From Devosia sp. (lineage in GTDB: Bacteria; Pseudomonadota; Alphaproteobacteria; Rhizobiales; Devosiaceae), in assembly GCF_014860165.1 (NCBI RefSeq), contig NZ_JACZKG010000052.1:1-64000 (forward strand): a DNA stretch of 64,000 bases, in the 5' to 3' direction. Both the position numbers and the translations under genes were made by a program. Of the stretch, positions 1 to 64,000 are shown piece by piece. Below the pieces are notes generated by a model. It had not been told where the DNA came from, searched no databases, and worked only from the letters and a program-made list of their open reading frames with translations. The stretch's first letter is position 1. The number at the start of each line of letters is the position of its first letter.

Positions 1-18
1 CCTTGATCCCTCCCCACA
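1..18. repeat. Truncated copy of palindromic repeat A
   Basis: The first 18 bases match the reverse complement of the GGAGGGATCAAGG arm found near 1285 and 4820. The copy is cut by the window edge. The remaining bases to 133 hold only the leader and ribosome binding site (ggagagcc) of the next gene. Confidence 0.5.
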
Positions 19-133
19 GACGACTGCCCAACCGGCGGGCAGCTGCTTCCGTCTGAAGCTGTCAGCAGCCTTGCTGCCAAGAACTGTCAGCTGCCCTGGC
101 GCATTGTCTCTCCAACGATAACGGAGAGCCGCC

Positions 134-1252
134 ATGCCTACTCCCTTCACCATCGCCATCCCGGATGCCGAGATCGCCGATCTCAAGGCCCGTCTCGCCG
201 CGACCCGCCTGCCACGCAGCGTCGAGGGCGCCGGCTGGAGTGACGGCATCGAAGCCGGTTTCCTGCAGAGCTTCGTGGACTATTGGGGCAACCGCTATGA
301 CTGGCGCGCTGCCGAGGCGCGGCTCAATGGCTTTGCCCAGTTCACCGAGGTCATCGACGGCGAGACCGTGCATTTTGTGCAGGCGAAAGGCCAGGGAACC
401 ACCAATGTTCCGCTCCTTGTCGCCAATGGCTGGCCGTCCAATTTCGTCGAACTGCTGCCGCTCGTTCCGCTCCTGACGCAGCCGGTCGATGGCGTCGCTT
501 TCGACGTGATCATCCCTTCGCTGCCCGGCTATGGCTTTTCGGGCCAGCCGACCCGACCCGGCATGAACCTGACAAGGGTGGCGCCGCTCTGGGCCGAGCT
601 GATGACAAAGCTGGGCTATGACAGATTTCTCGTTTCAGGCTCGGATATGGGCGCCGGCGCGGTGATGGCGTTGGTACGCGATTTTCCCGAGCGGCTGATC
701 GGCGCGCATTACATCAACGTGTATTTCGGCTTCCCCAAGCCCAGCGACCCGACGCAAGAGGAACAGGCCTATTTCGACCGCCTCAACTACTGGCAGTTTG
801 CCGAGGGCGCCTATGCGATGATCCAGGCCACCAAGCCAGCCACCCTCGCGGTTGGCCTCAACGATTCCCCGGCCGGTCTCGCCGCCTGGATTCTCGAGAA
901 GTTCCGGACCTGGAGCGACAATGGCGGCGATGTCACCAATGCGTTCGATCTTGAAGACCTGGCGACGATCATCTCGATCTACTGGTTCACCCAGACGATC
1001 GGCAGCTCCGTGCGGCTCTACAAGGAGGCCTTTGCCGATAGCGAGCTGCCCAAGAAGCCGGCCCGGCACACGGTTCCGCATGCCATTCTCCTGCCGCAGG
1101 CGGATAATCCGGCGCCGCGCGCCTGGGGCGAGCGGAATCTGTGGAATATCGTGCGCTGGACCGAACTGAGCCATGGCGGCCATTTTCCGGCGCTCGAAAT
1201 CCCCGAGACGGTGGCCCATGACATTCGTGCCTTCCATGGCCAGATTTCGTGA
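134..1252 (+). CDS. Epoxide hydrolase-like alpha/beta hydrolase
   Basis: A 372-aa protein with the N-terminal epoxide-hydrolase (EHN) region at about residues 3-110 followed by an alpha/beta-hydrolase core. The nucleophile elbow is GSDMG with Asp171, as expected for epoxide hydrolases that form an alkyl-enzyme ester. The C-terminal HGGHF stretch probably supplies the catalytic His. The usual HGWP oxyanion motif reads NGWP (residues 98-101), so the first His is Asn. The probable role is hydration of epoxides or a related ester/halide hydrolysis; the substrate cannot be told. The start is supported by ggagagcc 4 nt upstream of the ATG. It stands alone, 213 bp before the WYL regulator. Confidence 0.85.
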   Translation: MPTPFTIAIPDAEIADLKARLAATRLPRSVEGAGWSDGIEAGFLQSFVDYWGNRYDWRAAEARLNGFAQFTEVIDGETVHFVQAKGQGTTNVPLLVANGWPSNFVELLPLVPLLTQPVDGVAFDVIIPSLPGYGFSGQPTRPGMNLTRVAPLWAELMTKLGYDRFLVSGSDMGAGAVMALVRDFPERLIGAHYINVYFGFPKPSDPTQEEQAYFDRLNYWQFAEGAYAMIQATKPATLAVGLNDSPAGLAAWILEKFRTWSDNGGDVTNAFDLEDLATIISIYWFTQTIGSSVRLYKEAFADSELPKKPARHTVPHAILLPQADNPAPRAWGERNLWNIVRWTELSHGGHFPALEIPETVAHDIRAFHGQIS

Positions 1253-1260
1253 GCTTGCAG

Positions 1261-1340
1261 TCGACACCCTCCCCCTTGCGGGGAGGGATCAAGGGTGGGG
1301 GGCGTTTGGCCCGGATATCGGGACTCTCAACACAACCTCC
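1261..1340. repeat. Palindromic intergenic repeat A, copy 1
   Basis: Begins TCGACACCCTCCCCCTTG and folds on itself through CCTCCCC/GGGGAGG. The following 45 bases (ending near GTTTGGCCCGGATATCGGG) match, in inverted orientation, the sequence at about 4776-4850. It lies between two co-oriented genes. Confidence 0.7.
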
Positions 1341-1465
1341 CAACCTCCCCCGTCGAGGGCGAGGTGCCGCGCGGTGGTTGCGGCGGCGTCGGGTAGAGCC
1401 ACGGATGGCACCCTTGGCGTCGCCAGCAGAATCTGGCATCAAGTCCTCCCAGAGGAGAACAAAGC

Positions 1466-2185
1466 ATGGACAAGACCGAGCGTCTCTTTGCGGTCATGGA
1501 TGCGCTGCGCCGCCATCGCCGGCCGGTTACGGCGGCCGCAATGGCCGAGGAACAGGGCGTTTCGGTGCGGACGCTCTATCGCGACGTGCAAACCCTTATC
1601 GGGCTGGGGGCGCCGATCGATGGCGAAGCGGGGGTCGGCTACATGCTGAAGCCTGGCTTCTTCCTGCCGCCACTGATGTTCTCGCCCGAGGAGCTCGAGG
1701 CGCTGGTGCTGGGCGCGCGCTGGGTCGGCGCGCAGCCCGATGACGGGCTGGGCGCAGCCGCGAAAAATGCCCTGGCCAAGATCGCCACCGCGTCGCCCGA
1801 AGACCTGCGCGACCGCATCAACGATACCGGGCTCTGGCCGGTGGCGGTGTGGAGCGCCGAGTCACGGCGGCCCATGCCCATTCTGGGGCAGGTGCGCCAG
1901 GCGATGCGCACCGAAAAGGCGCTGCAGATTTCCTATGAGGACGAAGGCGGTAACGCCTCCCAACGTACCATCTGGCCGGTTCAGCTGGCCTATTACGAGG
2001 GCAAGCAGGTGATCGCCGCCTGGTGCTGCCTGCGCACGGCCTTCCGCAATTTCCGCACCGATCGCATTGTCGAGCTTGAAGTGACCGAGGATCGCTATGG
2101 CAAGCGCCGGGCCGTATTGGAGCGCGAGTGGCGCGACAGCTGGGAGACGGATCGACGCTGGCAGGGCGGGGCGGACCACCGCTGA
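1466..2185 (+). CDS. HTH/WYL-domain transcriptional regulator (YafY-like)
   Basis: A 239-aa protein. Residues 1-60 form a DeoR/HTH_11-type winged helix: the recognition region SVRTLYRDVQTL is followed by a GYML wing. A WYL-type ligand-sensing region occupies about residues 140-215, although the WYL tripeptide itself is not kept. Such proteins are usually ligand-responsive repressors or activators, often of a neighbouring gene. The co-oriented epoxide-hydrolase-like gene upstream is a possible target, but nothing in the sequence proves it. The start has a good ribosome binding site (agaggagaac). The ligand is unknown. Confidence 0.85.
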   Translation: MDKTERLFAVMDALRRHRRPVTAAAMAEEQGVSVRTLYRDVQTLIGLGAPIDGEAGVGYMLKPGFFLPPLMFSPEELEALVLGARWVGAQPDDGLGAAAKNALAKIATASPEDLRDRINDTGLWPVAVWSAESRRPMPILGQVRQAMRTEKALQISYEDEGGNASQRTIWPVQLAYYEGKQVIAAWCCLRTAFRNFRTDRIVELEVTEDRYGKRRAVLEREWRDSWETDRRWQGGADHR

Positions 2186-2187
2186 AC

Positions 2188-2457
2188 TCAGTCCCCGAGG
2201 ATATCCCTGATTCCGCGCCGCGCTGCCTTCAGCACGGCCGGATCGGTCCGGTAGAACCAGTTGCGGCCCTGCTTGTCGAGGGTCAGCAGGCCCGCCGTGC
2301 GCAGCACCTTGAGATGTTCCGATACGGTGGCCACAGCCAGGTTGGAGAGGTCGGCCAGCTCTCCCGCCGCGCGTGGCGCGTCGCGACAGGCGCGCAGGAA
2401 CAAGCGGCGATCGGGATGCGACAGTGCGCGCAGCACCTGGTCGAGGTCGATATCCAT
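2188..2457 (-). CDS. ArsR-family winged-helix regulator
   Basis: An 89-aa single-domain winged helix (ALSHPDRR at the N-terminus, ATVSEHLKVLR recognition helix, NWFYRTD wing). It lacks the ELCVCDL cysteine box of metal-sensing ArsR proteins, so it is probably not a metal sensor. The chosen ATG (MDIDLDQ) overlaps the stop of the upstream VOC gene by one base (TGATG), giving a coupled VOC-ArsR operon. It probably represses the shared promoter at the inverted repeat at 2830-2849. Confidence 0.85.
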   Translation of the reverse strand: MDIDLDQVLRALSHPDRRLFLRACRDAPRAAGELADLSNLAVATVSEHLKVLRTAGLLTLDKQGRNWFYRTDPAVLKAARRGIRDILGD

Positions 2458-2816
2458 CAAGCCTGGATCAATGTCAGCACATTGCCGGCTGGATCGGCGA
2501 TCTGGGCTTTCTTCACCCAACCATTGTCGGTCTTGGGCAGCACGACGCTGCCACCTTCGCGCACGGCCAGGTCGAGCGCACTATCCAGGTCGACCACGAC
2601 CACGCCGAAGGTCAGCGACGGCGTGGGCGTCTCGACTATAGCCCCGTTGGGACTGCCTTCGGGCGTCGCCACCATGGCATAGCCGGGACCTTGCGGCGCG
2701 ACCTCCCAGCCAAAGAGGCTGGTATAGAAGTGCCGCAGCGGCGCCAGCTCGGGACCGGCAATGTCGAAATGGCCGAAGCCATTGATCTGGTGAGGTTTAC
2801 GCTGTGGATGGCCCAT
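2457..2816 (-). CDS. VOC-family (glyoxalase/bleomycin-resistance fold) protein
   Basis: A 119-aa protein of vicinal-oxygen-chelate fold: starts MGHPQRKPHQ, with FDIAG, LRHFYTSLFGW and a C-terminal IADPAGNVLTL strand. The start is chosen for its ggagag ribosome binding site; an upstream in-frame ATG at 2861 would run through the operator. It is co-transcribed with the ArsR gene through a 1-base overlap. The substrate is unknown. VOC-ArsR pairs often handle small reactive metabolites or antibiotics (family knowledge). Confidence 0.8.
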   Translation of the reverse strand: MGHPQRKPHQINGFGHFDIAGPELAPLRHFYTSLFGWEVAPQGPGYAMVATPEGSPNGAIVETPTPSLTFGVVVVDLDSALDLAVREGGSVVLPKTDNGWVKKAQIADPAGNVLTLIQA

Positions 2817-2827
2817 CGCTGCTCTCC

Positions 2828-2867
2828 ATATTTCGGGTATGGTCGAAATGTCATGCAACATATTTCG
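2828..2867 (-). promoter_or_regulatory. Probable ArsR operator
   Basis: A perfect inverted repeat ATTTCG-N8-CGAAAT lies at 2830-2849, and a further ATATTTCG copy at 2860-2867. It sits just upstream of the ribosome binding site of the VOC-ArsR operon, where a repressor would block transcription. Confidence 0.5.
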
Positions 2868-2892
2868 CCTTTTCCCGAACTGTCAAGCCGCC

Positions 2893-4302
2893 TTATCCCA
2901 TCCGCGCATAGAGGCTCTCCGGCCGCACATTGTCATCGAGCCGGAAGCGATGATCGGCCGGCGGATGCGCCCGTTGCCCGCATTCCATCCTTGGACAGAT
3001 GCGGCAGCCCACCCCGATCGGCACCACCTGGCTTTCCCCGGTCAGATCCATGCCATCGGAATAGATAAGCTCCTTGGCATGGTGGATCGAGCAGCCCAGC
3101 CCGATCGACAGGTAGCGGCGCGGCGCGTTGTAGCGGTGATCGCCCTTGGCAATGGCGCGGGCGATGCAGAAGTAACGCTGCCCGTCGGGCATCTGGCTGA
3201 GCTGGATGTTGATCCGCTCGGGGCTCAGGAAGGCCGAATAGATGTTCCAGCGCGGGCAGGCCCCCGAATGACGCGGGATGTGAATGCCCGAGAGTGAAAA
3301 GCGCTTGCTGATATTGCCGGCAATGTCGGTGCGCACCAGATGCAGCGGAATGCCCGAGGCGCCCTTGCGCTGCAGCGTGGTCATGCGGTGGCAGACCTGC
3401 TCGAAGCTGGCGCCGAAGCGCCGGCCGATGCGCTCGATATCGTAGCGATAGTCGCGGCAGGCGCGCAGGAACGGCTCATAGGGCATGACCAGTGCCGCAG
3501 CGAAATAGGCCGAGAGCACATTGCGGGCGAGGGCCGGCGCGTCGCCGTCGGGCAAGGCCGAATCGGCGATGATGGCGTCGATCTCGCCGCCCGCGGCCAG
3601 TTGCCCCAGCTGGTGGGCCACCAGGAACAAAGCCGATTCGGCCGGCAGGATATCGGACACCAGCAGGTGCTGGCGCCGCTGGTCGAGCTGGCGGGCAATG
3701 CCCTGGGGCAGGGAGGCCAGGCGCATCTCGACGCCGAAGACGTTGAACAGGTAGGTACGCAGCCCATAGTCGAAATTGTCGCCGCTATGGTCGATATCGG
3801 CGCGAATGCGCTCGGCCGCGGCTTCCAGCGAGGGAAAATGGTTGGCGTTTTCCTGGAGGAAATCGGAAATGGCGTCGGTGGCGAGGTGGAACGGCTCGGC
3901 TTCGCCTGACCCCACCGGCTGCGGACCGGACTTGGCCACAAGCCGGTAGCGATCATAGAGCTTGAGGATCGCGCGGGCGGCGGCAGGATTGGCGTGGGCC
4001 AGGTCGCGGATTTCAAGATTGGTCACGTCGCTATCGGCGAAGATGTCGTCGCCGAAGGCCTCCATCAGGTCACCGAGCAGGCGCCCCTCGTCGCTGTCGA
4101 CCAATTCGCCCGGTTCGACGCCAAAATAGCCGGCAATGGAAAACAGCAAAGGCACCGTCACCTTGCGGCGGTTATGCTCGATGAGATTGAGATAGCTGGC
4201 GGAAATCCCCAGCGCCGTGGCGAGATCGGCCTGGGCCAGCTTCTTGCCGCGCCGCAAGCGCTTGATGCGTCCGCCGATCTGCATTTCCGCAGCGTCGTTC
4301 AT
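2893..4302 (-). CDS. ScfR/RamB-type XRE regulator of short-chain fatty-acyl metabolism
   Basis: A 469-aa protein. An N-terminal XRE helix-turn-helix occupies about residues 10-65 (RIKRLRRGKKLAQADLA, SASYLNLIEHN). An ImmA/IrrE-like middle follows, then the C-terminal DUF2083-type region with ICPRMEC and conserved SIGLGCSIHHA. This architecture is that of RamB/ScfR regulators, which control acetate, propionate and glyoxylate genes. It is divergent from a 75-aa gene and the glyoxylate-shunt gene aceA, which fits that role. Four CTTTACA repeats in the divergent gap are candidate binding sites. Confidence 0.8.
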   Translation of the reverse strand: MNDAAEMQIGGRIKRLRRGKKLAQADLATALGISASYLNLIEHNRRKVTVPLLFSIAGYFGVEPGELVDSDEGRLLGDLMEAFGDDIFADSDVTNLEIRDLAHANPAAARAILKLYDRYRLVAKSGPQPVGSGEAEPFHLATDAISDFLQENANHFPSLEAAAERIRADIDHSGDNFDYGLRTYLFNVFGVEMRLASLPQGIARQLDQRRQHLLVSDILPAESALFLVAHQLGQLAAGGEIDAIIADSALPDGDAPALARNVLSAYFAAALVMPYEPFLRACRDYRYDIERIGRRFGASFEQVCHRMTTLQRKGASGIPLHLVRTDIAGNISKRFSLSGIHIPRHSGACPRWNIYSAFLSPERINIQLSQMPDGQRYFCIARAIAKGDHRYNAPRRYLSIGLGCSIHHAKELIYSDGMDLTGESQVVPIGVGCRICPRMECGQRAHPPADHRFRLDDNVRPESLYARMG

Positions 4303-4330
4303 CGTATCCTCCCCGGTGTTTCTTGACAGA

Positions 4331-4431
4331 CTTTACAGCTTTGCCGCCGAAACTTGACCAGCGCTTTACAGCTTTACAGGCCCTTTGACCCATTCTTCTT
4401 GCATCCAACCCCGTTTTGTCAAATCTTTACA
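4331..4431. promoter_or_regulatory. CTTTACA repeat cluster, candidate ScfR operator
   Basis: CTTTACAGCTTT occurs twice (4331-4342 and 4364-4375). A third CTTTACAG at 4372 overlaps the second, and CTTTACAT lies at 4425. All are in the same orientation in the gap between the XRE regulator and the 75-aa gene. Confidence 0.5.
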
Positions 4432-4455
4432 TCAACGAGATGAGGAGACTTTCGG

Positions 4456-4683
4456 ATGAGCCCTGCCATCAGCGAACGCGAAGAATACCTGACCATAATC
4501 GCCCCCACGGCGAGTGAAGCCATGGCGCAGTTCAAGGCCCGGGGCCTGGACACGATGGGCTATGCCATTGCCGGCAAGATCGGCCGCCACCAGTTTTCGC
4601 TGGTGGGCGGGGAGGGCAGCACGGAGCTCTTCTCCGGCAACGGCATGATCGCCGCCACCTTCAGCCGGAAGGTGATGGGGTGA
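4456..4683 (+). CDS. Small conserved-looking hypothetical protein (75 aa)
   Basis: A 75-aa soluble protein with no signal peptide or membrane segment, preceded by a good ribosome binding site (gatgaggaga). It begins MSPAISEREEYLTII, has a helix around ASEAMAQFKARG and a glycine-rich C-terminal half (VGGEGSTELFSGNG). I do not recognise the family. Its place between the ScfR-type regulator and aceA, and its start just after the CTTTACA repeats, suggest it shares the regulation of isocitrate lyase. Confidence 0.7.
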   Translation: MSPAISEREEYLTIIAPTASEAMAQFKARGLDTMGYAIAGKIGRHQFSLVGGEGSTELFSGNGMIAATFSRKVMG

Positions 4684-4704
4684 TCTAGTCAACTCCACCT
4701 GGCC

Positions 4705-4850
4705 CACCCTCCCCCTTGTGGGGAGGGACGCGAGATAGGACTTAGCCCTTCGTTAAGTCCGTACATCGAGCAGGGCGGGGGTGCGAGAGCCCCAATATCG
4801 CGGCCAAACAACCCCCGCCCTGATCCCTCCCACAAGGGGGAGGGTGTCGA
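4705..4850. repeat. Palindromic repeat A, two inverted copies
   Basis: The left copy at 4705-4728 (CACCCTCCCCCTTGTGGGG...) and the right copy at about 4776-4850, ending in GGGAGGGTGTCGA, face each other. The right copy is the reverse complement of the copy at 1261-1340 over about 75 bases with scattered differences. The spacer carries no gene. Confidence 0.7.
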
Positions 4851-4876
4851 CTGAGACATCGAAGCCATCCCATTGC

Positions 4877-4886
4877 TTCACGTGAA
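4877..4886. promoter_or_regulatory. parS-like site 1 (TTCACGTGAA)
   Basis: The 16-mer TGCTTCACGTGAATCA (4874-4889) matches the bacterial parS consensus TGTTTCACGTGAAACA at 14 of 16 positions. GAATC (CcrM site) overlaps the right arm. It lies between repeat A and aceA. Confidence 0.55.
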
Positions 4887-4944
4887 TCACTGAATCCGCC
4901 GTTCCACCGGACCGGCGAAGCCATGTCCCGAGGAGGAGACAAGA

Positions 4945-6228
4945 ATGCTCGACAAGCCACATTTCCCGACGCCCGATTACGCGCCCGATCGCTGGCGCAA
5001 TATCGCCCGCACCTATAGCCAGACCGATGTGGCGCGCCTTTCGGGTTCCCTGCCGATCCGCCATACCCTGGCGGAGAACGGCGCCAAGCGGCTGTGGGAA
5101 CTCCTCCACACCGAGGATTTCGTGCCAACCCTGGGCACGTTCACCGGCAACCAGGCGGTGCAGCAGGTCAAGGCCGGGCTCAAGGCCATTTATCTGAGCG
5201 GCTGGCAGGTGGCGGCCGATGCCAATAGTTCGGGCAACATGTATCCCGACCAGAGCCTTTACCCGGTCGACAGCGTCCCCAGCGTGGTCAAGCGCATCAA
5301 CAAGGCGCTGCAGCGCGCCGACCAGATCCAGACCATGGAACAGGCCGAAGGCATTGCCACGACCGATCTCGATTTCTTCGTGCCCATCATAGCCGATGCC
5401 GAAGCCGGCTTTGGCGGTTCCCTCAACGCCTTCGAGCTGATGAAGGCCATGATCGAGGCCGGCGCCGCGGCGGTGCATTTCGAGGATCAGCTCGCCTCCG
5501 AGAAGAAATGCGGCCATCTGGGCGGCAAGGTGCTGGTGCCGACCAGCCAGTTCATCCGCACGCTCAATGCCGCCCGGTTGGCCGCCGACGTCATGGGCGT
5601 GCCCACGCTGATCATGGCGCGGACCGATGCGGAAGCGGCGCGGCTGATCACCTCGGATATCGATCCCTATGACGCGCCCTTCGTTACTGACGAGCGGACG
5701 CCGGAGGGCTTTTACAAGCTCAAGGGCGGCATCGACGCGGCTATTGCCCGCGGCATCGCCTATGCGCCCTATGCCGACCTCATCTGGTGCGAGACATCAA
5801 AGCCGGATCTGGCCGAGGCCAGGAAGTTCGCCGAGGCGGTGCGCAAGGTGCATCCGGAGCAGATGCTGGCCTATAATTGCTCGCCCAGCTTCAACTGGGC
5901 CAAGCATATGGACGAGGCTGCCATGGCCAGCTTCCAGCGCGAAATTGCCGCCATGGGCTACAAGTACCAGTTCATCACGCTGGCGGGCTTCCACAATCTC
6001 AGCCTCACCACGTTCGAACTGGCCCGGGCCTATAAGGAAGACGGCATGGCAGGCTATTCGCGGCTGCAGCAGGCCGAGTTTGCCGCCGAGGCGCACGGCT
6101 TTTCGGCGGTCCGGCACCAGCGCGAAGTGGGCACCAGCTATTTCGACGCGGTCTCGATGGCGGTGAGCGAAGGCAAGAGCGCCACCACCGCCATGGGCGA
6201 GAGCACCGAGACGGCGCAGTTCCACTGA
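4945..6228 (+). CDS. aceA: Isocitrate lyase
   Basis: A 427-aa protein with full-length match to bacterial isocitrate lyase, which cleaves isocitrate to glyoxylate and succinate in the glyoxylate shunt. The active-site signature KKCGH is at residues 187-191, with catalytic Cys189. [19 protein letters not shown]-like ([10 protein letters not shown]) and NCSPSFNW motifs are all present. The start has a strong ribosome binding site (gaggaggag). The ScfR/RamB-type regulator 640 bp upstream is its likely controller. No malate synthase is seen in the window. Confidence 0.97.
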
Positions 6229-6237
6229 GGCGTAGCC

Positions 6238-6366
6238 ACCTCTCCCTTTGGGGGAGAGGTGGCGCCAAACCGACGGGTGAGGGGGCCTTATTACCAGTCT
6301 GGCGAAGGGGAAGGCCCCCTCACCCGACCCGAAGACGGGTCGACCTCTCCCCCAAGGGAGAGGTGG
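6238..6366. repeat. Long inverted repeat B between convergent genes
   Basis: The left arm at about 6240-6289 (CTCTCCCTTTGGGGGAGAGG then GGGTGAGGGGGCCTT) and the right arm at 6310-6366 (AAGGCCCCCTCACCC then CTCTCCCCCAAGGGAGAG) are inverted. Each arm also folds on itself. The element fills the gap between aceA and the convergent CSD-DUF1294 gene and may act as a bidirectional terminator. Confidence 0.75.
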
Positions 6367-6372
6367 GGAAGC

Positions 6373-7011
6373 CTACCCGGACACCCAGCCGAACAGCGCC
6401 CCCAGCCAGCCGAAGGCCAAAGCCGCCAGGCCCAGCGTATGCAGCAGGGCGATGCCCCAGGTGGTGGCGACGAAGCGGGGCTTGACCGTCTTGTGCCGGT
6501 AGACCTCCTGCGCAGCCAGGCCGCCGATAATGCCGAAGCACAGATCGACAACGTGGAGATTGGTCTCGCTGACCCGGTATTTGCCGGTCAGGGCATAGAG
6601 CTTGTCGAAACGGTAGAGCAGCGCCGAGCCTGCGCCCATGGCGGCATAGAGCAGGCCGATCCATTGCGGCGCCCGATCGGTGCCGATGGCCCACAGAATC
6701 AGCAGCGTCATCAGGGTGGCCGCCGCCGTGCGCAGGCCGAGCTTGTAGCGCGACACCCCGGTTGCGGGGCGCTTGACCTCGCGCAGCGTTGCAGGGCGTG
6801 GCGTGGGGTTGGTGCTGGCGATGGTTACATCCACGGCCGAAAGCCGCCCCTTGCGGCCGGTTGTGGTGGCGAATTCGAGACTATCCCCCAGCCGCGGCCG
6901 TGCGCCGGCTATGCTGGAAATGTGGACATAGTAATCCCGCCCCGTGTCATCCCGCACGAAGCCATAACCGCCCTTGTTGTTCCACTGGATCAGTTCACCC
7001 GATCGACGCAT
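6373..7011 (-). CDS. Cold-shock domain / DUF1294 membrane protein
   Basis: A 212-aa fusion. Residues 1-65 are a cold-shock nucleic-acid-binding domain (KGGYGFVRDD resembles RNP1, YYVHISSI resembles RNP2). A basic linker follows, then DUF1294 with about four hydrophobic segments (LMTLLILWAIG, IGLLYAAMGAGSALLY, VVDLCFGIIGGLAAQ, IALLHTLGLAALAFGWLGA). It is probably an inner-membrane protein with an RNA/DNA-binding domain on the cytoplasmic side. The physiological role of the family is not known. Confidence 0.85.
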   Translation of the reverse strand: MRRSGELIQWNNKGGYGFVRDDTGRDYYVHISSIAGARPRLGDSLEFATTTGRKGRLSAVDVTIASTNPTPRPATLREVKRPATGVSRYKLGLRTAAATLMTLLILWAIGTDRAPQWIGLLYAAMGAGSALLYRFDKLYALTGKYRVSETNLHVVDLCFGIIGGLAAQEVYRHKTVKPRFVATTWGIALLHTLGLAALAFGWLGALFGWVSG

Positions 7012-7147
7012 CGTTCATCCGCTGACACCTCACCATGACCAATATGAGGCAGTGGTTAAGCAGATATGACGGGGCCAACAAATGGTTGATCGTCAATCGA
7101 CGATGGTGTTAACCTGACGGCCTGCTGAACAGATCATTGCTGCTGCC

Positions 7148-8266
7148 ATGTCTGAATCCGCGAAGCGTTTTGTTCTCGGCCAGTTGCAACGGACCGGGGT
7201 CGTACTCAACGGCCCCAATCCGTGGGATCCGCAGGTCCATAATGACCGGCTATGGGCCCGCCTGCTGCGCGATGGTACGCTCGGGCTGGGCGAAAGCTAC
7301 ATGGAAGGCTGGTGGGACGCCGAGGCGCTCGACCAGTTCCTGTTCCGCCTGGTCGATGCCAGCATTCAGGATGCCTTTCCCAAGGACCTTGCCGTCATGT
7401 GGAGTCTGGCCCGCGGCCGGCTGCTCAACCTGCAGCGCCTGCGCGTGACCGAGGTGGGCGAGAAGCACTACGATATCGGCAACGATCTCTATGCCGCCAT
7501 GCTCGATCGCCGCATGGTCTATTCCTGCGGCTACTGGCAGGGCGCCGACAGCCTTGAGGCAGCGCAGGAGGCCAAGCTCGACCTGGTCTGCCGCAAGCTG
7601 GACCTGAAGCCGGGCATGCATGTCCTCGATATCGGGTCGGGCTGGGGCGGTTTCCTGCACTTTGCCGCCGAGCGCTATGGCGTGTCCGGCGTCGGCGTCA
7701 CGGTCAGCAAGGAGCAGGCTGCACTGGCCAATGAACGCACAGCAGGCCTCCCCGTCGAAACGCGGCTGCTCGACTACCAGGCGCTGGAGGGGCAGTTCGA
7801 CCGGATCATCTCGATCGGCATGTTCGAACATGTCGGCTACAAGAACTATCGCGCCTATTTCGAGAAGGCGGCAAGCCTGCTCAAGCCCGACGGGCTGATG
7901 CTGCTGCATACCATTGGCGGCCACACCTCGACCACACATGGCGATCCGTGGAGCGAAAAATACATCTTCCCCAATGGCATGCTGCCCTCGATTGCGCAGA
8001 TCGGCAAAGCCATTGAGGGGCTCTTCGTGATGGAGGACTGGCACAATTTCGGCGCCGACTACGACCGGACCCTGATGGCCTGGCGGGACCGGTTCGACGC
8101 GGCCTGGCCGGCGCTGGCGGGCGAAAAATATGACGAGCGGTTCAGGCGCATGTGGCGCTACTATCTCAGCAGCTTTGCCGCCGTGTTCCGCGCCCGCCAT
8201 CTCAGCCTGTGGCAGATCGTGCTGTCGCCCCGTGGCGTGCCCGGCGGCTATGCCAGCCTCCGCTGA
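7148..8266 (+). CDS. cfa: Cyclopropane-fatty-acyl-phospholipid synthase
   Basis: A 372-aa SAM-dependent enzyme that adds a methylene bridge to cis double bonds of membrane phospholipid acyl chains. The SAM-binding motif VLDIGSGWGG is at residues 159-168. The catalytic-region motifs YSCGYW (Cys127), GMFEHVG and the C-terminal NFGADYDRTL are present. The length is close to the E. coli enzyme. It is transcribed alone from a divergent gap shared with the CSD-DUF1294 gene. Confidence 0.93.
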   Translation: MSESAKRFVLGQLQRTGVVLNGPNPWDPQVHNDRLWARLLRDGTLGLGESYMEGWWDAEALDQFLFRLVDASIQDAFPKDLAVMWSLARGRLLNLQRLRVTEVGEKHYDIGNDLYAAMLDRRMVYSCGYWQGADSLEAAQEAKLDLVCRKLDLKPGMHVLDIGSGWGGFLHFAAERYGVSGVGVTVSKEQAALANERTAGLPVETRLLDYQALEGQFDRIISIGMFEHVGYKNYRAYFEKAASLLKPDGLMLLHTIGGHTSTTHGDPWSEKYIFPNGMLPSIAQIGKAIEGLFVMEDWHNFGADYDRTLMAWRDRFDAAWPALAGEKYDERFRRMWRYYLSSFAAVFRARHLSLWQIVLSPRGVPGGYASLR

Positions 8267-8272
8267 GGCGGA

Positions 8273-8282
8273 TTCACGTGAA
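8273..8282. promoter_or_regulatory. parS-like site 2 (TTCACGTGAA)
   Basis: GGATTCACGTGAAACA (8270-8285) matches the parS consensus at 14 of 16 positions. GATTC overlaps the left arm. It starts 6 bases after the cfa stop. Confidence 0.6.
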
Positions 8283-8286
8283 ACAC

Positions 8287-8307
8287 TTATCCACAGGCTT
8301 ATGCACA
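8287..8307 (+). other. Two direct DnaA-box sequences
   Basis: TTATCCACA (8287-8295) is a perfect DnaA box. TTATGCACA (8299-8307) is the same orientation with one mismatch, 12 bases further on. They begin 4 bases after parS-like site 2, in the gap between convergent genes. Confidence 0.55.
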
Positions 8308-8327
8308 GGCGGCGGCGGGACCGCTCG

Positions 8328-8546
8328 CTAATCCAGCGCGGTGACCAGCGCGCGAATCTTGGCCGCCTTCTCGAAATGATCGAGCCTGTTGGTGCGAATC
8401 CACCATTCCGCAGCTTCCATCAGCAATTCGGGGTCATCATTCCGGTTGGCGAAGAAGGCATAGAAGGAGAGGCCGACCTCGGGGCCCTTCTGGGCAATCT
8501 TGCGGTCGCACACGGCGATGATCTTGTCTCGAAGCGAGGGGGTCAT
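8328..8546 (-). CDS. Small hypothetical protein, DUF6500-like
   Basis: A 72-aa helical cytoplasmic protein (MTPSLRDKII..., KIAQKGPEVGLSFYAFFANR, WWIRTNRLDHFEKAAKIRAL). It resembles the small DUF6500 family from memory, which I cannot verify here. There is no catalytic motif. It is transcribed after the Nudix gene with a 12-bp gap, so it is probably the last gene of a comM-nudix operon. Confidence 0.7.
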   Translation of the reverse strand: MTPSLRDKIIAVCDRKIAQKGPEVGLSFYAFFANRNDDPELLMEAAEWWIRTNRLDHFEKAAKIRALVTALD

Positions 8547-8558
8547 GCGGCGGCCTTG

Positions 8559-9011
8559 CTAAAATAGGAGCTTGCGCAGGGGCAGTTTCACGGCACCGGG
8601 GAAGCCGGCGGCGAGATCGCGCGGGAAGCGGGTGCGCAAGGGCTCGGGAAAAACGTGGCCCTCCGGCAGCGCATCGAGGGCAAACCAGCCGGCCTCGACG
8701 ATGTATTCGCCTTCGCCGGGGTTGTCGCCGACATTGAGCTCGCCCGAGACATAGTCGGCGAGGAACCAGAATTTGAGAATGCGCTGCGCCTCGTTCCAGC
8801 CCTCGTCGATATAGGCCAGGCGCGTCGCCACGACGTGGATGCCGGATTCCTCGAAGGTCTCCCGCTCGGCGGCACGGGCCAGTTCCTCATTGCCCTCGAC
8901 GCCACCGCCGGGCGCGATCCAGAAATCATGCTGGCCGGGCTGCCGGTGGCGGACCAGCAGGATGTGGCCGTCGCGCACCACCAGGGCGCCGCAGGAAATG
9001 CGGTGGATCAT
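8559..9011 (-). CDS. Nudix hydrolase
   Basis: A 150-aa protein with a complete Nudix box, G-x5-E-x7-RE-x2-EE-x-G, within GGVEGNEELARAAERETFEE and the following SG. It hydrolyses a nucleoside diphosphate linked to some other moiety; the substrate is unknown. Its ATG overlaps the comM stop by one base (TGATG), so translation is coupled to comM. Confidence 0.9.
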   Translation of the reverse strand: MIHRISCGALVVRDGHILLVRHRQPGQHDFWIAPGGGVEGNEELARAAERETFEESGIHVVATRLAYIDEGWNEAQRILKFWFLADYVSGELNVGDNPGEGEYIVEAGWFALDALPEGHVFPEPLRTRFPRDLAAGFPGAVKLPLRKLLF

Positions 9012-10534
9012 CAGGCTGTCCCGAAATTAAGCCGATAGCTCAGCGCTTCGGCGATATGGGGGCGGCCCACCCGGTCGACGCCGGCCAGGTCCGCCAGCGT
9101 CCGGGCCACCTTGAGCACGCGGTGATAGGCGCGGGCCGAGAGATTGAAGCGTTCGGCCGCCTGCAGCAGCAGGGTCTGGCTCTCCTTGTCGGGATTGACC
9201 ACGGCTTCGATCAGGGTCGAGCCCGCCGCGGCATTGGTGAAGACATCGGGCGCGCCATGCTCGGCAAAGCGCTGGCGCTGTCGCGCCCGGGCGCGCGCCA
9301 CGCGCTCGGCCACGGCGGCCGAACTTTCGGCGGCATCGGCCGGCGCGATCATGTCGGCCGCCGTCACCGCCGGCACGTCGATGCGGATGTCGATGCGGTC
9401 GAGGAACGGCCCCGAGACCCGGCTTTGGTAATCGTCGGCGCAGGCCTTGCCGCGGCGACAGGTATGGCCGGGCGTGCCCGCCATGCCGCATTTGCACGGA
9501 TTCATCGCCGCGATGAGCTGCACCCGGCTGGGATAGCTCACCCGCGCATTGGCCCGGGCGATGACGGTCTCGCCTGATTCCAGCGGCTGGCGCAGGCTGT
9601 CGAGCACATTGGGGGCGAATTCGGGCAATTCGTCGAGAAACAGCACGCCATTGTGGGCCAGGCTCACCTCGCCCGGCCGCACCCGCAGGCCGCCGCCCAC
9701 CAGCGCCGCCATGGAGGCGGAGTGATGCGGCGCGCGGAACGGCCGGCGATCAGAAATAGCCCCGCCGGCCAGTTCGCCGGCAATGGACTGGATCATCGAG
9801 ATATCGAGCAGTTCGCGCGGATCGAGCGGCGGCAGGATGGAGGGGAGGCGGGCGGCGAGCATCGACTTGCCCGATCCGGGCGGGCCGACCATCAGCATAT
9901 TGTGGCCGCCGGCCGCCGCGACTTCGAGCGCCCGTCGCGCCACCTGCTGGCCGCGGACGTCGCTGAGATCGGGCAGGCCGCCCTGGGGCAGGTATTTGCG
10001 CGGCACCGGCCGGGGCGCCAGCTGGGGGCCGGTCAGGTGATTGGCCAAAGCCAGGAGGCTCTCGGCCGCAATGATGTCGAGGCCCTCGCCGGCCCAGGCG
10101 GCTTCGGCCCCGGATGGTTCGGCGCAGATCAGCCCGAGATCGCGGCCCTGGGCGGCGATGGCAGCCGGCAGGATGCCGCCGACATGGGCGAGGCGCCCGT
10201 CGAGCCCCAGTTCGCCCAAAGCCAGATAGCCGTCGAGCGCATCCTGCGGGATGGCGCCGATGGCGGCCATGATGCCCAGCGCAATGGGCAGGTCGTAGTG
10301 GCTGCCCTCCTTGGGCAGGTCGGCCGGCGCCAGGTTGACGGTGATGCGCTTGGGCGGCAGGCCGAGGCCCGAGGCGACCAATGCGGCGCGGACCCGCTCA
10401 CCCGATTCCTTGACCGCCTTGTCGGGCAGGCCGACCAGGATGAACTGCGCCATGCCCGGCGCGATCTGCACCTGCACATCCACGGGCACCGCCTCGATGC
10501 CCTGAAACGCCACTGTCGCTACGCGGGTGACCAT
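9011..10534 (-). CDS. comM: YifB/ComM family Mg-chelatase-like AAA+ ATPase
   Basis: A 507-aa protein with an N-terminal ChlI-type fold, a Walker A motif (GPPGSGKSMLA), Walker B (GVLFLDELPEF) and a C-terminal Mg-chelatase region. A cysteine cluster (CKCGMAGTPGHTC) is typical of the family. ComM is a hexameric helicase that extends branch migration during natural transformation in Vibrio; a recombination role is likely here too. It is divergent from the GH25 lipoprotein gene and leads an operon with the Nudix gene. Confidence 0.92.
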   Translation of the reverse strand: MVTRVATVAFQGIEAVPVDVQVQIAPGMAQFILVGLPDKAVKESGERVRAALVASGLGLPPKRITVNLAPADLPKEGSHYDLPIALGIMAAIGAIPQDALDGYLALGELGLDGRLAHVGGILPAAIAAQGRDLGLICAEPSGAEAAWAGEGLDIIAAESLLALANHLTGPQLAPRPVPRKYLPQGGLPDLSDVRGQQVARRALEVAAAGGHNMLMVGPPGSGKSMLAARLPSILPPLDPRELLDISMIQSIAGELAGGAISDRRPFRAPHHSASMAALVGGGLRVRPGEVSLAHNGVLFLDELPEFAPNVLDSLRQPLESGETVIARANARVSYPSRVQLIAAMNPCKCGMAGTPGHTCRRGKACADDYQSRVSGPFLDRIDIRIDVPAVTAADMIAPADAAESSAAVAERVARARARQRQRFAEHGAPDVFTNAAAGSTLIEAVVNPDKESQTLLLQAAERFNLSARAYHRVLKVARTLADLAGVDRVGRPHIAEALSYRLNFGTA

Positions 10535-10645
10535 CGCCCATGCCCCAAGCCCTGAACCAGCCTAGCAAAGCCATCAGGCCATCACAAGAACGTAAAGCGA
10601 ACGAAGTATGACCTGTTAACCACGCGGCTTGCCACAAAGGTAAAC

Positions 10646-10660
10646 CTAATCCGGCGTTAA
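10646..10660 (+). promoter_or_regulatory. Near-match CtrA box
   Basis: CTAA-N7-TTAA, one mismatch from the CtrA full site TTAA-N7-TTAA, about 55 bp upstream of the GH25 lipoprotein gene. Weak on its own. Confidence 0.25.
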
Positions 10661-10713
10661 CCGGCCCATGTTGAATCGAAGGCACAGTTTTGTAATGCGT
10701 AGAGTTCTGCCCG

Positions 10714-11553
10714 ATGACCATCGCCTGGCCTTCGTTCTCCCCATCCGGATTTGCCAAGGGGACTGCCGCGACGCTGCTGGCCGCCCTGTTGGTGGCCTGT
10801 TCGTCCGGTGGCGGCCTCTATGGCCCGATCCAGGGCGATAACCGGCCGCATTCGGGCGTCGACCGGGCCCGCGCCATGCCGATCCAGGGGATCGACGTGG
10901 CGCGCTACCAGGAAAATATCGATTTCCGCCAGGCCTTTGCCTCGGGCACGCATTTCGTCTTCATGAAGGCGACCGAGGGCAAGGACTATATTGACCCCAA
11001 TTTCCGGACCAACTGGGTACGGGCGCGCGAGGCCGGCATGCCGCGCGGCGCCTATCACTTCATGACCTGGTGCTCGCTGGCTTCGGAACAGGCAGCCTGG
11101 TTCATCCAGAACGTGCCCAACGATCCCGACGCGCTGCCGCCGGTGCTCGACCTTGAATGGAACAACCATTCAAGCTGCCGCAACAAGCCCAACCGCGCGG
11201 ATGCGCTCGAAAAGGTACGCGTCATGCTCGAGGCGATGGAGCGCCATACCGGCAAGCTACCCATCATCTATACCGACATGAATTTCCATCGCGACGTGCT
11301 TGAGGGCGAGTATTTCCCCAATGCCTTCTGGCTGCGCTCGACCGCCGCCGAGCCGCATGAGCGCTATGGCAACCGCACCTGGACCTTCTGGCAGTGGACG
11401 CAGACCGGCGTCGTGCGCGGCGTGCGCGGCGAGGTTGACCGCAATGCCTTTTATGGTGGGCAGAACGAATGGATCCAGTTCCTGCTGACCGGCTGCGATC
11501 CGCGTGCCATCGCCTCGCTGGGACCGAGCGGCCGCTGCCAGTCGGCGAAGTAA
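10714..11553 (+). CDS. GH25-family lysozyme-like lipoprotein
   Basis: A 279-aa protein. The N-terminus has a hydrophobic signal ending in a lipobox LVAC (Cys29), so it is probably membrane anchored. The catalytic domain (residues about 55-255) carries GIDVARYQ, FVFMKATEG, the DLEWN active-site strand and a C-terminal WQWTQ. These are hallmarks of GH25 N-acetylmuramidases that cut the peptidoglycan glycan backbone. A role in cell-wall turnover is likely. The gap to comM carries a near-match CtrA box. Confidence 0.9.
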   Translation: MTIAWPSFSPSGFAKGTAATLLAALLVACSSGGGLYGPIQGDNRPHSGVDRARAMPIQGIDVARYQENIDFRQAFASGTHFVFMKATEGKDYIDPNFRTNWVRAREAGMPRGAYHFMTWCSLASEQAAWFIQNVPNDPDALPPVLDLEWNNHSSCRNKPNRADALEKVRVMLEAMERHTGKLPIIYTDMNFHRDVLEGEYFPNAFWLRSTAAEPHERYGNRTWTFWQWTQTGVVRGVRGEVDRNAFYGGQNEWIQFLLTGCDPRAIASLGPSGRCQSAK

Positions 11554-11639
11554 ATCAAGCCCTTGCCAGCCATTTGAGGCAGGTCTAGCCTTTGGCGGTA
11601 TTCATCGGGGCCGAGTGCCCGACGCGAGGAGAACGTGAG

Positions 11640-11762
11640 ATGGCCAAGGGTCAGATGCGCAGCAACAAGGAAGCCAAGAAGCCGAAAAAGGACAAGGTGG
11701 CCGCCGCCAAGCCGGTCACGGGCCTGGGTGCGGGCAGCGCCGGCAACACGGCCAAGAAGTAA
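11640..11762 (+). CDS. Very small basic protein (40 aa)
   Basis: A 40-residue Lys-rich protein starting MAKGQMRSNKEAKKPKK and ending in AGSAGNTAKK, preceded by a strong ribosome binding site (gcgaggagaac). Similar tiny MAKGQ-R-SN-EAKKPK proteins are common in Rhizobiales from memory; no function is assigned. It could be ribosome or nucleic-acid associated given its charge, but that is inference. Confidence 0.7.
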   Translation: MAKGQMRSNKEAKKPKKDKVAAAKPVTGLGAGSAGNTAKK

Positions 11763-11816
11763 GCCTCGACTTGTGGAATGGACGAGGGCGGCCGGCGCGA
11801 GCTGGCCGCTTTTGTT

Positions 11817-11933
11817 TTAGCTGGCGCTGGCCTCGAGCGGCAGCAGCATTTCGGAGCGGGCGACGGTGGCCTGGGCCGAGCCGGCAGCCAGCATGGCCAG
11901 GATCATCAGGGCAAGGGCAGCAGCGATACGCAT
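11817..11933 (-). CDS. Small secreted peptide (38 aa precursor)
   Basis: A 38-residue reading frame on the minus strand: MRIAAALALMILAML AAGSAQA followed by about 16 mature residues (TVARSEMLL...). The first 22 residues form a textbook Sec signal peptide with an AQA cleavage site. A ribosome binding site (gagga) is 8 bases upstream of the ATG. A perfect CtrA box lies 70 bp upstream, suggesting cell-cycle control. The mature product would be too short to be an enzyme. The function is unknown. Confidence 0.55.
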   Translation of the reverse strand: MRIAAALALMILAMLAAGSAQATVARSEMLLPLEASAS

Positions 11934-12003
11934 GGTCCGGATCCTCGATGGGATATCTGGCACAAGCAGATGCGCCTCCCGGCCGCCGGGGTCAATGACA
12001 GCG

Positions 12004-12018
12004 TTAAGACTTGATTAA
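12004..12018. promoter_or_regulatory. CtrA box (perfect TTAA-N7-TTAA)
   Basis: TTAAGACTTGATTAA matches the full CtrA recognition sequence exactly. It lies in the gap between the 38-aa peptide gene (start at 11933) and the marC stop, in an AT-rich patch that is unusual for the window. Confidence 0.55.
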
Positions 12019-12050
12019 CATAGCAATTTTACGAAATTACGACGCGAGGG

Positions 12051-12689
12051 TCAGGCGGCGCCAGCCAGGATGCCGCTGGCCTTGACGCCGTCGAAGACGA
12101 ATTGCACGGCCAGCGCCGCCAGCAGGATGCCGACCACGCGCGACACCACGGCAAGGCCGGTGACCCCCAGCAGGCGCTGGATGGGGATGGCCACCAGGAG
12201 CGTCAGCCAGGCCAGGAACAGGATCACCACGATGGCGACCAGCACGGCCCAGAACTCGGCCGGGTTATGCGTGCCCGTGGTCAGCAGGATCACCGCGCTG
12301 ATGGCGCCGGGACCGGCCAGGAGCGGCATGGCCAGCGGAAACACGGCGATATCGTCGCGCGAGCGGGCTTCCACCTCTTCCTGATCGGTAATGTCGGTGC
12401 CGCCGGAATGGCGGGCGAACACCATGTCGATGGCGATCAGGAACAGCAGCAGGCCGCCGGCGGTACGCAGGGCCGGAATGGTGATGCCGAAGACTTCAAG
12501 GATCGGATTTCCCAGCACGGCAAAGAGCAGCAGGATCAGTCCGGCAATGATGACGCCACGGGTGGCGAAGGCGAAACGCTGCTGGGCGGTATTGTGTTTG
12601 GTCAGCGCGGCAAAGATGAAGGCGATGTCGGCCACGCCCACCGTGGCGAACAGGGTCGCGAAGGCGACGAGGAATGTGGTGGTGGGCAT
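12051..12689 (-). CDS. MarC-family integral membrane protein
   Basis: A 212-aa protein with six hydrophobic segments spread over its whole length. MarC landmarks are visible: the first helix through FATVGVADIAFIFAALT, then PALRTAGGLLLFLIAIDM and FPLAMPLLAGPGAISAVILL. It is an inner-membrane protein; the family was once linked to multiple antibiotic resistance but its transport role is unproven. It is transcribed alone. Confidence 0.9.
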   Translation of the reverse strand: MPTTTFLVAFATLFATVGVADIAFIFAALTKHNTAQQRFAFATRGVIIAGLILLLFAVLGNPILEVFGITIPALRTAGGLLLFLIAIDMVFARHSGGTDITDQEEVEARSRDDIAVFPLAMPLLAGPGAISAVILLTTGTHNPAEFWAVLVAIVVILFLAWLTLLVAIPIQRLLGVTGLAVVSRVVGILLAALAVQFVFDGVKASGILAGAA

Positions 12690-12800
12690 GTGACGCCAGG
12701 CTCCGGTTTGGTCCAGCTTTACGGCATTTGCGCGCCGAGGCCAATTGCCAGCGCGCGATACGACCCCTAGGCTCCAGCCGCCCAGTCAGGAGCCTGTCGC

Positions 12801-13511
12801 ATGCCCGATCCGTCCGCCATCCGCGGCATCCTGTTCGACAAGGATGGCACCCTGATCGACTTCAACCGCACCTGGTTCGGCATCATCATGACGCTGGCCC
12901 GCACTATTGCGAACGATGACGAGGCCGCGGCACGCAACCTGGCCGAGCAGGGCGGCTATGACTGGCAGCAGCAGCGCTTCGTCGGCGGTTCGGTGGTCGC
13001 TGCTGGTACCGTCGCCGACCTGGTCGATCTCTGGCATCCCAACCTCCCGGCTGCCGACCGCACAGCCCGCATTGCCGGCTATAACGACGTGGCCGTCGAC
13101 GAAGGCAGCCGACGCGCCGCCGGCATTGCAGGTCTCGATTACACGCTCGAAACCCTTGTCGCGCGCGGCTTCCAGCTCGGCATCGCCACCAATGATTCGG
13201 AAGCGGGGGCCCGCGCCACGGCCACGGCGCTCGGGCTGACCGATTACTTCGCCACGATAATCGGCTACGACTCCGTCGCCCGGCCCAAGCCCTGGCCCGA
13301 CCAGTTGCACCTGTTCGCCGAGCGCACCGGCCTTGCTGCCAGCGCCATTGCCATGGTCGGCGACAACACCCACGATCTCGAAATGGCCCATGCCGCCGGC
13401 GCCGGCCTCGCCATCGGCGTGCTCTCGGGCAACAGCACCCGCGCGGAACTGGCCCCACGCGCCGACATCATTGTGGACAGCATCGCCGACTTGCCGGGAT
13501 TGTTTGGCTGA
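12801..13511 (+). CDS. HAD-superfamily phosphatase (phosphoglycolate phosphatase-like)
   Basis: A 236-aa protein. HAD motif I DKDGTLIDF puts the nucleophile at Asp13 and the acid/base at Asp15. Motif II is the IATND region, motif III is a Lys in RPKPWPDQ, and motif IV is MVGDNTHDLEMA. The small helical cap between about residues 20 and 90 fits the phosphoglycolate-phosphatase/Gph subgroup. The likely role is dephosphorylation of a small phosphometabolite; the substrate is not certain. Confidence 0.87.
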   Translation: MPDPSAIRGILFDKDGTLIDFNRTWFGIIMTLARTIANDDEAAARNLAEQGGYDWQQQRFVGGSVVAAGTVADLVDLWHPNLPAADRTARIAGYNDVAVDEGSRRAAGIAGLDYTLETLVARGFQLGIATNDSEAGARATATALGLTDYFATIIGYDSVARPKPWPDQLHLFAERTGLAASAIAMVGDNTHDLEMAHAAGAGLAIGVLSGNSTRAELAPRADIIVDSIADLPGLFG

Positions 13512-13528
13512 AGCCAGGCCGTCGCGCG

Positions 13529-13912
13529 TCAGAGCATCCGCGCACCCGTCGCGAGGCCAGCCAGCAGCAGCAGGGCGGCGCCGTCGATCCAGCCGCGCGA
13601 GCGGGTCAGCCAGGGCGCCCGCGGGCGGTCGGTGGGCAGGAAGCGCAGCAGCCAGACAGCGCCATAGGCCACCCAGGCGAGGAAGAACGCCACCATCACG
13701 AGATCAGCCCAGCCGGAACGGTTGAAGCCGACCATGATGCGGGTGACGCCGGCACCCAAGAGGATCGACAGCAGGTAGGCGCCGACAACGAACAGCGAAT
13801 TGCGCCAATAGGCCGCCGACAGCCGCGGATCGACCGGCCAGCTCTTCCTGCGCCAGCGACGGAACAGGAACCAACCGATTCCAGCGAGGAGAGCCGCGAC
13901 CAGCGCCCACAT
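13529..13912 (-). CDS. Hypothetical membrane protein
   Basis: A 127-aa protein with an N-terminal transmembrane helix (residues 1-16), a basic stretch (RRWRRK) and further hydrophobic segments at about residues 40-60, 70-90 and 108-125. Its ATG overlaps the gshB stop by one base, so it is co-translated with glutathione synthase. I do not recognise a family. Confidence 0.75.
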   Translation of the reverse strand: MWALVAALLAGIGWFLFRRWRRKSWPVDPRLSAAYWRNSLFVVGAYLLSILLGAGVTRIMVGFNRSGWADLVMVAFFLAWVAYGAVWLLRFLPTDRPRAPWLTRSRGWIDGAALLLLAGLATGARML

Positions 13913-14862
13913 CAGGCGCGGCGCTTCTCGATGGCGTCCCAGATCATCACGGCAATGTCCGGGCCGCCGAAGCGCTTGATTTCGCGGATGCCGGTGGGGG
14001 AGGTGACGTTGATCTCGGTGAGGTAATCGCCGATCACGTCAATGCCGACAAAGATCATGCCGCGCTCTTTCAGGGCCGGGGCGATGGTGGCGCAAATTTC
14101 TCTTTCGCGCGCGGTCAGTTCGCTGAGTTCCGGGCGGCCGCCGACATGCATGTTGCTGCGCGCTTCGCCATCGGCGGGAATGCGGTTGAGGCCGGCCACC
14201 GGTTCGCCATCGATGATGATGATGCGCTTGTCGCCCTTGCGCACGTCTGGCAGGTATTTCTGGATCATGAAGGGTTCGCGGTAGTTCTGCTCGAACAGTT
14301 CGAGCAGGCTCGCCAGGTTATGGTCGCCCTCCTGAATGAAGAACACGCCGGCGCCGCCATTGCCATAGAGCGGCTTGACGATGATGTTGCCGTGCTCCTT
14401 GCGGAAGTCATAGATCATCGCCCGGTCGCGCGTCACCAGAGTGGGCGGCATCAGTTCGGGGAAGTCGGTGACGAGGATCTTTTCGGGCGCATTGCGCACG
14501 GCGGCGGCGGGATTGACCACCAGCACCTTGGGCTCCAGCTTTTCGAGCAGATGCGTCAGGGTGATGTAGTTCATGTCGAAGGGCGGATCCTGGCGCATAT
14601 GGATCACGTCCTGGGTCGAGAGATCGACGCGAACGGCCTCGCCCAGTGAGAAATGCTTGCCCTTGGGCTTGTCGAAGACCTGGATGGGTTGGGCCAGAGC
14701 CGACACCGTGTGGCCACGCAAGGCCAGGGTATCGGGCGTATAGTGCAGCAGCTCATGGCCGCGGGCCTGTGCCTCGAGCATCATGGCGAAGGTGGAATCG
14801 CCGCGCGGATTGATGGATGCGACATGGTCCATCTGGACCGCGACTTTGAGTTTTTTTGCCAT
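13912..14862 (-). CDS. gshB: Glutathione synthase
   Basis: A 316-aa protein of the usual length for the bacterial ATP-grasp enzyme that joins gamma-glutamylcysteine and glycine. Visible motifs include [30 protein letters not shown] (ATP-grasp loop), RIIIIDGEP and the C-terminal [13 protein letters not shown]. In many alphaproteobacteria gshB follows rsmI-yraN; here an EEP-family gene on the opposite strand intervenes. Confidence 0.96.
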
Positions 14863-14896
14863 GATGCGTCTCGAACGGTCCTGAAATCTCAGTAGG

Positions 14897-14925
14897 CCTC
14901 ATCCTGAGCCTGTCGAAGGACGAGG
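14897..14925. repeat. Short dispersed palindrome (repeat E)
   Basis: CCTCATCCTGAGCCTGTCGA followed by AGGACGAGG forms an imperfect hairpin. The same sequence type is a common REP-like element in alphaproteobacterial intergenic DNA from memory. Only one copy is in this window. Confidence 0.5.
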
Positions 14926-15098
14926 TCGTGGCAGGGTCGGCGGGACCGACCCCGGGGCCCCCACCCGAGTGGGCGAAGGCACCATGACATGGCGCGACCC
15001 GGACCGTGACGCAAGGGCTTTCAGACCGGAACGCTACGGATTGGCGCCTGTCACAATTGGAGCGCATGATGGCTGCGCTGTGGACTGCGGAGGCCATC

Positions 15099-16208
15099 AT
15101 GAAGATCGCGGCATTCAATGTGGAGAATCTGTTCGACCGACCCAAGGCCTTCAATCTTGATGATCAGGCCAAGGGTTCGGCCATCACCGATGCGGTGGCC
15201 GAGATCAATATGCTTGTTAACAAGGACGAATACTCCGCCGCCGACAAGGCGCGCATGCTTGATCTGATCAGGCAGCTACAGCTGACCTCTCCCAATCCGC
15301 CCTTCGCCATCTTTCGCAAGATCCGCGGCGCGCTGTGGAAGAAGCCCAAGAATGGCCCGCTGGTCATCGTGGCCGAGGGGCGGGCCGACTGGGTGGGCTG
15401 GGTCGAGCTCAAGACCGAGCACAACAATGCCACGGCGGTGATGAATACCGGCCGGGTCATCAAGGCAGTCGCCGCCGATATCCTGGCGGTGATCGAGGCG
15501 GAAGATCGCGTCGCGCTCAAGCAGTTTTCCGAGCAGGTGCTGCTCAAGCTGGGCGGCGATCCCTATGACGAGATCATGCTGATCGACGGCAATGACGATC
15601 GCGGCATCGATGTGGGCCTGATGGTCACCAATGGCTATTCGGTCGGGCTGATGCGCAGCCACATCGCCGACATGATGCCCAATGGGCAGCGCGTCTTTTC
15701 CCGCGATTGTCCGGAATATGAGGTGATCACGCCGACAGGTGAGCGCATCTGGATCCTGCCCAATCATTTCAAGTCCAAGTTTGGCGGCAATGACCAGAGT
15801 TCGGTGAACAAGCGCGCCGCCCAGGCGCAGCGGACGGCCGAGATCTATGAGCGGCTGCGCGGCGAGGGCCAGGACAAGATCGTGGTACTGGGCGATCTCA
15901 ACGATACGCCCGATTCGGTCGCTCTCAAGCGCCTGCTGCAGCAGACCGACCTCAAGGATGTGAGCGAGCATTCCGATTTCTCGCCCGGCACGTTCCAGGG
16001 CATCGGCACCTTCGGCACCGGCAACAATGCCAACAAGATCGATTACCTCCTGCTGTCCCCGGCGCTGTTTGCGCGGGTCAAGTCAGCCGGCCTCTTCCGC
16101 ATGGGCGTCTGGACCGCTTCGGGGCGCTGGCCGATGTTTCCAGAACTCGAAAAATCCATCCACGCCGCCAGCGACCACCACCTGATCTGGGTGGAGATCG
16201 CCGACTAG
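15099..16208 (+). CDS. Endonuclease/exonuclease/phosphatase-family protein
   Basis: A 369-aa protein. The EEP metal-dependent fold is marked by IAAFNVENLFDRP at the N-terminus, an internal GDLNDTPDS, and the C-terminal SDHHLIWVEI active-site His. It probably cleaves phosphodiesters in nucleic acid or a small molecule. The start at MKIAAF is chosen because it begins directly at the first EEP motif and has ggagg 6 bases upstream. An upstream ATG adds 31 residues with no family match. Its TAG stop shares CTAG with the TAG of the convergent yraN. Confidence 0.85.
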   Translation: MKIAAFNVENLFDRPKAFNLDDQAKGSAITDAVAEINMLVNKDEYSAADKARMLDLIRQLQLTSPNPPFAIFRKIRGALWKKPKNGPLVIVAEGRADWVGWVELKTEHNNATAVMNTGRVIKAVAADILAVIEAEDRVALKQFSEQVLLKLGGDPYDEIMLIDGNDDRGIDVGLMVTNGYSVGLMRSHIADMMPNGQRVFSRDCPEYEVITPTGERIWILPNHFKSKFGGNDQSSVNKRAAQAQRTAEIYERLRGEGQDKIVVLGDLNDTPDSVALKRLLQQTDLKDVSEHSDFSPGTFQGIGTFGTGNNANKIDYLLLSPALFARVKSAGLFRMGVWTASGRWPMFPELEKSIHAASDHHLIWVEIAD

Positions 16209-16591
16209 AGGCCGAAGGCGTTGACGAGGTGACGCGGCCAGCGGCCGGGGGTCAGGAAGATGATGTCGAAGCGCAGCGGTGTCGCCGCCTTGGCCGGGTG
16301 GCGCGCCAGCCAGTATTGTGCAGCCCTGATGATGCGGGACTGGTTGACGCCTTCCAGGGTCTCGGCTTCGCTTGCCGCCTTGCTGCGCGCCTTGACCTCG
16401 ACAAAGACCGTGGTGCCGAAGCGCTCGGCGATCAGGTCGATCTCGCCGACCGGGGTTTTGTAGCGGCGCTGCACGATGCGGTAGAGCTTGCAGCGCAGGA
16501 ACAGGGCAGCCAATGTCTCGCCGCGATGACCGCCCCGATAGGCCTTGATCCGCGCCTTACTTTTCGGCTTTGAGGGCGAGGGCGGCATCAT
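16205..16591 (-). CDS. YraN/UPF0102 family nuclease-fold protein
   Basis: A 128-aa protein with a restriction-endonuclease-like core: GGHRGETLAALFLR, then the D-Xn-E-x-K pattern GEIDLIAERFGTTVFVEVKAR, then the helix QSRIIRAAQYWL. The family is broadly conserved; its role is unproven. It overlaps the end of rsmI by 35 bases on the same strand, so the two are co-translated. Its stop overlaps the stop of the convergent EEP gene. Confidence 0.9.
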   Translation of the reverse strand: MMPPSPSKPKSKARIKAYRGGHRGETLAALFLRCKLYRIVQRRYKTPVGEIDLIAERFGTTVFVEVKARSKAASEAETLEGVNQSRIIRAAQYWLARHPAKAATPLRFDIIFLTPGRWPRHLVNAFGL

Positions 16592-17444
16592 AGACCTCCT
16601 TGCGCTTGAGCCCGAATTTATCAGCCACCTCGTCTACTGCGGCCCGCAGGGGCTGGTCGGCCATGGCGGCCAGCAGCGCCGCCTGCCAGTCGGCTGCATC
16701 GGGTGCTGCGGCTTCGGCGGCGCCGGCCACGACGATAACGGCCTCGCCCCGGGTCTCGGTATCGGCAAATTGCACGGCCAGTTCAGGCAGCGTGCCGCGA
16801 TGCACGCGCTCGAAGCGCTTGGTCAGTTCCAATGCTACTGCGGCCTGCCGCTCGCCCCACAGTTCCGCCATCGCCGCCAGAGTATCGTCGAGCCGACGCG
16901 GACTTTCGTAGAAGACCAGCGTTTCACGTGAATCGCTCAGTGCCTTGAGTGCATTGAGCCGCGCGCCGGCCTTGGGCGGCAGGAAACCGTGGAACGCAAA
17001 GGCATCGGTGGGCAGGCCCGCCACCACGAGCGCCGATAGGAGAGCCGAGGCGCCGGGAATGGGAAAGACCGGCTGGCCGGCCTCAGCCATGGCCCGGATC
17101 AGCGGAAAGCCGGGATCGGACAGCAAGGGCGTGCCGGCATCGGAAATCAGCGCAATCGCTGCGCCACCCGCGATCCGACTGACGATCTCCTCCGCCTTGG
17201 CCCGCTCATTATGCTCATGCAGCGCGATACGGCGGCCTCTGATGCCATAGTGATCCAGCAGCCGCGCCGACATGCGGGTGTCTTCGCAGAGGATCACCGA
17301 GGCGGCGGCCAGCGTCTCCAGCGCCCTTATGGTGATGTCGCGCAGGTTGCCGATGGGGGTGGCGACGACATAGAGGCCGGGCGCCAGCGGCGGGGCGGGG
17401 AAGGCGGTTCCGGCGATGAAATAGCCCGAATTGGTGTCGTTCAT
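16557..17444 (-). CDS. rsmI: 16S rRNA (cytidine1402-2'-O)-methyltransferase
   Basis: A 295-aa tetrapyrrole-methylase-fold protein that 2'-O-methylates C1402 of 16S rRNA with SAM. Characteristic motifs are GLYVVATPIGNLRDIT, CEDTR, ALISDAGTPLLSDPG, PIPGASA and FHGFLPPK. A parS-like site lies inside the gene (16923-16932), where it encodes Asp-Ser-Arg-Glu. Confidence 0.95.
   Translation of the reverse strand: MNDTNSGYFIAGTAFPAPPLAPGLYVVATPIGNLRDITIRALETLAAASVILCEDTRMSARLLDHYGIRGRRIALHEHNERAKAEEIVSRIAGGAAIALISDAGTPLLSDPGFPLIRAMAEAGQPVFPIPGASALLSALVVAGLPTDAFAFHGFLPPKAGARLNALKALSDSRETLVFYESPRRLDDTLAAMAELWGERQAAVALELTKRFERVHRGTLPELAVQFADTETRGEAVIVVAGAAEAAAPDAADWQAALLAAMADQPLRAAVDEVADKFGLKRKEVYDAALALKAEK
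16923..16932. promoter_or_regulatory. parS-like site 3, inside rsmI
   Basis: CGTTTCACGTGAATCG matches parS at 13 of 16 positions. GAATC overlaps the right arm. The rsmI frame reads it as GAT TCA CGT GAA. Confidence 0.5.
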
Positions 17445-17463
17445 GCGGAGCGGTTCCGGCCGG

Positions 17464-17478
17464 TTGAGACTTGGTTAA
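17464..17478. promoter_or_regulatory. Near-match CtrA box
   Basis: TTGA-N7-TTAA, one mismatch from TTAA-N7-TTAA, in the divergent gap between rsmI and the LpoA-like gene. Confidence 0.25.
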
Positions 17479-17527
17479 GAAATGCGGTTCTAAATGTTAA
17501 CAGTCTGCTAGCATTTCGGGGCCGGGC

Positions 17528-18757
17528 GTGACCACGCATCGACTGACATGTCATGGCATAGCCGGGGCCCTCATGGCCATGGCGGTGCTTGCCCTCAGCG
17601 CCTGCTCGCCCATCCAGATCGGCTCGCGCACCCTCGATTTCGGCGGCGGCGGTCCGTCGGCCCAATCCATTCCCAGCCAGCCGGCGCCAATGATGCCCAG
17701 CGGCCCGGTCCAGAGCTTCGGGCGCGGCCCGGTGCAGGTGGCGCTGCTGCTGCCACTGACGGGCGATCCGGCTGTCTCCGGCGTCGGCCAGTCGCTCGCC
17801 AATGCCAGCCGGCTCGCCATCGCCTTCATCGAGGCCAATCCCAATATTGCCGAGAACATCACCATCAGCCTGCGCGATACCGGCGGCACGGTGGGTGGCG
17901 CCACCGCCGCCGCCAGCGCGGCGGTGACGGCAGGCGCCAAGCTGATCCTCGGCCCGCTCAAGACCGAAGAGGTGACTGCAGTGGGCGCCGTCGGTCGCTC
18001 GAGCGGCGTGCCCGTCATCGGCTTTTCCAACAATCCTGCCGCTGCCAGCCCGGGCGTTTACCTGCTGAGCGTGCTGCCCGACATGGAAATGAAGCGCTCG
18101 CTCAACTGGATCAAGGCGCAGGGGCGGCGCGGCATTGCCGGCGCCTTTCCCGCCACGCCCTATGGCCAGGCGCAGGAAACCGCGTTCCGCCAGCAGGCGG
18201 TCATTGCCGGCTTCGCACCAACGGCGGTCTATACCTTCTCCTCGGCCGGGGAGGCCCAGCAGATCGTCAACCAGGCGATGGACCCGATCAAAAGGGGCAT
18301 GATCGACACGCTCTACCTGCCCGACCGCGCCACGGCGCCCAGCTTTGGCGCCTCGCTGGCACAGGCGGGCGTAACACCCGACATGTTGCAGATCGTCGGC
18401 TCGGCCGACTGGGAGGGCGACCCGGCCATTGCTGGCGCGCCCCAGCTCAGCGGCGCCATCTATCCGGCGGTCGATCCGGCGGGCGTGGCGGCGATATCGG
18501 CGGACTATCAACGCCAGTTCGGCGGCCCGCCGCATGCGCTCGCGACTATCGCCTATACGGCAACGATCCTGGCCAACGTCAACACGCTGTCGATGGCCAA
18601 TCCGCCCTACAATCCCGTGCTGATGACATCAGCCCAGGGCTTCAACGGACGGGATGGCGTGTTCCGGTTTTTGGGGAACGGCAAGGCGGAATATGCGCTG
18701 GTGCTCAAGAAGGTGGCGCCAGGCGGAACGCAGGTGGTGGAGCCGGCAGGGCTCTAG
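17528..18757 (+). CDS. Penicillin-binding protein activator, LpoA-like lipoprotein
   Basis: A 409-aa protein with a signal peptide ending in lipobox LSAC (Cys26), a Pro/Gln/Ser-rich linker to about residue 65, and a periplasmic type-I Leu/Ile/Val-binding fold (VALLLPLTG at about 73-81, LGPLKTEEV, GRRGIAGAFPATPYG). The family occurs beside rsmI in many proteobacteria and in gamma species (LpoA) stimulates penicillin-binding protein 1A. The alphaproteobacterial members lack direct proof. It is divergent from rsmI. Confidence 0.85.
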   Translation: MTTHRLTCHGIAGALMAMAVLALSACSPIQIGSRTLDFGGGGPSAQSIPSQPAPMMPSGPVQSFGRGPVQVALLLPLTGDPAVSGVGQSLANASRLAIAFIEANPNIAENITISLRDTGGTVGGATAAASAAVTAGAKLILGPLKTEEVTAVGAVGRSSGVPVIGFSNNPAAASPGVYLLSVLPDMEMKRSLNWIKAQGRRGIAGAFPATPYGQAQETAFRQQAVIAGFAPTAVYTFSSAGEAQQIVNQAMDPIKRGMIDTLYLPDRATAPSFGASLAQAGVTPDMLQIVGSADWEGDPAIAGAPQLSGAIYPAVDPAGVAAISADYQRQFGGPPHALATIAYTATILANVNTLSMANPPYNPVLMTSAQGFNGRDGVFRFLGNGKAEYALVLKKVAPGGTQVVEPAGL

Positions 18758-18761
18758 GATA

Positions 18762-19919
18762 CTAAGCCGCCAGGTCTGCCACAACGGCATCCAGTACCGG
18801 AAAGCCCTTGTCCGTCACGCGCAGGTTGCCGTTGGGCAGGGTTTCGAGGAAGCCGTAGCCCTTGAGCGCGTCGATCTGGCTGCGCGAAATCTGGCGGCCG
18901 GAAATGGCGGTGAAGCGGGCCGGCGAAATGCCCTCCTTGAGGCGCAGGCCCATGACGAGGAACTCGTCGCCCTGCTCTTCCCAGGTGAGGACATCATCCA
19001 CCACCATGCCGTGGCCCTTGGTCTTGACGAGCTTCTGCCAGTCGAAGGGCATTTTCTCGGCGGCGGTGGCGTGGCGCTGGTTGTTGATCATCAACCGGCC
19101 ATGGGCGCCCGGACCGATGCCGGCATATTCGCCATAGCGCCAATAGAGCATGTTGTGGCGGCTTTCCTGGCCGGGACGCGCATGATTGGAAATCTCGTAG
19201 GCCGGCAGGCCGGCGGCAGCCGTCAGCTCCTGGGTCAGCTCATAGAAATCGGCCGCGAGGTCTTCGCCCGGCATCTGCAGCTTGCCGGCCTTGTGCAGGT
19301 CGAAATAGCGCGTGCCCTGCTCGATGGTGAGCATGTAGAGGCTGATATGGCCGCGGGCGAGCCAGAGACCTTCCTTGAGCTCGTCTTCCCAGTCTTCGAG
19401 GGTCTGTTTGGGGCGGCCATAGATCAGGTCGAAGCTGCTTCGCTCGAACACCGACTGGGCGATACGCACCGCAGCAATGGCCTCGTCCACCGTATGGCGG
19501 CGACCCAGCTCGGCCAGCGGGCCTTCGCGCAGCGACTGCACGCCGAGAGAAACGCGATTGACGCCGGCGGCGCGATAACCCTTGAAGCGGTCGACCTCGA
19601 CGCTGGTCGGATTGGCCTCGAGCGTGATCTCGGCATTGGCATCCATCGTCCAGTGTTTGGCGATGGCATCGAGAATCCGGCCGGTCGATTGTGGGTTCAT
19701 CAGCGAGGGCGTGCCGCCGCCGAAAAAGACCGACTGCACGACCCGGCCCGGCGCCAGTTCGGCCGCATGGGCAATCTCGCGCTCATAGGCGGCGACATAG
19801 TCGATCTCGTCGAAGGGCCCGCGATGGACGTGGGAATTGAAATCGCAATAGGGGCACTTGGACGCGCAGAACGGCCAATGCACGTAAACGCCAAACATGT
19901 CGTTCGGCTTACCGCTCAA
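18762..19919 (-). CDS. hemW: Radical-SAM family heme chaperone HemW
   Basis: A 385-aa protein. The radical-SAM cluster CxxxCxxC is CASKCPYC (Cys18, 22, 25). Family motifs VYVHWPFC, FFGGGTPSL, ANPTS and RVSLGVQSL are present, with a HemN_C-type C-terminus. It is not the coproporphyrinogen dehydrogenase but the heme-trafficking relative. Its start overlaps the end of rdgB by 11 bases; an internal ATG at 19898 is an alternative. It is the last gene of the rph operon. Confidence 0.92.
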   Translation of the reverse strand: MSGKPNDMFGVYVHWPFCASKCPYCDFNSHVHRGPFDEIDYVAAYEREIAHAAELAPGRVVQSVFFGGGTPSLMNPQSTGRILDAIAKHWTMDANAEITLEANPTSVEVDRFKGYRAAGVNRVSLGVQSLREGPLAELGRRHTVDEAIAAVRIAQSVFERSSFDLIYGRPKQTLEDWEDELKEGLWLARGHISLYMLTIEQGTRYFDLHKAGKLQMPGEDLAADFYELTQELTAAAGLPAYEISNHARPGQESRHNMLYWRYGEYAGIGPGAHGRLMINNQRHATAAEKMPFDWQKLVKTKGHGMVVDDVLTWEEQGDEFLVMGLRLKEGISPARFTAISGRQISRSQIDALKGYGFLETLPNGNLRVTDKGFPVLDAVVADLAA

Positions 19920-20553
19920 TCTGGTTCTCCACGAACTTGGCGAAGGAGCGGGCGCGGTGGCTCAGGCCCTGCTGGCCGGGGGACCAGGAGTGCTTCATCT
20001 GCGGCGACATCTGGCCGAAGGTGATGTCATAGCCATCGGGCATGAAGACCGGATCATAGCCATGGCCCTGGTCGCCGCGCGGCGGCCAGACCAGGGTGCC
20101 AAAGCACTGGCCGTGATAGATGACATCGCGACCATCAGGGTGGGCAAGGCAGAGCGTGGCGTTGAACGAGGCCTTGCGCTGGCCGGGCGAAGTCGCATTG
20201 GCCGCCTGCAGCGCGTCTTCCACCCGCTTCATGGCATGCCCGAAATCGCGCGGCACGCCCGCCCAGTCGGCGGTATAGACGCCCGGATCGCCGTTGAGCG
20301 CGTCCACGCACAGCCCCGAATCATCTGACAGCGCCAGCATGCCCGAGGCCTGCGCAGCGGCATGGGCCTTGAGGCGGGCATTCTCGGCAAAGGTGGTGCC
20401 AGTTTCCTCGGGCTCGGGCAGATCCAGCTCGCCCGCCGAAACCAGTTCGAGACCATAGGGCTCGAACAACTCCTGGAATTCCCTGAGCTTGCCCGCATTA
20501 TGCGTGGCCAGCACCAGGCGGTCACCTTCGCGGAGGCGGGGAATGGTGGTCAT
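19909..20553 (-). CDS. rdgB: dITP/XTP pyrophosphatase (Ham1/RdgB)
   Basis: A 214-aa enzyme that removes ITP, dITP and XTP from the nucleotide pool. It has the LATHNAGKLREF N-terminal motif, SDDSGLCVDAL and GYDPVFMPDG. The start MTTIPRL is chosen because its ATG overlaps the stop of the 48-aa gene (ATGA); a longer frame would read through that small gene. Confidence 0.94.
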   Translation of the reverse strand: MTTIPRLREGDRLVLATHNAGKLREFQELFEPYGLELVSAGELDLPEPEETGTTFAENARLKAHAAAQASGMLALSDDSGLCVDALNGDPGVYTADWAGVPRDFGHAMKRVEDALQAANATSPGQRKASFNATLCLAHPDGRDVIYHGQCFGTLVWPPRGDQGHGYDPVFMPDGYDITFGQMSPQMKHSWSPGQQGLSHRARSFAKFVENQIER

Positions 20554-20696
20554 TTGGTGACGCCCTTGGGCTTGGCGTCGAGCGCCCGCGCCACATCGCG
20601 CCACAGGGCGCAGTTTTCGGGCGAGGTCTGGCGCGGCGTTTCGACCGGCTTGGGGGCCGGCCTTGCCGCGACTTTCTTGAGGAGCCAGCCGATCAT
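20550..20696 (-). CDS. Small protein (48 aa) coupled between rph and rdgB
   Basis: A 48-residue frame beginning [17 protein letters not shown] and ending KPKGVTK, with [13 protein letters not shown] in the middle. Its ATG overlaps the rph stop (ATGA) and its TGA overlaps the rdgB start (ATGA). Perfect nesting on both sides argues that it is translated. There is no signal peptide. I do not recognise a family. Confidence 0.65.
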
Positions 20697-21409
20697 GCTG
20701 AAAGCGCCGCTTGCTGCAGCAGGGTCAGCTCGCCAATACCCTGCTCGGCCAATCCCATCAGCGCATTGAGTTCATCGCGGCTGAAAGGCACCTGTTCGGC
20801 CGTGCCCTGGATTTCGACGAATTTGCCCGAGCCGGTCATGACGAAATTGGCGTCGGTATGGGCCTCGACATCCTCGAGATAATCGAGATCGAGCACCGGG
20901 ACGCCGCGATAGACGCCGCAGGACACCGCGGCGACCGATTCGCGCAGGGCCTTGCCCTTGGTCAGCTTGCGCTCATCCATCCAGGCAATGGCATCGGCCA
21001 GGGCGATATAGGCGCCTGTTATAGACGCCGTGCGGGTTCCGCCATCGGCCTCGAGCACGTCGCAGTCGATGGTGACCTGGTTTTCACCCAGCAACTGCAT
21101 ATCGACCACCGCGCGGAGCGAACGGCCGATCAGGCGCTGGATTTCCTGGGTGCGGCCCGATTGCTTGCCGGCTGTCGCCTCGCGGCGGGTGCGCGAGCCG
21201 GTGGCCCGGGGCAGCATGCCATATTCGGCGGTGACCCAGCCCTGGCCCTTGCCGCGCAGCCAGCCGGGAAGGCTGGTTTCGACCGAGGCGGTGACGAGCA
21301 CCTTGGTATTGCCGAATGAGACGAGGCAGGAGCCCTCCGCCTTCTGGGCGACATTGCGCTCGATCGTCACGGCGCGCATCTGGTTGGGCTCACGTCCGGA
21401 AGGTCGCAT
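20693..21409 (-). CDS. rph: Ribonuclease PH
   Basis: A 238-aa phosphorolytic 3'-5' exoribonuclease that trims tRNA 3' ends. Visible motifs are [47 protein letters not shown] split over the catalytic strand, and [15 protein letters not shown]. It is the first gene of rph-(48 aa)-rdgB-hemW. It is divergent from hrcA, with a perfect CtrA box in the shared promoter region. Confidence 0.96.
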
Positions 21410-21432
21410 CGGGAATCCGTCAGAAATTACTG

Positions 21433-21447
21433 TTAACCGCCTCTTAA
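21433..21447. promoter_or_regulatory. CtrA box (perfect TTAA-N7-TTAA)
   Basis: TTAACCGCCTCTTAA matches the CtrA site exactly. It lies 24 bp upstream of the rph start and about 100 bp upstream of hrcA. Confidence 0.55.
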
Positions 21448-21547
21448 CCCTAGCCGGGCCCGCTCACAAGCCGCGGGCGCTTGGCGGGAGCCTGCAATGC
21501 GCTTAAATGAGGGGGCAGGGTTAAAGCGGACGATTTTATCGAACACC

Positions 21548-22621
21548 ATGATCAGACCGCCCGAAGACTTCCTCAGCGTGCTCAACGCCCGCAGCCAGGA
21601 CATTTTTAAGAAGATCGTCGAGCGCTACCTGGATACGGGTTCGCCCGTCGGATCGCGCGACCTATCCCGCATGCTGCAATCGGGGCTGTCACCGGCCTCG
21701 GTGCGCAATGTGATGGCCGATCTTGAAGATCTCGGGCTGATCGCGGCGCCGCATACTTCCGCCGGAAGAGCGCCGACGCAGGAGGGACTGCGCTTTTTCG
21801 TCGATGCCATGCTCGAAGTCGGCGCCGTCAACGAGGCTGAGCGCAGCCAGATCGCCAAGTCGATCGAGGGCCAGCATCGCGGCCAGGTCGAGGATGTGCT
21901 GACCGAGGCCAGCCAACTGTTGAGCGGCCTCAGCCAGGGGGCCGGCGTCGTCATCGCCACCAAGGCCGATATCGTGCTGCGCCATATCGAATTCGTGCGG
22001 CTCGATGCGGCGAGGGCCATGGCGATCCTGGTGGGCCAGGACGGGCAGGTCGAAAACCGCATCATGGACGTGCCCCCGGGCCTCACCGCGAGTGCCCTGA
22101 CCCAGGCGGGCAATTACCTTGCCCATCACGTGGTCGGCCGCACCATTGCCGAGGCGCGCAAGGCGCTGTCGGAACTGCGGGCCGAACAGCGCCAGGAGCT
22201 CGACGAGCTGACGCAGAAGCTGGTCGATGCCGGCATCGCCACGCTGGCCCAGGCCTCGCCATCCAGCCAGCCCACGGTGATCGTGCGGGGTCGCGCCAAC
22301 CTGATCAACGACGCCATGGCCTCGGACGAATTGCTGCGCATGCGGCAATTGTTCGACGAGCTCGAAAGCAAGGACGGGCTGCTGGAGCTGCTGGGCGACG
22401 CCGAGAAGGCGCAGGGCGTACGCATCTTCATCGGCTCGGAGAACAAGCTGTTTTCGCTCAGTGGCTCGTCGGTCATCCTCTCGCCCTACAAGGATGCCAA
22501 TGACAAGGTGGTGGGCGTGCTGGGCGTGATCGGGCCGACCCGGCTCAACTATGCCCGCATCGTGCCTGTGGTGGATTATACGGCTAACGTGATCAGCGCG
22601 ATGATGGCGCGGCAGCGATGA
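21548..22621 (+). CDS. hrcA: Heat-inducible transcription repressor HrcA
   Basis: A 357-aa repressor that binds CIRCE elements of chaperone operons. It has an N-terminal winged helix (LNARSQDIFKKIVERYLDTG, PVGSRDLSR, SVRNVMADLEDLGL, HTSAGRAPTQ) and a GAF-like C-terminal domain. The start MIRPPEDF is chosen on family length; an in-frame ATG at 21497 would add 17 residues. No CIRCE inverted repeat is seen upstream of it or of dnaK; the usual target groESL is outside the window. Confidence 0.93.
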   Translation: MIRPPEDFLSVLNARSQDIFKKIVERYLDTGSPVGSRDLSRMLQSGLSPASVRNVMADLEDLGLIAAPHTSAGRAPTQEGLRFFVDAMLEVGAVNEAERSQIAKSIEGQHRGQVEDVLTEASQLLSGLSQGAGVVIATKADIVLRHIEFVRLDAARAMAILVGQDGQVENRIMDVPPGLTASALTQAGNYLAHHVVGRTIAEARKALSELRAEQRQELDELTQKLVDAGIATLAQASPSSQPTVIVRGRANLINDAMASDELLRMRQLFDELESKDGLLELLGDAEKAQGVRIFIGSENKLFSLSGSSVILSPYKDANDKVVGVLGVIGPTRLNYARIVPVVDYTANVISAMMARQR

Positions 22622-23052
22622 GCTTCGGTAAAGTTGCGCTGGCTGTTACAGGCGCCGTGATCGTGGGCATTGGACTACTCCTCGGCCCCGCCTTCATTGG
22701 CTGGCGTCCGCGGTTTGGCCTTGAGGCAGATTTCCAACAAGTCATTCGCGACGCGGCGGTATCGGACTACTACGGAAACCCGGGTTGGGACCGGGAGGAT
22801 GTGACGGAGGAAGTTTGTCCCCGGGTCAATGTTGCGGTCCTGAAAGGGTTGGGCATGAACGACAAGCCGATCTGGCCGATGCCCTTCGATGGGGAGCCGG
22901 CTCGCCCAACCTACCGTTGGCGCATGGTGCAGGACGCTGGGTTGGTTGATATCTGTCGCACGCGTTCGAACCGGTACATAGAGATCAATATTGACGCTGA
23001 GACGCTGGTTTGCGCCGCCGAAGTATCCGTCTTACCGCAATGTGACATGTAG
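22618..23052 (+). CDS. Hypothetical membrane-anchored protein (144 aa)
   Basis: A 144-aa protein with an N-terminal transmembrane or uncleaved signal segment (VALAVTGAVIVGIGLLLGPAF) and a periplasmic region with three or four Cys (EEVCPRV, VDICRTR, LVCAAE, LPQCDM). Its ATG overlaps the hrcA stop. Base composition looks less GC-rich than its neighbours. It separates the normally adjacent hrcA and grpE. No family recognised. Confidence 0.65.
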   Translation: MSFGKVALAVTGAVIVGIGLLLGPAFIGWRPRFGLEADFQQVIRDAAVSDYYGNPGWDREDVTEEVCPRVNVAVLKGLGMNDKPIWPMPFDGEPARPTYRWRMVQDAGLVDICRTRSNRYIEINIDAETLVCAAEVSVLPQCDM

Positions 23053-23145
23053 CACGGCATATGCCTATGTAGCGTCGGGCTTGAAAATGCGGCCGCATTG
23101 GCCGATATGCGGGGCAAATCCTCACACTCTTTGCGGAACAGAACA

Positions 23146-23727
23146 ATGATGAGCGACGAAAACGCCGCCTCGGGCGAGATGCCTGAAGTCGAAGTCCCGG
23201 CGCAGCCGGAAGTCGATCCGGTGGAAGCTTTGCGCGTCGAGAATGCCGAGCTCAAGGACCGCCTGCTGCGGACCATTGCGGAGATGGAAAACCTGCGCAA
23301 GCGCACCGAGCGCGACGTCAATGACACGCGCAGCTATGCCATTGCCGGCTTTGCCCGCGACATGCTCTCGGCCACCGATGCGCTGAGCCGCGCCCTGATG
23401 GTGCTGCCGGCGGAGGCGCGCGAGAACGGCGACGCCACCACCAAGAGCCTGATCGAAGGCATCGAGATGACCGAGCGCGAAATGCAGCGGCTTTTGGCCA
23501 AGCATGGCGTCAAGCCGATCGAGGCCGAGGGCCAGAAATTCGATCCGCATCGCCACCAGGCCATGTTCGAAGTGCCGGACCCCAGCCGCCCTGAAGGTAC
23601 CGTCGTTCAGGTGGTGCAGGCGGGCTTTGCCATCGGCGACCGGGTTTTGCGCCCCGCCATGGTCGGCGTCGCGAAGGGTGGCCCCAGCCATGCTCCGGCC
23701 GACGAGGCCATCGACAAGAGCGCCTGA
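23146..23727 (+). CDS. grpE: Nucleotide exchange factor GrpE
   Basis: A 193-aa cochaperone that releases ADP from DnaK. It has an acidic N-terminus, a long coiled-coil ([19 protein letters not shown]) and the C-terminal beta domain ([48 protein letters not shown]). The start at the first of two adjacent ATG codons has ggaa 8 bases upstream. It is followed by a parS-like site fused to a terminator. Confidence 0.93.
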
Positions 23728-23742
23728 TCTCATCAGGAGCGT

Positions 23743-23752
23743 TTCACGTGAA
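23743..23752. promoter_or_regulatory. parS-like site 4
   Basis: CGTTTCACGTGAATCC matches parS at 13 of 16 positions. GAATC overlaps the right arm, and its AT runs into the stem of the grpE terminator. Confidence 0.5.
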
Positions 23753-23780
23753 TCCCCGCGCAAGCGGGGATTTTTGTTTT
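23752..23780 (+). terminator. Rho-independent terminator of grpE
   Basis: ATCCCCGC, loop GCAA, then GCGGGGAT and a T-rich tail (TTTTGTTTT). It begins inside the right arm of parS-like site 4. Confidence 0.85.
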
Positions 23781-23799
23781 GAGCACATGGTGTCCGCCG

Positions 23800-24384
23800 C
23801 TATGGCAGCAGCACTTGTGGAAGTTCTGTCGGGTCGTAACGTTGCCCGTCATTCACGCGCAACTCATTTGCTTGAACCAAGGCTACAACCCATATCGCAG
23901 GCGCTAGCAAAAAGAGCACAAACTGGCCGCTAAGGAAGGCCGATGCGAGGCAACCGAGACCGACGAGAGGCAGGATGCCGAAGGTGAAAAATTTGGTGGA
24001 CTTCCTCGCACGAGCAGCGGTGAAGACGATCTCCGCTGATCTGGGGATGGCAAGGAGGTGTGCGTGCACCAGTCGCACGAACTGCTGATAGGTCTCCTCG
24101 GTCCCGATGTCCCCCGAAAGGCAAATCACCGACAACGGGGCTCCGGAGTCGAACTCGATCCGACACCGCCAAGCGGTACCACCTCGCGGAAGACCGAATT
24201 GGCCCAGCGTCAGCGATCGTATTTCGTCAAGCCTGCGTAGTTCCCGTGTCCCGTCGCCAATCTGCCAGCTCAACTCGCCAGGTGTCAGGGTAAAGGAGGT
24301 TCTCGGTCGGACCGCCAACGGTCCATTACTTTCCGTGCGCAGGGAGAAATCGGCAGTTGACACGATAGTGTCTGCCAGGCTCAT
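23800..24384 (-). CDS. Hypothetical membrane protein (194 aa)
   Basis: A 194-aa protein. The first 120 residues look like a soluble beta-rich domain (TSFTLTPGELSWQIGDG, ELRRLDEIRSLTL, AWRCRIEFDSG). Two hydrophobic helices follow at about residues 133-175 (FFTFGILPLVGLGCLAS, FVLFLLAPAIWVVALVQ). The start MSLADTI is chosen because its ATG overlaps the pncA stop (ATGA). A longer Arg-rich extension in frame is an artefact of reading pncA in another frame. No family recognised. Confidence 0.7.
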   Translation of the reverse strand: MSLADTIVSTADFSLRTESNGPLAVRPRTSFTLTPGELSWQIGDGTRELRRLDEIRSLTLGQFGLPRGGTAWRCRIEFDSGAPLSVICLSGDIGTEETYQQFVRLVHAHLLAIPRSAEIVFTAARARKSTKFFTFGILPLVGLGCLASAFLSGQFVLFLLAPAIWVVALVQANELRVNDGQRYDPTELPQVLLP

Positions 24385-25016
24385 CCCAGAATATCCTTGC
24401 TCATCACCCGCTCCACGCCGGCCTCGGCCATATCCACCCAGGCCTTGGCGAGGCTCCCCCCATTGTCGATGGCGCGTGTCGCGTCCTCGATCACGGTGAC
24501 GTCGAAGCCCGCGGCGGCGCCGTCGACGGCGGTCCAGCCGACGCAATAGTCGGTGGCGAGGCCGACAAGGTAGAGCCGGCCGACATCGCGCTCGTTGAGA
24601 TAGCCGGCAAGGCCCGTCAGCGTTTCGCGATCGGCTTCCTGGAAGCCTGAATAGGAGTCGATCAGCCGGTTATAGCCCTTGCGGATGATGAGCTGGCCAT
24701 GGGGCACGTCGAGGTCGGCTGACAGCGCAGCGCCATGCGTGTTCCAGACGCAATGGTCGGGCCACAGGACCTGGCTGCCATAGGGCAGGTCCACGGTCTC
24801 GAACGGGGCCTTGCCATAGTGCTGGCTGGCGAAGGAAATGTGATCGGCCGGGTGCCAGTCCTGGGTGAAGACCACATTGGTGAATTTTCTGGCCAGCGTG
24901 TTGATCAGCGGCACGATCTCGTCGCCACCGGATACGGCCAGGCTTCCGCCCGGCAGAAAATCATATTGCACGTCGACGACGACCAGCACGTCTTCCGGGG
25001 TGATCTCGATCGTCAT
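24381..25016 (-). CDS. pncA: Nicotinamidase / pyrazinamidase
   Basis: A 211-aa isochorismatase-fold enzyme that deamidates nicotinamide to nicotinate for NAD salvage. The catalytic triad is visible as Asp in VVVDVQYDF, Lys in IIRKGYN and Cys in GLATDYCV. The metal site DWHPADHISF is intact. The ATG overlaps the pabB stop (ATGA), so it is co-translated with the folate gene. Confidence 0.94.
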   Translation of the reverse strand: MTIEITPEDVLVVVDVQYDFLPGGSLAVSGGDEIVPLINTLARKFTNVVFTQDWHPADHISFASQHYGKAPFETVDLPYGSQVLWPDHCVWNTHGAALSADLDVPHGQLIIRKGYNRLIDSYSGFQEADRETLTGLAGYLNERDVGRLYLVGLATDYCVGWTAVDGAAAGFDVTVIEDATRAIDNGGSLAKAWVDMAEAGVERVMSKDILG

Positions 25017-26803
25017 CGGCCGTCTCCTTGATATTTGACCCATTCGGCCCGCAGCAGCCCGCGCACCGAATTGCCGAGCCAGATTGCCTCGGCGGCCTCC
25101 AGGTCGGCAAGGGTGAGCACCTGCTCGATGGCCCTGCCCGAAGCGAGCAGCTCCGCGCGCAAGGTGCCCGGCAGCAGGCCGGAGGCGAGGGGCGGGGTAA
25201 GCAGCATACCACCGCGCTCGACGAAGAGATTGGTGATCGAGCCTTCGGTGAGCTCGCCGCGCTCGTTGCGGAACACCACCTCGTCGACGCCGTGCTCGGC
25301 ATGGGCGGACACGCGCGGCTCGTCATAGAAGGCGCGGTGGGTCGTCTTGTGCGCCAGCCACAGGCTTTGCGAATCGAGTTTTTCCGGCGCGATGGCGAAG
25401 CGGAAGACGGGTGGATTGGGCGGCAGTTGGACCGCGGTGAGATCAGGTCCGGATGCATCCAGCGTCAAGCGGACGCGCATCCGGTCGGCCGGGAAGGACT
25501 GGCCTTCGAGCAGGGTCAGCACCGCCTCCCGGTCGAAGGGCAGGGTGAAATAGGCGGCCGAATCCGCCATGCGGTCGAGATGCCGCCCGAGCAGGGCGTA
25601 GCCGGGGCCTCTCTCCCACAGCAGGGTTTCGATCAGGGTGACCGGCCGGGCCGGATCGGTGAAGAATGCCATCTTGAGCAGGGCCTCGCGATATTCATCC
25701 CCGGCGACGCTGTCGGCGACGATGCCGCCGCCAATGCCGATCTCGCCACGGCCATCGGCATCGATCACGGCGGTGCGGATGGCGACGTTGAGGGTGAGGT
25801 CGCCATTGGGGGCGAAGTGGCCGATCGAGCCGGTATAGACGCCGCGCGGGCCGGCCTCGACCGCGTGGATGATTTCCATGGCGCGCAGCTTGGGGGCGCC
25901 GGTAATGGAGCCGCAGGGGAAGAGGTTGGCGAGCAGCTCGGTCGTGCTCACATCGGCGCGACGCCGAGCCTCGATGCCCGAGGTCATCGTGTGCAGCGTC
26001 GAATAGGTTTCCACCGTGAAGAGGTCGGTGACCTTGACCGAGCCGATCTCGGCGATGCGGCCGAGGTCATTGCGCAGCAGGTCGACGATCATCAGGTTTT
26101 CGGCGCGGTTCTTCTCGTCGGCGAAGAGGGCGGCGCGGCCGGCCGCATCTTCGGCCAAAGTACGGCCACGCTTGAGGGTGCCCTTCATCGGCCTTGCCGT
26201 GAGCTTGCCGTCCCGGCTTGAAACGAACAGTTCGGGCGAGCGCGACAGGATCCACTGCGTGCCGGTATTGATCAGCGCGCCATAGGCGACGGGTTGCTTG
26301 CGCACCAGCTCGCGATAAAGCGCCACCGGATCGCCCTCGAGCCGGAAGCCGGCCTTGAAGGTGAGGTTGACCTGGTAGGTATCGCCAGCCGCGATCAGCG
26401 CCTTGACCTGCTCGAAGGCGAGCGCGTAGGCGGCCTCATCAAGGCGGGGCGCGATATCGATGGCGCTGCCGGCATGGGTCCCGGCCATGGCGGCAAGCCG
26501 GCGGTCGACCTCGGCCGCAGTCAGCCGTTCGGGTGCGTCATAGAGGCCCAGCCAGAGCAGGGGCGTCGTTCCGGGTGGCGGCAGGCGGTCGAGCAGGCGT
26601 TCCTCGAAGACAAAACCCAGCTCGTAAGCCAGAAAGCCTGCGGCATGCAGGCCACTTTTCCCGGCAGCTTCAAGCTGCGCCAGGGCCGCCTGCACACTGG
26701 CGGCGTCATGGGCAACCAGCACCTCGCGCGGCGCCGAAAACAGCAGATTCTCGCCCGCGGGGTCGAGCGTATCGTGGAGCAGCACTGTGCCGGGAGCAAA
26801 CAT
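25013..26803 (-). CDS. pabB: Aminodeoxychorismate synthase component I fused to 4-amino-4-deoxychorismate lyase
   Basis: A 596-aa two-domain protein making p-aminobenzoate for folate. Residues about 1-370 are the chorismate-binding PabB domain (NLTFKAGFRLEGDP, SPELFVS, RPMKGTLKRG, NLMIVDLLRNDLGRIAEIGSV, FPCGSITGAPKLRAMEII). Residues about 380-590 are a PLP-dependent PabC-like lyase (LIETLLWERG, THRAFYD, DEVVFRNERGELTEGSITNLF, LLPGTLRAELL). The fusion lets the intermediate pass directly between steps. A separate glutamine amidotransferase (PabA) is not in the window. Confidence 0.92.
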   Translation of the reverse strand: MFAPGTVLLHDTLDPAGENLLFSAPREVLVAHDAASVQAALAQLEAAGKSGLHAAGFLAYELGFVFEERLLDRLPPPGTTPLLWLGLYDAPERLTAAEVDRRLAAMAGTHAGSAIDIAPRLDEAAYALAFEQVKALIAAGDTYQVNLTFKAGFRLEGDPVALYRELVRKQPVAYGALINTGTQWILSRSPELFVSSRDGKLTARPMKGTLKRGRTLAEDAAGRAALFADEKNRAENLMIVDLLRNDLGRIAEIGSVKVTDLFTVETYSTLHTMTSGIEARRRADVSTTELLANLFPCGSITGAPKLRAMEIIHAVEAGPRGVYTGSIGHFAPNGDLTLNVAIRTAVIDADGRGEIGIGGGIVADSVAGDEYREALLKMAFFTDPARPVTLIETLLWERGPGYALLGRHLDRMADSAAYFTLPFDREAVLTLLEGQSFPADRMRVRLTLDASGPDLTAVQLPPNPPVFRFAIAPEKLDSQSLWLAHKTTHRAFYDEPRVSAHAEHGVDEVVFRNERGELTEGSITNLFVERGGMLLTPPLASGLLPGTLRAELLASGRAIEQVLTLADLEAAEAIWLGNSVRGLLRAEWVKYQGDGR

Positions 26804-26939
26804 GGCGCGTTTCTAGAGCGTTTCGCCAGCGCCGTCACCGGGGCTCCGCCCCCGTGAACAGGGGTTGGAGGGCGGCATCGCCGGAGTCAGATTTCGCGCC
26901 TCGACCGCAGGACGCAGGCCGATCATCTGGGGACACATC

Positions 26940-27272
26940 ATGAATACGATCATCAAGGGCGCCGCCGCTGCCCTGGTGCTGCTGGGCAGCGCCTTGCCGG
27001 CGATCGCCGAAGACATCTATTTCACGCTCTACAACGAGAGCAGCCGCTCGCTGCATTATTTCTATGCCAGCCCGAGCGCCTCGAGCAGCTGGGGCGGCGA
27101 CCTCCTGGCTGGCGGCCATACGCTGCGCGCCGGCTACAATGGCACCGTGACCATCGCCGATGGCTCGACCGAGTGCTATTACGACTTCAAGTTCATCATG
27201 GCCGACGGCAGCCAGACCGAGGTCGGTGAGGTCAATATCTGCGAGCTGGGCAGCTATACGATCTACGACTGA
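26940..27272 (+). CDS. Small secreted Cys-pair protein, tandem copy 1
   Basis: A 110-aa protein with a cleavable signal peptide (MNTIIKGAAAALVLLGSALP AIA, then EDIYF). The mature part starts with FTLYNESSRSLHYFY. It ends with a Cys pair spaced by 21 residues, the second in NICEL. It is about as long as, and clearly homologous to, the next gene. The start has ggggaca upstream. The Cys pair probably forms a periplasmic disulfide. The function is unknown. Confidence 0.75.
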   Translation: MNTIIKGAAAALVLLGSALPAIAEDIYFTLYNESSRSLHYFYASPSASSSWGGDLLAGGHTLRAGYNGTVTIADGSTECYYDFKFIMADGSQTEVGEVNICELGSYTIYD

Positions 27273-27360
27273 GAGCGCAACATAGTCATGGCTGTTTAAG
27301 GCCGGTGTGTTAAGCAATCGCCCGGCTGGCGGCAGGTGCCGCCGGTTTGGGAGATTTTTC

Positions 27361-27693
27361 ATGACCTTCAAGCTCAAGGGCGCCGTTGTCGCCCTGGCGC
27401 TGTTCGCCGGCGCCCTGCCGGCTGCCGCGCAGACCGTCGAATTCACGCTGATCAACAACAGCTCGCAGTCGCTGCATTATTTCTACACCACCCCCAGCAA
27501 TGAAGACAGCTGGGGCGAGGATCTGCTGGGCCCGGATGGCACGCTGGAAGCGGGCTATGAGGGCACGGTGACCATCGGCGACGGCTCGGACCAGTGCCTT
27601 TATGACTTCCGCTTCGAAACCGGCGAAGGCGCCCTTCTCGAAGTAGCCGAGGTCAATATCTGCGAACTGAACAGCTATACGCTGACCGACTGA
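27361..27693 (+). CDS. Small secreted Cys-pair protein, tandem copy 2
   Basis: A 110-aa paralogue of the preceding gene with signal peptide MTFKLKGAVVALALFAGALP AAA. The mature region shares FTL-NxSSQSLHYFYTTPS, a WGEDLL segment, GTVTIGDGS and the C-x21-C pair ending NICELNSYTL. The start at 27361 follows ggga at 10 bases. It is 88 bp from copy 1 and 14 bp from copy 3, so all three may be one transcript. Confidence 0.75.
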   Translation: MTFKLKGAVVALALFAGALPAAAQTVEFTLINNSSQSLHYFYTTPSNEDSWGEDLLGPDGTLEAGYEGTVTIGDGSDQCLYDFRFETGEGALLEVAEVNICELNSYTLTD

Positions 27694-27707
27694 TTGGAGC
27701 ATCTGAC

Positions 27708-28007
27708 ATGCGTCTCACCTTGATCAGCGCAGCGGTGCTGGCAGGCCTCGCCACGCCGGCCGTCGCGGCCGACTATGCGTTTGAAGTCACCAACAGCACC
27801 CAGTTCGACCTGGTCGCGATCCACGTGCAGGGAGGGAAGGTCAACGACTTCATGACCGTCCGCTCCAATGGCGAGCGCCAGTTCACGCTGTCGCTGCCAG
27901 CAGGAGTCTGCAAGACGCGCCTCAACGTTATCTTCAACGATTCCGATTCGGTCGTGTTCGACAGCTATGATGCCTGCGAAAAAGGCGGCATCGCCATCGG
28001 ACACTGA
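27708..28007 (+). CDS. Small secreted Cys-pair protein, divergent copy 3
   Basis: A 99-aa protein with signal peptide MRLTLISAAVLAGLATPAVA. It is more divergent than copies 1 and 2 but keeps the opening pattern (YAFEVTNSTQFDL against VEFTLINNSSQSL) and a Cys pair again spaced by exactly 21 residues, the second in DACEKGG. A ribosome binding site (ttggagc) precedes the ATG. It lies just upstream of the dnaK promoter. Confidence 0.75.
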   Translation: MRLTLISAAVLAGLATPAVAADYAFEVTNSTQFDLVAIHVQGGKVNDFMTVRSNGERQFTLSLPAGVCKTRLNVIFNDSDSVVFDSYDACEKGGIAIGH

Positions 28008-28031
28008 CGGCGCAAATCTATGCCGGACGCG

Positions 28032-28062
28032 CTTGAAGCGTCCGGCGCACCCCCCTATATAG
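28032..28062 (+). promoter_or_regulatory. Heat-shock (RpoH-type) promoter of dnaK
   Basis: CTTGAA (28032-28037) and CCCTATATAG (from 28053) are spaced 15 bases, which fits the sigma-32 pattern CTTGAA / CCCCATnT as used in alphaproteobacteria. It lies 120 bp upstream of dnaK. Confidence 0.7.
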
Positions 28063-28180
28063 CCCTCAAGCCCGGATGCGGGCGCATTCCAGTGTAGGAA
28101 CCCGGCCTTCGCGTGAGGCCAAGGGGCTGCTTCGCGAGAGGGGCCACACAATGGGTTTGCTGAAAGAGAGGCTAGAGTAA

Positions 28181-30091
<1,911 letters not shown>

Positions 30092-30112
30092 ATCCTGGGC
30101 GATGCATTGAAG

Positions 30113-30140
30113 GGGTCCGGCGCAAGCCGGGCCCTTTTTG
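30113..30140 (+). terminator. Rho-independent terminator of dnaK
   Basis: GGGTCCGGC, loop GCAA, GCCGGGCCC, then TTTTTG. There is one G-T wobble in the stem. Confidence 0.85.
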
Positions 30141-30280
30141 TTGCCTCGATGTTTCTCTGCCGGAGCAAGGAAGGCGATCGGAGCCCAATATGCCACGGGC
30201 GCGTCATCGGCTTGACTTCACTGCCAATCGCGAATTCCGTTATCATTGGCTATTTGCCGCCCGATGCCGTAGGGTCAGGA

Positions 30281-30736
30281 ATGAACATTCCAGACCCCAA
30301 GACATTCACCGACCCCGACAAGCTGCGCAAGCTGATGGCCAATGCCGTTCGCCTCGGCTATGTGGACCTCGCTTTTGGCTGCCAGCTGCGCATCGCCGAG
30401 CTGGCCGGCGCCGCCCATAGCGACGCTATCGACCGCGCTTTCTTCACCAACCTGGTCGCGGCGGAAGAATTCCGCACCGCCGACAATGGCCGCGCCACCA
30501 AGCTCATCAATGTCCGGGCGCGCCACAAGAAGTTTGGCGCCGTGCGCGTCCTCTCCGACATGATGATGGCCCCCGAAGTCAGCGACGGCTTTGCCAAGCT
30601 GGTGGAGCATGAGCGCAGCGACCTGACCGGCGAGGCCATCGTGCTCAGCCATGAGGACCAGTTCAGCGTCGATGTGGTCAATGCCGCGCGCAAGAAGCTG
30701 ATCGGCCATGGCGTGAGCCTGGGCGAGCCGGCGTAG
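30281..30736 (+). CDS. Hypothetical cytoplasmic protein (151 aa)
   Basis: A 151-aa soluble protein beginning MNIPDPKTFTDPDKLRKLM, largely helical, with a basic central part (NGRATKLINVRARHKKFG) and no signal peptide or membrane segment. The start is chosen from agggtcagga directly upstream; an earlier in-frame ATG at 30107 overlaps the dnaK terminator. I do not recognise the family; the basic helices could bind nucleic acid. Confidence 0.65.
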   Translation: MNIPDPKTFTDPDKLRKLMANAVRLGYVDLAFGCQLRIAELAGAAHSDAIDRAFFTNLVAAEEFRTADNGRATKLINVRARHKKFGAVRVLSDMMMAPEVSDGFAKLVEHERSDLTGEAIVLSHEDQFSVDVVNAARKKLIGHGVSLGEPA

Positions 30737-30794
30737 CTGTCTTACTCCGCCGAGACCCTCGGGCGAGACCCGGGGGTGAGCGATGGCGATGCGT

Positions 30795-30804
30795 TTCACG
30801 TGAA
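30795..30804. promoter_or_regulatory. parS-like site 5
   Basis: The same 16-mer as site 4, CGTTTCACGTGAATCC, with GAATC overlapping the right arm. It lies in the 173-bp gap before the HSL-like gene. Confidence 0.5.
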
Positions 30805-30909
30805 TCCATCCCCGGCACCGTGACAGGTGCCGCAAAATGGGCGCAATGGCGCCCAACTCCCTCCCGGTTTTCGCGGTCCAAGTGAGGCTCACGAATCCGC
30901 GAGGCCACC

Positions 30910-31971
30910 ATGACCGATTCCAGCACAAATCCCACCGAGGGTCAGTCCGGTGATTCCATCGGCCGGCTGGCCGAGCTGATTTCCGGCGATCCGATGACGC
31001 GGCTCGATGCCGACATGAAGCATGTGCTCGACCGGCTGGCGGATCTGGGGGCGCGACCGCTCGAACTGCTGACACCCGACATGGCAAGGCGCCAGCCCCG
31101 CCCGGCGGAAGCCATCAGCGCCGTGCTCGGCCAGCAGGGCCGCGAGCGGCCCGAAGATGGCGTGGAGGTCGAAGACCTTGCCATCTCCGGCGCCGAGGGC
31201 GAATTGCCCGGGCGCATCTATCGGCCGATTGGGCTCCTCAGCCGGCTCAACCCGGTGGTGCTGTATTTCCATGGCGGTGGCTTTGTCACCGGCGATCTCG
31301 ACAGCCACGATGCCTCGGCCCGCGCCCTGGCGCGGCGTACCGGTGCGATCGTGGTCTCCGTCGCCTATCGGCTGGCGCCCGAGCACAAATTCCCCGCCGC
31401 ACATGACGACGCCTGGGCTGCCTGGCGCTGGCTGACCGAGCAGGTGCGCGACCTGGCCGGCGATGTCAGGCGGCTGGCGGTGGCCGGTGAAGATGCCGGC
31501 GCTAACCTGGCCGCCTATATCGCCCTGCGGGCCCGCGACGACGGCGCGACCCGGCCCGTGCATCAGGTGCTGATCCACCCCATTGCCGGCAACGATCTCG
31601 CCACCGCCTCCTATGGCGAAACGCTGCGGGCGCAGCCGATCGGACTGCCGGCGATGCGTTGGCGGTTCCGGCAGACCTTTGCCGACGAGGCCGAGTCCGC
31701 CGATGACCGCATCAACCTGGTGGCGCGCGAGGATCTGGCCGGCGTGGCGCCGGCGACGATCGTGCTGGCAGGGATCGATCCGCTGCGCTCGGAGGGCGAG
31801 GCGCTGGCCGAAGCGCTCGAGCAAGCGGGGGTCACGGTGAATTGCTGGACCTATGAGGGCGTGACGCAGGGCTTTTTCGGCCTGGGTCTCGTGGTCACCA
31901 AGGCGGTGTTCGCCCAGTCCGACACGGCCGATGCGCTGAGCAAGGCCTTCGCGCCCGGCCGCCGCAGCTAG
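30910..31971 (+). CDS. HSL-family alpha/beta hydrolase with replaced catalytic residues
   Basis: A 353-aa protein with the hormone-sensitive-lipase fold. The oxyanion motif HGGGF (residues 121-125) and the catalytic acid in DPLR (Asp290) are intact. The nucleophile elbow, GDSAGG in active relatives, reads GEDAG, so Ser is Asp195. The catalytic His of the usual HGF motif is Gln320 (TQGFF). Both codons are clear in the DNA and the frame is open throughout. It is therefore probably not an esterase: either a non-catalytic binding protein or a changed chemistry with Asp as nucleophile. The N-terminal 100 residues form the cap. Confidence 0.85.
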   Translation: MTDSSTNPTEGQSGDSIGRLAELISGDPMTRLDADMKHVLDRLADLGARPLELLTPDMARRQPRPAEAISAVLGQQGRERPEDGVEVEDLAISGAEGELPGRIYRPIGLLSRLNPVVLYFHGGGFVTGDLDSHDASARALARRTGAIVVSVAYRLAPEHKFPAAHDDAWAAWRWLTEQVRDLAGDVRRLAVAGEDAGANLAAYIALRARDDGATRPVHQVLIHPIAGNDLATASYGETLRAQPIGLPAMRWRFRQTFADEAESADDRINLVAREDLAGVAPATIVLAGIDPLRSEGEALAEALEQAGVTVNCWTYEGVTQGFFGLGLVVTKAVFAQSDTADALSKAFAPGRRS

Positions 31972-32155
31972 CCGCCTCGAATCACCATCATTGAAGCCCG
32001 TGCCCGCTCTTGCTACATGAGCGGCCGGTGGTTTTGCCCTTGATGCGCCATCACGGCCCCAGACCCCCTTGCGGGGCGTGGGGTCGATTGCCATCTAGGG
32101 GCTAGGTTTCTGGTGGGGCGCGCGCGACGCGACCGGCCGCATGGAGAATGGGTTT

Positions 32156-33289
32156 TTGGCCAAACGGGATTTCTACGAGGTACTCGGCGTACAAAAGGGC
32201 GCCGATGACGCGGCGCTCAAGAGTGCCTATCGCAAGCTTGCCATGCAGTTCCACCCCGACCGCAATCCGGGCAGCAGCGAGGCCGAGGGCAAGTTCAAGG
32301 AAATCAACGAGGCCTATGACACCCTGAAGGACGGCCAGAAGCGCGCCGCCTATGACCGGTTCGGCCATGCCGCCTTCGAGAATGGCGGCGGGCGCGGCGG
32401 CGCCAACGGCTTCGGCCCCGAATTCACGTCCTCGATGTCCGATATCTTCGACGACATATTCGGCGACTTCATGGGCGGCCGGCGCGGCGGTGGCGGCGGG
32501 GCCGCCAAGCTGCGCGGCAGCGACCTGCGCTATAATCTCGAAATCAGCCTCGAAGAGAGCTTTGAGGGCCGCACGGTCGAGATCGACGTGCCGACCCTGG
32601 TGGGCTGCACCACCTGCGATGGCTCGGGCGCCAAGCCGGGCACCGGCACCCATACCTGCCGGCAGTGCAATGGCCATGGCAAGGTGCGCGCGGCGCAGGG
32701 CTTCTTCACCATCGAGCGCACCTGCCCGGTCTGCCAGGGCCGCGGCCAGATGATGGACCAGCCCTGCACCGATTGCGGTGGCCAGGGCCGGCGGCAGGAA
32801 AACCGCAAGCTTTCGGTCGATATTCCCAGGGGTATCGAAGACGGCACCCGTATCCGGCTCGCCAATGAGGGCGAGGCCGGCCTGCGCGGTGGCCCGCCGG
32901 GCGATCTCTATATTTTCATCTCCATCCGCCCGCATGACCTGTTCCAGCGCGATGGCGCCGACCTTTATGCGCGCGTGCCGATCGCCATGACGACGGCTGC
33001 CCTGGGCGGCGAGTTCGAAGTGCCGACGCTCGACAATGCGCGGGCCAAGGTCAAGGTCGCGGCCGGCACCCAGCCGGGCCAGCGGGTGCGGCTCAAGGGC
33101 AAGGGCATGCCGGTGCTGCGCAGCAAGGATGTCGGCGACCTCTATGTGCAGCTCGATATCGAAACGCCGCAGGCGCTGAGCCGCCGGCAGCGCGAGCTGC
33201 TGGAGGAATTTGCCCGGCTCGAGACGGAAGAGACCAGCCCGACCTCGGGCGGCTTCTTCACCAAGCTCAAGAAGATGTTCGAGGCCTAG
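32156..33289 (+). CDS. dnaJ: Chaperone DnaJ (Hsp40)
   Basis: A 377-aa cochaperone. It has a J-domain with HPD (QFHPDRN), a Gly/Phe-rich linker, four CxxCxGxG zinc motifs ([32 protein letters not shown]) and the C-terminal substrate domain. The start is set at TTG, giving [12 protein letters not shown] as in most DnaJ proteins, with ggag 9 bases upstream. An ATG at 32141 would add five residues and lacks a binding site. Confidence 0.95.
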
Positions 33290-34164
33290 TGCGCGACGAG
33301 GCGGGCACGGTCGAGATCGCACTGACCTTCGATGACGGGTTCTGGGCGCCGTGCTACGCCACGATGCGCTCGATCTGCCTGACGACGCATCATCCCGAAC
33401 GGCTGCGCTTCCACCTGCTGCACCAGCAGCTGACGCCAGCGCATCGCGCCGCCCTGGAAAGCATCGAGCACGGCTATGGCGCGCGCCTCAATTTCATCGA
33501 TCTGGACGCGGGCAATGTGCTGGGCGAGCGCATCGCCGGCTTTCCGCGCCTTCGCCTGCGGCGATTCAGCAAGGTCATCTATGCCCGGCTGTTTCTGGCC
33601 GACCTGATCGATCCCTCGATCGAGCGCATCCTCTACCTTGATTGCGACGTGTTCGTGCGAACGGCGCTCGATCCGCTGTTCTTCATGGACATGCAGGGCC
33701 ACGCCATCGCGGCGGTGCTGCAGCCCGACCGGATGCACTGCATCGCCGGAACCGACCTCAAGGGCCGCAACGCCTTCTCGATGGCCGATCCCTATTTCAA
33801 CTCGGGCGTCATGCTCATCGACATGACCCAATACCGGCAGGTCGATTTCGTCGCCACGCTGGAGCGTGGCCTGAACGCGGCCGAGCTGGCCATGTTCTAC
33901 TACGACCAGGACATGATCAATTTCTGCTTCAAGGGCCGGATTCTCGAACTGGATGCGCGCTGGAACCTGCAGAATGCCGTGCCGGCCCATGAGGCCTTCA
34001 ACCCCGCCATCGTGCACTATTCGGCCAATCCCAAGCCGTGGTTCATCTGGTCTCGCGTGGCCTTCAAGCGAACCTATCGGCACCTGATGACCAATGCCTA
34101 CTTCTACCAGTATCGGCGGGAACGGGTGGTCCGCCTGATCAGGCGCGGGCTGCGCCTCGCCTGA
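33289..34164 (+). CDS. Glycosyltransferase family 8 protein
   Basis: A 291-aa GT8-type transferase. ILYLDCDVFV holds the DxD metal/nucleotide-sugar motif, followed by PYFNSGVMLIDM, YYDQDMINFCF and the C-terminal HYSANPKPW. These are family hallmarks of retaining glucosyl/galactosyltransferases acting on lipopolysaccharide or related glycans. The GTG start shares a G with the dnaJ TAG stop, so it is coupled to dnaJ. The acceptor is unknown. Confidence 0.87.
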   Translation: MRDEAGTVEIALTFDDGFWAPCYATMRSICLTTHHPERLRFHLLHQQLTPAHRAALESIEHGYGARLNFIDLDAGNVLGERIAGFPRLRLRRFSKVIYARLFLADLIDPSIERILYLDCDVFVRTALDPLFFMDMQGHAIAAVLQPDRMHCIAGTDLKGRNAFSMADPYFNSGVMLIDMTQYRQVDFVATLERGLNAAELAMFYYDQDMINFCFKGRILELDARWNLQNAVPAHEAFNPAIVHYSANPKPWFIWSRVAFKRTYRHLMTNAYFYQYRRERVVRLIRRGLRLA

Positions 34165-34196
34165 ATGCAGCGGCCCACCACCGCAACCCGGGCGGT

Positions 34197-34601
34197 TCAC
34201 CCCTGCACGAATCCCGGGTCCATCCAGATGAACTCCCAGATGTGGCCATCGAGATCGGTTATGGCGCGGGAATACATGAAGCCGTGATCCTGGAAGGGCC
34301 GGGGCTCAGTGCCGCCGGCCGCCAGAGCGGCCTCGGCGATCTGGTCCACCGCGGCACGGCTGTCGCGTGAAAGTCCATAGAGCGCCTGGGTGCCTGTCCT
34401 GGCATCGGCGATGGGCAGGGTGGTGAATTCGGCGAATTTCGGCTTGGTCAGCAGCATGAAATAGATGGTGTCGTCGATCACCATGCAGGCCGCGGTGTCG
34501 TCGGTAAACTGCGCATTGAAGCCGAAGCCGAGCTTGCCGAAGAAGGACTTGGCGGCGTCGAGGTCCCCAACGGGGAGGTTGACGAAGATGGATGTGGGCA
34601 T
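34197..34601 (-). CDS. VOC-family protein (glyoxalase-like)
   Basis: A 134-aa vicinal-oxygen-chelate protein (MPTSIFVNLPVGDLDAAKSFFGKLGF, ACMVIDDTIYFMLL, YSRAITDLDGHIWEFIWMDP). It resembles the extradiol-dioxygenase/glyoxalase group of small metal-binding proteins; the substrate is unknown. The start MPTS is chosen for ggagag 5 bases upstream. A strong inverted repeat lies immediately before it. Confidence 0.82.
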   Translation of the reverse strand: MPTSIFVNLPVGDLDAAKSFFGKLGFGFNAQFTDDTAACMVIDDTIYFMLLTKPKFAEFTTLPIADARTGTQALYGLSRDSRAAVDQIAEAALAAGGTEPRPFQDHGFMYSRAITDLDGHIWEFIWMDPGFVQG

Positions 34602-34616
34602 CGGGCTCTCCATTAC

Positions 34617-34632
34617 TTAAGTTATGACTTAA
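34617..34632 (-). promoter_or_regulatory. Inverted repeat upstream of the VOC gene
   Basis: A perfect TTAAGT-TATG-ACTTAA inverted repeat in an AT-rich patch 16 bases before the VOC start. It is a candidate operator. The half-sites also form a direct ACTTAA repeat. Confidence 0.45.
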
Positions 34633-34734
34633 CAATATGATCCATGACGAGGCGAGTCAAGAGCAGTCGCGCCGAGGCTTGCGCGCGGCCGGGAGCCAGC
34701 GCAGAATTGCGCAGCAAATTCAGGACCCTCACCC

Positions 34735-35280
34735 ATGACCACCGCGCTTACGCTGTCCGGCTCCATCCGCAAGGGCTCTCGCAACCGGATGCTGCAGCAG
34801 CATGTCGGTCGCAAGCTGGAAGCAGCAGGGGTCGCCGTCACCGCCATCGAGCTGGGTGACTTCGACATGCCCATCTTCAATGAAGACCTCGAACCGGACC
34901 ACGTGCCCGAGGCGGCAGGAAGGCTGGCGGAACTCTGGCGGAGCCACGACGCCGTCTTCATTGCCACGCCCGAATATAATGGCGGCCTGCCGCCGCTGCT
35001 GGTCAACACGCTGGCCTGGCTCAGCCGGCAGAAGCCGAGCCCGTTCCGCCACCCGGTCTTCGGCATTGGTGGCGTCAGCTCGGGCAAGTACGGCACCATC
35101 TGGGCGCTGAGCCACCTGCGCGATTCGCTGAGCAAGGTGGGCGGGCTGGTGGCGCCAGGCCTGCTCGGCATCGGCCCGGACGAAACCGCCTTTGACGCCA
35201 ATGGCGACTTTGTCGAACCGGCCATTATCCGCAAGGTCGACCAGCTGGTGCACGACCTGACCACGATCCGCCGCGGGTGA
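34735..35280 (+). CDS. NADPH-dependent FMN reductase family protein
   Basis: A 181-aa flavodoxin-like reductase. The FMN-binding loop is SGSIRKGSRNR near the N-terminus and the second motif is TPEYNGGLPPLL. Members reduce FMN, quinones, azo dyes or chromate with NAD(P)H. It is 7 bp from the downstream histidine-phosphatase-like gene, so the two are probably one operon. Confidence 0.9.
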   Translation: MTTALTLSGSIRKGSRNRMLQQHVGRKLEAAGVAVTAIELGDFDMPIFNEDLEPDHVPEAAGRLAELWRSHDAVFIATPEYNGGLPPLLVNTLAWLSRQKPSPFRHPVFGIGGVSSGKYGTIWALSHLRDSLSKVGGLVAPGLLGIGPDETAFDANGDFVEPAIIRKVDQLVHDLTTIRRG

Positions 35281-35287
35281 ACTGCCG

Positions 35288-35923
35288 ATGCGCGCGCTAT
35301 ACGTGACCCATCCACAGGTGAGCATGGACGCCAATGTTCCTGTGCCGCTCTGGGGCCTGTCGCCGCTGGGGCGGGAGCGGGCGCTGGCCTTTGCAGCGCG
35401 CGGCGTGGTTCCCCCGGGCGCCATGATCTTTTCGAGCCGGGAAACCAAGGCCATGGAGCTGGCCGACATCCTTGCCGCGCCGGTGGAGGCGCTGGTACTC
35501 AGCGACCATTTGATGGGCGAGAATGACCGCAGCGCCACCGGCTTCCTGCCGCCTGCCTTGTTCGAAGCGACGGCCGACCGTTTCTTTGCCGAACCGCAGA
35601 CCAGCGTCGAGGGCTGGGAACGCGCCATCGACGCGCAGCAGCGAATTGTCGATACGGTGGCCACGGCCCTGGCCAGCGTGCCCGAAGGTGTGCCGGCCGT
35701 CTTTTGCGGCCATGGCGCGGTGGGCACGCTGCTCAAATGCCATGTCGGCCGGCGTCCGATCGCCCGCAGTGAGGACCAGAGCCGCCATGCCGACCGGGGT
35801 GGCGGCAATTGCTTCAGCTTCGATCTTGCGGCCATGCAACTGGGTTGCGAGTGGACCGCGATGGAGAATTTCGCGCCGGGCTGGTTCGCGGCACCGGTTG
35901 CGAATGCAGGCGATATGGTCTAG
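35288..35923 (+). CDS. Histidine phosphatase-superfamily protein, divergent
   Basis: A 211-aa protein with the phosphoglycerate-mutase-like outline: N-terminal LYVTHPQV, GLSPLGRERALAF, IFSSRETKAMELA, a Glu in the MGEND stretch, and FCGHGAVGTLL near the C-terminus. The first catalytic motif, normally RHG, reads THP, so His remains but the phosphate-binding Arg is Thr. Activity may be weak or changed. It sits between the FMN reductase and pyrF. Confidence 0.8.
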   Translation: MRALYVTHPQVSMDANVPVPLWGLSPLGRERALAFAARGVVPPGAMIFSSRETKAMELADILAAPVEALVLSDHLMGENDRSATGFLPPALFEATADRFFAEPQTSVEGWERAIDAQQRIVDTVATALASVPEGVPAVFCGHGAVGTLLKCHVGRRPIARSEDQSRHADRGGGNCFSFDLAAMQLGCEWTAMENFAPGWFAAPVANAGDMV

Positions 35924-35956
35924 TCCCGAGGCATCATCGACATCGGAGGAAGACCC

Positions 35957-36655
35957 ATGGCTGGCCAGTTGATCGTGGGCCTCGACGTTTCGTCACGCGC
36001 GCGCGCCGAGGAGATCGTGGCGCTACTCGACGGGCAGGTGGATTTCTTCAAGATCGGCTACCAGTGCTTCTATGGCGCCGATGGCTTCGCCCTGGGCAAG
36101 GAACTGCTCAAGGCGGGCAAGAAGGTGTTCTTCGACCTCAAGCTGCTCGATATCGACAATACGGTCGAAAAGGGCGTTGCCGCCATCGCCGAAACCGGGG
36201 CCACCATGCTGACCGTGCATGCCTATCCGCAATGCATGCGCGCCGCGGTCCGCGGCGCGGCGGGTTCCGAGCTCTGCGTGCTGGGTGTTTCGGTGCTGAC
36301 CTCGATGGATGATGCCGACGTGGCCGAGGCCGGCTTTGCCCGCGATACAGCGGGCCTCGTCGCCCTGCGCGCGCAACAGGCCCGGGACGCCGGCATTGGT
36401 GGCGTGGTCGCGTCGCCGCATGAGGCGGAAATGGTGCGCACCATTATCGGACCGCGCATGGCCATCGTCACACCGGGCATCCGCCTGCCGGGCGCCTCGG
36501 TGGGCGACCAGAAGCGCGTCATGGGGCCGGGCGAAGCGCTGGCCGAGGGCGCAACGCATCTGGTGGTGGCCCGTCCGATCATCGAGGCTGCCGACCCCGC
36601 CGCCGCGGCGCGCGCCATCCTCGCCGACATGAACACGGGTACGCGGCTCGCATGA
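35957..36655 (+). CDS. pyrF: Orotidine-5'-phosphate decarboxylase
   Basis: A 232-aa TIM-barrel enzyme that makes UMP in pyrimidine synthesis. The active-site signature is in FFDLKLLDIDNTV, with GLDVS at the N-terminus, FFKIGYQ and VTPGIRLPGA near the phosphate site. The ribosome binding site is ggagga. Its TGA overlaps the next start (ATGA). Confidence 0.95.
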   Translation: MAGQLIVGLDVSSRARAEEIVALLDGQVDFFKIGYQCFYGADGFALGKELLKAGKKVFFDLKLLDIDNTVEKGVAAIAETGATMLTVHAYPQCMRAAVRGAAGSELCVLGVSVLTSMDDADVAEAGFARDTAGLVALRAQQARDAGIGGVVASPHEAEMVRTIIGPRMAIVTPGIRLPGASVGDQKRVMGPGEALAEGATHLVVARPIIEAADPAAAARAILADMNTGTRLA

Positions 36656-37419
36656 CCCGCTTTTCCGCCTGCATCGAAATGCTGTTCGTGCCTGAAAGTG
36701 CCGATCCGGCCGAGCGGATCCGGCTCGCCGCGCGTGCAGGCCTCGACGCGGTGGAATTCTGGCTATGGTCCAACAAGGATCTCGACGCCATCGAGCGGGC
36801 GCTGGACGAGACCGGCGTCACCCTGGCCGGCATCGTGGCCGAACCCTTTGCCGAGCTGACGCGCGAGACCGACCACGAGCGCTTCCTGCGCGGCCTCGAA
36901 CAGAGCCGCGACGTGGCCCGGCGCCTGGGCGCCCCGGTGCTGATCTGCCAGTCCGGCCCGCTGCTTGCGGGTATCGAGCGGGCCCGCCAGCATGACGGGT
37001 TGACCCTGGCCATGGCGCGCTCGGCCGATATCCTTGCTGGTTCCGGTGTGCGGCTGGGGCTCGAGCCGCTCAACGACCGGGTGGATCACCCGGGCTATTA
37101 TCTCACGAGCTCGGCAGAAGCCTTCGCCATCGTCGATGCGGTCAACCGGCCCGAGATCGGACTGACCTATGACCTCTACCATTCCATGGTGATGGGCGAA
37201 GACCCCCAGACCGTGGCCGGCGGCCATCTTGAGCGCATCTTCCATGTGCACCTGGCCGACCATCCCGGTCGCAACCAGCCGGGCAGCGGCGCGCTCGACC
37301 TGGCGTCCCAACTGCGCTGGCTGGATGGCCTTGGCTATGATGGCTTTGTTGGCCTCGAATATCGGCCGACCGGCAGCACGGCCGATGCGCTGGCGCAGAC
37401 CTGGGCGAGCCTGGCCTAG
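36652..37419 (+). CDS. Hydroxypyruvate isomerase-like TIM-barrel protein
   Basis: A 255-aa xylose-isomerase-like TIM barrel (FSACIEMLF at the start, AGLDAVEFWLWSNKD, LGLEPLND, LTYDLYHSMVMGED, HVHLADHPGRNQPGSG, GFVGLEYRP). This matches the Hyi family that interconverts hydroxypyruvate and tartronate semialdehyde, although other sugar isomerases share the motifs. Its ATG overlaps the pyrF stop. Confidence 0.82.
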   Translation: MTRFSACIEMLFVPESADPAERIRLAARAGLDAVEFWLWSNKDLDAIERALDETGVTLAGIVAEPFAELTRETDHERFLRGLEQSRDVARRLGAPVLICQSGPLLAGIERARQHDGLTLAMARSADILAGSGVRLGLEPLNDRVDHPGYYLTSSAEAFAIVDAVNRPEIGLTYDLYHSMVMGEDPQTVAGGHLERIFHVHLADHPGRNQPGSGALDLASQLRWLDGLGYDGFVGLEYRPTGSTADALAQTWASLA

Positions 37420-37422
37420 CGG

Positions 37423-38427
37423 TCAGCCCGCCAGCCCATGCACACGGGTCAGGTCCTCGAGGTCGAGCTGCGGCCTTGCGCCGATATGGCTGATCACCTC
37501 GGAGGCCGCCAGGCACCCGGTCTTGAGCGCCGATTCCAGCGTCTGGCCGCGGGCCATGCCGAGCAGGAAGCCCGAGGCGAAGAGGTCGCCGGCGCCGGTA
37601 GCGTCGACCACCTTGTCGACATTGAAGGCCGGCACCGAGGTCACTTCGCCATTATAGACCGCCATGGCGCCATCGGCGCCCATGGTGATGGCGGCCAGTT
37701 CGGCATCCTTGGCGATCTGGCGCACTGCCTCGCCCAGGTCGTCGGTCTGATAGAGCGATTTCAGCTCATGCACATTGGCAAAGACATAGTCGACGGTCTG
37801 GGAGCGAATCAGATCGAGGAATTCGGCGCGGTAGCGATCGACGCAGAACGGGTCTGACAGCGTAAAAGCCGCGGCGCGCTCGTTCTTGTGCGCGTAATGG
37901 GCGGCCAGCACGAAGGCCTTCTTGGCTTCGACCGGGTCCCAGAGGAAGCCTTCCATATAGGTGATGGCCGCCGAGCCGATCTCGTCGGGGCTGATATCGC
38001 GCTCGGTCAGTTCATGGCAGGCGCCCAGATAGGTGTTCATCGTGCGCTCGCCATCTTCGCTCAAAAAGATCATCGAGCGGGCGGTGAGGGCGCCGTTCTT
38101 GAGGCGGCTGGTATTGTAGTGCACGCCGATGGCGTCGAGATCGGCCTCGAATACATCGCCCAGCAGGTCATCGGCCACCTTGCCGACAAAGGCAGCGCGG
38201 CCGCCCAGCGAGGCCACACCGGCCGCCGTATTGGCGGCGCTGCCGCCCGATATCTGCTGCCGGCCCAGCGGCATCTTGCCATAGAGGTCTTCGGCCCGAT
38301 CGGTGTCGATCAGGTGCATGATGCCTTCCTGCATCCCCTCCCGCTCGATGAACCCGGCCTCGACCGGCGCGATGATGTCGACGATCGCATTGCCAATGGT
38401 GAGAACGTCGAAGCGGGTCTGGGTCAT
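37423..38427 (-). CDS. PfkB-family carbohydrate kinase, adenosine kinase-like
   Basis: A 334-aa ribokinase-fold protein. It opens TRFDVLTIGNAIVDIIA, has GGSAANTAAG and the catalytic DATGAGDLFASGF near the C-terminus. The overall pattern fits rhizobial adenosine kinases that recycle adenosine to AMP. The start MTQTRFD is chosen on family length; a GTG 15 bases upstream is possible and neither has a clear ribosome binding site. Confidence 0.88.
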   Translation of the reverse strand: MTQTRFDVLTIGNAIVDIIAPVEAGFIEREGMQEGIMHLIDTDRAEDLYGKMPLGRQQISGGSAANTAAGVASLGGRAAFVGKVADDLLGDVFEADLDAIGVHYNTSRLKNGALTARSMIFLSEDGERTMNTYLGACHELTERDISPDEIGSAAITYMEGFLWDPVEAKKAFVLAAHYAHKNERAAAFTLSDPFCVDRYRAEFLDLIRSQTVDYVFANVHELKSLYQTDDLGEAVRQIAKDAELAAITMGADGAMAVYNGEVTSVPAFNVDKVVDATGAGDLFASGFLLGMARGQTLESALKTGCLAASEVISHIGARPQLDLEDLTRVHGLAG

Positions 38428-38521
38428 GAGGAGGTCCGGCACAGGGAAAAGCCGTCAGCCGGTTTAGAGGATGAAAGAAAGCTCGGCAACCTCAAGCGCG
38501 CGTTGCACCCCTGTCCAACGC

Positions 38522-39085
38522 CTAGTGCCTGTCGATGATCTGGGTGATCAGCGCCTCGATGTCCTCGCCGGCCTCGATGGCGATCTGGCCATCGAGCAGC
38601 AGCACGGCCAGGCCATGTACCCGCGCCCAGGCAGCCAGCGCCGCCACGCGGCCGGCCCTGGTATCGCCGCCGCTGACCCGGCGGAGGGTGGCAAAGGCCG
38701 CGTCGGCGGCCATGCGCAGGCCGGGGCGATTGTCGCGGCGCAGCTGCGGCGAGAACATCAGGCGAAACAGCGCCGCATTGTGGAGCGCGAAGAGCACATA
38801 GGTCTTGCCCATGGCCGACAGCAGATCGGGGGGATTGGCGGCAGCAACCTCGTCCATGGCCCGCGTGAAGCGCTGGAAACCGGTCACGGCCAGGGCTTCG
38901 AGCAGTGCCGCCCGGCTGTCGAAATGCCGGTAGGGCGCGGCGGGGGACACCCCGACGGCCCGTGCGAGGTCGCGCAGGCCGAGCCCGGCTTCGCCGTCGC
39001 GCTCCAGGATCACCAGCGCCGCCTCCAGCAGCGCGTTGCGCAGATCGCCATGGTGATAGGGCGCATTCTGACCAGATGTTGACAT
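38522..39085 (-). CDS. TetR/AcrR-family regulator
   Basis: A 187-aa repressor. The N-terminal helix-turn-helix covers about residues 10-57 (LRNALLEAALVILERDG, GLRDLARAVGVSPAAPYRHFDSRAAL); the C-terminus is an all-helical ligand domain. It is divergent from a DUF2214 membrane gene. An inverted repeat in the 60-bp gap is the probable operator for both. Confidence 0.9.
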   Translation of the reverse strand: MSTSGQNAPYHHGDLRNALLEAALVILERDGEAGLGLRDLARAVGVSPAAPYRHFDSRAALLEALAVTGFQRFTRAMDEVAAANPPDLLSAMGKTYVLFALHNAALFRLMFSPQLRRDNRPGLRMAADAAFATLRRVSGGDTRAGRVAALAAWARVHGLAVLLLDGQIAIEAGEDIEALITQIIDRH

Positions 39086-39115
39086 TGCTTACTTCTGCGT
39101 GAATATATGTAAGCA
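39086..39115. promoter_or_regulatory. Probable TetR operator
   Basis: A TGCTTAC-N16-GTAAGCA inverted repeat in the gap between the TetR gene and the DUF2214 gene. Its AT-rich centre is suitable for overlapping divergent promoters. Confidence 0.55.
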
Positions 39116-39145
39116 GCGATAACATATGACGTAGAGGACCTGCAA

Positions 39146-39601
39146 ATGGATATCGACCTGCTCCTGGCCATTGGCCATCACCTGGTGGTATTCCTGTTGG
39201 TAGGGATTCTCGCCGCAGAATTCGCCGTGCTGCGTCCGGGGCTCTCGGGCTCGCGCATCGGGCAGCTGGCGCGCATCGACGCCGCCTATGGTGCCGTGGC
39301 GGCGCTGGTCATCCTGGTGGGCGTCTTCCGGGTGATTTTCGGCGCCAGCGGCTGGGAATATTACGTGGCAAACTACGTGTTCTGGGCCAAGATGGCCGCG
39401 TTCCTCGTCATGGGCCTCCTCACCATCCCGCCGACCCTGGCCATCCGGCGCTGGCTGAGGGCGAGCCAAAGCGATGTCGCCTATCGGGTGCCGGAAGCCG
39501 AAATCGCCTCGAGCCGGCGCTACATCCACCTGCAGGCAGGCGTGCTGGTGCTGATCCCCATCTTCGCCGCCGCCATGGCGCGGGGCTATGGTATCGCCTA
39601 G
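39146..39601 (+). CDS. DUF2214 integral membrane protein
   Basis: A 151-aa protein with four hydrophobic helices and a paired His near the N-terminus (LAIGHHLVVFLLVG). LARIDAAYGAVAALVILVGVFRV and NYVFWAKMAAFL are typical of DUF2214. The function is unknown. It is the likely target of the divergent TetR regulator and is convergent with nth; the two stop regions overlap by 4 bases. Confidence 0.85.
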   Translation: MDIDLLLAIGHHLVVFLLVGILAAEFAVLRPGLSGSRIGQLARIDAAYGAVAALVILVGVFRVIFGASGWEYYVANYVFWAKMAAFLVMGLLTIPPTLAIRRWLRASQSDVAYRVPEAEIASSRRYIHLQAGVLVLIPIFAAAMARGYGIA

Positions 39602-40272
39602 CTCCCCTTGGGCGCCGGTGTCTTGGGCTCGAAGCGGCACCATTCGCGGATGGCGCAGCGCCAGCATTCGGGCTTTCTGGCCTTGCAGACATAGCGGCCG
39701 TGCAGGATCAGCCAGTGATGGGCATGCAGCAGGTATTGCGGCGGTATCACCTTGAGCAGCTGCTGTTCCACCGCCAGCGGCGTAGCCGCCGGCGCCAGGC
39801 CGGTGCGATTGCTGACTCGGAACAGGTGGGTGTCGACGGCAATGGTGGGCTGCTTGAAGAAGATGTTGAGCACCACATTGGCGGTCTTGCGACCGACGCC
39901 GGGCAGGGCTTCCAGCGCCTCGCGGTCGTCAGGCACCTCGCCGCCATGCCGCTCGATCAGCAGCTGGCTGAGGGCAAAGACATTCTTGGCCTTGCCGCGA
40001 TAAAGGCCGATGGTCTTGACCAGCTCGGTGATCTGCTCGACGCCCAGCGCCACCATGGCCTGTGGCGAAGGCGCCAGCTCGAACAGGCGTTTGGTGGCCT
40101 TGTTCACCCCGGCATCGGTGGCCTGGGCGGACAGCACCACGGCGACGAGCAGGGTGAAGGCATTGACATAGTCGAGTTCGCCCTTGGGTTCGGGCTCGAT
40201 GTCATGAAAGCGCGCGAAGATCGCCTCGACATCGGCCTTGGACAGCGCCTTCACTTTTTTTGGCACGGCCAT
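39598..40272 (-). CDS. nth: Endonuclease III
   Basis: A 224-aa DNA glycosylase/AP lyase that removes oxidised pyrimidines. It has the helix-hairpin-helix LPGVGRKTANVV with the catalytic Lys, the catalytic Asp in AVDTHLFRVSNR, and the C-terminal iron-sulfur motif C-x6-C-x2-C-x5-C (CKARKPECWRCAIREWC). The start MAVPKK is chosen from the family N-terminus and gagaga just upstream. A much longer open frame upstream is antisense to the DUF2244 gene. Confidence 0.95.
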   Translation of the reverse strand: MAVPKKVKALSKADVEAIFARFHDIEPEPKGELDYVNAFTLLVAVVLSAQATDAGVNKATKRLFELAPSPQAMVALGVEQITELVKTIGLYRGKAKNVFALSQLLIERHGGEVPDDREALEALPGVGRKTANVVLNIFFKQPTIAVDTHLFRVSNRTGLAPAATPLAVEQQLLKVIPPQYLLHAHHWLILHGRYVCKARKPECWRCAIREWCRFEPKTPAPKGS

Positions 40273-40320
40273 TCTCTCGCCCCTGATTCTGCGCCTATAG
40301 TCAGTGTTCAAGAGTTCGCC

Positions 40321-40806
40321 ATGCCAATGCAAGCCACAACCACCACGCCGCTCTTTGCTGCCGCGCTGAAGCCGGATCGCTCGCCGCGCCTGATTGGCGG
40401 CTGGCTGGCGTTTGCCGTGGCCGGCATGGCGGCCACGCCGCTGGCCGTGCTGGTTCCCGGTGTGCTGCTTCCGGCGACAGTTGCCTTCGGCATTGGCGGG
40501 ATCGCGCTGGCGGTCCTGTCGGTGCGCCAGTCGCGGCGGCGCCGTATCGCCCAGCAGGTGACGCTGTGGGCCGACCAACTTGAGATCGCCACCATCGACC
40601 ACCAGGGCGCGCGCCTGCTGCGCCGGTTCGATCCCAAGACGGTGCGGCTGGTGCTTGATCGCGACGAAAACGAAAAGGCGGTTCGCATGCGCCTGCGCTC
40701 GGGCAAGGACGAATTCGAGCTCGGGGCCTTTCTCAAGCCCGAGGACCGATCGAGCCTGGCGAAGGCCTTTGGTACCGCCCTGCGCCGCGCCCGGCAGGCG
40801 GCCTGA
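40321..40806 (+). CDS. DUF2244 membrane protein
   Basis: A 161-aa protein with two adjacent hydrophobic helices (residues about 25-65) followed by a cytoplasmic PH-like beta domain (QVTLWADQLEIATID, VRLVLDRDENEKAVRMRLRSG). DUF2244 genes are commonly divergent from nth in Rhizobiales from memory. No biochemical role is known. Confidence 0.8.
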   Translation: MPMQATTTTPLFAAALKPDRSPRLIGGWLAFAVAGMAATPLAVLVPGVLLPATVAFGIGGIALAVLSVRQSRRRRIAQQVTLWADQLEIATIDHQGARLLRRFDPKTVRLVLDRDENEKAVRMRLRSGKDEFELGAFLKPEDRSSLAKAFGTALRRARQAA

Positions 40807-40877
40807 ACCGTCAAAAGCGGGTCGCTTCGCGCGCCCGACCCTCCTAGACAGACACCCAACAACCAATGGGTGCCACG

Positions 40878-41747
40878 ATGAACCAGATCACGCACATGAC
40901 CCCCGCGACGGACTATGACACGATCCGTGCCGCCATCCGCTACCTCAGCGAAAATGGCCCCGACGTGGCAGACCTCAGCCGCTTCGCGCGCACGCTCGGC
41001 CTTTCCGAACGGCAGCTGACGGACCTCTTTCGTCGCTGGTGCGGCCTCACGCCCAAGAGCTTCTCCCAAGCCGTGGCGCTCGACCATGCCAAGAGCCTGC
41101 TGCGATCAAAGGAAAGCGTGCTCGACACCACCTATGAGGTCGGCCTCAGCTCCACCTCGCGCCTGCATGACCTGTTCGTCACCTATGAGGCCATGCCGCC
41201 CGGCATTTTCCGGGCCGGCGGCGCCGGCATGGACATGGTGTGGGGGGCGGCGCCATCGCCCTTCGGCATGGCCGTGGCGACGGCGACCGATTACGGCATG
41301 TCGGGCCTCGGCTTTGCCGATGGCGAAACCTCGATCAGCGAGGCCTTCCAGGATCTCGCCAACCGCTGGCCCAATGCACGCTTTGTCAGGGACGACGCGC
41401 GCGTCGCGCCGCTGATTGCCCAGGCCTTCGATCCGGCGCGCTGGTCACCCGAGCATCCGGTGAGGGTCGTACTGATCGGTACCGATTTCGAGGTGAAGGT
41501 CTGGGAGACGCTGCTCAAGATTCCCTGCGGCAAGGCCACGACCTATCAGAGCGTTGCCAACCATATTGGCCGGCCCACCGCGGCGCGCGCCGTGGGCGCC
41601 GCCGTGGGCAAGAACCCGATTTCCTTCGTCGTCCCCTGCCACCGGGTGGTGGGCACGTCAGGCGCGCTTACCGGCTATCACTGGGGCGTGCCGCGCAAGC
41701 GCGCCATCCTGGGCTGGGAAGCCGGGGTGATCTCGGCGGCGCATTAG
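40878..41747 (+). CDS. AraC-type HTH / methylated-DNA-protein cysteine methyltransferase
   Basis: A 289-aa Ada-like fusion lacking the N-terminal Zn methylphosphotriester domain. Residues about 10-105 are an AraC-type HTH (LSERQLTDLFRRWCGLTPKSF, YEVGLSSTSRLHDLF). Residues about 125-285 are an Ogt domain with the acceptor motif PCHRV (Cys before His). It removes O6-alkylguanine damage and may sense it. The start MNQITH has a weak gggtg upstream; an ATG 12 bases earlier has none. Confidence 0.88.
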   Translation: MNQITHMTPATDYDTIRAAIRYLSENGPDVADLSRFARTLGLSERQLTDLFRRWCGLTPKSFSQAVALDHAKSLLRSKESVLDTTYEVGLSSTSRLHDLFVTYEAMPPGIFRAGGAGMDMVWGAAPSPFGMAVATATDYGMSGLGFADGETSISEAFQDLANRWPNARFVRDDARVAPLIAQAFDPARWSPEHPVRVVLIGTDFEVKVWETLLKIPCGKATTYQSVANHIGRPTAARAVGAAVGKNPISFVVPCHRVVGTSGALTGYHWGVPRKRAILGWEAGVISAAH

Positions 41748-41748
41748 T

Positions 41749-41758
41749 TTCACGTGAA
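41749..41758. promoter_or_regulatory. parS-like site 6
   Basis: AGTTTCACGTGAATCG begins one base after the TAG stop of the Ada-like gene. GAATC overlaps the right arm. Confidence 0.5.
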
Positions 41759-41795
41759 TCGCGGCTAGTCGCACACGCTCCTACACCCACCGGGC

Positions 41796-41880
41796 GTCAC
41801 CCTCGGGCTTGACCCGAGGGCTCTTCAGTTAGCTGAACGTCCTGTAAGTACAGTGCCCTCGGGTCAAACCCGAGGGTGAC
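41796..41880. repeat. Long inverted repeat D
   Basis: GTCACCCTCGGG-CTTGACCCGAGGG (left, 41796-41820) and CCCTCGGGTCAAACCCGAGGGTGAC (right arm, 41856-41880, each arm self-complementary) flank a 35-base spacer. It lies between the convergent Ada-like gene and gpmA and may form a cruciform or terminate both. Confidence 0.75.
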
Positions 41881-41920
41881 GTGAGTGTGGGGGGACGCAC
41901 GTGGTCTCCCAGGCCGCAGC

Positions 41921-42535
41921 CTAAAGCTCCAACCGCTCCACCAGCTTCCCATCCGGTCCGATCCGGTAAACCGTCGGCTGGCCGGTAGCGATTTCGCGCT
42001 TCAGGATCTGTTCGGGCGTCAGGTTCTCGATGGCCATCACCATGGCGCGCAGCGAATTGCCATGGGCGGCGACCAGCACGGTCTTGCCAGCCTTGAGCTG
42101 CGGCACGATTTCGGCCTCGTAATAGGGCAGGGTGCGCGCCGCGGTATCCTTGAGGCTTTCGCCGCCCGGGGGCGGCACGTCATAGCTGCGGCGCCAGATA
42201 AGCACTTGTTCCTCGCCCCATTTTGCGCGGGCATCATCCTTGTTGAGGCCGCTGAGGTCGCCATAGTCGCGCTCGTTGAGAGCAACGTTCCTGATGATGG
42301 TAACATTGTCGATGCCCATTTCCTCGAGCATCAGGTCGAGCGTGTGCTGGGCGCGGCGCAGGGCAGAGGTGTAGTAGAGATCGGGGACAATGCCCTTGGC
42401 CTTGAGGGCCTTGCCGGTGGCGCGGGCTTCCTCGATCCCCTGCTCGGTCAGGTTCGGGTTGCGCCAGCCCGTGAACAGGTTCTGGAGGTTCCACTCGCTC
42501 TGGCCGTGGCGCACGAGGATCAGGGTACCGGTCAT
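41921..42535 (-). CDS. gpmA: 2,3-bisphosphoglycerate-dependent phosphoglycerate mutase
   Basis: A 204-aa glycolytic enzyme, shorter than the E. coli form as is usual in alphaproteobacteria. The catalytic motif is [10 protein letters not shown], with [35 protein letters not shown] and [10 protein letters not shown]. It is downstream of dapB by 50 bp on the same strand. Confidence 0.95.
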
Positions 42536-42585
42536 CAAAGCATCCTTGCTGGTTGGTCTGGTTGCGCCTTGCTGGCGGCGCTGGG

Positions 42586-43416
42586 TCAGTCGAGGCCGAG
42601 GACGTCGGCCATGGTGTAGAGGCCGGCCGGCTTGCCGGCGGCCCAGAGCGCGGCGCGCGCGGCGCCGCCGGCAAACATGGAGCGGTCCTCGGCCCGGTGA
42701 TTGAGCTCGATGCGCTCGGCGGGTCCGGCCAGGATCACCGAGTGGTCGCCGACCACGGTACCGCCACGCAGGGTGGCAAAGCCGATCGTGCCCGGCTCGC
42801 GCGGGCCGGTATGGCCGTCGCGCACCCGCACGGAATGATCCCTCAGGGCAATGTCGCGGCCCCTGGCAGCGGCCTCGCCGAGCAGCAGCGCCGTGCCCGA
42901 GGGGGCATCGACCTTGCGGCTGTGGTGCATTTCCAGGATTTCGATATCGTATTCGGGCAGCATGGCCGCAGCCTTGCGCACGAGGCTGGCCAGCACATTG
43001 ACGCCGAGCGAGAAATTGCCCGACTTGACGATGCGCGCGCCATTCTGCGCGGCCTGGGCAATGGCTGCGTCATCGGCCTCCGAGCAGCCAGTGGTGCCGA
43101 TGACATGGATGAGGCCCCGCTCGGCAGCCTTGCCGGCAAGGTCGACACTGGCCTGCGGGGCGGTAAAATCGATGATGGCATCGGCACCATCAAGCGCCGC
43201 GTCGATATCGTCGGTGATGATGATGCCCAAGGCGCCGATGCCGGCATAGAGACCCGCATCCTGACCAATGGCGGGGGTGCCGGGGCGGTCGACGGCACCG
43301 TGCAGCCGCGCCACCGCGCCATGCAGGTCGAGGCCTCCAAGCGCGGCCACGGCGCGGATATTGGCCGCACCCATGCGCCCGCCGGCACCCGCCACCACGA
43401 CCTTGATCTCCGCCAT
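42586..43416 (-). CDS. dapB: 4-hydroxy-tetrahydrodipicolinate reductase
   Basis: A 276-aa NAD(P)H enzyme of the lysine/diaminopimelate pathway. It has the dinucleotide loop VAGAGGRMG, the catalytic [16 protein letters not shown] and IGTTGCSE. The start MAEIKVV has ggagag 5 bases upstream. It is divergent from a VOC gene and probably co-transcribed with gpmA. Confidence 0.95.
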
Positions 43417-43535
43417 ACCGCTCTCCACCTCTTCGGCTTCGCCTATAGCAGCGCCATGGCAAAACGCCAACAGCGGTGCCCCATTGTGGTCACCATGCTA
43501 GAGTTGAGCTTGGAGCAGAACCCAAGGATGCTGAT

Positions 43536-43886
43536 TTGACCATCACCAACGCGCTGGCCGGAATCGCGGTGGAGGACATTGCCGAGGCTCTCGACTTCTA
43601 CGAGCGGCTGTTTGGTCGACCTGCCGATGCGCGGCCGATGAACGACCAGGCCGAATGGAAGCTGCCGGGTGGTGCCTGGGTGCAGGTGCATACCGATGCC
43701 GACCGGGCCGGGGCCTCGGTGCTGACGCTGGTGGTGGACGATCTCGGCGAGGAGCTGGGTCGGCTGGCCCTGCTGGGGCTCACGCCCGTGTCCAAGGCCA
43801 TGGGTGGCTTCTTCAAGACGGCGAAGTTCCGCGATAAGGACGGGAACCAGATCGTCCTCAGCCAGCCGCAACCCGGGACGTATTGA
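43536..43886 (+). CDS. VOC-family protein
   Basis: A 116-aa glyoxalase-like protein (ITNALAGIAVEDIAEALDFYE, WKLPGGAWVQVH, KFRDKDGNQIVLSQP). The start is set at TTG with aagga 7-8 bases upstream; the family core begins directly after. An in-frame ATG at 43476 would add 20 unrelated residues. The substrate is unknown. Confidence 0.75.
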   Translation: MTITNALAGIAVEDIAEALDFYERLFGRPADARPMNDQAEWKLPGGAWVQVHTDADRAGASVLTLVVDDLGEELGRLALLGLTPVSKAMGGFFKTAKFRDKDGNQIVLSQPQPGTY

Positions 43887-43893
43887 ACTTCTT

Positions 43894-43916
43894 ACCTCTC
43901 CCTTTGGGGGAAAGGT
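43894..43916. repeat. Repeat B, short copy between convergent genes
   Basis: ACCTCTCCCTTTGGGGGAAA then GGT: a self-complementary copy of the 6240-6366 element in the 38-bp gap between the VOC gene and coaA. Confidence 0.65.
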
Positions 43917-43924
43917 GAAGAGGC

Positions 43925-44875
43925 TCACACCCGCCGCAACTGCACCGTCTCGATCAGGTGGTTCTTGCCCTTCTTGAGTACCAGGTCGGCGCGGCCGCGG
44001 GTCGGCAGGACGTTTTCCAGCAGGTTGGGCAGGTTGATCGTGCGCCAGACCATGCGCCCGAATTCGCCGGCCTCGTCCCGGCTCATCTCGGCGAAGCGCC
44101 TGAAGAACGAGGTCGGGTCCTTGAAGGCGGTCTCGCGCAGGCGGAAGAAGCGCTCCATGAACCAGGCTTCCAGATCGTCATTGTCGGCGTCGATATAGAC
44201 CGAGAAATCGATGAAATCCGAGGCGAAGACGATGGGCTTGCCATCCCTGGGCAATTCCCCCGGCTGGAGGATATTGAGCCCCTCGACAACAAGGATATCC
44301 GGGCGGTCGATGGTGACTTCGCTCCCCGGCACGACGTCATAGACCAGGTGCGAATAGACCGGGGCCTGCACATTAGCCTTGCCCGACTTGATATCGGAGA
44401 GGAACTTGACGAAGCGCGGCCGGTCGTAGCTTTCCGGAAAACCCTTGCGCTCCATGATGCCACGTTCGGCCAGGATCGCGTTCGGATAGAGAAAGCCATC
44501 CGTGGTCACGAGATCGACCTTGGGGCTCGACGGCCAGCGCTGCAGCAGCGCCTGGAGGATACGGGCGGTGGTCGACTTGCCCACCGCGACCGAACCGGCA
44601 ACGCCGATGATGAAGGGCACCTTCTGGTCGGGCGTCTCGAGGAAGCGGGTCGAGACATTGTGCAGGCCCTGCACGGCCTCGACATAAAAGCTCAGGAGGC
44701 GCGTCAGCGGCAGATAGACCTCCTCGGCCTCATGCAGCGAGATCGGATCGCTGAGCGTGCGCAGCCGCTTGATATCGGCGGCATTGAGCGTCATCGGCTC
44801 GTCGGCGCGCAGGGCGCTCCACTGGGCCTTGGTGAAATGGTGATAGGGCGCCAGGACTGATGAACGCCGCGCCAT
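43925..44875 (-). CDS. coaA: Type I pantothenate kinase
   Basis: A 316-aa kinase for the first step of coenzyme A synthesis. It has the P-loop [41 protein letters not shown] and VEGLNILQ. Its ATG overlaps the hisE stop by one base, placing it at the end of the his operon, an arrangement common in Rhizobiales. Confidence 0.96.
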
Positions 44876-45192
44876 CAGGCTTCTGCCCCGCGCGAAGCCT
44901 TTTCGGCAAGGCCCGACTGGGCGGTGCGGCTATCGAGCTCAGCCATCACCTCGACCAGCGGCAGATCGGCGGCGCGCAGCACCACCAGCAGGTGATAGAG
45001 CAGATCAGCGCTCTCCTTGACCAGCTCGGCGCGATTGCCCGTCACTGCCGCGATCACGGCTTCCGTGGCTTCCTCGCCCAATTTCTGCGCGCATTTTTCC
45101 ATGCCGCGGGCGATGAGTTTTGCCGTGTAGCTTTCATCGGGCGAGGCGGCCGCGCGCAGGGCGATGCGGGCTTCGAGGTCGTCGAGGGTCAT
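44875..45192 (-). CDS. hisE: Phosphoribosyl-ATP pyrophosphatase
   Basis: A 105-aa enzyme for the second step of histidine synthesis. [20 protein letters not shown] holds the metal-binding Glu cluster, followed by [11 protein letters not shown]. The start MTLDDLE is the first in-frame ATG after repeat C; the longer frame upstream runs through the repeat. Confidence 0.95.
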
Positions 45193-45219
45193 AGGCACAG
45201 TCTCCCGTAGATACCGGGA

Positions 45220-45313
45220 GTCATTCCGGCGAAGGCCGGAATCCATGTATCGAACCATCAACGCGGTGGGCGCCATCGTTACGGACATGGACCCCGGCCT
45301 TCGCCGGGGTGAC
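45220..45313. repeat. Palindromic repeat C, copy 1 (hisF-hisE gap)
   Basis: Inverted arms GTCATTCCGGCGAAGGCCGG-AATCCAT (45220-45246) and ATGGACCCCGGCCTTCGCCG-GGGTGAC (45287-45313), spacer 40 bases. A second copy is at 48852-48919. Confidence 0.8.
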
Positions 45314-45365
45314 GCGGTGGGTTTTGAAGGCTTAGAGCAAACTTTCGTCGTCGCGTCACTACGAC

Positions 45366-46163
45366 CTAAGCCGCCCGGTCCATGCGCACGGCGACACCAT
45401 GGTCGCGCAGATATTGCTTGGCCTGGGGAATGGTGAAGGTGCCGAAGTGGAAGATCGAGGCCGCCAGCACGGCGCTGGCATGGCCCTCGATCACGCCATC
45501 GACCAGGTCCTGCAGCTTGCCGACGCCGCCGGAGGCGATGACCGGCACTTCCACGGCATCGGCAATGGCGCGGGTCAGCTTGAGGTCGAAGCCGGACTTG
45601 GTGCCATCGCGGTCCATCGAGGTCACCAGCAATTCGCCGGCGCCGCGTTCGACCATGCGAACCGCGAATTCCACCGCGTCGAGGCCCGTCGGCTTGCGGC
45701 CGCCATGGGTGAAGATCTCCCACTCGGAGCGATTGTCGCCACCGACGCGCTCGCTGAGCCGCTGCTTGGCATCGACGGAAACGACGATGCACTGGTTGCC
45801 GAACTTGTCGGCGGCACGGGAAATGAAATCGGGGTCGTTCACAGCCGCCGAATTGATCGCCACCTTGTCGGCGCCGGCCAGGAGGAGCTTGCGGATATCC
45901 TCGATGCTGCGCACCCCGCCACCAACGGTCACCGGCATGAAGCAGTGATCGGCCGTGCGCGCCACCACGTCGAAAATGGTGTCGCGGCCCTCGTGGCTGG
46001 CGGTGATGTCGAGAAAGGTCAGCTCATCGGCCCCCGCCGCATCATAGGCCATGGCGGCTTCGACGGGGTCGCCCGCATCGCGCAGGTCGACGAATTGCAC
46101 GCCCTTCACCACGCGACCACCCATCACGTCGAGGCAGGGAATGAGGCGGGTCTTGAGCGTCAT
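45366..46163 (-). CDS. hisF: Imidazole glycerol phosphate synthase, cyclase subunit
   Basis: A 265-aa TIM barrel that, with HisH, forms imidazole glycerol phosphate and AICAR. It has [37 protein letters not shown] and VIASGGVG. Its ATG overlaps the stop of the upstream 75-aa membrane gene (ATGA). Confidence 0.96.
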
Positions 46164-46387
46164 TGACGGGGTTCCTTATTGGCCTTGAACCGCTGCATCA
46201 CCGTGCGGAAGACGGTGAAGAGCAGCGAGAACAGCCACATGAAAAAGGCAAAGACGGCGACGAGCAGTGCCCATGATGGCAGAACATTGATGAGGGCCGC
46301 ATACCCCACCGCCAAGATGGGAATGATGGGGACGAGATACCACCACCAGGTGACCTTCTCGATCATGATGTGGCGCGGCGCCCTCAC
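46160..46387 (-). CDS. Small two-helix membrane protein (gene Z, 75 aa)
   Basis: A 75-aa protein. [20 protein letters not shown] opens a first transmembrane helix; a second runs through [20 protein letters not shown], followed by a basic tail. The GTG start overlaps the preceding stop (GTGA); an internal ATG at 46366 is an alternative. Its 5' 56 bases recur with one mismatch in the chimeric frame at 46683-46796. No known family. Confidence 0.65.
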
Positions 46388-46683
46388 TTCTTGCGCACCA
46401 TCTCATGGACTATCAGTATTGGCAGCACGACCGAGGCGATAAGGCCGATAATCATCGCCACCCCAAATAGGAGAATGTACGAGAGGGTACCCAAACTCAT
46501 TAGCGAGCCCACATCGGCACCCATGACGACGCAGACGGGATTCGATTTTAGGTTCCATTCCGGGCAGACGTATAATCTGAGGAATTCTGGAACAATCGCG
46601 CCGAGAACCGCCAATGCCGCGAAAACCAGAGCGATCCCGACAACAAATTTGAGGCGCACAGAACTTGGTTCGTCGTGGGTCAT
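46384..46683 (-). CDS. Membrane protein, paralogue Y (99 aa)
   Basis: A 99-aa protein with two long hydrophobic helices flanking an extracytoplasmic loop: VVGIALVFAALAVLGAIV, then VCPEWNLKSNPVCVVMGADVG, then YILLFGVAMIIGLIASVVLPILIV. The loop pattern C...NPxCV-x-G-x-D-x-GS is shared with the upstream gene at 46793-47110. Its ATG overlaps the chimeric frame's stop. Lower GC than the his genes. Function unknown. Confidence 0.65.
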   Translation of the reverse strand: MTHDEPSSVRLKFVVGIALVFAALAVLGAIVPEFLRLYVCPEWNLKSNPVCVVMGADVGSLMSLGTLSYILLFGVAMIIGLIASVVLPILIVHEMVRKK

Positions 46684-46796
46684 CACGCAGCGGCCTTCAG
46701 CATGGCCAGTGCTTCAACAGCCAAGATGGGGATGATGGGGACGAGATACCACCACCAGGTGACCTTCTCGATCATTACTTGACGCGGGGTCTTCAT
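46683..46796 (-). pseudogene. Chimeric 37-codon remnant: 5' of gene Z joined to 3' end of hisA
   Basis: A short frame beginning [17 protein letters not shown], identical to gene Z through PIIPILAV, then switching to EALAMLKAAA and stop, which is the C-terminus of HisA ([10 protein letters not shown]). Bases 46720-46775 match gene Z (46311-46366) at 55 of 56 positions; 46681-46716 match the hisA end (47108-47143) at 35 of 36. It is the junction of a tandem duplication. The frame is open and coupled on both sides, so it may still be translated. Confidence 0.8.
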
Positions 46797-47110
46797 GGCT
46801 GGTTCGTCCGATTTGGCCAGCTACCCCGATGCACTCCCAGCACGATCATGCAGCAGACAAACAGCGCCAGGGCCAAGGGAACAGTACCGACCAGATACCA
46901 GAACGTCATGCCCATTTGGTAAAGCGCACTTCCCCAATCCGACCCTGCAATAACACAAGGGTTGGTGAACCCCTCATGCAACTTGCAGCCATTCACGCTA
47001 GCCAAAGTAACGGCTAGGGCCGTCGGCACTATCGGGAAGAAGGCGAATATCGCAATCGCCACAAGCGCAATGCGATACCTTCGCATCGGAAATCCGTCGG
47101 CCCGCTCCAT
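46793..47110 (-). CDS. Membrane protein, paralogue X (about 105 aa)
   Basis: A membrane protein of about 105 aa with two hydrophobic helices (YRIALVAIAIFAFFPIVPTAL; YLVGTVPLALALFVCCMIVLGV) around a loop GCKLHEGFTNPCVIAGSDWG. It shares the Cys-NPxCV-G-D-GS loop with paralogue Y and is the other product of the tandem duplication. Its start overlaps the hisA stop (TGATG). Function unknown; its presence inside the his operon looks incidental. Confidence 0.65.
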   Translation of the reverse strand: MERADGFPMRRYRIALVAIAIFAFFPIVPTALAVTLASVNGCKLHEGFTNPCVIAGSDWGSALYQMGMTFWYLVGTVPLALALFVCCMIVLGVHRGSWPNRTNQP

Positions 47111-47841
47111 CACGCAGCGGCCCTCAGCATGGCCAGTGCTTCACGTGAATCAATGCGGCCGTCATAGAGGGCGCGGCCGGAAATGGCCCCTTCGAGGATC
47201 TGGTAGTCCGGTTGCACCATGCGCTCGATATCGGCCATCGAGGCGAGACCGCCCGAGGCGATGACCGGGATGGAAGTCGAGCGCGCCAGCTCCAGCGTCG
47301 AGGGCCAGTTGATGCCAGCGAGTATGCCGTCGCGGTCGATATCGGTATAGATGATGGCCGCCACCCCAGCGCCTTCGAAGCGCTTGGCCAGTTCGATGAT
47401 TGATAGTTCCGACGTCTCGGCCCAGCCCTCAACCGCCACCATGCCGCCCTTTGCGTCGGTGCCGACGGCCACCTGGCCGGGCCACTTGCGGGCGGCTTCC
47501 TTCACCAGATCAGGATCGCGCACCGCCACGGTGCCCAAGATGACGCGCGCAAGGCCCTTGTCCAGCCAGCTCTCGATATGGGCAAGCGTGCGGATGCCAC
47601 CGCCCAGCTGCACCGGGAACTTCACCGTCTTGAGGATGGCCTCCACCGCCGCGCCATTGACGCTCTCGCCGGCAAAGGCGCCGTTGAGGTCGACGACATG
47701 GAGATACTCAAAGCCCTGATCCTCGAAGCTCTTCGCCTGCGCCGCCGGATCGTCGTTGAACACGGTCGCCTGGTCCATGTCGCCCAGCTTGAGGCGCACG
47801 CATTGGCCGTCCTTGAGGTCGATGGCGGGGAAGAGAATCAC
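47110..47841 (-). CDS. hisA: ProFAR isomerase
   Basis: A 243-aa TIM-barrel enzyme for the fourth step of histidine synthesis ([53 protein letters not shown]). The start is set at the GTG overlapping the hisH stop (GTGA) with gaggtgg upstream; a GTG three codons earlier is possible. A parS-like site lies in its last 15 codons, read as Asp-Ser-Arg-Glu. Confidence 0.94.
47140..47149. promoter_or_regulatory. parS-like site 7, inside hisA
   Basis: TGCTTCACGTGAATCA, the same 16-mer as site 1. The duplicated hisA end at 46681-46716 stops in the middle of this palindrome (after TTCA). Confidence 0.55.
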
Positions 47842-48485
47842 GGCGTCCACCTCAGGAAGTTCTCGATCAGCTGCAATCCCAGCGCCTGGCTCTTTTCCGG
47901 GTGGAACTGGGTGCCGAACAGATTATCGCGGCCGACACAGGCGGTGACCTGCCCGCCATAGTCGGTCGTTGCCAGCAGCGTATCCGGGCTCTCTGTCACC
48001 AGGTGATAGGAGTGCACGAAATAGGCATGCTGTCCGTCCGGGCCATCGGGGATGCCGGCAAAGAGCGGATGCGGCCTTGTCACCGAAATGGTGTTCCAGC
48101 CCATATGCGGGATCTTGAGCGCAGGATCGGATGGCCTGATCCTTTCGACCGCGCCGGGGATCCAGCCCAGGCCCGGTGTCACCACCTTCTCGCGGCCCTC
48201 AGACGCCATCAGCTGCATGCCGACGCAGACGCCCAGGAAGGGCACGCCAGAACGGATGACGCGTTCCTCCAGCACCTCGACCATGCCGGGCACGGCGTCG
48301 AGGCCCGCCTTGCAGTCGGCAAAGGCGCCGACGCCGGGCAGCATGATGCGGTCGGCCATGCGGACGCGTTCGGGGTCGGCGGTGACTTCCACCGTGATCC
48401 CGAGCGGCGTCGCCATGCGCTCGAAGGCCTTCTGGGCCGAATGCAGGTTGCCAGCGCCATAGTCGATGATGGTGACGAGACTCAT
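47838..48485 (-). CDS. hisH: Imidazole glycerol phosphate synthase, glutamine amidotransferase subunit
   Basis: A 215-aa class-I glutamine amidotransferase that feeds ammonia to HisF. It has [21 protein letters not shown], the nucleophile in [12 protein letters not shown], and the His-Glu pair near [10 protein letters not shown]. It is coupled on both sides: ATGA with the DUF2628 gene and GTGA with hisA. Confidence 0.96.
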
Positions 48486-48829
48486 CGGATCGCCTCCAGT
48501 TGCGCCATGTCGGTGCTGACAGCGACGCGCTCGCCGCGGTGGGTCCAGCCGCGCCAGGCGAGGGCGTGGCGGCGGAGGCCGGGTGCAGCAAAGCCCAGCC
48601 AGGCGGCGCCCAGGGCATAGAGCAGCACGGCCGCATCGTCCCCGATGAAACCGGACAGCACGACGAGCGCCAGCACGGCCAAGACCCAGGCGACCAGCTC
48701 CAGCCAGAGCCCATGCGCCAACAGGAACAACGGCGGCAGCAGGGCGGCAAACCAGGAGAATGTCTCCGGAATCGCAGCGGGCAGGTCGGTCTTGCCGGGC
48801 TTGGGATCGAAAATGGCGTAGAGGGTCAC
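48482..48829 (-). CDS. DUF2628 membrane protein
   Basis: A 115-aa protein starting VTLYAIFDP (GTG start, ggag 6 bases upstream) with hydrophobic helices at about residues 28-65 and 68-85. DUF2628 members occur inside Rhizobiales his operons between hisB and hisH from memory. An ATG 27 bases upstream falls in repeat C and is less likely. Function unknown. Confidence 0.78.
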
Positions 48830-48851
48830 CGGACGCTCCAAAGTGCGCGAT

Positions 48852-48919
48852 GTCATTCCGGCGGAGGCCGGAATCCATCTCGATATGTCAGGATGGACCC
48901 CGGCCTTCGCCGGGGTGAC
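48852..48919. repeat. Palindromic repeat C, copy 2 (hisB-DUF2628 gap)
   Basis: Arms GTCATTCCGGCGGAGGCCGG-AATCCAT and ATGGACCCCGGCCTTCGCCG-GGGTGAC, spacer only 14 bases against 40 in copy 1. Both copies lie in the his operon. Confidence 0.8.
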
Positions 48920-48965
48920 ACCGTGGTTGTGGGTGAATTAGTGCAAAAGGCCGGAAAACAAAAGC

Positions 48966-49553
48966 CTAGAGCGTGCCCTTGGTGCTCGGCACCCGGTCGC
49001 CCACGCGCGGGTCGATCTCCACCGCCTCGCGCAGGGCCCGTGCCACCGCCTTGAACATGGACTCGGCCAGGTGATGGTTGTTGTCGGTGTAGAAGTTCTC
49101 GATATGGAGGGTAATCCCGGCATTCATGGTGAAGGCCTGGAAGAATTCGCGGAACAGCTCGGTATCCATCTCGCCGACCTTGTCGCGCGAGAATTCGGCC
49201 CGGAACACCAGGAACGGACGGCCCGAAACGTCCAGCGCAGCGCGGGTCAGCGTGCCGTCCATGGGCAGGTCGGCCGAGGCGTAGCGGCGGATGCCGCGCT
49301 TATCGCCCAGCGCCTTGGCAATGGCCTGGCCCAGCGCGATGCCCACATCTTCCGCCGTGTGGTGGAAATCGATATGCAGGTCGCCCTTGCAGGCAATATC
49401 CATGTCGATGAGCGAGTGGCGGCTGAGCTGGTCGAGCATGTGATCGAGAAAGCCGATGCCGGTCGCCATGGCATGCGCGCCCGTGCCGTCGAGGTTCACC
49501 GAGACGGAAATCTCGGTCTCGTTGGTCTTGCGGGAAATGCTGGCGCTGCGCAT
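48966..49553 (-). CDS. hisB: Imidazoleglycerol-phosphate dehydratase
   Basis: A 195-aa stand-alone dehydratase (not fused to the phosphatase as in E. coli). Metal-binding repeats [33 protein letters not shown] and [12 protein letters not shown] are intact. It is the first gene of the his operon hisB-DUF2628-hisH-hisA-(X, chimera, Y, Z)-hisF-hisE-coaA. Confidence 0.96.
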
Positions 49554-49822
49554 GGCGGTCTCCGGGAATACGGCGGCTCTCTAGCAGATAGGCATGATGA
49601 CGTGAAGATTGGGTTGCGGTCCCCTGATCGCAAACTTATCCACGCCCTGCCATCCCGGTTCATACTGGCCCCGTTCCCGCACAACACTGCGCGGTCGCGA
49701 CGAACGGTCGTGTGCGGGAATGCCGGTGGGGTCGGAGTCGTCCGGCCCGGCGGGGGGAACTCGGCAGCTGCGCTTGCGATACAGCGTACCTGGCCCGGAC
49801 CCGTCTCAAATCCCGGCGTGAC

Positions 49823-49878
49823 GGCGAGGCTTTGCCTCTTTCATTTTGCGGTCTGCCCGCTCGGGGCAAAGCCTCGCC
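49823..49878. repeat. Inverted repeat F
   Basis: Perfect 14-base arms GGCGAGGCTTTGCC (49823-49836) and GGCAAAGCCTCGCC (49865-49878) with a 28-base spacer. Confidence 0.75.
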
Positions 49879-49930
49879 ATCACGGCAGCACATCCGGAGG
49901 CCCGCAGGCCGACCGGCGCTTCGGCACGCA

Positions 49931-49958
49931 TTGCATTCCTTGGCGACGCTCCTAAATA
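49931..49958 (+). promoter_or_regulatory. Candidate promoter of hslVU
   Basis: TTGCAT (49931-49936), 16-base spacer, TAAATA (49953-49958), 30 bp upstream of hslV. It looks like a housekeeping promoter; a clear heat-shock pattern is not seen. Confidence 0.4.
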
Positions 49959-49988
49959 TCAGCCAACAGTTCTGGAGTACCTCCCCAA

Positions 49989-50549
49989 ATGAGTGACAGT
50001 GCATTTCCCGGCTGGCACGGGACGACGATCGTTTCCGTGCGCAAGGGCAACAAGGTCGTGGTGGCTGGCGATGGCCAGGTTTCCATGGGCCAGACCGTGA
50101 TGAAGCACGGCGCCAAGAAGGTGCGACGCCTGGCCGGTGGCAAGGTGATCGGCGGCTTTGCCGGGTCCACCGCCGATGCCTTCACGCTGTTCGAACGCCT
50201 CGAAGCCCGGCTCGAGCAATATCCTGATCAACTGATGCGCGCCGCGGTCGAGCTGGCCAAGGACTGGCGCACCGATCGCTATCTGCGCAAGCTCGAAGCC
50301 ATGATGATCGTGGCAGACAAGCGCGAGACGCTGGTGCTGACCGGCACCGGCGACGTGCTGACCCCCGACCATGGCGTCACCGCCATCGGCTCGGGCGGCA
50401 ATTACGCGCTCAGCGCCGCGTTGGCGCTGGCCGATGCGACCGAACTCGACGCCGAGGACATCGCGCGGCGCGCCATGAAGATTGCCGAGCAGGTCTGCGT
50501 CTACACCAATGGCAATGTGACGCTCGAAACCATCGAGCTGGACGCGTGA
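49989..50549 (+). CDS. hslV: ATP-dependent protease subunit HslV
   Basis: A 186-aa proteasome-like threonine peptidase; mature chain starts after WHG at [21 protein letters not shown]. It has [13 protein letters not shown] and the C-terminal ICVYTN-like segment. With HslU it degrades misfolded proteins. Its TGA overlaps the GNAT start. Confidence 0.97.
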
Positions 50550-51073
50550 GCTATTCGATCCGCCAGCTGACGGGTGCCGATGTTACCGCCTATCGCGCCA
50601 TCAGGCTCGAAGCGCTGGTCAATCACCCCGAATCCTATGGCACGTCGCCCGAGGCGTTCTCGGCACGGTCGGATGCGACGCTGGTCACCCAGCTGACCAG
50701 CCTGACCTATTTCGGCGTCATCACCGATGCCGGAGAATTGGCCGGCATCGCCGCCTTCGCCATCGATGATGGCGAGCGGGAGCGCCATCGGGGCTGGGTG
50801 ATGCAGGTCTATGTAACCCAGGCCATGCGCGGCACTGGTGCAGCGCTAGCCATGTTGGAAGCGGTTGCCGAGCATGCCCGGGCCCATGTCATCCAGCTCC
50901 ACCTGATGGTGGGTGCCCACAATGCGCCCGCTATCCGGCTCTATGAAAAGGCGGGGTTCAAGACCTACGGCACCGATCCCCGCTGCCTCCAAGTGAACGG
51001 TCGCTATATCGACGAACACATGATGGTGCGCTTCCTCGACGAGGCACCAGGAAAGACGAACGAGAATGTCTGA
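50546..51073 (+). CDS. GNAT-family N-acetyltransferase
   Basis: A 175-aa acetyltransferase ([17 protein letters not shown] at the start; acetyl-CoA loop region [38 protein letters not shown]). It is sandwiched between hslV and hslU with overlaps of 4 and 8 bases, so it is translated with the protease. The placement recurs in Rhizobiales from memory. The substrate is unknown. Confidence 0.88.
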
Positions 51074-52376
51074 AACCAACTTTTCCCCACGCGAGATCGT
51101 GAGCGAGCTCGATCGCAATATTGTCGGCCAGCATGACGCCAAGCGCGCCGTGGCCGTGGCCCTGCGCAACCGCTGGCGCCGGCAGCAGCTTTCGCCCGAG
51201 CTGCGCCGCGAGATCACGCCCAAGAATATTCTGATGATCGGGCCAACCGGCGTCGGCAAGACCGAGATTTCGCGCCGCCTGGCGCGCCTGGCCCAGGCCC
51301 CGTTCATCAAGGTGGAAGCCACCAAGTTCACTGAGGTGGGCTATGTCGGCCGCGACGTCGAGCAGATCATCCGGGACCTGGTGGAAGCCGGCATTGCCGT
51401 GTTGCGCGACAAGCGCCGTGCCGACGTGCAGGCGCAGGCCCATGCCAATGCCGAGAACCGTGTGCTCGACGCCCTGGTGGGCAATTCGGCCGCGCCCTCG
51501 ACCCGCGATAGTTTCCGGAAAAAGCTGCGGGCCAACGAGCTTGACGACAGCGAGATCGAAATCGAAATGCAGCCGGCGCCCAATACCGGGGGCTTCGAGA
51601 TCCCCGGCATGCCCAATGGCGGCATCGGCATGATCAATCTCAGCGACATGTTCAAGTCCGCCATGGGCGGGCGCGGGGTCAAGCGCAAGATCAAGGTCAA
51701 GGACGCCTATGAGCCGCTGATCGCCGAAGAGGCCGACAAGCTGCTCGACCAGGACCAGCTCAAGAGCGAAGCCATCGAGCTGGTGGAAAACCACGGCATC
51801 GTCTTCATCGATGAGATCGACAAGGTGGCCCATCGCGAGGGCGGCGTATCGGGCGGTCCATCGCGCGAGGGCGTGCAGCGCGATCTCCTGCCGCTGATCG
51901 AAGGCACCACGGTGTCGACCAAATATGGCCCTGTCAGCACCGACCATATCCTGTTCATCGCCTCGGGCGCATTCCATGTGAGCAAGCCCAGCGACCTGCT
52001 GCCGGAACTGCAGGGCCGCCTGCCGATCCGGGTGGAGCTCAAGGCCCTGACGCGCGAGGATTTCATCCGCATCCTCAGCGACACCGACAACAGCCTGATC
52101 AAGCAATATGTGGCGCTGATGGGCACCGAGGGGGTGACGCTGGACTTCACCAAGGACGCGATCGAGGCCATTGCCGACGCGGCGGTCAAGGTCAACAATT
52201 CGGTCGAGAATATTGGCGCAAGGCGCCTGCAGACGGTGATGGAGCGGCTGGTGGAAGACATCAGCTTCGAAGCGCCCGACAAGCAGGGCCAGACCATCAC
52301 CATCGACGCGGCCTTCGTTGCCGAGAAGGTGGGCGTGCTGGCGGCCGATCAGGACCTGAGCAAGTTCGTGCTGTAG
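51066..52376 (+). CDS. hslU: HslU ATPase of the HslVU protease
   Basis: A 436-aa AAA+ unfoldase. It has Walker [10 protein letters not shown], the pore GYVGRDV motif, an inserted I-domain (about residues 110-240), Walker [10 protein letters not shown] and the sensor arginines. It ends LSKFVL, the conserved tail that docks into HslV. Confidence 0.97.
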
Positions 52377-52389
52377 GGTCTGGTGTCTT

Positions 52390-52413
52390 CCCCTCTCCCC
52401 CTGAGGGAGAGGG
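52390..52413. repeat. Repeat B-like palindrome between convergent genes
   Basis: CCCCTCTCCCCCTGAGGGAG then AGGG, self-complementary, in the 76-bp gap between hslU and the convergent secreted-protein gene. Probable bidirectional terminator. Confidence 0.6.
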
Positions 52414-52452
52414 ACGGCCTGACGCGTTCAGCGGAAGGCCGGGGTGAGAGCC

Positions 52453-52941
52453 TCAGATCAGCGCCGAAATCCGCGCATCGGTCAGCGCATAGAGGCATTC
52501 GTTACGCGCTTCGCTCAGCGCCGGGTCCATCACCGCGGCGACCTTGACCAGCGCCTCGTCGATGAACGCTACCGCCTCGAAGAGCGACACCTCTATGTCG
52601 TTATCCCCGCAGATATCGGCGGCACTATAGTGATCGGCAGCCAGCACATTCAGCACGCCGGCCGGATTGGATTTGAGCGCGCGAGAGAGGCTGATGGTGA
52701 GGCTTTCCGACGTGCCGGCATCCGTACCGGGAGCCAGCAGCGGCACGAGGTCGATCCAGCCGCGATCACCGGCCTCGACATGGGCCAGAAATCCGTTCCA
52801 GACGCTTTCATCGAGCGATCGCACCACCGCGGTCGCGTCCTGCCCCTCCAGCAGGGCCCGGATGGCGCTCGGCGTCAGGTCGGCGGAGAGTGTGGGCATG
52901 GTCAACGCGGCAAGGATGGCCGCGACACCTAAAGTGCGCAT
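52453..52941 (-). CDS. Secreted hypothetical protein (162 aa)
   Basis: A 162-aa protein with signal peptide MRTLGVAAILAALTMPTLSA. The mature part is helical (TPSAIRALLEGQDATAVVRSL, LTISLSRALKSNPAGVLNVL) with two Cys (DICGDN and NECLYAL) that could form a disulfide. No family recognised. Periplasmic by prediction. Confidence 0.75.
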   Translation of the reverse strand: MRTLGVAAILAALTMPTLSADLTPSAIRALLEGQDATAVVRSLDESVWNGFLAHVEAGDRGWIDLVPLLAPGTDAGTSESLTISLSRALKSNPAGVLNVLAADHYSAADICGDNDIEVSLFEAVAFIDEALVKVAAVMDPALSEARNECLYALTDARISALI

Positions 52942-53003
52942 GATAACCTCCTCCTGCAGATATCTTGAAAATACGCCCTATTGCTGTGCTTTTCCAGCGC
53001 CTC

Positions 53004-53375
53004 TCAGGCGCGCGACTTGCCCGAACGGCGGACCAGCTCGTTATGAAGGAACTTGAGGTCTTCAGCATCGAGCTTGCCGATATCGGCCGCCAGCCGGTTG
53101 GTCAGTTCCGTCGCCTCGGGCACGAGGCCACCGGTGTCGATGGTCACCTTGGGGTCGCTCATTTCGGCCAGGCGCTGCAATTCCTCGGCCTCGTCCCAGA
53201 TGACGTTGAAGAAGGCGATGATGCGATGCAGCAGGAAGCCGGTGGGCTTGCCGCGCCGGCCATGCTCGAGGGCGGAGAGATAGGCGCTCGACACATTGAG
53301 CGCCGCCGCCATCTGCTTGAGCGAAATGCCGCGGGCCTCGCGCAATTCGCGGATCCTGGCGCCCAGGGGGGTCAT
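53004..53375 (-). CDS. XRE-type helix-turn-helix protein
   Basis: A 123-aa protein. The N-terminal HTH is at about residues 4-60 (GARIRELREARGISLKQMAAALNVSSAYLSALEHGRRGKPT); the C-terminus is helical (LNELV-type HNELVRRSGKSRA). Its ATG overlaps the smr stop (ATGA). It is probably a DNA-binding regulator; smr-XRE pairs occur in Rhizobiales from memory. Target unknown. Confidence 0.85.
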   Translation of the reverse strand: MTPLGARIRELREARGISLKQMAAALNVSSAYLSALEHGRRGKPTGFLLHRIIAFFNVIWDEAEELQRLAEMSDPKVTIDTGGLVPEATELTNRLAADIGKLDAEDLKFLHNELVRRSGKSRA

Positions 53376-53962
53376 GCGCGGCGCAGGCGCACATACCACG
53401 CCCCCTCTCCACCGTGACCGCGCGCCGCAACGCTCCAGCCCGAGACCATGGGCGCCAGACCCGGCTCGTTGAGCCAGACTGGCAGCATGGTGCGCAGCAC
53501 GCCGCGCTCGGTCATGGCGGCGATATAGTCATTGTCGGTCTTGGCGCCCTTACCGGTAATGACCAAAACCGTGCGGTCGCCCCGGTTGAAGCGGGCGCGG
53601 ATGAAGCCATGCAAAGCCGATCGCGCCTCGTTCTGGGTCATGCCATGCAGGTCAATGCGCCCATCGATATCGATACGGCCACGGCCCACCTTCTTGCGGA
53701 TGGCCGGATCGACGGCCTTGTCGGGCAGGGTGGCGGATGGCGATGGCGCCTGATAGGGCGGCAGGAAGGGCTGGCGGGGCGGCTGGCGCCTGGGCGGGGC
53801 CTTGGTGGCCACCGCGGCAGGCGCCGGCTCTTCGGGCGGCAGCGGCAGGGGCACGCTGCCGAATTTCAGCAGGCCCTTGCGGCGCAGCGGGTCAACCGTC
53901 GATGCCACGGCCGTCCACAGGTGGAAGTCATGCGGCAGGCGCCTGGGATCACGCTTGGACAT
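53372..53962 (-). CDS. Smr-domain nuclease-like protein
   Basis: A 196-aa protein. A variable Pro/Ala-rich N-terminal half (residues 1-95) is followed by an Smr domain with RIDLHGMTQNEARSALHGFI and VLVITGKG. Smr domains nick DNA or RNA; the stand-alone type has been linked to ribosome rescue and mismatch-related nuclease activity. It is 33 bp after the timA-like gene. Confidence 0.88.
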   Translation of the reverse strand: MSKRDPRRLPHDFHLWTAVASTVDPLRRKGLLKFGSVPLPLPPEEPAPAAVATKAPPRRQPPRQPFLPPYQAPSPSATLPDKAVDPAIRKKVGRGRIDIDGRIDLHGMTQNEARSALHGFIRARFNRGDRTVLVITGKGAKTDNDYIAAMTERGVLRTMLPVWLNEPGLAPMVSGWSVAARGHGGEGAWYVRLRRA

Positions 53963-53995
53963 GGTTGTGTGACGCCGCCGGGCCGCCCTGTTGGA

Positions 53996-54709
53996 TCAGT
54001 CGAGCTGGCTGGTGGTGACGACCTTCCAGTTCGGGTCGCGCGATTTGGGATTGCGGGCGAAGGTCCATTCATCGGCGATGGTCTGCACCTGCTCGGCATG
54101 GCCCTCGACCAGGGTGCCATCCTTGTCGCGGGTGGCCGACACCACCTCGGCATGGAAGCGCACGGTGATCAGGACGTTCTTGCGATCATATTCGGCCTCG
54201 GAGATTTCGACCTTCGGCAGGCCGACAAAGGTGAAGTCCACGGTCTGGCCGGCGGCCTCGCGCTCGGCGATGGCGCGCTGGAAACCTTCGAACACGTCCT
54301 TTTCCAGCAGGTTCTTGAGCGTCTGCCGGTCCCCGGCGGCATAGCCGGTGACGATCATCTCGTAGGCCTGCTTGGCCCCGTCGAGGAAGGATTTGGGGGT
54401 GAAGGTCGGATCGGCCTCGACCACGGCCCGCAGGCCGGCGGCCAGTTCGGCATCGCCATGGGAGAGCTGCTCGATTTCGGCCTCGGTCTTGCGGGCGCGG
54501 CGCTCATCGTCGAGCTCGGGGGCAGCCGTGCCGCGGGGGCGCAGCGGCACCACGGTTTCTTCGGCGGACTCTGCGGGTGCGGGCTTGCGCCGCTCCACCG
54601 GCGGCCGCTCAGTGCCGGTCCTGGTGCCCAGTACCGACCGCAGCCGGAACAGCACGAAGACGGCCACGGCAATCACGATGAGGGTGGGCAGGTCGAAGAA
54701 TTCATCCAT
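53996..54709 (-). CDS. Tim44/TimA-domain membrane protein
   Basis: A 237-aa protein. One N-terminal transmembrane helix (TLIVIAVAVFVLF), a disordered charged linker (residues about 25-75) and a C-terminal Tim44-like domain (FTPKSFLDGAKQAYEMIV, LLEKDVFEGFQRAI, DEWTFARNPKSRDPNWKV). The alphaproteobacterial TimA is the ancestor of mitochondrial Tim44. The start MDEFFDL is chosen over an upstream GTG. In relatives it is usually divergent from fxsA-secB, as here. Confidence 0.88.
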   Translation of the reverse strand: MDEFFDLPTLIVIAVAVFVLFRLRSVLGTRTGTERPPVERRKPAPAESAEETVVPLRPRGTAAPELDDERRARKTEAEIEQLSHGDAELAAGLRAVVEADPTFTPKSFLDGAKQAYEMIVTGYAAGDRQTLKNLLEKDVFEGFQRAIAEREAAGQTVDFTFVGLPKVEISEAEYDRKNVLITVRFHAEVVSATRDKDGTLVEGHAEQVQTIADEWTFARNPKSRDPNWKVVTTSQLD

Positions 54710-54755
54710 TGGGCAATGCACCTTACCTGAACGCGCCGGAGAAAATCGACGCTGC

Positions 54756-54793
54756 AGCGCTCGTTGAGCGCTTCATTTGGCCTATATATAGGC
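54756..54793. promoter_or_regulatory. Hairpin and TATA-centred palindrome in the timA/fxsA gap
   Basis: AGCGCTC-GTT-GAGCGCT (54756-54772) is followed by the perfect palindrome GCCTATATATAGGC (54780-54793). They lie midway between the divergent starts, where promoters would overlap. Confidence 0.45.
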
Positions 54794-54872
54794 AAAGCCT
54801 CACCCCAAAACCAGTTCACACTGGGGAGAGCAAGCGTTTTGCCGCATAGGCGGAGAGAAGGAAACCCTGACC

Positions 54873-55328
54873 TTGGCACGATTTTTAGCCCTCGGCCTCA
54901 TTGCCCTGCCGCTTATCGAGATCGCCATCTTCATCAAAGTCGGCCAGACCATCGGGCTCTGGCCGACGCTGGCCCTGGTCATTGGTGCGGCCCTGCTGGG
55001 CGGATTGCTGCTGCGCCAGCAGGGGCTGTCGGTGCTCGGGCAGTTGCGCAGCAATGTCGACAGGGGCCAGATGCCGGGCCGTACCATTGCCGACGCCATG
55101 ATGATTGGTGTCGCGGCCCTCTTCCTGGTGCTGCCGGGATTCCTCAGCGACGTGGTGGCACTAGCGCTCCTGCTGCCGCCGGTGCGCGGCTGGATCTATG
55201 CGGCCCTCGCCAGCCGGGTAACCGTGGTCGAGACATCGAGCTTCCGCCATACATCGGGCCAGGCCGGGCCGCGGCTTGGGGGCGAGGGCAGCATCGACCT
55301 CGACCAGGACGACTACCGGCCACGCTAG
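54873..55328 (+). CDS. fxsA: FxsA-family membrane protein
   Basis: A 151-aa protein with hydrophobic helices at residues 3-27, 30-48 and 74-98 (LIALPLIEIAIFIKVGQTIG, TLALVIGAALLGGLLLRQQG, MIGVAALFLVLPGFLSDVVAL). The GFLSD motif typifies FxsA. In E. coli FxsA affects phage T7 exclusion; the normal role is unknown. The start is TTG. Confidence 0.88.
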   Translation: MARFLALGLIALPLIEIAIFIKVGQTIGLWPTLALVIGAALLGGLLLRQQGLSVLGQLRSNVDRGQMPGRTIADAMMIGVAALFLVLPGFLSDVVALALLLPPVRGWIYAALASRVTVVETSSFRHTSGQAGPRLGGEGSIDLDQDDYRPR

Positions 55329-55404
55329 GCAGCGCCAGCTTGTCGCTTCCCGGCAAAGATGCTAGCCACGCCCCCAGCAATTTCCTTGTGAAGGACTACA
55401 GCAT

Positions 55405-55926
55405 ATGGCTGACGATACCCAGGGCAGCGCGGCCCCGAGCCCAGCAAACCTGCCCTCGATGAACCTGGTAGGCCAGTATATCCGCGATCTCAGCTTCGAG
55501 AATCCGGGTGCGCCCGGCTCGATCATGGCGGGCGGCGGCAATCCGGCCTTCAACGTTTCCATCTCGGTGGGCGTCAAGAAGCAGGCCGACGACATGTATG
55601 CGGTTGAGCTGACGCTCAATGCCAAGGCTAACAGAGAAGCCGTGGTGCTGTTCAATGTCGAGCTCGTCTATGGCGGCGTGTTTCGCCTCAAGAACGTGCC
55701 CGAGGCCCAGCTCAGCCAGTTGCTGATGATCGAATGCCCGCGGCTGATCTTCCCGTTCGCGCGTCAGGTGCTCGCCAGCACCACCCAGCAGGGCGGTTTC
55801 CCGCCGCTGATGATGGAGCCGGTCGATTTCGCCGCCATCTATCGCCAGAACCTGGCCAAGCTGGCCGCCCAGCAGGGCGCAGCGCCGCTGACCGCGTCTG
55901 CAGCTGAGACCGATAAGCCCAACTAA
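55405..55926 (+). CDS. secB: Protein-export chaperone SecB
   Basis: A 173-aa cytosolic tetrameric chaperone that hands preproteins to SecA. It has YIRDLSFENPGAP, the hydrophobic LTLNAKA strand, VYGGVFRLKNVPE and the FPFARQVLASTTQQGGFPPLMMEPVDF core. It has its own strong terminator. Confidence 0.96.
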   Translation: MADDTQGSAAPSPANLPSMNLVGQYIRDLSFENPGAPGSIMAGGGNPAFNVSISVGVKKQADDMYAVELTLNAKANREAVVLFNVELVYGGVFRLKNVPEAQLSQLLMIECPRLIFPFARQVLASTTQQGGFPPLMMEPVDFAAIYRQNLAKLAAQQGAAPLTASAAETDKPN

Positions 55927-55948
55927 GGGGCTGGTGATGTGAGACTCA

Positions 55949-55976
55949 AAGCCCCGCTCCGGCGGGGCTTTTTTCA
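55949..55976 (+). terminator. Rho-independent terminator of secB
   Basis: GCCCCGC (55951-55957), TCCG loop, GCGGGGC (55962-55968), then TTTTTT. AAA before the stem may let it also terminate dnaQ from the other strand. Confidence 0.88.
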
Positions 55977-56705
55977 TTCCGCCGCGACGTTGTTGTCCCC
56001 GCCATCCATGGCGCCGGCATATTTGGCCCAGATCGAATCGGGACCGAGCGACGCAACGAGGCGTTCATGCGCCGCAAATTCATCGGCCAGGAGGCGGGAT
56101 GGCAGTGGCGCCGGACGGGGCGCGGCAACAATGCGGGTGGCGATGGCTTGGGCGCCCGACACCCGGGATTCCGAGATCAGCGCCAGGCTCACCTGCTTGC
56201 CGCCGATGAGCTCGAGATAGACCTCGGCCAGGATCTGGCTATCGAGCAGTGCGCCATGCAGCGTGCGGCGGGAATTGTCGATGCCGTAATGCTTGCACAG
56301 CGCATCCAGGCTCACCCGGGCGCCCGGATGCTTGTCGCGCGCCAGCATCACCGTATCGATGACCTGGTTGCCCAGCGGCCGCTGGCCTGATCGTTCCAGT
56401 TCGGCATTGAGGAAGCCCATGTCGAAGGGCGCATTGTGGATGACCAGCGTGGCATCACCTAGGAAGTCGCGGAAGTCCTGCGCCACGGACTTGAACAGGG
56501 GCTTGTCGGCCAGGAATTCGTCGCTCAGCCCATGCACGCGAAACGCCTCCTCGGGCATGGAGCGCTGCGGATTGAGATAGACGTGGTAGTGGCGGCCCGA
56601 TGGGATGTGGTTGATCAGCTCGACACAGCCGATTTCGACCAGCCGATCGCCCATGGCGGGCGACAGGCCGGTGGTTTCGGTATCGAGAACGATCTCGCGA
56701 TTCAA
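55974..56705 (-). CDS. dnaQ: DNA polymerase III epsilon subunit (proofreading exonuclease)
   Basis: A 243-aa DEDDh 3'-5' exonuclease. ExoI is VLDTETTGLSP, ExoII is HNAPFDMGFLN and ExoIII is HGALLDSQILAEVY with its His in the preceding HYGIDNS region. The TTG start overlaps the coaE stop (TTGA). It is last in maf-aroE-coaE-dnaQ. Confidence 0.96.
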   Translation of the reverse strand: MNREIVLDTETTGLSPAMGDRLVEIGCVELINHIPSGRHYHVYLNPQRSMPEEAFRVHGLSDEFLADKPLFKSVAQDFRDFLGDATLVIHNAPFDMGFLNAELERSGQRPLGNQVIDTVMLARDKHPGARVSLDALCKHYGIDNSRRTLHGALLDSQILAEVYLELIGGKQVSLALISESRVSGAQAIATRIVAAPRPAPLPSRLLADEFAAHERLVASLGPDSIWAKYAGAMDGGDNNVAAE

Positions 56706-57298
56706 TGCTTTGGCCCTTTGGCTCGGATGCTCGCAACAAGCGCGGCGACCATGTCCACCGTCTTCGATTTCGGCATTCCGGTATCGAAGAGATAGGTGGC
56801 ACGTGCCTTCTTTTCCGCCTGTGGCAGCTGTCGGGCAAGGATGGTATCGAGCTTTTCCCCGCTCATTCCGGGTCGCGCCAAGGCGCGCTGTCGCTGGATG
56901 GCCTCATCGACCCAGGTGACGGCCACGGCATCAAAGCCATAGTCGTAGCCGCTCTCGAACAGCAGCGGCACTTCCACCACCGCCAGCGCATGCCCGGCTG
57001 CCTCGGCTTCGTCCATGAAGCGCGCTATGCGGGCGCGGACCAGCGGATGCACCACGGCTTCAAGCCGTTTGAAACCGGTGGGATCGGCGGCAAGGCGCTG
57101 AGACAGCAGGGTTTTGTCGACATGACCGCCAGTGGTAACTCCGGGGAAAAGCGCTTCGACCGGTGCCACCGCCTCCCCCGCATAGAGCTCGGCGACCGCT
57201 TCATCGGCCGAGAAAACCGGCACGCCCAGATCGGCAAAGGCCTTTAGCACCGTGGATTTGCCCGTCGCGATCGAGCCTGTAATGCCGATCCGCCACAT
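56702..57298 (-). CDS. coaE: Dephospho-CoA kinase
   Basis: A 198-aa kinase for the last step of coenzyme A synthesis. P-loop GITGSIATGKST is at the N-terminus, with VFSADEAVAELY and EVPLLFESGYD. It is 2 bp after aroE. Confidence 0.96.
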   Translation of the reverse strand: MWRIGITGSIATGKSTVLKAFADLGVPVFSADEAVAELYAGEAVAPVEALFPGVTTGGHVDKTLLSQRLAADPTGFKRLEAVVHPLVRARIARFMDEAEAAGHALAVVEVPLLFESGYDYGFDAVAVTWVDEAIQRQRALARPGMSGEKLDTILARQLPQAEKKARATYLFDTGMPKSKTVDMVAALVASIRAKGPKH

Positions 57299-57300
57299 GG

Positions 57301-58131
57301 TCAGTGTCCCAGCGTCGCTTCGACGCGCGCCCGCAGCTCCGGCGTCACTGTGGGCCGGACGCCGAACCAGGCCTCAAAGCCGGGTGCGGCCTGATGCAGC
57401 AGCATGCCCAATCCGTCAACCGTGCGGAGGCCCCGCGCCCGGGCCTCGGCCAGCAGCGGCGTTTCGAGCGGCACATAGACGATGTCGGTGACAAGCGTCT
57501 TGCGCGGCAACAGCGCGAGATCAAGCCAATCGAAGCGACTACCATGCATGCCGATCGAGCTGGTATTGATGACAATGCCGGTCCGCGGCGCCAGCTCGGC
57601 AAAGGCGTCAAAGCCATGCGCCTCGAATGGGCCATCGATCTCATCGACCAAAGCCTGCGCATTGGCCAGTGTCCGGTTGAGCACATGCACCTTGCCGCCG
57701 TTGCGCCGCTGCAGCGCCACAAGCACCGCACGGGCGGCGCCCCCCGCACCGATCACCATGGCATCGTCTGGCCCGTCCGACCAGCCGGGCACAGCGGCAT
57801 CGAGATTACCGAGAAAACCCAGATAGTCGGTATTGCTGCCGAACACCTTGCCCTCGCGCACCACCAGCGTATTGACCGCACCGATCTTGCGGGCCAGCGG
57901 ATCAACTGCGTCACAGAGGCCGAACACGGCCTCCTTATGCGGGATGGTGACATTGCCGCCGGCAAATTCGCCGGATCGCAGCCGTTCGAAGAAGGCAGGC
58001 AGCGCCTCCGGCGGCACATCGATCGCTTCGTAGCTGCCGTCGATGCGGTGCTCGGCCAACCAGGTCTGATGAATGAGCGGCGAGCGGGAATGGTTGATCG
58101 GATGGCCGATGACGAAGGCTTTTGTTGTCAC
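57301..58131 (-). CDS. aroE: Shikimate dehydrogenase
   Basis: A 276-aa NADPH enzyme of the aromatic amino-acid pathway. It has IGHPINHSRSPLIHQ, GGNVTIPHKEAVF with the catalytic Lys, VIGAGGAARAVL and NTSSIGMHG. The GTG start overlaps the maf stop (GTGA). Confidence 0.95.
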   Translation of the reverse strand: MTTKAFVIGHPINHSRSPLIHQTWLAEHRIDGSYEAIDVPPEALPAFFERLRSGEFAGGNVTIPHKEAVFGLCDAVDPLARKIGAVNTLVVREGKVFGSNTDYLGFLGNLDAAVPGWSDGPDDAMVIGAGGAARAVLVALQRRNGGKVHVLNRTLANAQALVDEIDGPFEAHGFDAFAELAPRTGIVINTSSIGMHGSRFDWLDLALLPRKTLVTDIVYVPLETPLLAEARARGLRTVDGLGMLLHQAAPGFEAWFGVRPTVTPELRARVEATLGH

Positions 58132-58721
58132 GTGAGGGTCTCGGGGGCAAAACTGCGCAGGGCGGCCAATAGGGGCAGCAGCGGCAGGCCCAGAATGGTG
58201 AAATAGTCGCCGGTCACGGTTTCGAACAGGCGGATCGAGGGGCCTTCGAGCCGATAGCCGCCGACCGAGGACAGGATAGCATCGCCCTCGCGAGCCAGCA
58301 CGTCATCGCGTTCCTGGGCAGTGAAGTCCCGCAGGGTCAGCTCGGCCGTTTCGACGCCCGACCACAGCAAGACATCGTCACGGACCAGCGCCACAGCGGC
58401 GTGCAGGCGATGGGTCTTGCCGCGCAGATGATCGAGCTGGGTGACGGCGGCGGTTCGGTCGGCCGGCTTGTGCAAAAGCTCGGTACCAAGGCTGAGGGTC
58501 TGGTCGGCACCGATCACAATGGCGCCGGGATGGTCGGCAGCGACGGCGGCGGCCTTGCGTTTGGAGAGGTGCTGGGCAACGTCGCGGCCATCGCCGCCGG
58601 CCGCTATTACAGCCTCCTCGAGGCTTCGCTCATCAATGCTGGCCGGCTGGCACGAAAACACCAATCCGGCCTGCTGCAGCAGGGCTTTGCGGGTCGCGCT
58701 CTGGGAGGCCAGGATCAGCAT
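58128..58721 (-). CDS. maf: Maf-like nucleoside triphosphate pyrophosphatase
   Basis: A 197-aa house-cleaning enzyme that hydrolyses non-canonical or methylated NTPs (LILASQSATRKALL, IDERSLEE, GADQTLSLG, GVETAELTLRDFT, EGDAILSSVGGYRLEG). The start is set at the ATG of MLILAS; a GTG six codons upstream is possible. Together with aroE, coaE and dnaQ it forms one tightly overlapped operon leaving the origin leftward. Confidence 0.94.
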   Translation of the reverse strand: MLILASQSATRKALLQQAGLVFSCQPASIDERSLEEAVIAAGGDGRDVAQHLSKRKAAAVAADHPGAIVIGADQTLSLGTELLHKPADRTAAVTQLDHLRGKTHRLHAAVALVRDDVLLWSGVETAELTLRDFTAQERDDVLAREGDAILSSVGGYRLEGPSIRLFETVTGDYFTILGLPLLPLLAALRSFAPETLT

Positions 58722-58817
58722 GGGGACGATGTTTTCCACACTGTCATCCCCAGCTCAAGGGCCAGCCTGTGACAATGACTCATGGTTTTGCCGCTCGGCC
58801 CGATTTGTTCGACTTGG

Positions 58818-58832
58818 TTACCGAATGATTAA
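58818..58832. promoter_or_regulatory. CtrA box, one mismatch (TTAC-N7-TTAA)
   Basis: Left-most of three CtrA-like sites in the putative origin. Confidence 0.45.
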
Positions 58833-58961
58833 CACCTGGACTCGGTGAGCGGTCCACGGAAGCGGTGGGATAGGTCTGGGGATAAACCCAGACGCACCGA
58901 ACCTGGCCGCCAAGCGGTTTTGCACATGCCAATCCGAATCATTGACTCCGGAGTCCGCCCG

Positions 58962-58976
58962 TTAAGGTCTGCTTAA
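58962..58976. promoter_or_regulatory. CtrA box (perfect TTAA-N7-TTAA)
   Basis: TTAAGGTCTGCTTAA, continuing into CCAT. A further TTAA follows at 58980. Confidence 0.65.
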
Positions 58977-59019
58977 CCATTAAGGCCGGGGCGGGGCTCG
59001 CTATGATTCACAGGGGTCG

Positions 59020-59034
59020 TTAACACCTCGTTTA
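59020..59034. promoter_or_regulatory. CtrA box, one mismatch (TTAA-N7-TTTA)
   Basis: TTAACACCTCGTTTA, followed by CCAT exactly as in the perfect box 58 bases away. Confidence 0.5.
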
Positions 59035-59164
59035 CCATCGCCCTGCGCGGTTGTGCCGCCACGAGGGCGATTGTGGACGGCGCTGAATTGGCCCAAAACA
59101 CCGCCATGATAATACTGATACGAAGTCAGAAAGACTCTTTAGGGGTTTTGAAGGGAAGGTTGAC

Positions 59165-60190
59165 GTGACCCATAAGCCCCTCTTGGCAACCGTGCTTGGC
59201 CAGCGCCAGGAACGGCCTCCGCTCTGGATCATGCGCCAGGCGGGCCGCTACCTGCCTGAATACCGTGAGGTCAGGACTCGGGCGACGAACTTCCTCGAGC
59301 TCTGCTATACGCCCGATCTCGCCACCGAGGTGTCGCTGCAGCCATTGCGCCGTTTCGATCTCGATGCCGCGATCCTGTTCTCCGACATCCTGGTCATTCC
59401 CGACGCGCTCGGCCAGTCGGTGCGCTTTGAGGCTGGAGAGGGTCCTGTCCTTGATCCGGTTGATGCCGGCAGCATCGCCGGGCTGGGGAAGGAGATGGAT
59501 CCGCTGGATCACCTGGCGCCGGTGCTGGAGACCGTGCGACGCCTGCGGGCGGCCATCGCACCCGATAAGACGCTGATCGGCTTCTGCGGCTCTCCCTGGA
59601 CCGTGGCGACCTATATGATTGGCGGTAAGGGGTCACCCGACCAGGCCGCGGCCCGATTGTTTGCCCTGCGGCATCCGGAAGCTTTTGCGGCTCTGCTGGA
59701 TGTGCTGGTCAAGACCAGCATTGATTATCTGGTCGCGCAGCTCGAGGCCGGCGCCGATGTGGTGCAGCTGTTCGAGAGCTGGGCGCTCAATCTCGACGAT
59801 GCAGCCTTTTCTAGCCATGTCATCGAACCAAACCGGCGGATCGTTGCCGGGGTGCGGGCCCGGGTGCCCAATGCGCCCATCATCGGCTTTCCGCGGGGCG
59901 CTGCCGGCAACCTGGCGCGCTATGCGCAGGAAACGGGGGTCAATGCGCTCGGGTTGGACTACGCGACGCCGCTTGATTCTGCCCGGACCTTTTCCCCGGG
60001 CCTGCCGGTGCAGGGTAATCTCGATCCATTGCGGCTGGTGGCGGGTGGTGCCCAGATGGACGAGCGCATCGACGCCATCATCGCGGCCTTTGCCGACCGC
60101 CCGCATATCTTCAATCTGGGCCACGGCATCGTGCCGGAAACGCCGATCGCGCATGTCGAGCGGCTGGTGGCGCGGGTCAAGAACCGCTAG
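59165..60190 (+). CDS. hemE: Uroporphyrinogen decarboxylase
   Basis: A 341-aa enzyme converting uroporphyrinogen III to coproporphyrinogen III. Motif PPLWIMRQAGRYLPEYR, YTPDLATEVSLQPLRRF, the FSDILVIPDALG strand, GFCGSPWTVATYM and GNLDP are present. The GTG start has gggaagg upstream. It flanks the putative origin. Confidence 0.97.
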   Translation: MTHKPLLATVLGQRQERPPLWIMRQAGRYLPEYREVRTRATNFLELCYTPDLATEVSLQPLRRFDLDAAILFSDILVIPDALGQSVRFEAGEGPVLDPVDAGSIAGLGKEMDPLDHLAPVLETVRRLRAAIAPDKTLIGFCGSPWTVATYMIGGKGSPDQAAARLFALRHPEAFAALLDVLVKTSIDYLVAQLEAGADVVQLFESWALNLDDAAFSSHVIEPNRRIVAGVRARVPNAPIIGFPRGAAGNLARYAQETGVNALGLDYATPLDSARTFSPGLPVQGNLDPLRLVAGGAQMDERIDAIIAAFADRPHIFNLGHGIVPETPIAHVERLVARVKNR

Positions 60191-60234
60191 AGCCGCGAGG
60201 GGCAAAGCGGCCATGAACTGTCGGGGAGTTCTGC

Positions 60235-60663
60235 ATGTATGAGTGGGTCAAGGCGCTGCATGTCATCTCGGTGATCGCCTGGATGGCCGGGATGATGTAT
60301 CTGCCCCGGCTGTTCGTCTATCACGCAGAATCGACGGTCGGGTCGGAGAAGTCCGAGACCTTCAAGGTCATGGAACGCCGGCTTTATCGCGGCATCATCA
60401 CGCCGGCCATGCTCGCCACCTGGATCTTTGGCCTCTGGCTTGCCTTCGGCTTCGGCATTGTCGATTTCTCGATGGGCTGGATGTGGCTCAAGGCGGCGAT
60501 GGTCATCGCGCTGAGTGGCGTTCATGGCTGGTATGGCTCGCTGCTGCGGGCTTTCCAGCAGGATCGGAACACGAGAAGCCACAAATTCTATCGTGCCATC
60601 AATGAAATCCCCTTCGTCATCGCCATCGTCATCGTCATTGCGGTGATCGTAAAACCGTTCTGA
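60235..60663 (+). CDS. hemJ: Protoporphyrinogen oxidase HemJ
   Basis: A 142-aa inner-membrane protein with four helices and conserved His in LHVISVIAWMAGMMYLPRLF, plus RRLYRGIITPAM and WMWLKAAMV. HemJ oxidises protoporphyrinogen IX late in heme synthesis. It follows hemE by 44 bp on the same strand, which supports the heme assignment. Confidence 0.9.
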   Translation: MYEWVKALHVISVIAWMAGMMYLPRLFVYHAESTVGSEKSETFKVMERRLYRGIITPAMLATWIFGLWLAFGFGIVDFSMGWMWLKAAMVIALSGVHGWYGSLLRAFQQDRNTRSHKFYRAINEIPFVIAIVIVIAVIVKPF

Positions 60664-60683
60664 GGGCGGCGAGGAGGGGCTGT

Positions 60684-60693
60684 TTCACGTGAA
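60684..60693. promoter_or_regulatory. parS-like site 8
   Basis: TGTTTCACGTGAATCT (60681-60696) matches parS at 14 of 16 positions, with GAATC overlapping the right arm. It lies 20 bp after hemJ, in the gap before rho. Confidence 0.6.
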
Positions 60694-60864
60694 TCTGGGC
60701 AGGGCGCGACGGTTTCATCCTTGAAACTGCTCCCGGATCGCGCTACATGCCTAGCCAACGCATCCCAAATCTAGCCGACCTCCCCGGTCGCTGCGCGGTG
60801 CCTACCCCTCCCAGATATATCGCCTTCCTGACGATTACCGCTTCCCAATAGGGTCTCCCGCTAC

Positions 60865-62130
60865 ATGCAGAATATGAAGCTCAGCGAGCTCAAGGCCAAG
60901 TCCCCGGCCGAACTCCTGGTGTTCGCTGAAGAACACGAGGTCGAGAATGCCTCGACCATGCGCAAACAGGAATTGATGTTTGCCATTCTCAAGGAACTGG
61001 CCGCCCAGGAAGTCGACATTACCGGCGAAGGCGTCGTCGAAGTCCTCCCTGATGGTTTCGGTTTCCTGCGTTCCCCGGACGCCAACTATCTCCCGGGCCC
61101 CGACGACATCTATGTCAGTCCATCCCAGATTCGTCGCTTCGGTCTCAGAACCGGCGACACGGTCGAAGGCCAGATTCGGTCTCCCAAGGATGGCGAGCGC
61201 TACTTTGCGCTGCTCAAGGTCAACACCATCAACTTCGAAGATCCCGAGGCGGTCCGCCACAAGGTCAACTTCGACAACCTGACCCCGCTCTATCCCGAAG
61301 AACGGCTCCGCATGGAGCTGCCCGATCCGACGCTGAAGGATCGTTCGGCCCGCCTGCTCGATCTCGTTGCCCCGTTGGGCAAGGGTCAGCGTGCGCTGAT
61401 TGTTGCGCCACCGCGTACCGGTAAGACGGTATTGTTGCAGAATATTGCACAATCGATCGCCACCAATCACCCCGAATGCTATCTGATCGTGTTGCTGATC
61501 GACGAGCGGCCGGAAGAAGTGACAGACATGCAGCGCTCGGTGCGCGGTGAAGTCATCTCCTCGACCTTTGACGAGCCGGCTTCGCGTCACGTCCAGGTCG
61601 CCGAAATGGTGATCGAAAAGGCCAAGCGCCTGGTCGAACACAAGCGCGACGTGGTCATCCTGCTCGATTCGATCACCCGCCTCGGCCGCGCCTACAACAC
61701 CGTCGTGCCGAGCTCCGGCAAGGTGCTGACCGGCGGCGTGGACGCCAATGCGCTGCAGCGCCCGAAGCGCTTCTTTGGTGCTGCGCGCAATATCGAGGAT
61801 GGCGGCTCGCTGACTATCATTTCAACGGCGCTGATCGATACCGGCTCGCGCATGGATGAAGTGATCTTCGAAGAGTTCAAGGGCACCGGCAACTCGGAAA
61901 TCATCCTTGACCGCAAGGTCGCCGACAAGCGCATCTTCCCGGCGCTCGACATCACCAAGTCGGGTACGCGCAAGGAAGAGCTGCTGGTCGAGCCGGACAT
62001 CCTCAAGAAGATGTATGTGCTGCGCCGCATCCTCAATCCGATGGGGACGATCGACGCGATGGAATTCCTGATGGACAAGGTCCGCCAGACCAAGACAAAT
62101 TCCGACTTCTTCGATTCGATGAATACCTGA
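60865..62130 (+). CDS. rho: Transcription termination factor Rho
   Basis: A 421-aa hexameric RNA helicase. The N-terminal RNA-binding domain ([42 protein letters not shown]) is followed by the ATPase with Walker [13 protein letters not shown], Walker [13 protein letters not shown] and the Q/R loops. Full length. An ATG three codons downstream is an alternative start. Confidence 0.98.
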
Positions 62131-62159
62131 TCGCCAGCGCGGCGATTGACGACACTCCC

Positions 62160-62189
62160 GAGAGCGACATGCACCAGCGTGTCGCTCTC
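62160..62189 (+). terminator. Hairpin between rho and mnmE
   Basis: A perfect 10-bp stem GAGAGCGACA / TGTCGCTCTC with a 10-base loop. The T tract after it is weak (TGCTTTC). It starts 30 bases after the rho stop and ends 16 bases before mnmE. Confidence 0.5.
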
Positions 62190-62205
62190 TGCTTTCGGAG
62201 AACCC

Positions 62206-63498
62206 ATGATGAGCGGCGATACGATCGTGGCGCTGTCCTCTGGAGCCCCACCCTCCGGCGTGGCGGTCATCCGCCTCTCCGGACCTGCCACGGGCAGGAT
62301 TCTCCAGGACATAGCCGGCACCATCCCCGAGCCGCGGCGGCTGACGCTGCGGCCCATCGGCCGCGAGTCGATGCTTGATCGCGGCCTCGTCGCCTGGTTT
62401 CCGGCACCCCACAGCTTTACCGGCGAAGACTGCGCCGAGTTGCAGGTGCATGGCTCCCCGGCCGGGGTCCGCTCGATCATCAAGCTCATTACCAGCAAGG
62501 GGGCCCGCCTTGCGGAGGCCGGCGAGTTCACCCGGCGGGCCTTTGAGAATGGCAAGCTCGACCTGGTGGAAATCGAGGGCCTGGGCGACCTCTTGGAAGC
62601 CGAGACCGAGAACCAGCGACGCCAGGCCTTGGCCCGGTTCGAAGGGGGCCTGTCGCAACGGATCGACGGCTGGCGCGATCAATTGCTTGATCTGCGGGCC
62701 GAGATCGAGGCTCGGCTGGACTTTTCAGACGAGGGCGATGTCGGCGATACCCTGCCCGAGGACTTCGGCCGCAGCCTTACGGCATTGCGCAATGACATCG
62801 CCATGGCGCTGGCCTCGGTCGAGCATGGCCGCGTCGTTCGCGAAGGTATCCGCGTGGCACTGGCGGGGCCGCCGAATGCCGGAAAATCCAGTCTGCTCAA
62901 TGCCTTGGCACAATCGGACATCGCCATCGTGACGGAGGAGGCCGGGACGACCCGCGACGTGCGCGAGGTGCCGCTCGACATCAACGGTCAGCTCTATATC
63001 CTGCTCGACCTGGCCGGCCTGCGCGAGACCGACAGCAAGGCCGAGGCTGAAGGCGTACGCCGGGCTCGGCAGGCCATCGACCAGGCCGATATCGTCCTGT
63101 GGCTCAGCGCTCCGGATCTGCCAGCGGTGGAAATTCCGGAGACTGACAACCGCCACATCCATGTCAGCACCAAGCGTGACCTGGGCAGGGTGACCGGTGC
63201 CGATATTGCCGTGTCCGCGCAGAGCGGCGAAGGGCTCGCCGAGCTGCTGGGGCGAATTGAGCAACTCGGCCAGACGCTGTCGAGCGGGGAGCCATCCCTG
63301 CTCAGCCGGGAGCGGGACCGCATAGCGCTACAGAGCGCCATCGAGGCCCTGGAGGCTTCGGCGAAACAGCTGGCAATGCCTGAACTGGCAGCCGAGAGCC
63401 TGCGGCTGGCATCGCAGGCGCTGGAGCGCCTGGTCGGTCGGCTGGATGCGGAGCGGGTGTTGGACCGCCTGTTTACCAGCTTCTGCATCGGCAAGTGA
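62206..63498 (+). CDS. mnmE: tRNA modification GTPase MnmE
   Basis: A 430-aa GTPase that, with MnmG, installs the cmnm5U modification in wobble uridines. It has the N-terminal folate domain (DTIVALSSG, SFTGEDCAELQVHG, AGEFTRRAFENGKLDL). The inserted G domain carries AGPPNAGKSSLLN and DLAGLRETDS. It ends in the conserved CIGK. The first of two adjacent ATG codons has ggag 6-7 bases upstream. Confidence 0.96.
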   Translation: MMSGDTIVALSSGAPPSGVAVIRLSGPATGRILQDIAGTIPEPRRLTLRPIGRESMLDRGLVAWFPAPHSFTGEDCAELQVHGSPAGVRSIIKLITSKGARLAEAGEFTRRAFENGKLDLVEIEGLGDLLEAETENQRRQALARFEGGLSQRIDGWRDQLLDLRAEIEARLDFSDEGDVGDTLPEDFGRSLTALRNDIAMALASVEHGRVVREGIRVALAGPPNAGKSSLLNALAQSDIAIVTEEAGTTRDVREVPLDINGQLYILLDLAGLRETDSKAEAEGVRRARQAIDQADIVLWLSAPDLPAVEIPETDNRHIHVSTKRDLGRVTGADIAVSAQSGEGLAELLGRIEQLGQTLSSGEPSLLSRERDRIALQSAIEALEASAKQLAMPELAAESLRLASQALERLVGRLDAERVLDRLFTSFCIGK

Positions 63499-63508
63499 TT
63501 CACGTGAA
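63499..63508. promoter_or_regulatory. parS-like site 9
   Basis: TGATTCACGTGAAACA (63496-63511) matches parS at 15 of 16 positions and overlaps the mnmE stop codon. GATTC covers the left arm. Confidence 0.75.
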
Positions 63509-63536
63509 ACACGGCCGTGATCGCGGTCGGAATTGA

Positions 63537-63546
63537 TTCACGTGAA
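63537..63546. promoter_or_regulatory. parS-like site 10
   Basis: The same 16-mer as site 9 (63534-63549), 38 bases further on, between mnmE and mnmG. Confidence 0.75.
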
Positions 63547-63582
63547 ACATTGGCCTATTGAGGCCAGCCTTGGAGACATGCC

Positions 63583-64000
63583 ATGAGTGACTATGCCGTC
63601 ATCATCGTTGGAGGTGGTCACGCCGGCTGCGAAGCCGCGGCGGCATCCGCGCGTCTTGGCGTGCCCACGGCTCTGGTCACCCACAAGTTCGTCACCATCG
63701 GCGAAATGAGCTGCAATCCGGCCATTGGCGGGCTCGGCAAGGGCCACCTGGTGCGCGAGATCGACGCGCTCGACGGGTTGATGGGTCGCGTCGCCGACGC
63801 TGCCGGCATCCAGTTCCGCGTGCTCAACCGCCGCAAGGGTCCCGCGGTGCGAGGCCCCCGGGCGCAGGCGGATCGCAAGCTCTACCGGCAGGCCATGCAA
63901 GCCGCCATCACGGCCCAGCCCAATCTTGACGTCATCGAGGGCGAGGTCGACGATATCGAGGTCAGCGACGGCGTGGTGAGCGGCGTGGTGCTGCTGGACG
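63583..64000 (+). CDS. mnmG: tRNA uridine-5-carboxymethylaminomethyl modification enzyme MnmG (5' part)
   Basis: The first 139 codons of the FAD-dependent partner of MnmE. The dinucleotide motif [13 protein letters not shown] is at residues 7-19, followed by [26 protein letters not shown] and [13 protein letters not shown]. The ribosome binding site is tggaga. The gene runs off the window edge. Confidence 0.95.

What the first reader, a model, noticed from the sequence alone, without database searches (positions are those of the whole stretch)
4877..63546. Ten parS-like palindromes spread over 59 kb, each overlapped by one CcrM (GANTC) site
TTCACGTGAA occurs ten times (4877, 8273, 16923, 23743, 30795, 41749, 47140, 60684, 63499, 63537) where about 0.06 is expected by chance. 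In every copy one side continues as TC, giving GAATC/GATTC overlapping the arm; the other side is usually TT or CT. The shared form is thus an asymmetric (T/C)TTCACGTGAATC rather than the symmetric parS. Eight sites lie at gene 3' ends or gaps and two inside genes. This could couple ParB loading or origin segregation to the methylation state after fork passage, and the sites extend far wider than the few kb usual for parS. I do not know this overlap to be described.
Basis: partly seen in the sequence, partly recalled or inferred. Interest (0 to 1): 0.82.

Follow-up and report, generated by a model that had tools for sequence, protein, structure and literature searches.

The report
Methylation-marked chromosome-segregation sites in Devosia
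A soil bacterium of the genus Devosia marks about 70 kb around its likely replication origin with 14 DNA anchor sites for the chromosome-separating protein ParB, and 12 of them carry exactly one DNA-methylation site in one arm, a feature kept across the genus that may tie chromosome separation to the cell's replication clock.

Summary
The genome holds 15 TTCACGTGAA: 14 lie on this contig over 70.6 kb around hemE and parAB; one elsewhere lacks parS-like flanks. Twelve of the 14 have exactly one GATTCACG arm (a CcrM site, GANTC); two beside parAB are symmetric. The organism is a Devosia. These are parS sites of its chromosomal ParABS.

The asymmetry is maintained. In 37 Devosiaceae genomes I counted 294 GATTCACGTGAAAC, 51 GTTTCACGTGAAAC, 50 GCTTCACGTGAATC, 3 GCTTCACGTGAAAC and no GATTCACGTGAATC. 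Before rho, all 37 loci that have a site (of 50) keep the same asymmetric 14-mer and orientation, although the flanks are saturated. Only 11 of 337 sampled genomes of the class have the asymmetric form; 278 have parS-like sites. Seven known ParB DNA-contact residues are identical in lineages with and without it.

Best explanation: a parS array in which one arm, never both, is exposed to CcrM, so that ParB loading may follow replication state. That it is parS is near certain, that the A is selected is likely, that methylation is the reason is inferred. Rival: the arm tunes ParB affinity. Wide parS arrays are known; the arm pattern was not found in print in the searches named.

The parts
4875..4888 (+). 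parS, GCTTCACGTGAATC: C arm left, GANTC arm right; before an isocitrate lyase gene
8271..8284 (-). parS, GATTCACGTGAAAC: GANTC arm left, T arm right; 3' of a cyclopropane fatty acyl phospholipid synthase gene
   Evidence: slot found in Devosia with the same orientation (8 of 8 in the clearly assigned slot)
8287..8307 (+). two DnaA-box-like 9-mers (TTATCCACA 8287, TTATGCACA 8299) 2 bp from the parS; TTNTCCACAG in 9 of 11 genomes examined at this slot, strict TTATCCACA in 5 of 11
16921..16934 (+). parS GTTTCACGTGAATC inside rsmI (gene on minus strand, codons DSRET)
23741..23754 (+). parS GTTTCACGTGAATC, 3' of grpE
30793..30806 (+). parS GTTTCACGTGAATC, in the gap downstream of dnaK and an ORF without family match
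   Evidence: slot 10 of 10 same 14-mer
41747..41760 (+). parS GTTTCACGTGAATC, at the end of an Ada-like methyltransferase gene, before a phosphoglycerate mutase gene
47138..47151 (+). parS GCTTCACGTGAATC inside hisA (minus strand, codons DSREA)
60682..60695 (+). parS GTTTCACGTGAATC between hemJ and rho
   Evidence: (37 of 37 sites same 14-mer, saturated flanks)
63497..63510 (-). parS GATTCACGTGAAAC; its A is the last base of the mnmE TGA stop
63535..63548 (-). parS GATTCACGTGAAAC between mnmE and mnmG
   Evidence: 37 of 37 sites in this position bin same 14-mer
58740..59164 (.). gap upstream of hemE with several GANTC and DnaA-box-like sequences: candidate oriC by analogy with other alphaproteobacteria (inferred, not shown)
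   Evidence: sequence; hemE; the analogy is partly recalled (a parAB operon about 7 kb from hemE is also reported for Hyphomonas in PMC6650430, passage)
59165..60190 (+). hemE (URO-D)
60865..62130 (+). rho
62146..63498 (+). mnmE; the gene order continues outside the window as mnmG, rsmG (two parS), parA 66117-66917, parB 66927-67802, parS 67825

Best explanation
The ten palindromes are part of a 14-site parS array of the chromosomal ParABS system of a Devosia. Shown: the sites sit round parAB and hemE, 12 of 14 have one GATTCACG arm and one GTTTCACG or GCTTCACG arm, and this form is kept at orthologous places in the family while sites with GATTC in both arms do not occur in the Devosiaceae genomes searched. 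Inferred: the GATTC arm is kept because CcrM methylates it. The two methyl groups would sit at base pairs 2 and 4 of one ParB half-site, while the other half-site can never be methylated. Each parS would thus pass from full to half methylation when the fork goes by and stay so until CcrM acts late in the cycle, which would tune ParB nucleation (or, the other way round, bound ParB would shield the site from CcrM) without switching the site off, as methylation of both arms might. My estimates: parS identity 0.97, selection on the A 0.85, CcrM as the reason 0.5, loading favoured on half-methylated sites 0.3.
For: 14 of 15 genome copies on one 84.7-kb contig with parA and parB. ParB has N, HTH and C domains and matches solved ParB chains (best 6t1f, E 6e-77). 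Counts in 37 genomes that I group as Devosiaceae: one-GANTC forms 344 (294 + 50), symmetric T/T 51, C/T 3, both-arm GATTC 0, where about 74 would be expected if arms combined freely (own). Rho slot: 37 of 50 usable loci have a site and all 37 are identical at all 14 positions, flanks at 0.70-0.72 mean difference. Non-coding slots, assigned by hand: 11 of 12 have exactly one GANTC arm, P about 0.003 under free combination. The C/A form is common but C/T is rare, so the A itself seems wanted. Contact residues G170, K171, S172, R173, N178, G201, R204 (named in PMC7383237, passages) are the same in 59 Devosiaceae, 6 T/T-only and 14 mixed ParBs, so a changed ParB contact does not explain the A. The symmetric site in rsmG has instead a GAATC 2 bp away whose Asn codon is AAT in 57 of 58 sequences, while most other printed codons outside the parS vary. 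CcrM is present in own and in all 8 other Devosiaceae genomes tested.
Against: No methylation or ParB-binding data. [quoted passage not shown] In coding sites and at the mnmE stop the A is also fixed by the protein or the stop codon. At the symmetric site after parB, 4 of the 6 mapped copies have no GANTC within 60 bp. Other families near Devosia do not show the GAATC beside their site at the corresponding distance from parB (printed contexts). Two of the 10 other sampled genomes with the asymmetric 14-mer gave no CcrM hit (G072, 70% complete; G083, 97% complete). Devosiaceae counts are not independent; the slot tests are modest (0.003; 0.009 if one extra T/T site counts as a slot; chance of no A/A among 12 slots 0.06).
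Confidence: 0.5

Rival explanations
1. Affinity tuning without methylation. The A at position 2 weakens one half-site a little; Devosia uses many medium-strength sites round one or two strong symmetric ones near parAB, and two A arms are too weak to work. CcrM overlap is a by-product.
For: A symmetric site lies in rsmG, next to parA, in all 13 genomes mapped. Known parS sets can also have one fixed and one looser half: TGTTNCACGTGAAACA for Corynebacterium and Burkholderia (table passage of PMC7022226), GTGAAA half conserved in Caulobacter. Sites of graded affinity are known in Caulobacter (PMC5815017, passages).
Against: C at position 2 pairs with A in 50 sites but with T in only 3 of the Devosiaceae counts, which simple additive affinity does not predict. 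Where a site is present, T never replaces A in 37 of 37 sites of the rho slot and 37 of 37 of the second mnmG bin. ParB contact residues are unchanged. GAATC is kept beside the symmetric rsmG site.
Confidence: 0.33
2. The A is read by a third protein, such as a transcription or origin-region factor that binds the asymmetric 14-mer or its GAATC, independent of CcrM.
For: Orientation at each slot is mostly constant; one slot is fused to DnaA-box-like sequences.
Against: Orientation differs between slots and is reversed in one genome at one slot (L173); DnaA-box-like words were found within about 60 bp of parS only at that one slot in the 13 mapped genomes. No other flanking element was searched for.
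Confidence: 0.1
3. Neutral tolerance plus descent: ParB accepts A or T in one arm, and the pattern is inherited.
For: Many sites are orthologous across Devosia.
Against: Saturated flanks beside an invariant 14-mer; no A/A and almost no C/T.
Confidence: 0.05
4. Chance palindromes or an unrelated repeat.
For: None.
Confidence: 0.01

Closest known systems
Chromosomal ParABS with parS (TGTTTCACGTGAAACA and near forms; Caulobacter, Bacillus, Streptomyces)
   Same: Core, position round parAB/hemE, ParB family and seven DNA-contact residues
   Different: 12 of 14 sites have one arm changed to GATTCACG, which makes a CcrM site; array of 70.6 kb, where most genomes sampled from the class have only a few such sites
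GANTC-rich repABC origins and the 3parS region of pAMI4 (PMC9040568, PMC11514494; passages)
   Same: GANTC near centromere-like sites in alphaproteobacteria, proposed cell-cycle link
   Different: There GANTC lies in promoters or some hundred bases away, on repABC replicons with another partition system; here it overlaps the arm of chromosomal parS
GANTC sites shielded from CcrM by a bound protein (MucR, CtrA; PMC5172544, passages)
   Same: A protein site overlapping GANTC can compete with CcrM
   Different: Promoters and MucR targets, not parS; GANTCs at the Caulobacter parS locus are mentioned there, with no overlap stated in the passages seen

Membership tests
Chromosomal parS of ParABS | Match to the parS core palindrome | tested here: met
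   14 sites with G(T/A/C)TTCACGTGAA(A/T/G)C
Chromosomal parS of ParABS | Clustered near parAB and the origin | tested here: met
   14 of 15 genome copies on the parAB contig; oriC itself placed by analogy only
Chromosomal parS of ParABS | Cognate ParB with conserved parS-contact residues | tested here: met
   seven of the contact residues; Q162 was not in the printed columns
Chromosomal parS of ParABS | Binding and spreading of ParB in vivo | not testable with these tools
   needs ChIP-seq
CcrM-controlled DNA element | GANTC present and conserved | tested here: met
   12 of 14 sites; kept across Devosiaceae
CcrM-controlled DNA element | CcrM encoded in the genome | tested here: met
   C39:81995-83125, 377 aa with RAMA domain
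CcrM-controlled DNA element | Site is methylated and its state changes with replication | not testable with these tools
   needs a methylome of staged cells
CcrM-controlled DNA element | Function depends on methylation | not testable with these tools
   needs binding assays and mutants

The most novel reading that the evidence does not exclude
In Devosiaceae the centromere is marked by methylation: most parS sites are built as half-methylatable sites, with exactly one arm open to CcrM, so that the passage of the fork changes ParB loading on the two sister origins and links segregation directly to replication state.
Probability: 0.4. Interest if true: 0.85.

Novelty: new variant of a known kind. 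Interest (0 to 1): 0.6.

Why it matters
How alphaproteobacteria time origin segregation to replication is, to my knowledge, not fully explained. A centromere whose sites mostly carry one, and never two, cell-cycle methylation marks would offer a direct and testable link between CcrM and ParB. Even if methylation proves irrelevant, the 'one A arm, never two' pattern over many sites is a natural experiment on how a symmetric dimer uses an asymmetric site.

Tried and rejected
Even spread round the chromosome: rejected. Changed ParB specificity: no change in the seven contact residues compared. Loss of CcrM in Candidatus Devosia symbiotica (L030), where one A arm lost its G: rejected, since a full CcrM match at 90% identity is there; the loss looks like a TGA-to-TAA stop change of mnmE (inferred from the printed site, not checked). 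Fixed orientation relative to the fork: left-side sites mostly point one way, but exceptions are conserved too, so no rule was found. Orientation kept across the g39-g44 inversion looked striking in two genomes; with 20 more stretches, four of the more distant genomes with the inverted order lack the site (L176-L179) and one genome with own's order has it reversed (L173), so separate gains are likelier. Extra GANTC near symmetric sites in general: besides rsmG, 20 Devosiaceae symmetric sites show 5.0 per kb within 20 bp against 1.94 background, too few to call; in the 36 symmetric sites of other families 2.78 within 20 bp and 8-10 per kb at 20-60 bp against 2.30, perhaps because asymmetric sites lie close by (not checked). 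GC skew to place oriC: not informative on this contig. CcrM status against the asymmetric form over the whole class was not run; the 31-genome test is weak because CcrM is so common. In one search the single T in the rsmG_TA bin is probably L030, whose rsmG1 site seems to fall into that bin through a shift of about 270 bp (my reading).

Rows dropped or not counted: one search left out two GGTTCACGTGAACC places and one GCTTCACGTGAACC place; the slot test left out the two TCTTCACGTGAAGC sites and pooled two far-right sites as one slot; one search used only Devosiaceae loci of at least 20,000 bases (50 of 60, my count from the lengths) and position bins that can hold two sites of one locus; one search compared 59 of the 60 Devosiaceae loci. 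The C/C form and most G-arm forms were not counted genome-wide. The TA, CA and TT totals are genome-wide, and not every site was placed relative to parAB. The grouping 'Devosiaceae' (L018-L077, including Pelagibacterium) is mine, from record titles and ParB identity.
Full report
What was checked. The window is the first 64,000 bases of contig C85 (84,733 bases) of a 4.46-Mb genome. The genome has 15 copies: 14 on C85, from 4877 to 75452, and one on C66. The C66 copy has G-rich flanks (GGTTCACGTGAAGG) and does not look like parS.

Anatomy. Read as 14-mers, the 14 sites are ten GTTTCACGTGAATC (in either orientation), two GCTTCACGTGAATC and two symmetric GTTTCACGTGAAAC. The first two forms contain exactly one GANTC, made by a single T-to-A change in one ParB half-site. 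The two symmetric sites lie in rsmG (65568) and just after parB (67825). Around them the gene order is hemE, hemJ, rho, mnmE, mnmG, rsmG, parA, parB (parB also). The gap before hemE has several GANTC and DnaA-box-like words and is the likely oriC by analogy with other alphaproteobacteria (the analogy is partly recalled, partly from a passage on Hyphomonas in PMC6650430). CcrM, with its RAMA domain, is on C39.

What organism. The ten best ParB matches are 92-97% identical and come from records titled Devosia or, for the best one, Alphaproteobacteria bacterium. So the genome is a Devosia or a very near relative.

How widespread. In 337 genomes drawn from the class, 278 have GWTTCACGTGAAWC, mostly a few copies each, but only 11, own included, have GATTCACGTGAAAC, and only own has more than two. 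In 50 named genomes near Devosia (36 that I group as Devosiaceae, and 14 other Hyphomicrobiales; 50 of the 80 loci), 45 have it: 36 of 36 Devosiaceae, with 1-11 copies each, and 9 of 14 others. The doubly changed form GATTCACGTGAATC is in 0 of those 50 genomes. In the class listing, which was cut, it appears once (G014), about 350 kb from that genome's symmetric pair.

The arm rule. For 37 Devosiaceae genomes (own included) the totals are T/A 294, T/T 51, C/A 50, C/T 3 and A/A 0. With free combination of arms about 74 A/A would be expected (own). These numbers are not independent, because the sites are shared by descent. Counting non-coding slots instead, assigned by hand, 11 of 12 have exactly one A arm; under free combination P is about 0.003, or 0.009 if one extra symmetric site seen in one genome (L165) counts as a slot; the chance of seeing no A/A among the 12 is 0.06. 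For the 14 other Hyphomicrobiales the totals are T/A 25, T/T 26 and A/A 0.

Selection at single sites. At the rho slot 37 of 50 usable loci have a site, and all 37 have the identical 14-mer in the same orientation, while the 19 bases on each side differ at 0.70-0.72 of comparisons, near the limit of 0.75. The second mnmG bin is equally fixed in 37 of 37 sites, with flanks at 0.62 and 0.50. So where a site is kept, neither the T of one arm nor the A of the other is free. Change is not unknown: of 22 sites in the bin after parB, 20 have T and 2 have A at position 2, and 20 have A and 2 have G at position 13; the g78/79 bin has C for T in 2 of 18. The mapping of 13 genomes shows many shared slots from about 70 kb left to 35 kb right of parB, most with the same orientation. 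The slot at g43/44 is reversed in one genome, L173.

Limits set by coding. All four coding sites in own are read in one frame as V/D-S-R-E-T/A. In rsmI, hisA and the second rsmG site the A is therefore part of an Asp codon, and at the first mnmG slot it is part of the mnmE stop. These sites do not independently show selection for the A, which is why the slot test uses non-coding slots only.

GANTC beside a symmetric site. The symmetric rsmG site has a GAATC 2 bp away and another 43 bp away in all 13 mapped genomes; in the wider list of loci the far one is missing in several and the near one in L071. In 58 sequences the Asn codon in the near one is AAT 57 times, where AAT and AAC are equally used on this contig. 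In the far one Glu is GAA in 53 of the 53 sequences that have Glu, and the Tyr two codons on is TAT in 44 of 44. Most of the other codons printed vary freely, the parS codons excepted. The printed contexts of the other families do not show this, and 4 of the 6 mapped symmetric sites after parB have no GANTC within 60 bp.

ParB. Contact residues named in PMC7383237 (passages) were compared by alignment against solved chain 6t1f, which I take from memory to be the Caulobacter ParB; my column numbers run 10 lower than the paper's, matched by the G-K-S-R stretch. G170, K171, S172, R173, N178, G201 and R204 are invariant in 59 Devosiaceae, 6 lineages without the asymmetric form (five by whole-genome count, one, L078, only within its locus) and 14 mixed ones. 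A change at these residues thus does not explain the changed site; other parts of ParB do differ between the groups.

Literature. Searches: parS+ParB+CcrM+GANTC gave 9 papers, of which I read passages of five and did not open four. The asymmetric 14-mer and 12-mer as text gave two papers with unrelated titles (listing only). parS+hemimethylated+'ParB binding'+methylation gave none. Devosia+parS gave 167 papers, of which ten were listed, none with a title on chromosome segregation. So I found no description of the overlap in these searches; the library lacks most subscription papers, and sequences printed in figures or supplements were not searched. Caulobacter GANTCs close to the origin were estimated half-methylated in about 80% of cells (PMC3973325, passages), which is what makes the idea attractive.

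Conclusion. The array is an ordinary ParABS centromere in kind, unusual in number for its class, and truly unusual in carrying exactly one CcrM site in most of its parS sites. Methylation-tuned ParB loading is my best guess; affinity tuning is the serious rival. Both can be separated by the binding assays named.

Noticed in passing
window 8271-8307: A parS is joined to two DnaA-box-like words (TTATCCACA, TTATGCACA); the nearer one appears as TTNTCCACAG in 9 of 11 Devosia genomes at this slot (strict TTATCCACA in 5 of 11), about 58 kb from parB in own. TTWTNCACA words are rare in these regions (0.035 per kb).
   Followed up: partly
L009 3445-4092 (rsmG, outside the window): Two GAATC words 2 and 43 bp before the symmetric parS are largely conserved at synonymous positions; the farther one reads GAATCCTAT in many genomes and could be part of a promoter for parAB (inferred).
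   Followed up: partly
genome G232 of the class sample: 79 copies of GWTTCACGTGAAWC in a 1.8-Mb genome with no full-length CcrM match and 16 weak methyltransferase matches.
   Followed up: no
genomes G005, G204, G213, G074 of the class sample: 13, 13, 18 and 14 copies of GWTTCACGTGAAWC with no GATTCACGTGAAAC among them; G005 gave no CcrM hit.
   Followed up: no
window 16921-16934 and 47138-47151; rsmG outside the window: The four coding parS sites in own all use one reading frame, giving V/D-S-R-E-T/A in RsmI, HisA and RsmG.
   Followed up: partly
window about 37400-42540 (g39-g44): A block that lies in opposite orientation in some Devosia genomes relative to others.
   Followed up: partly
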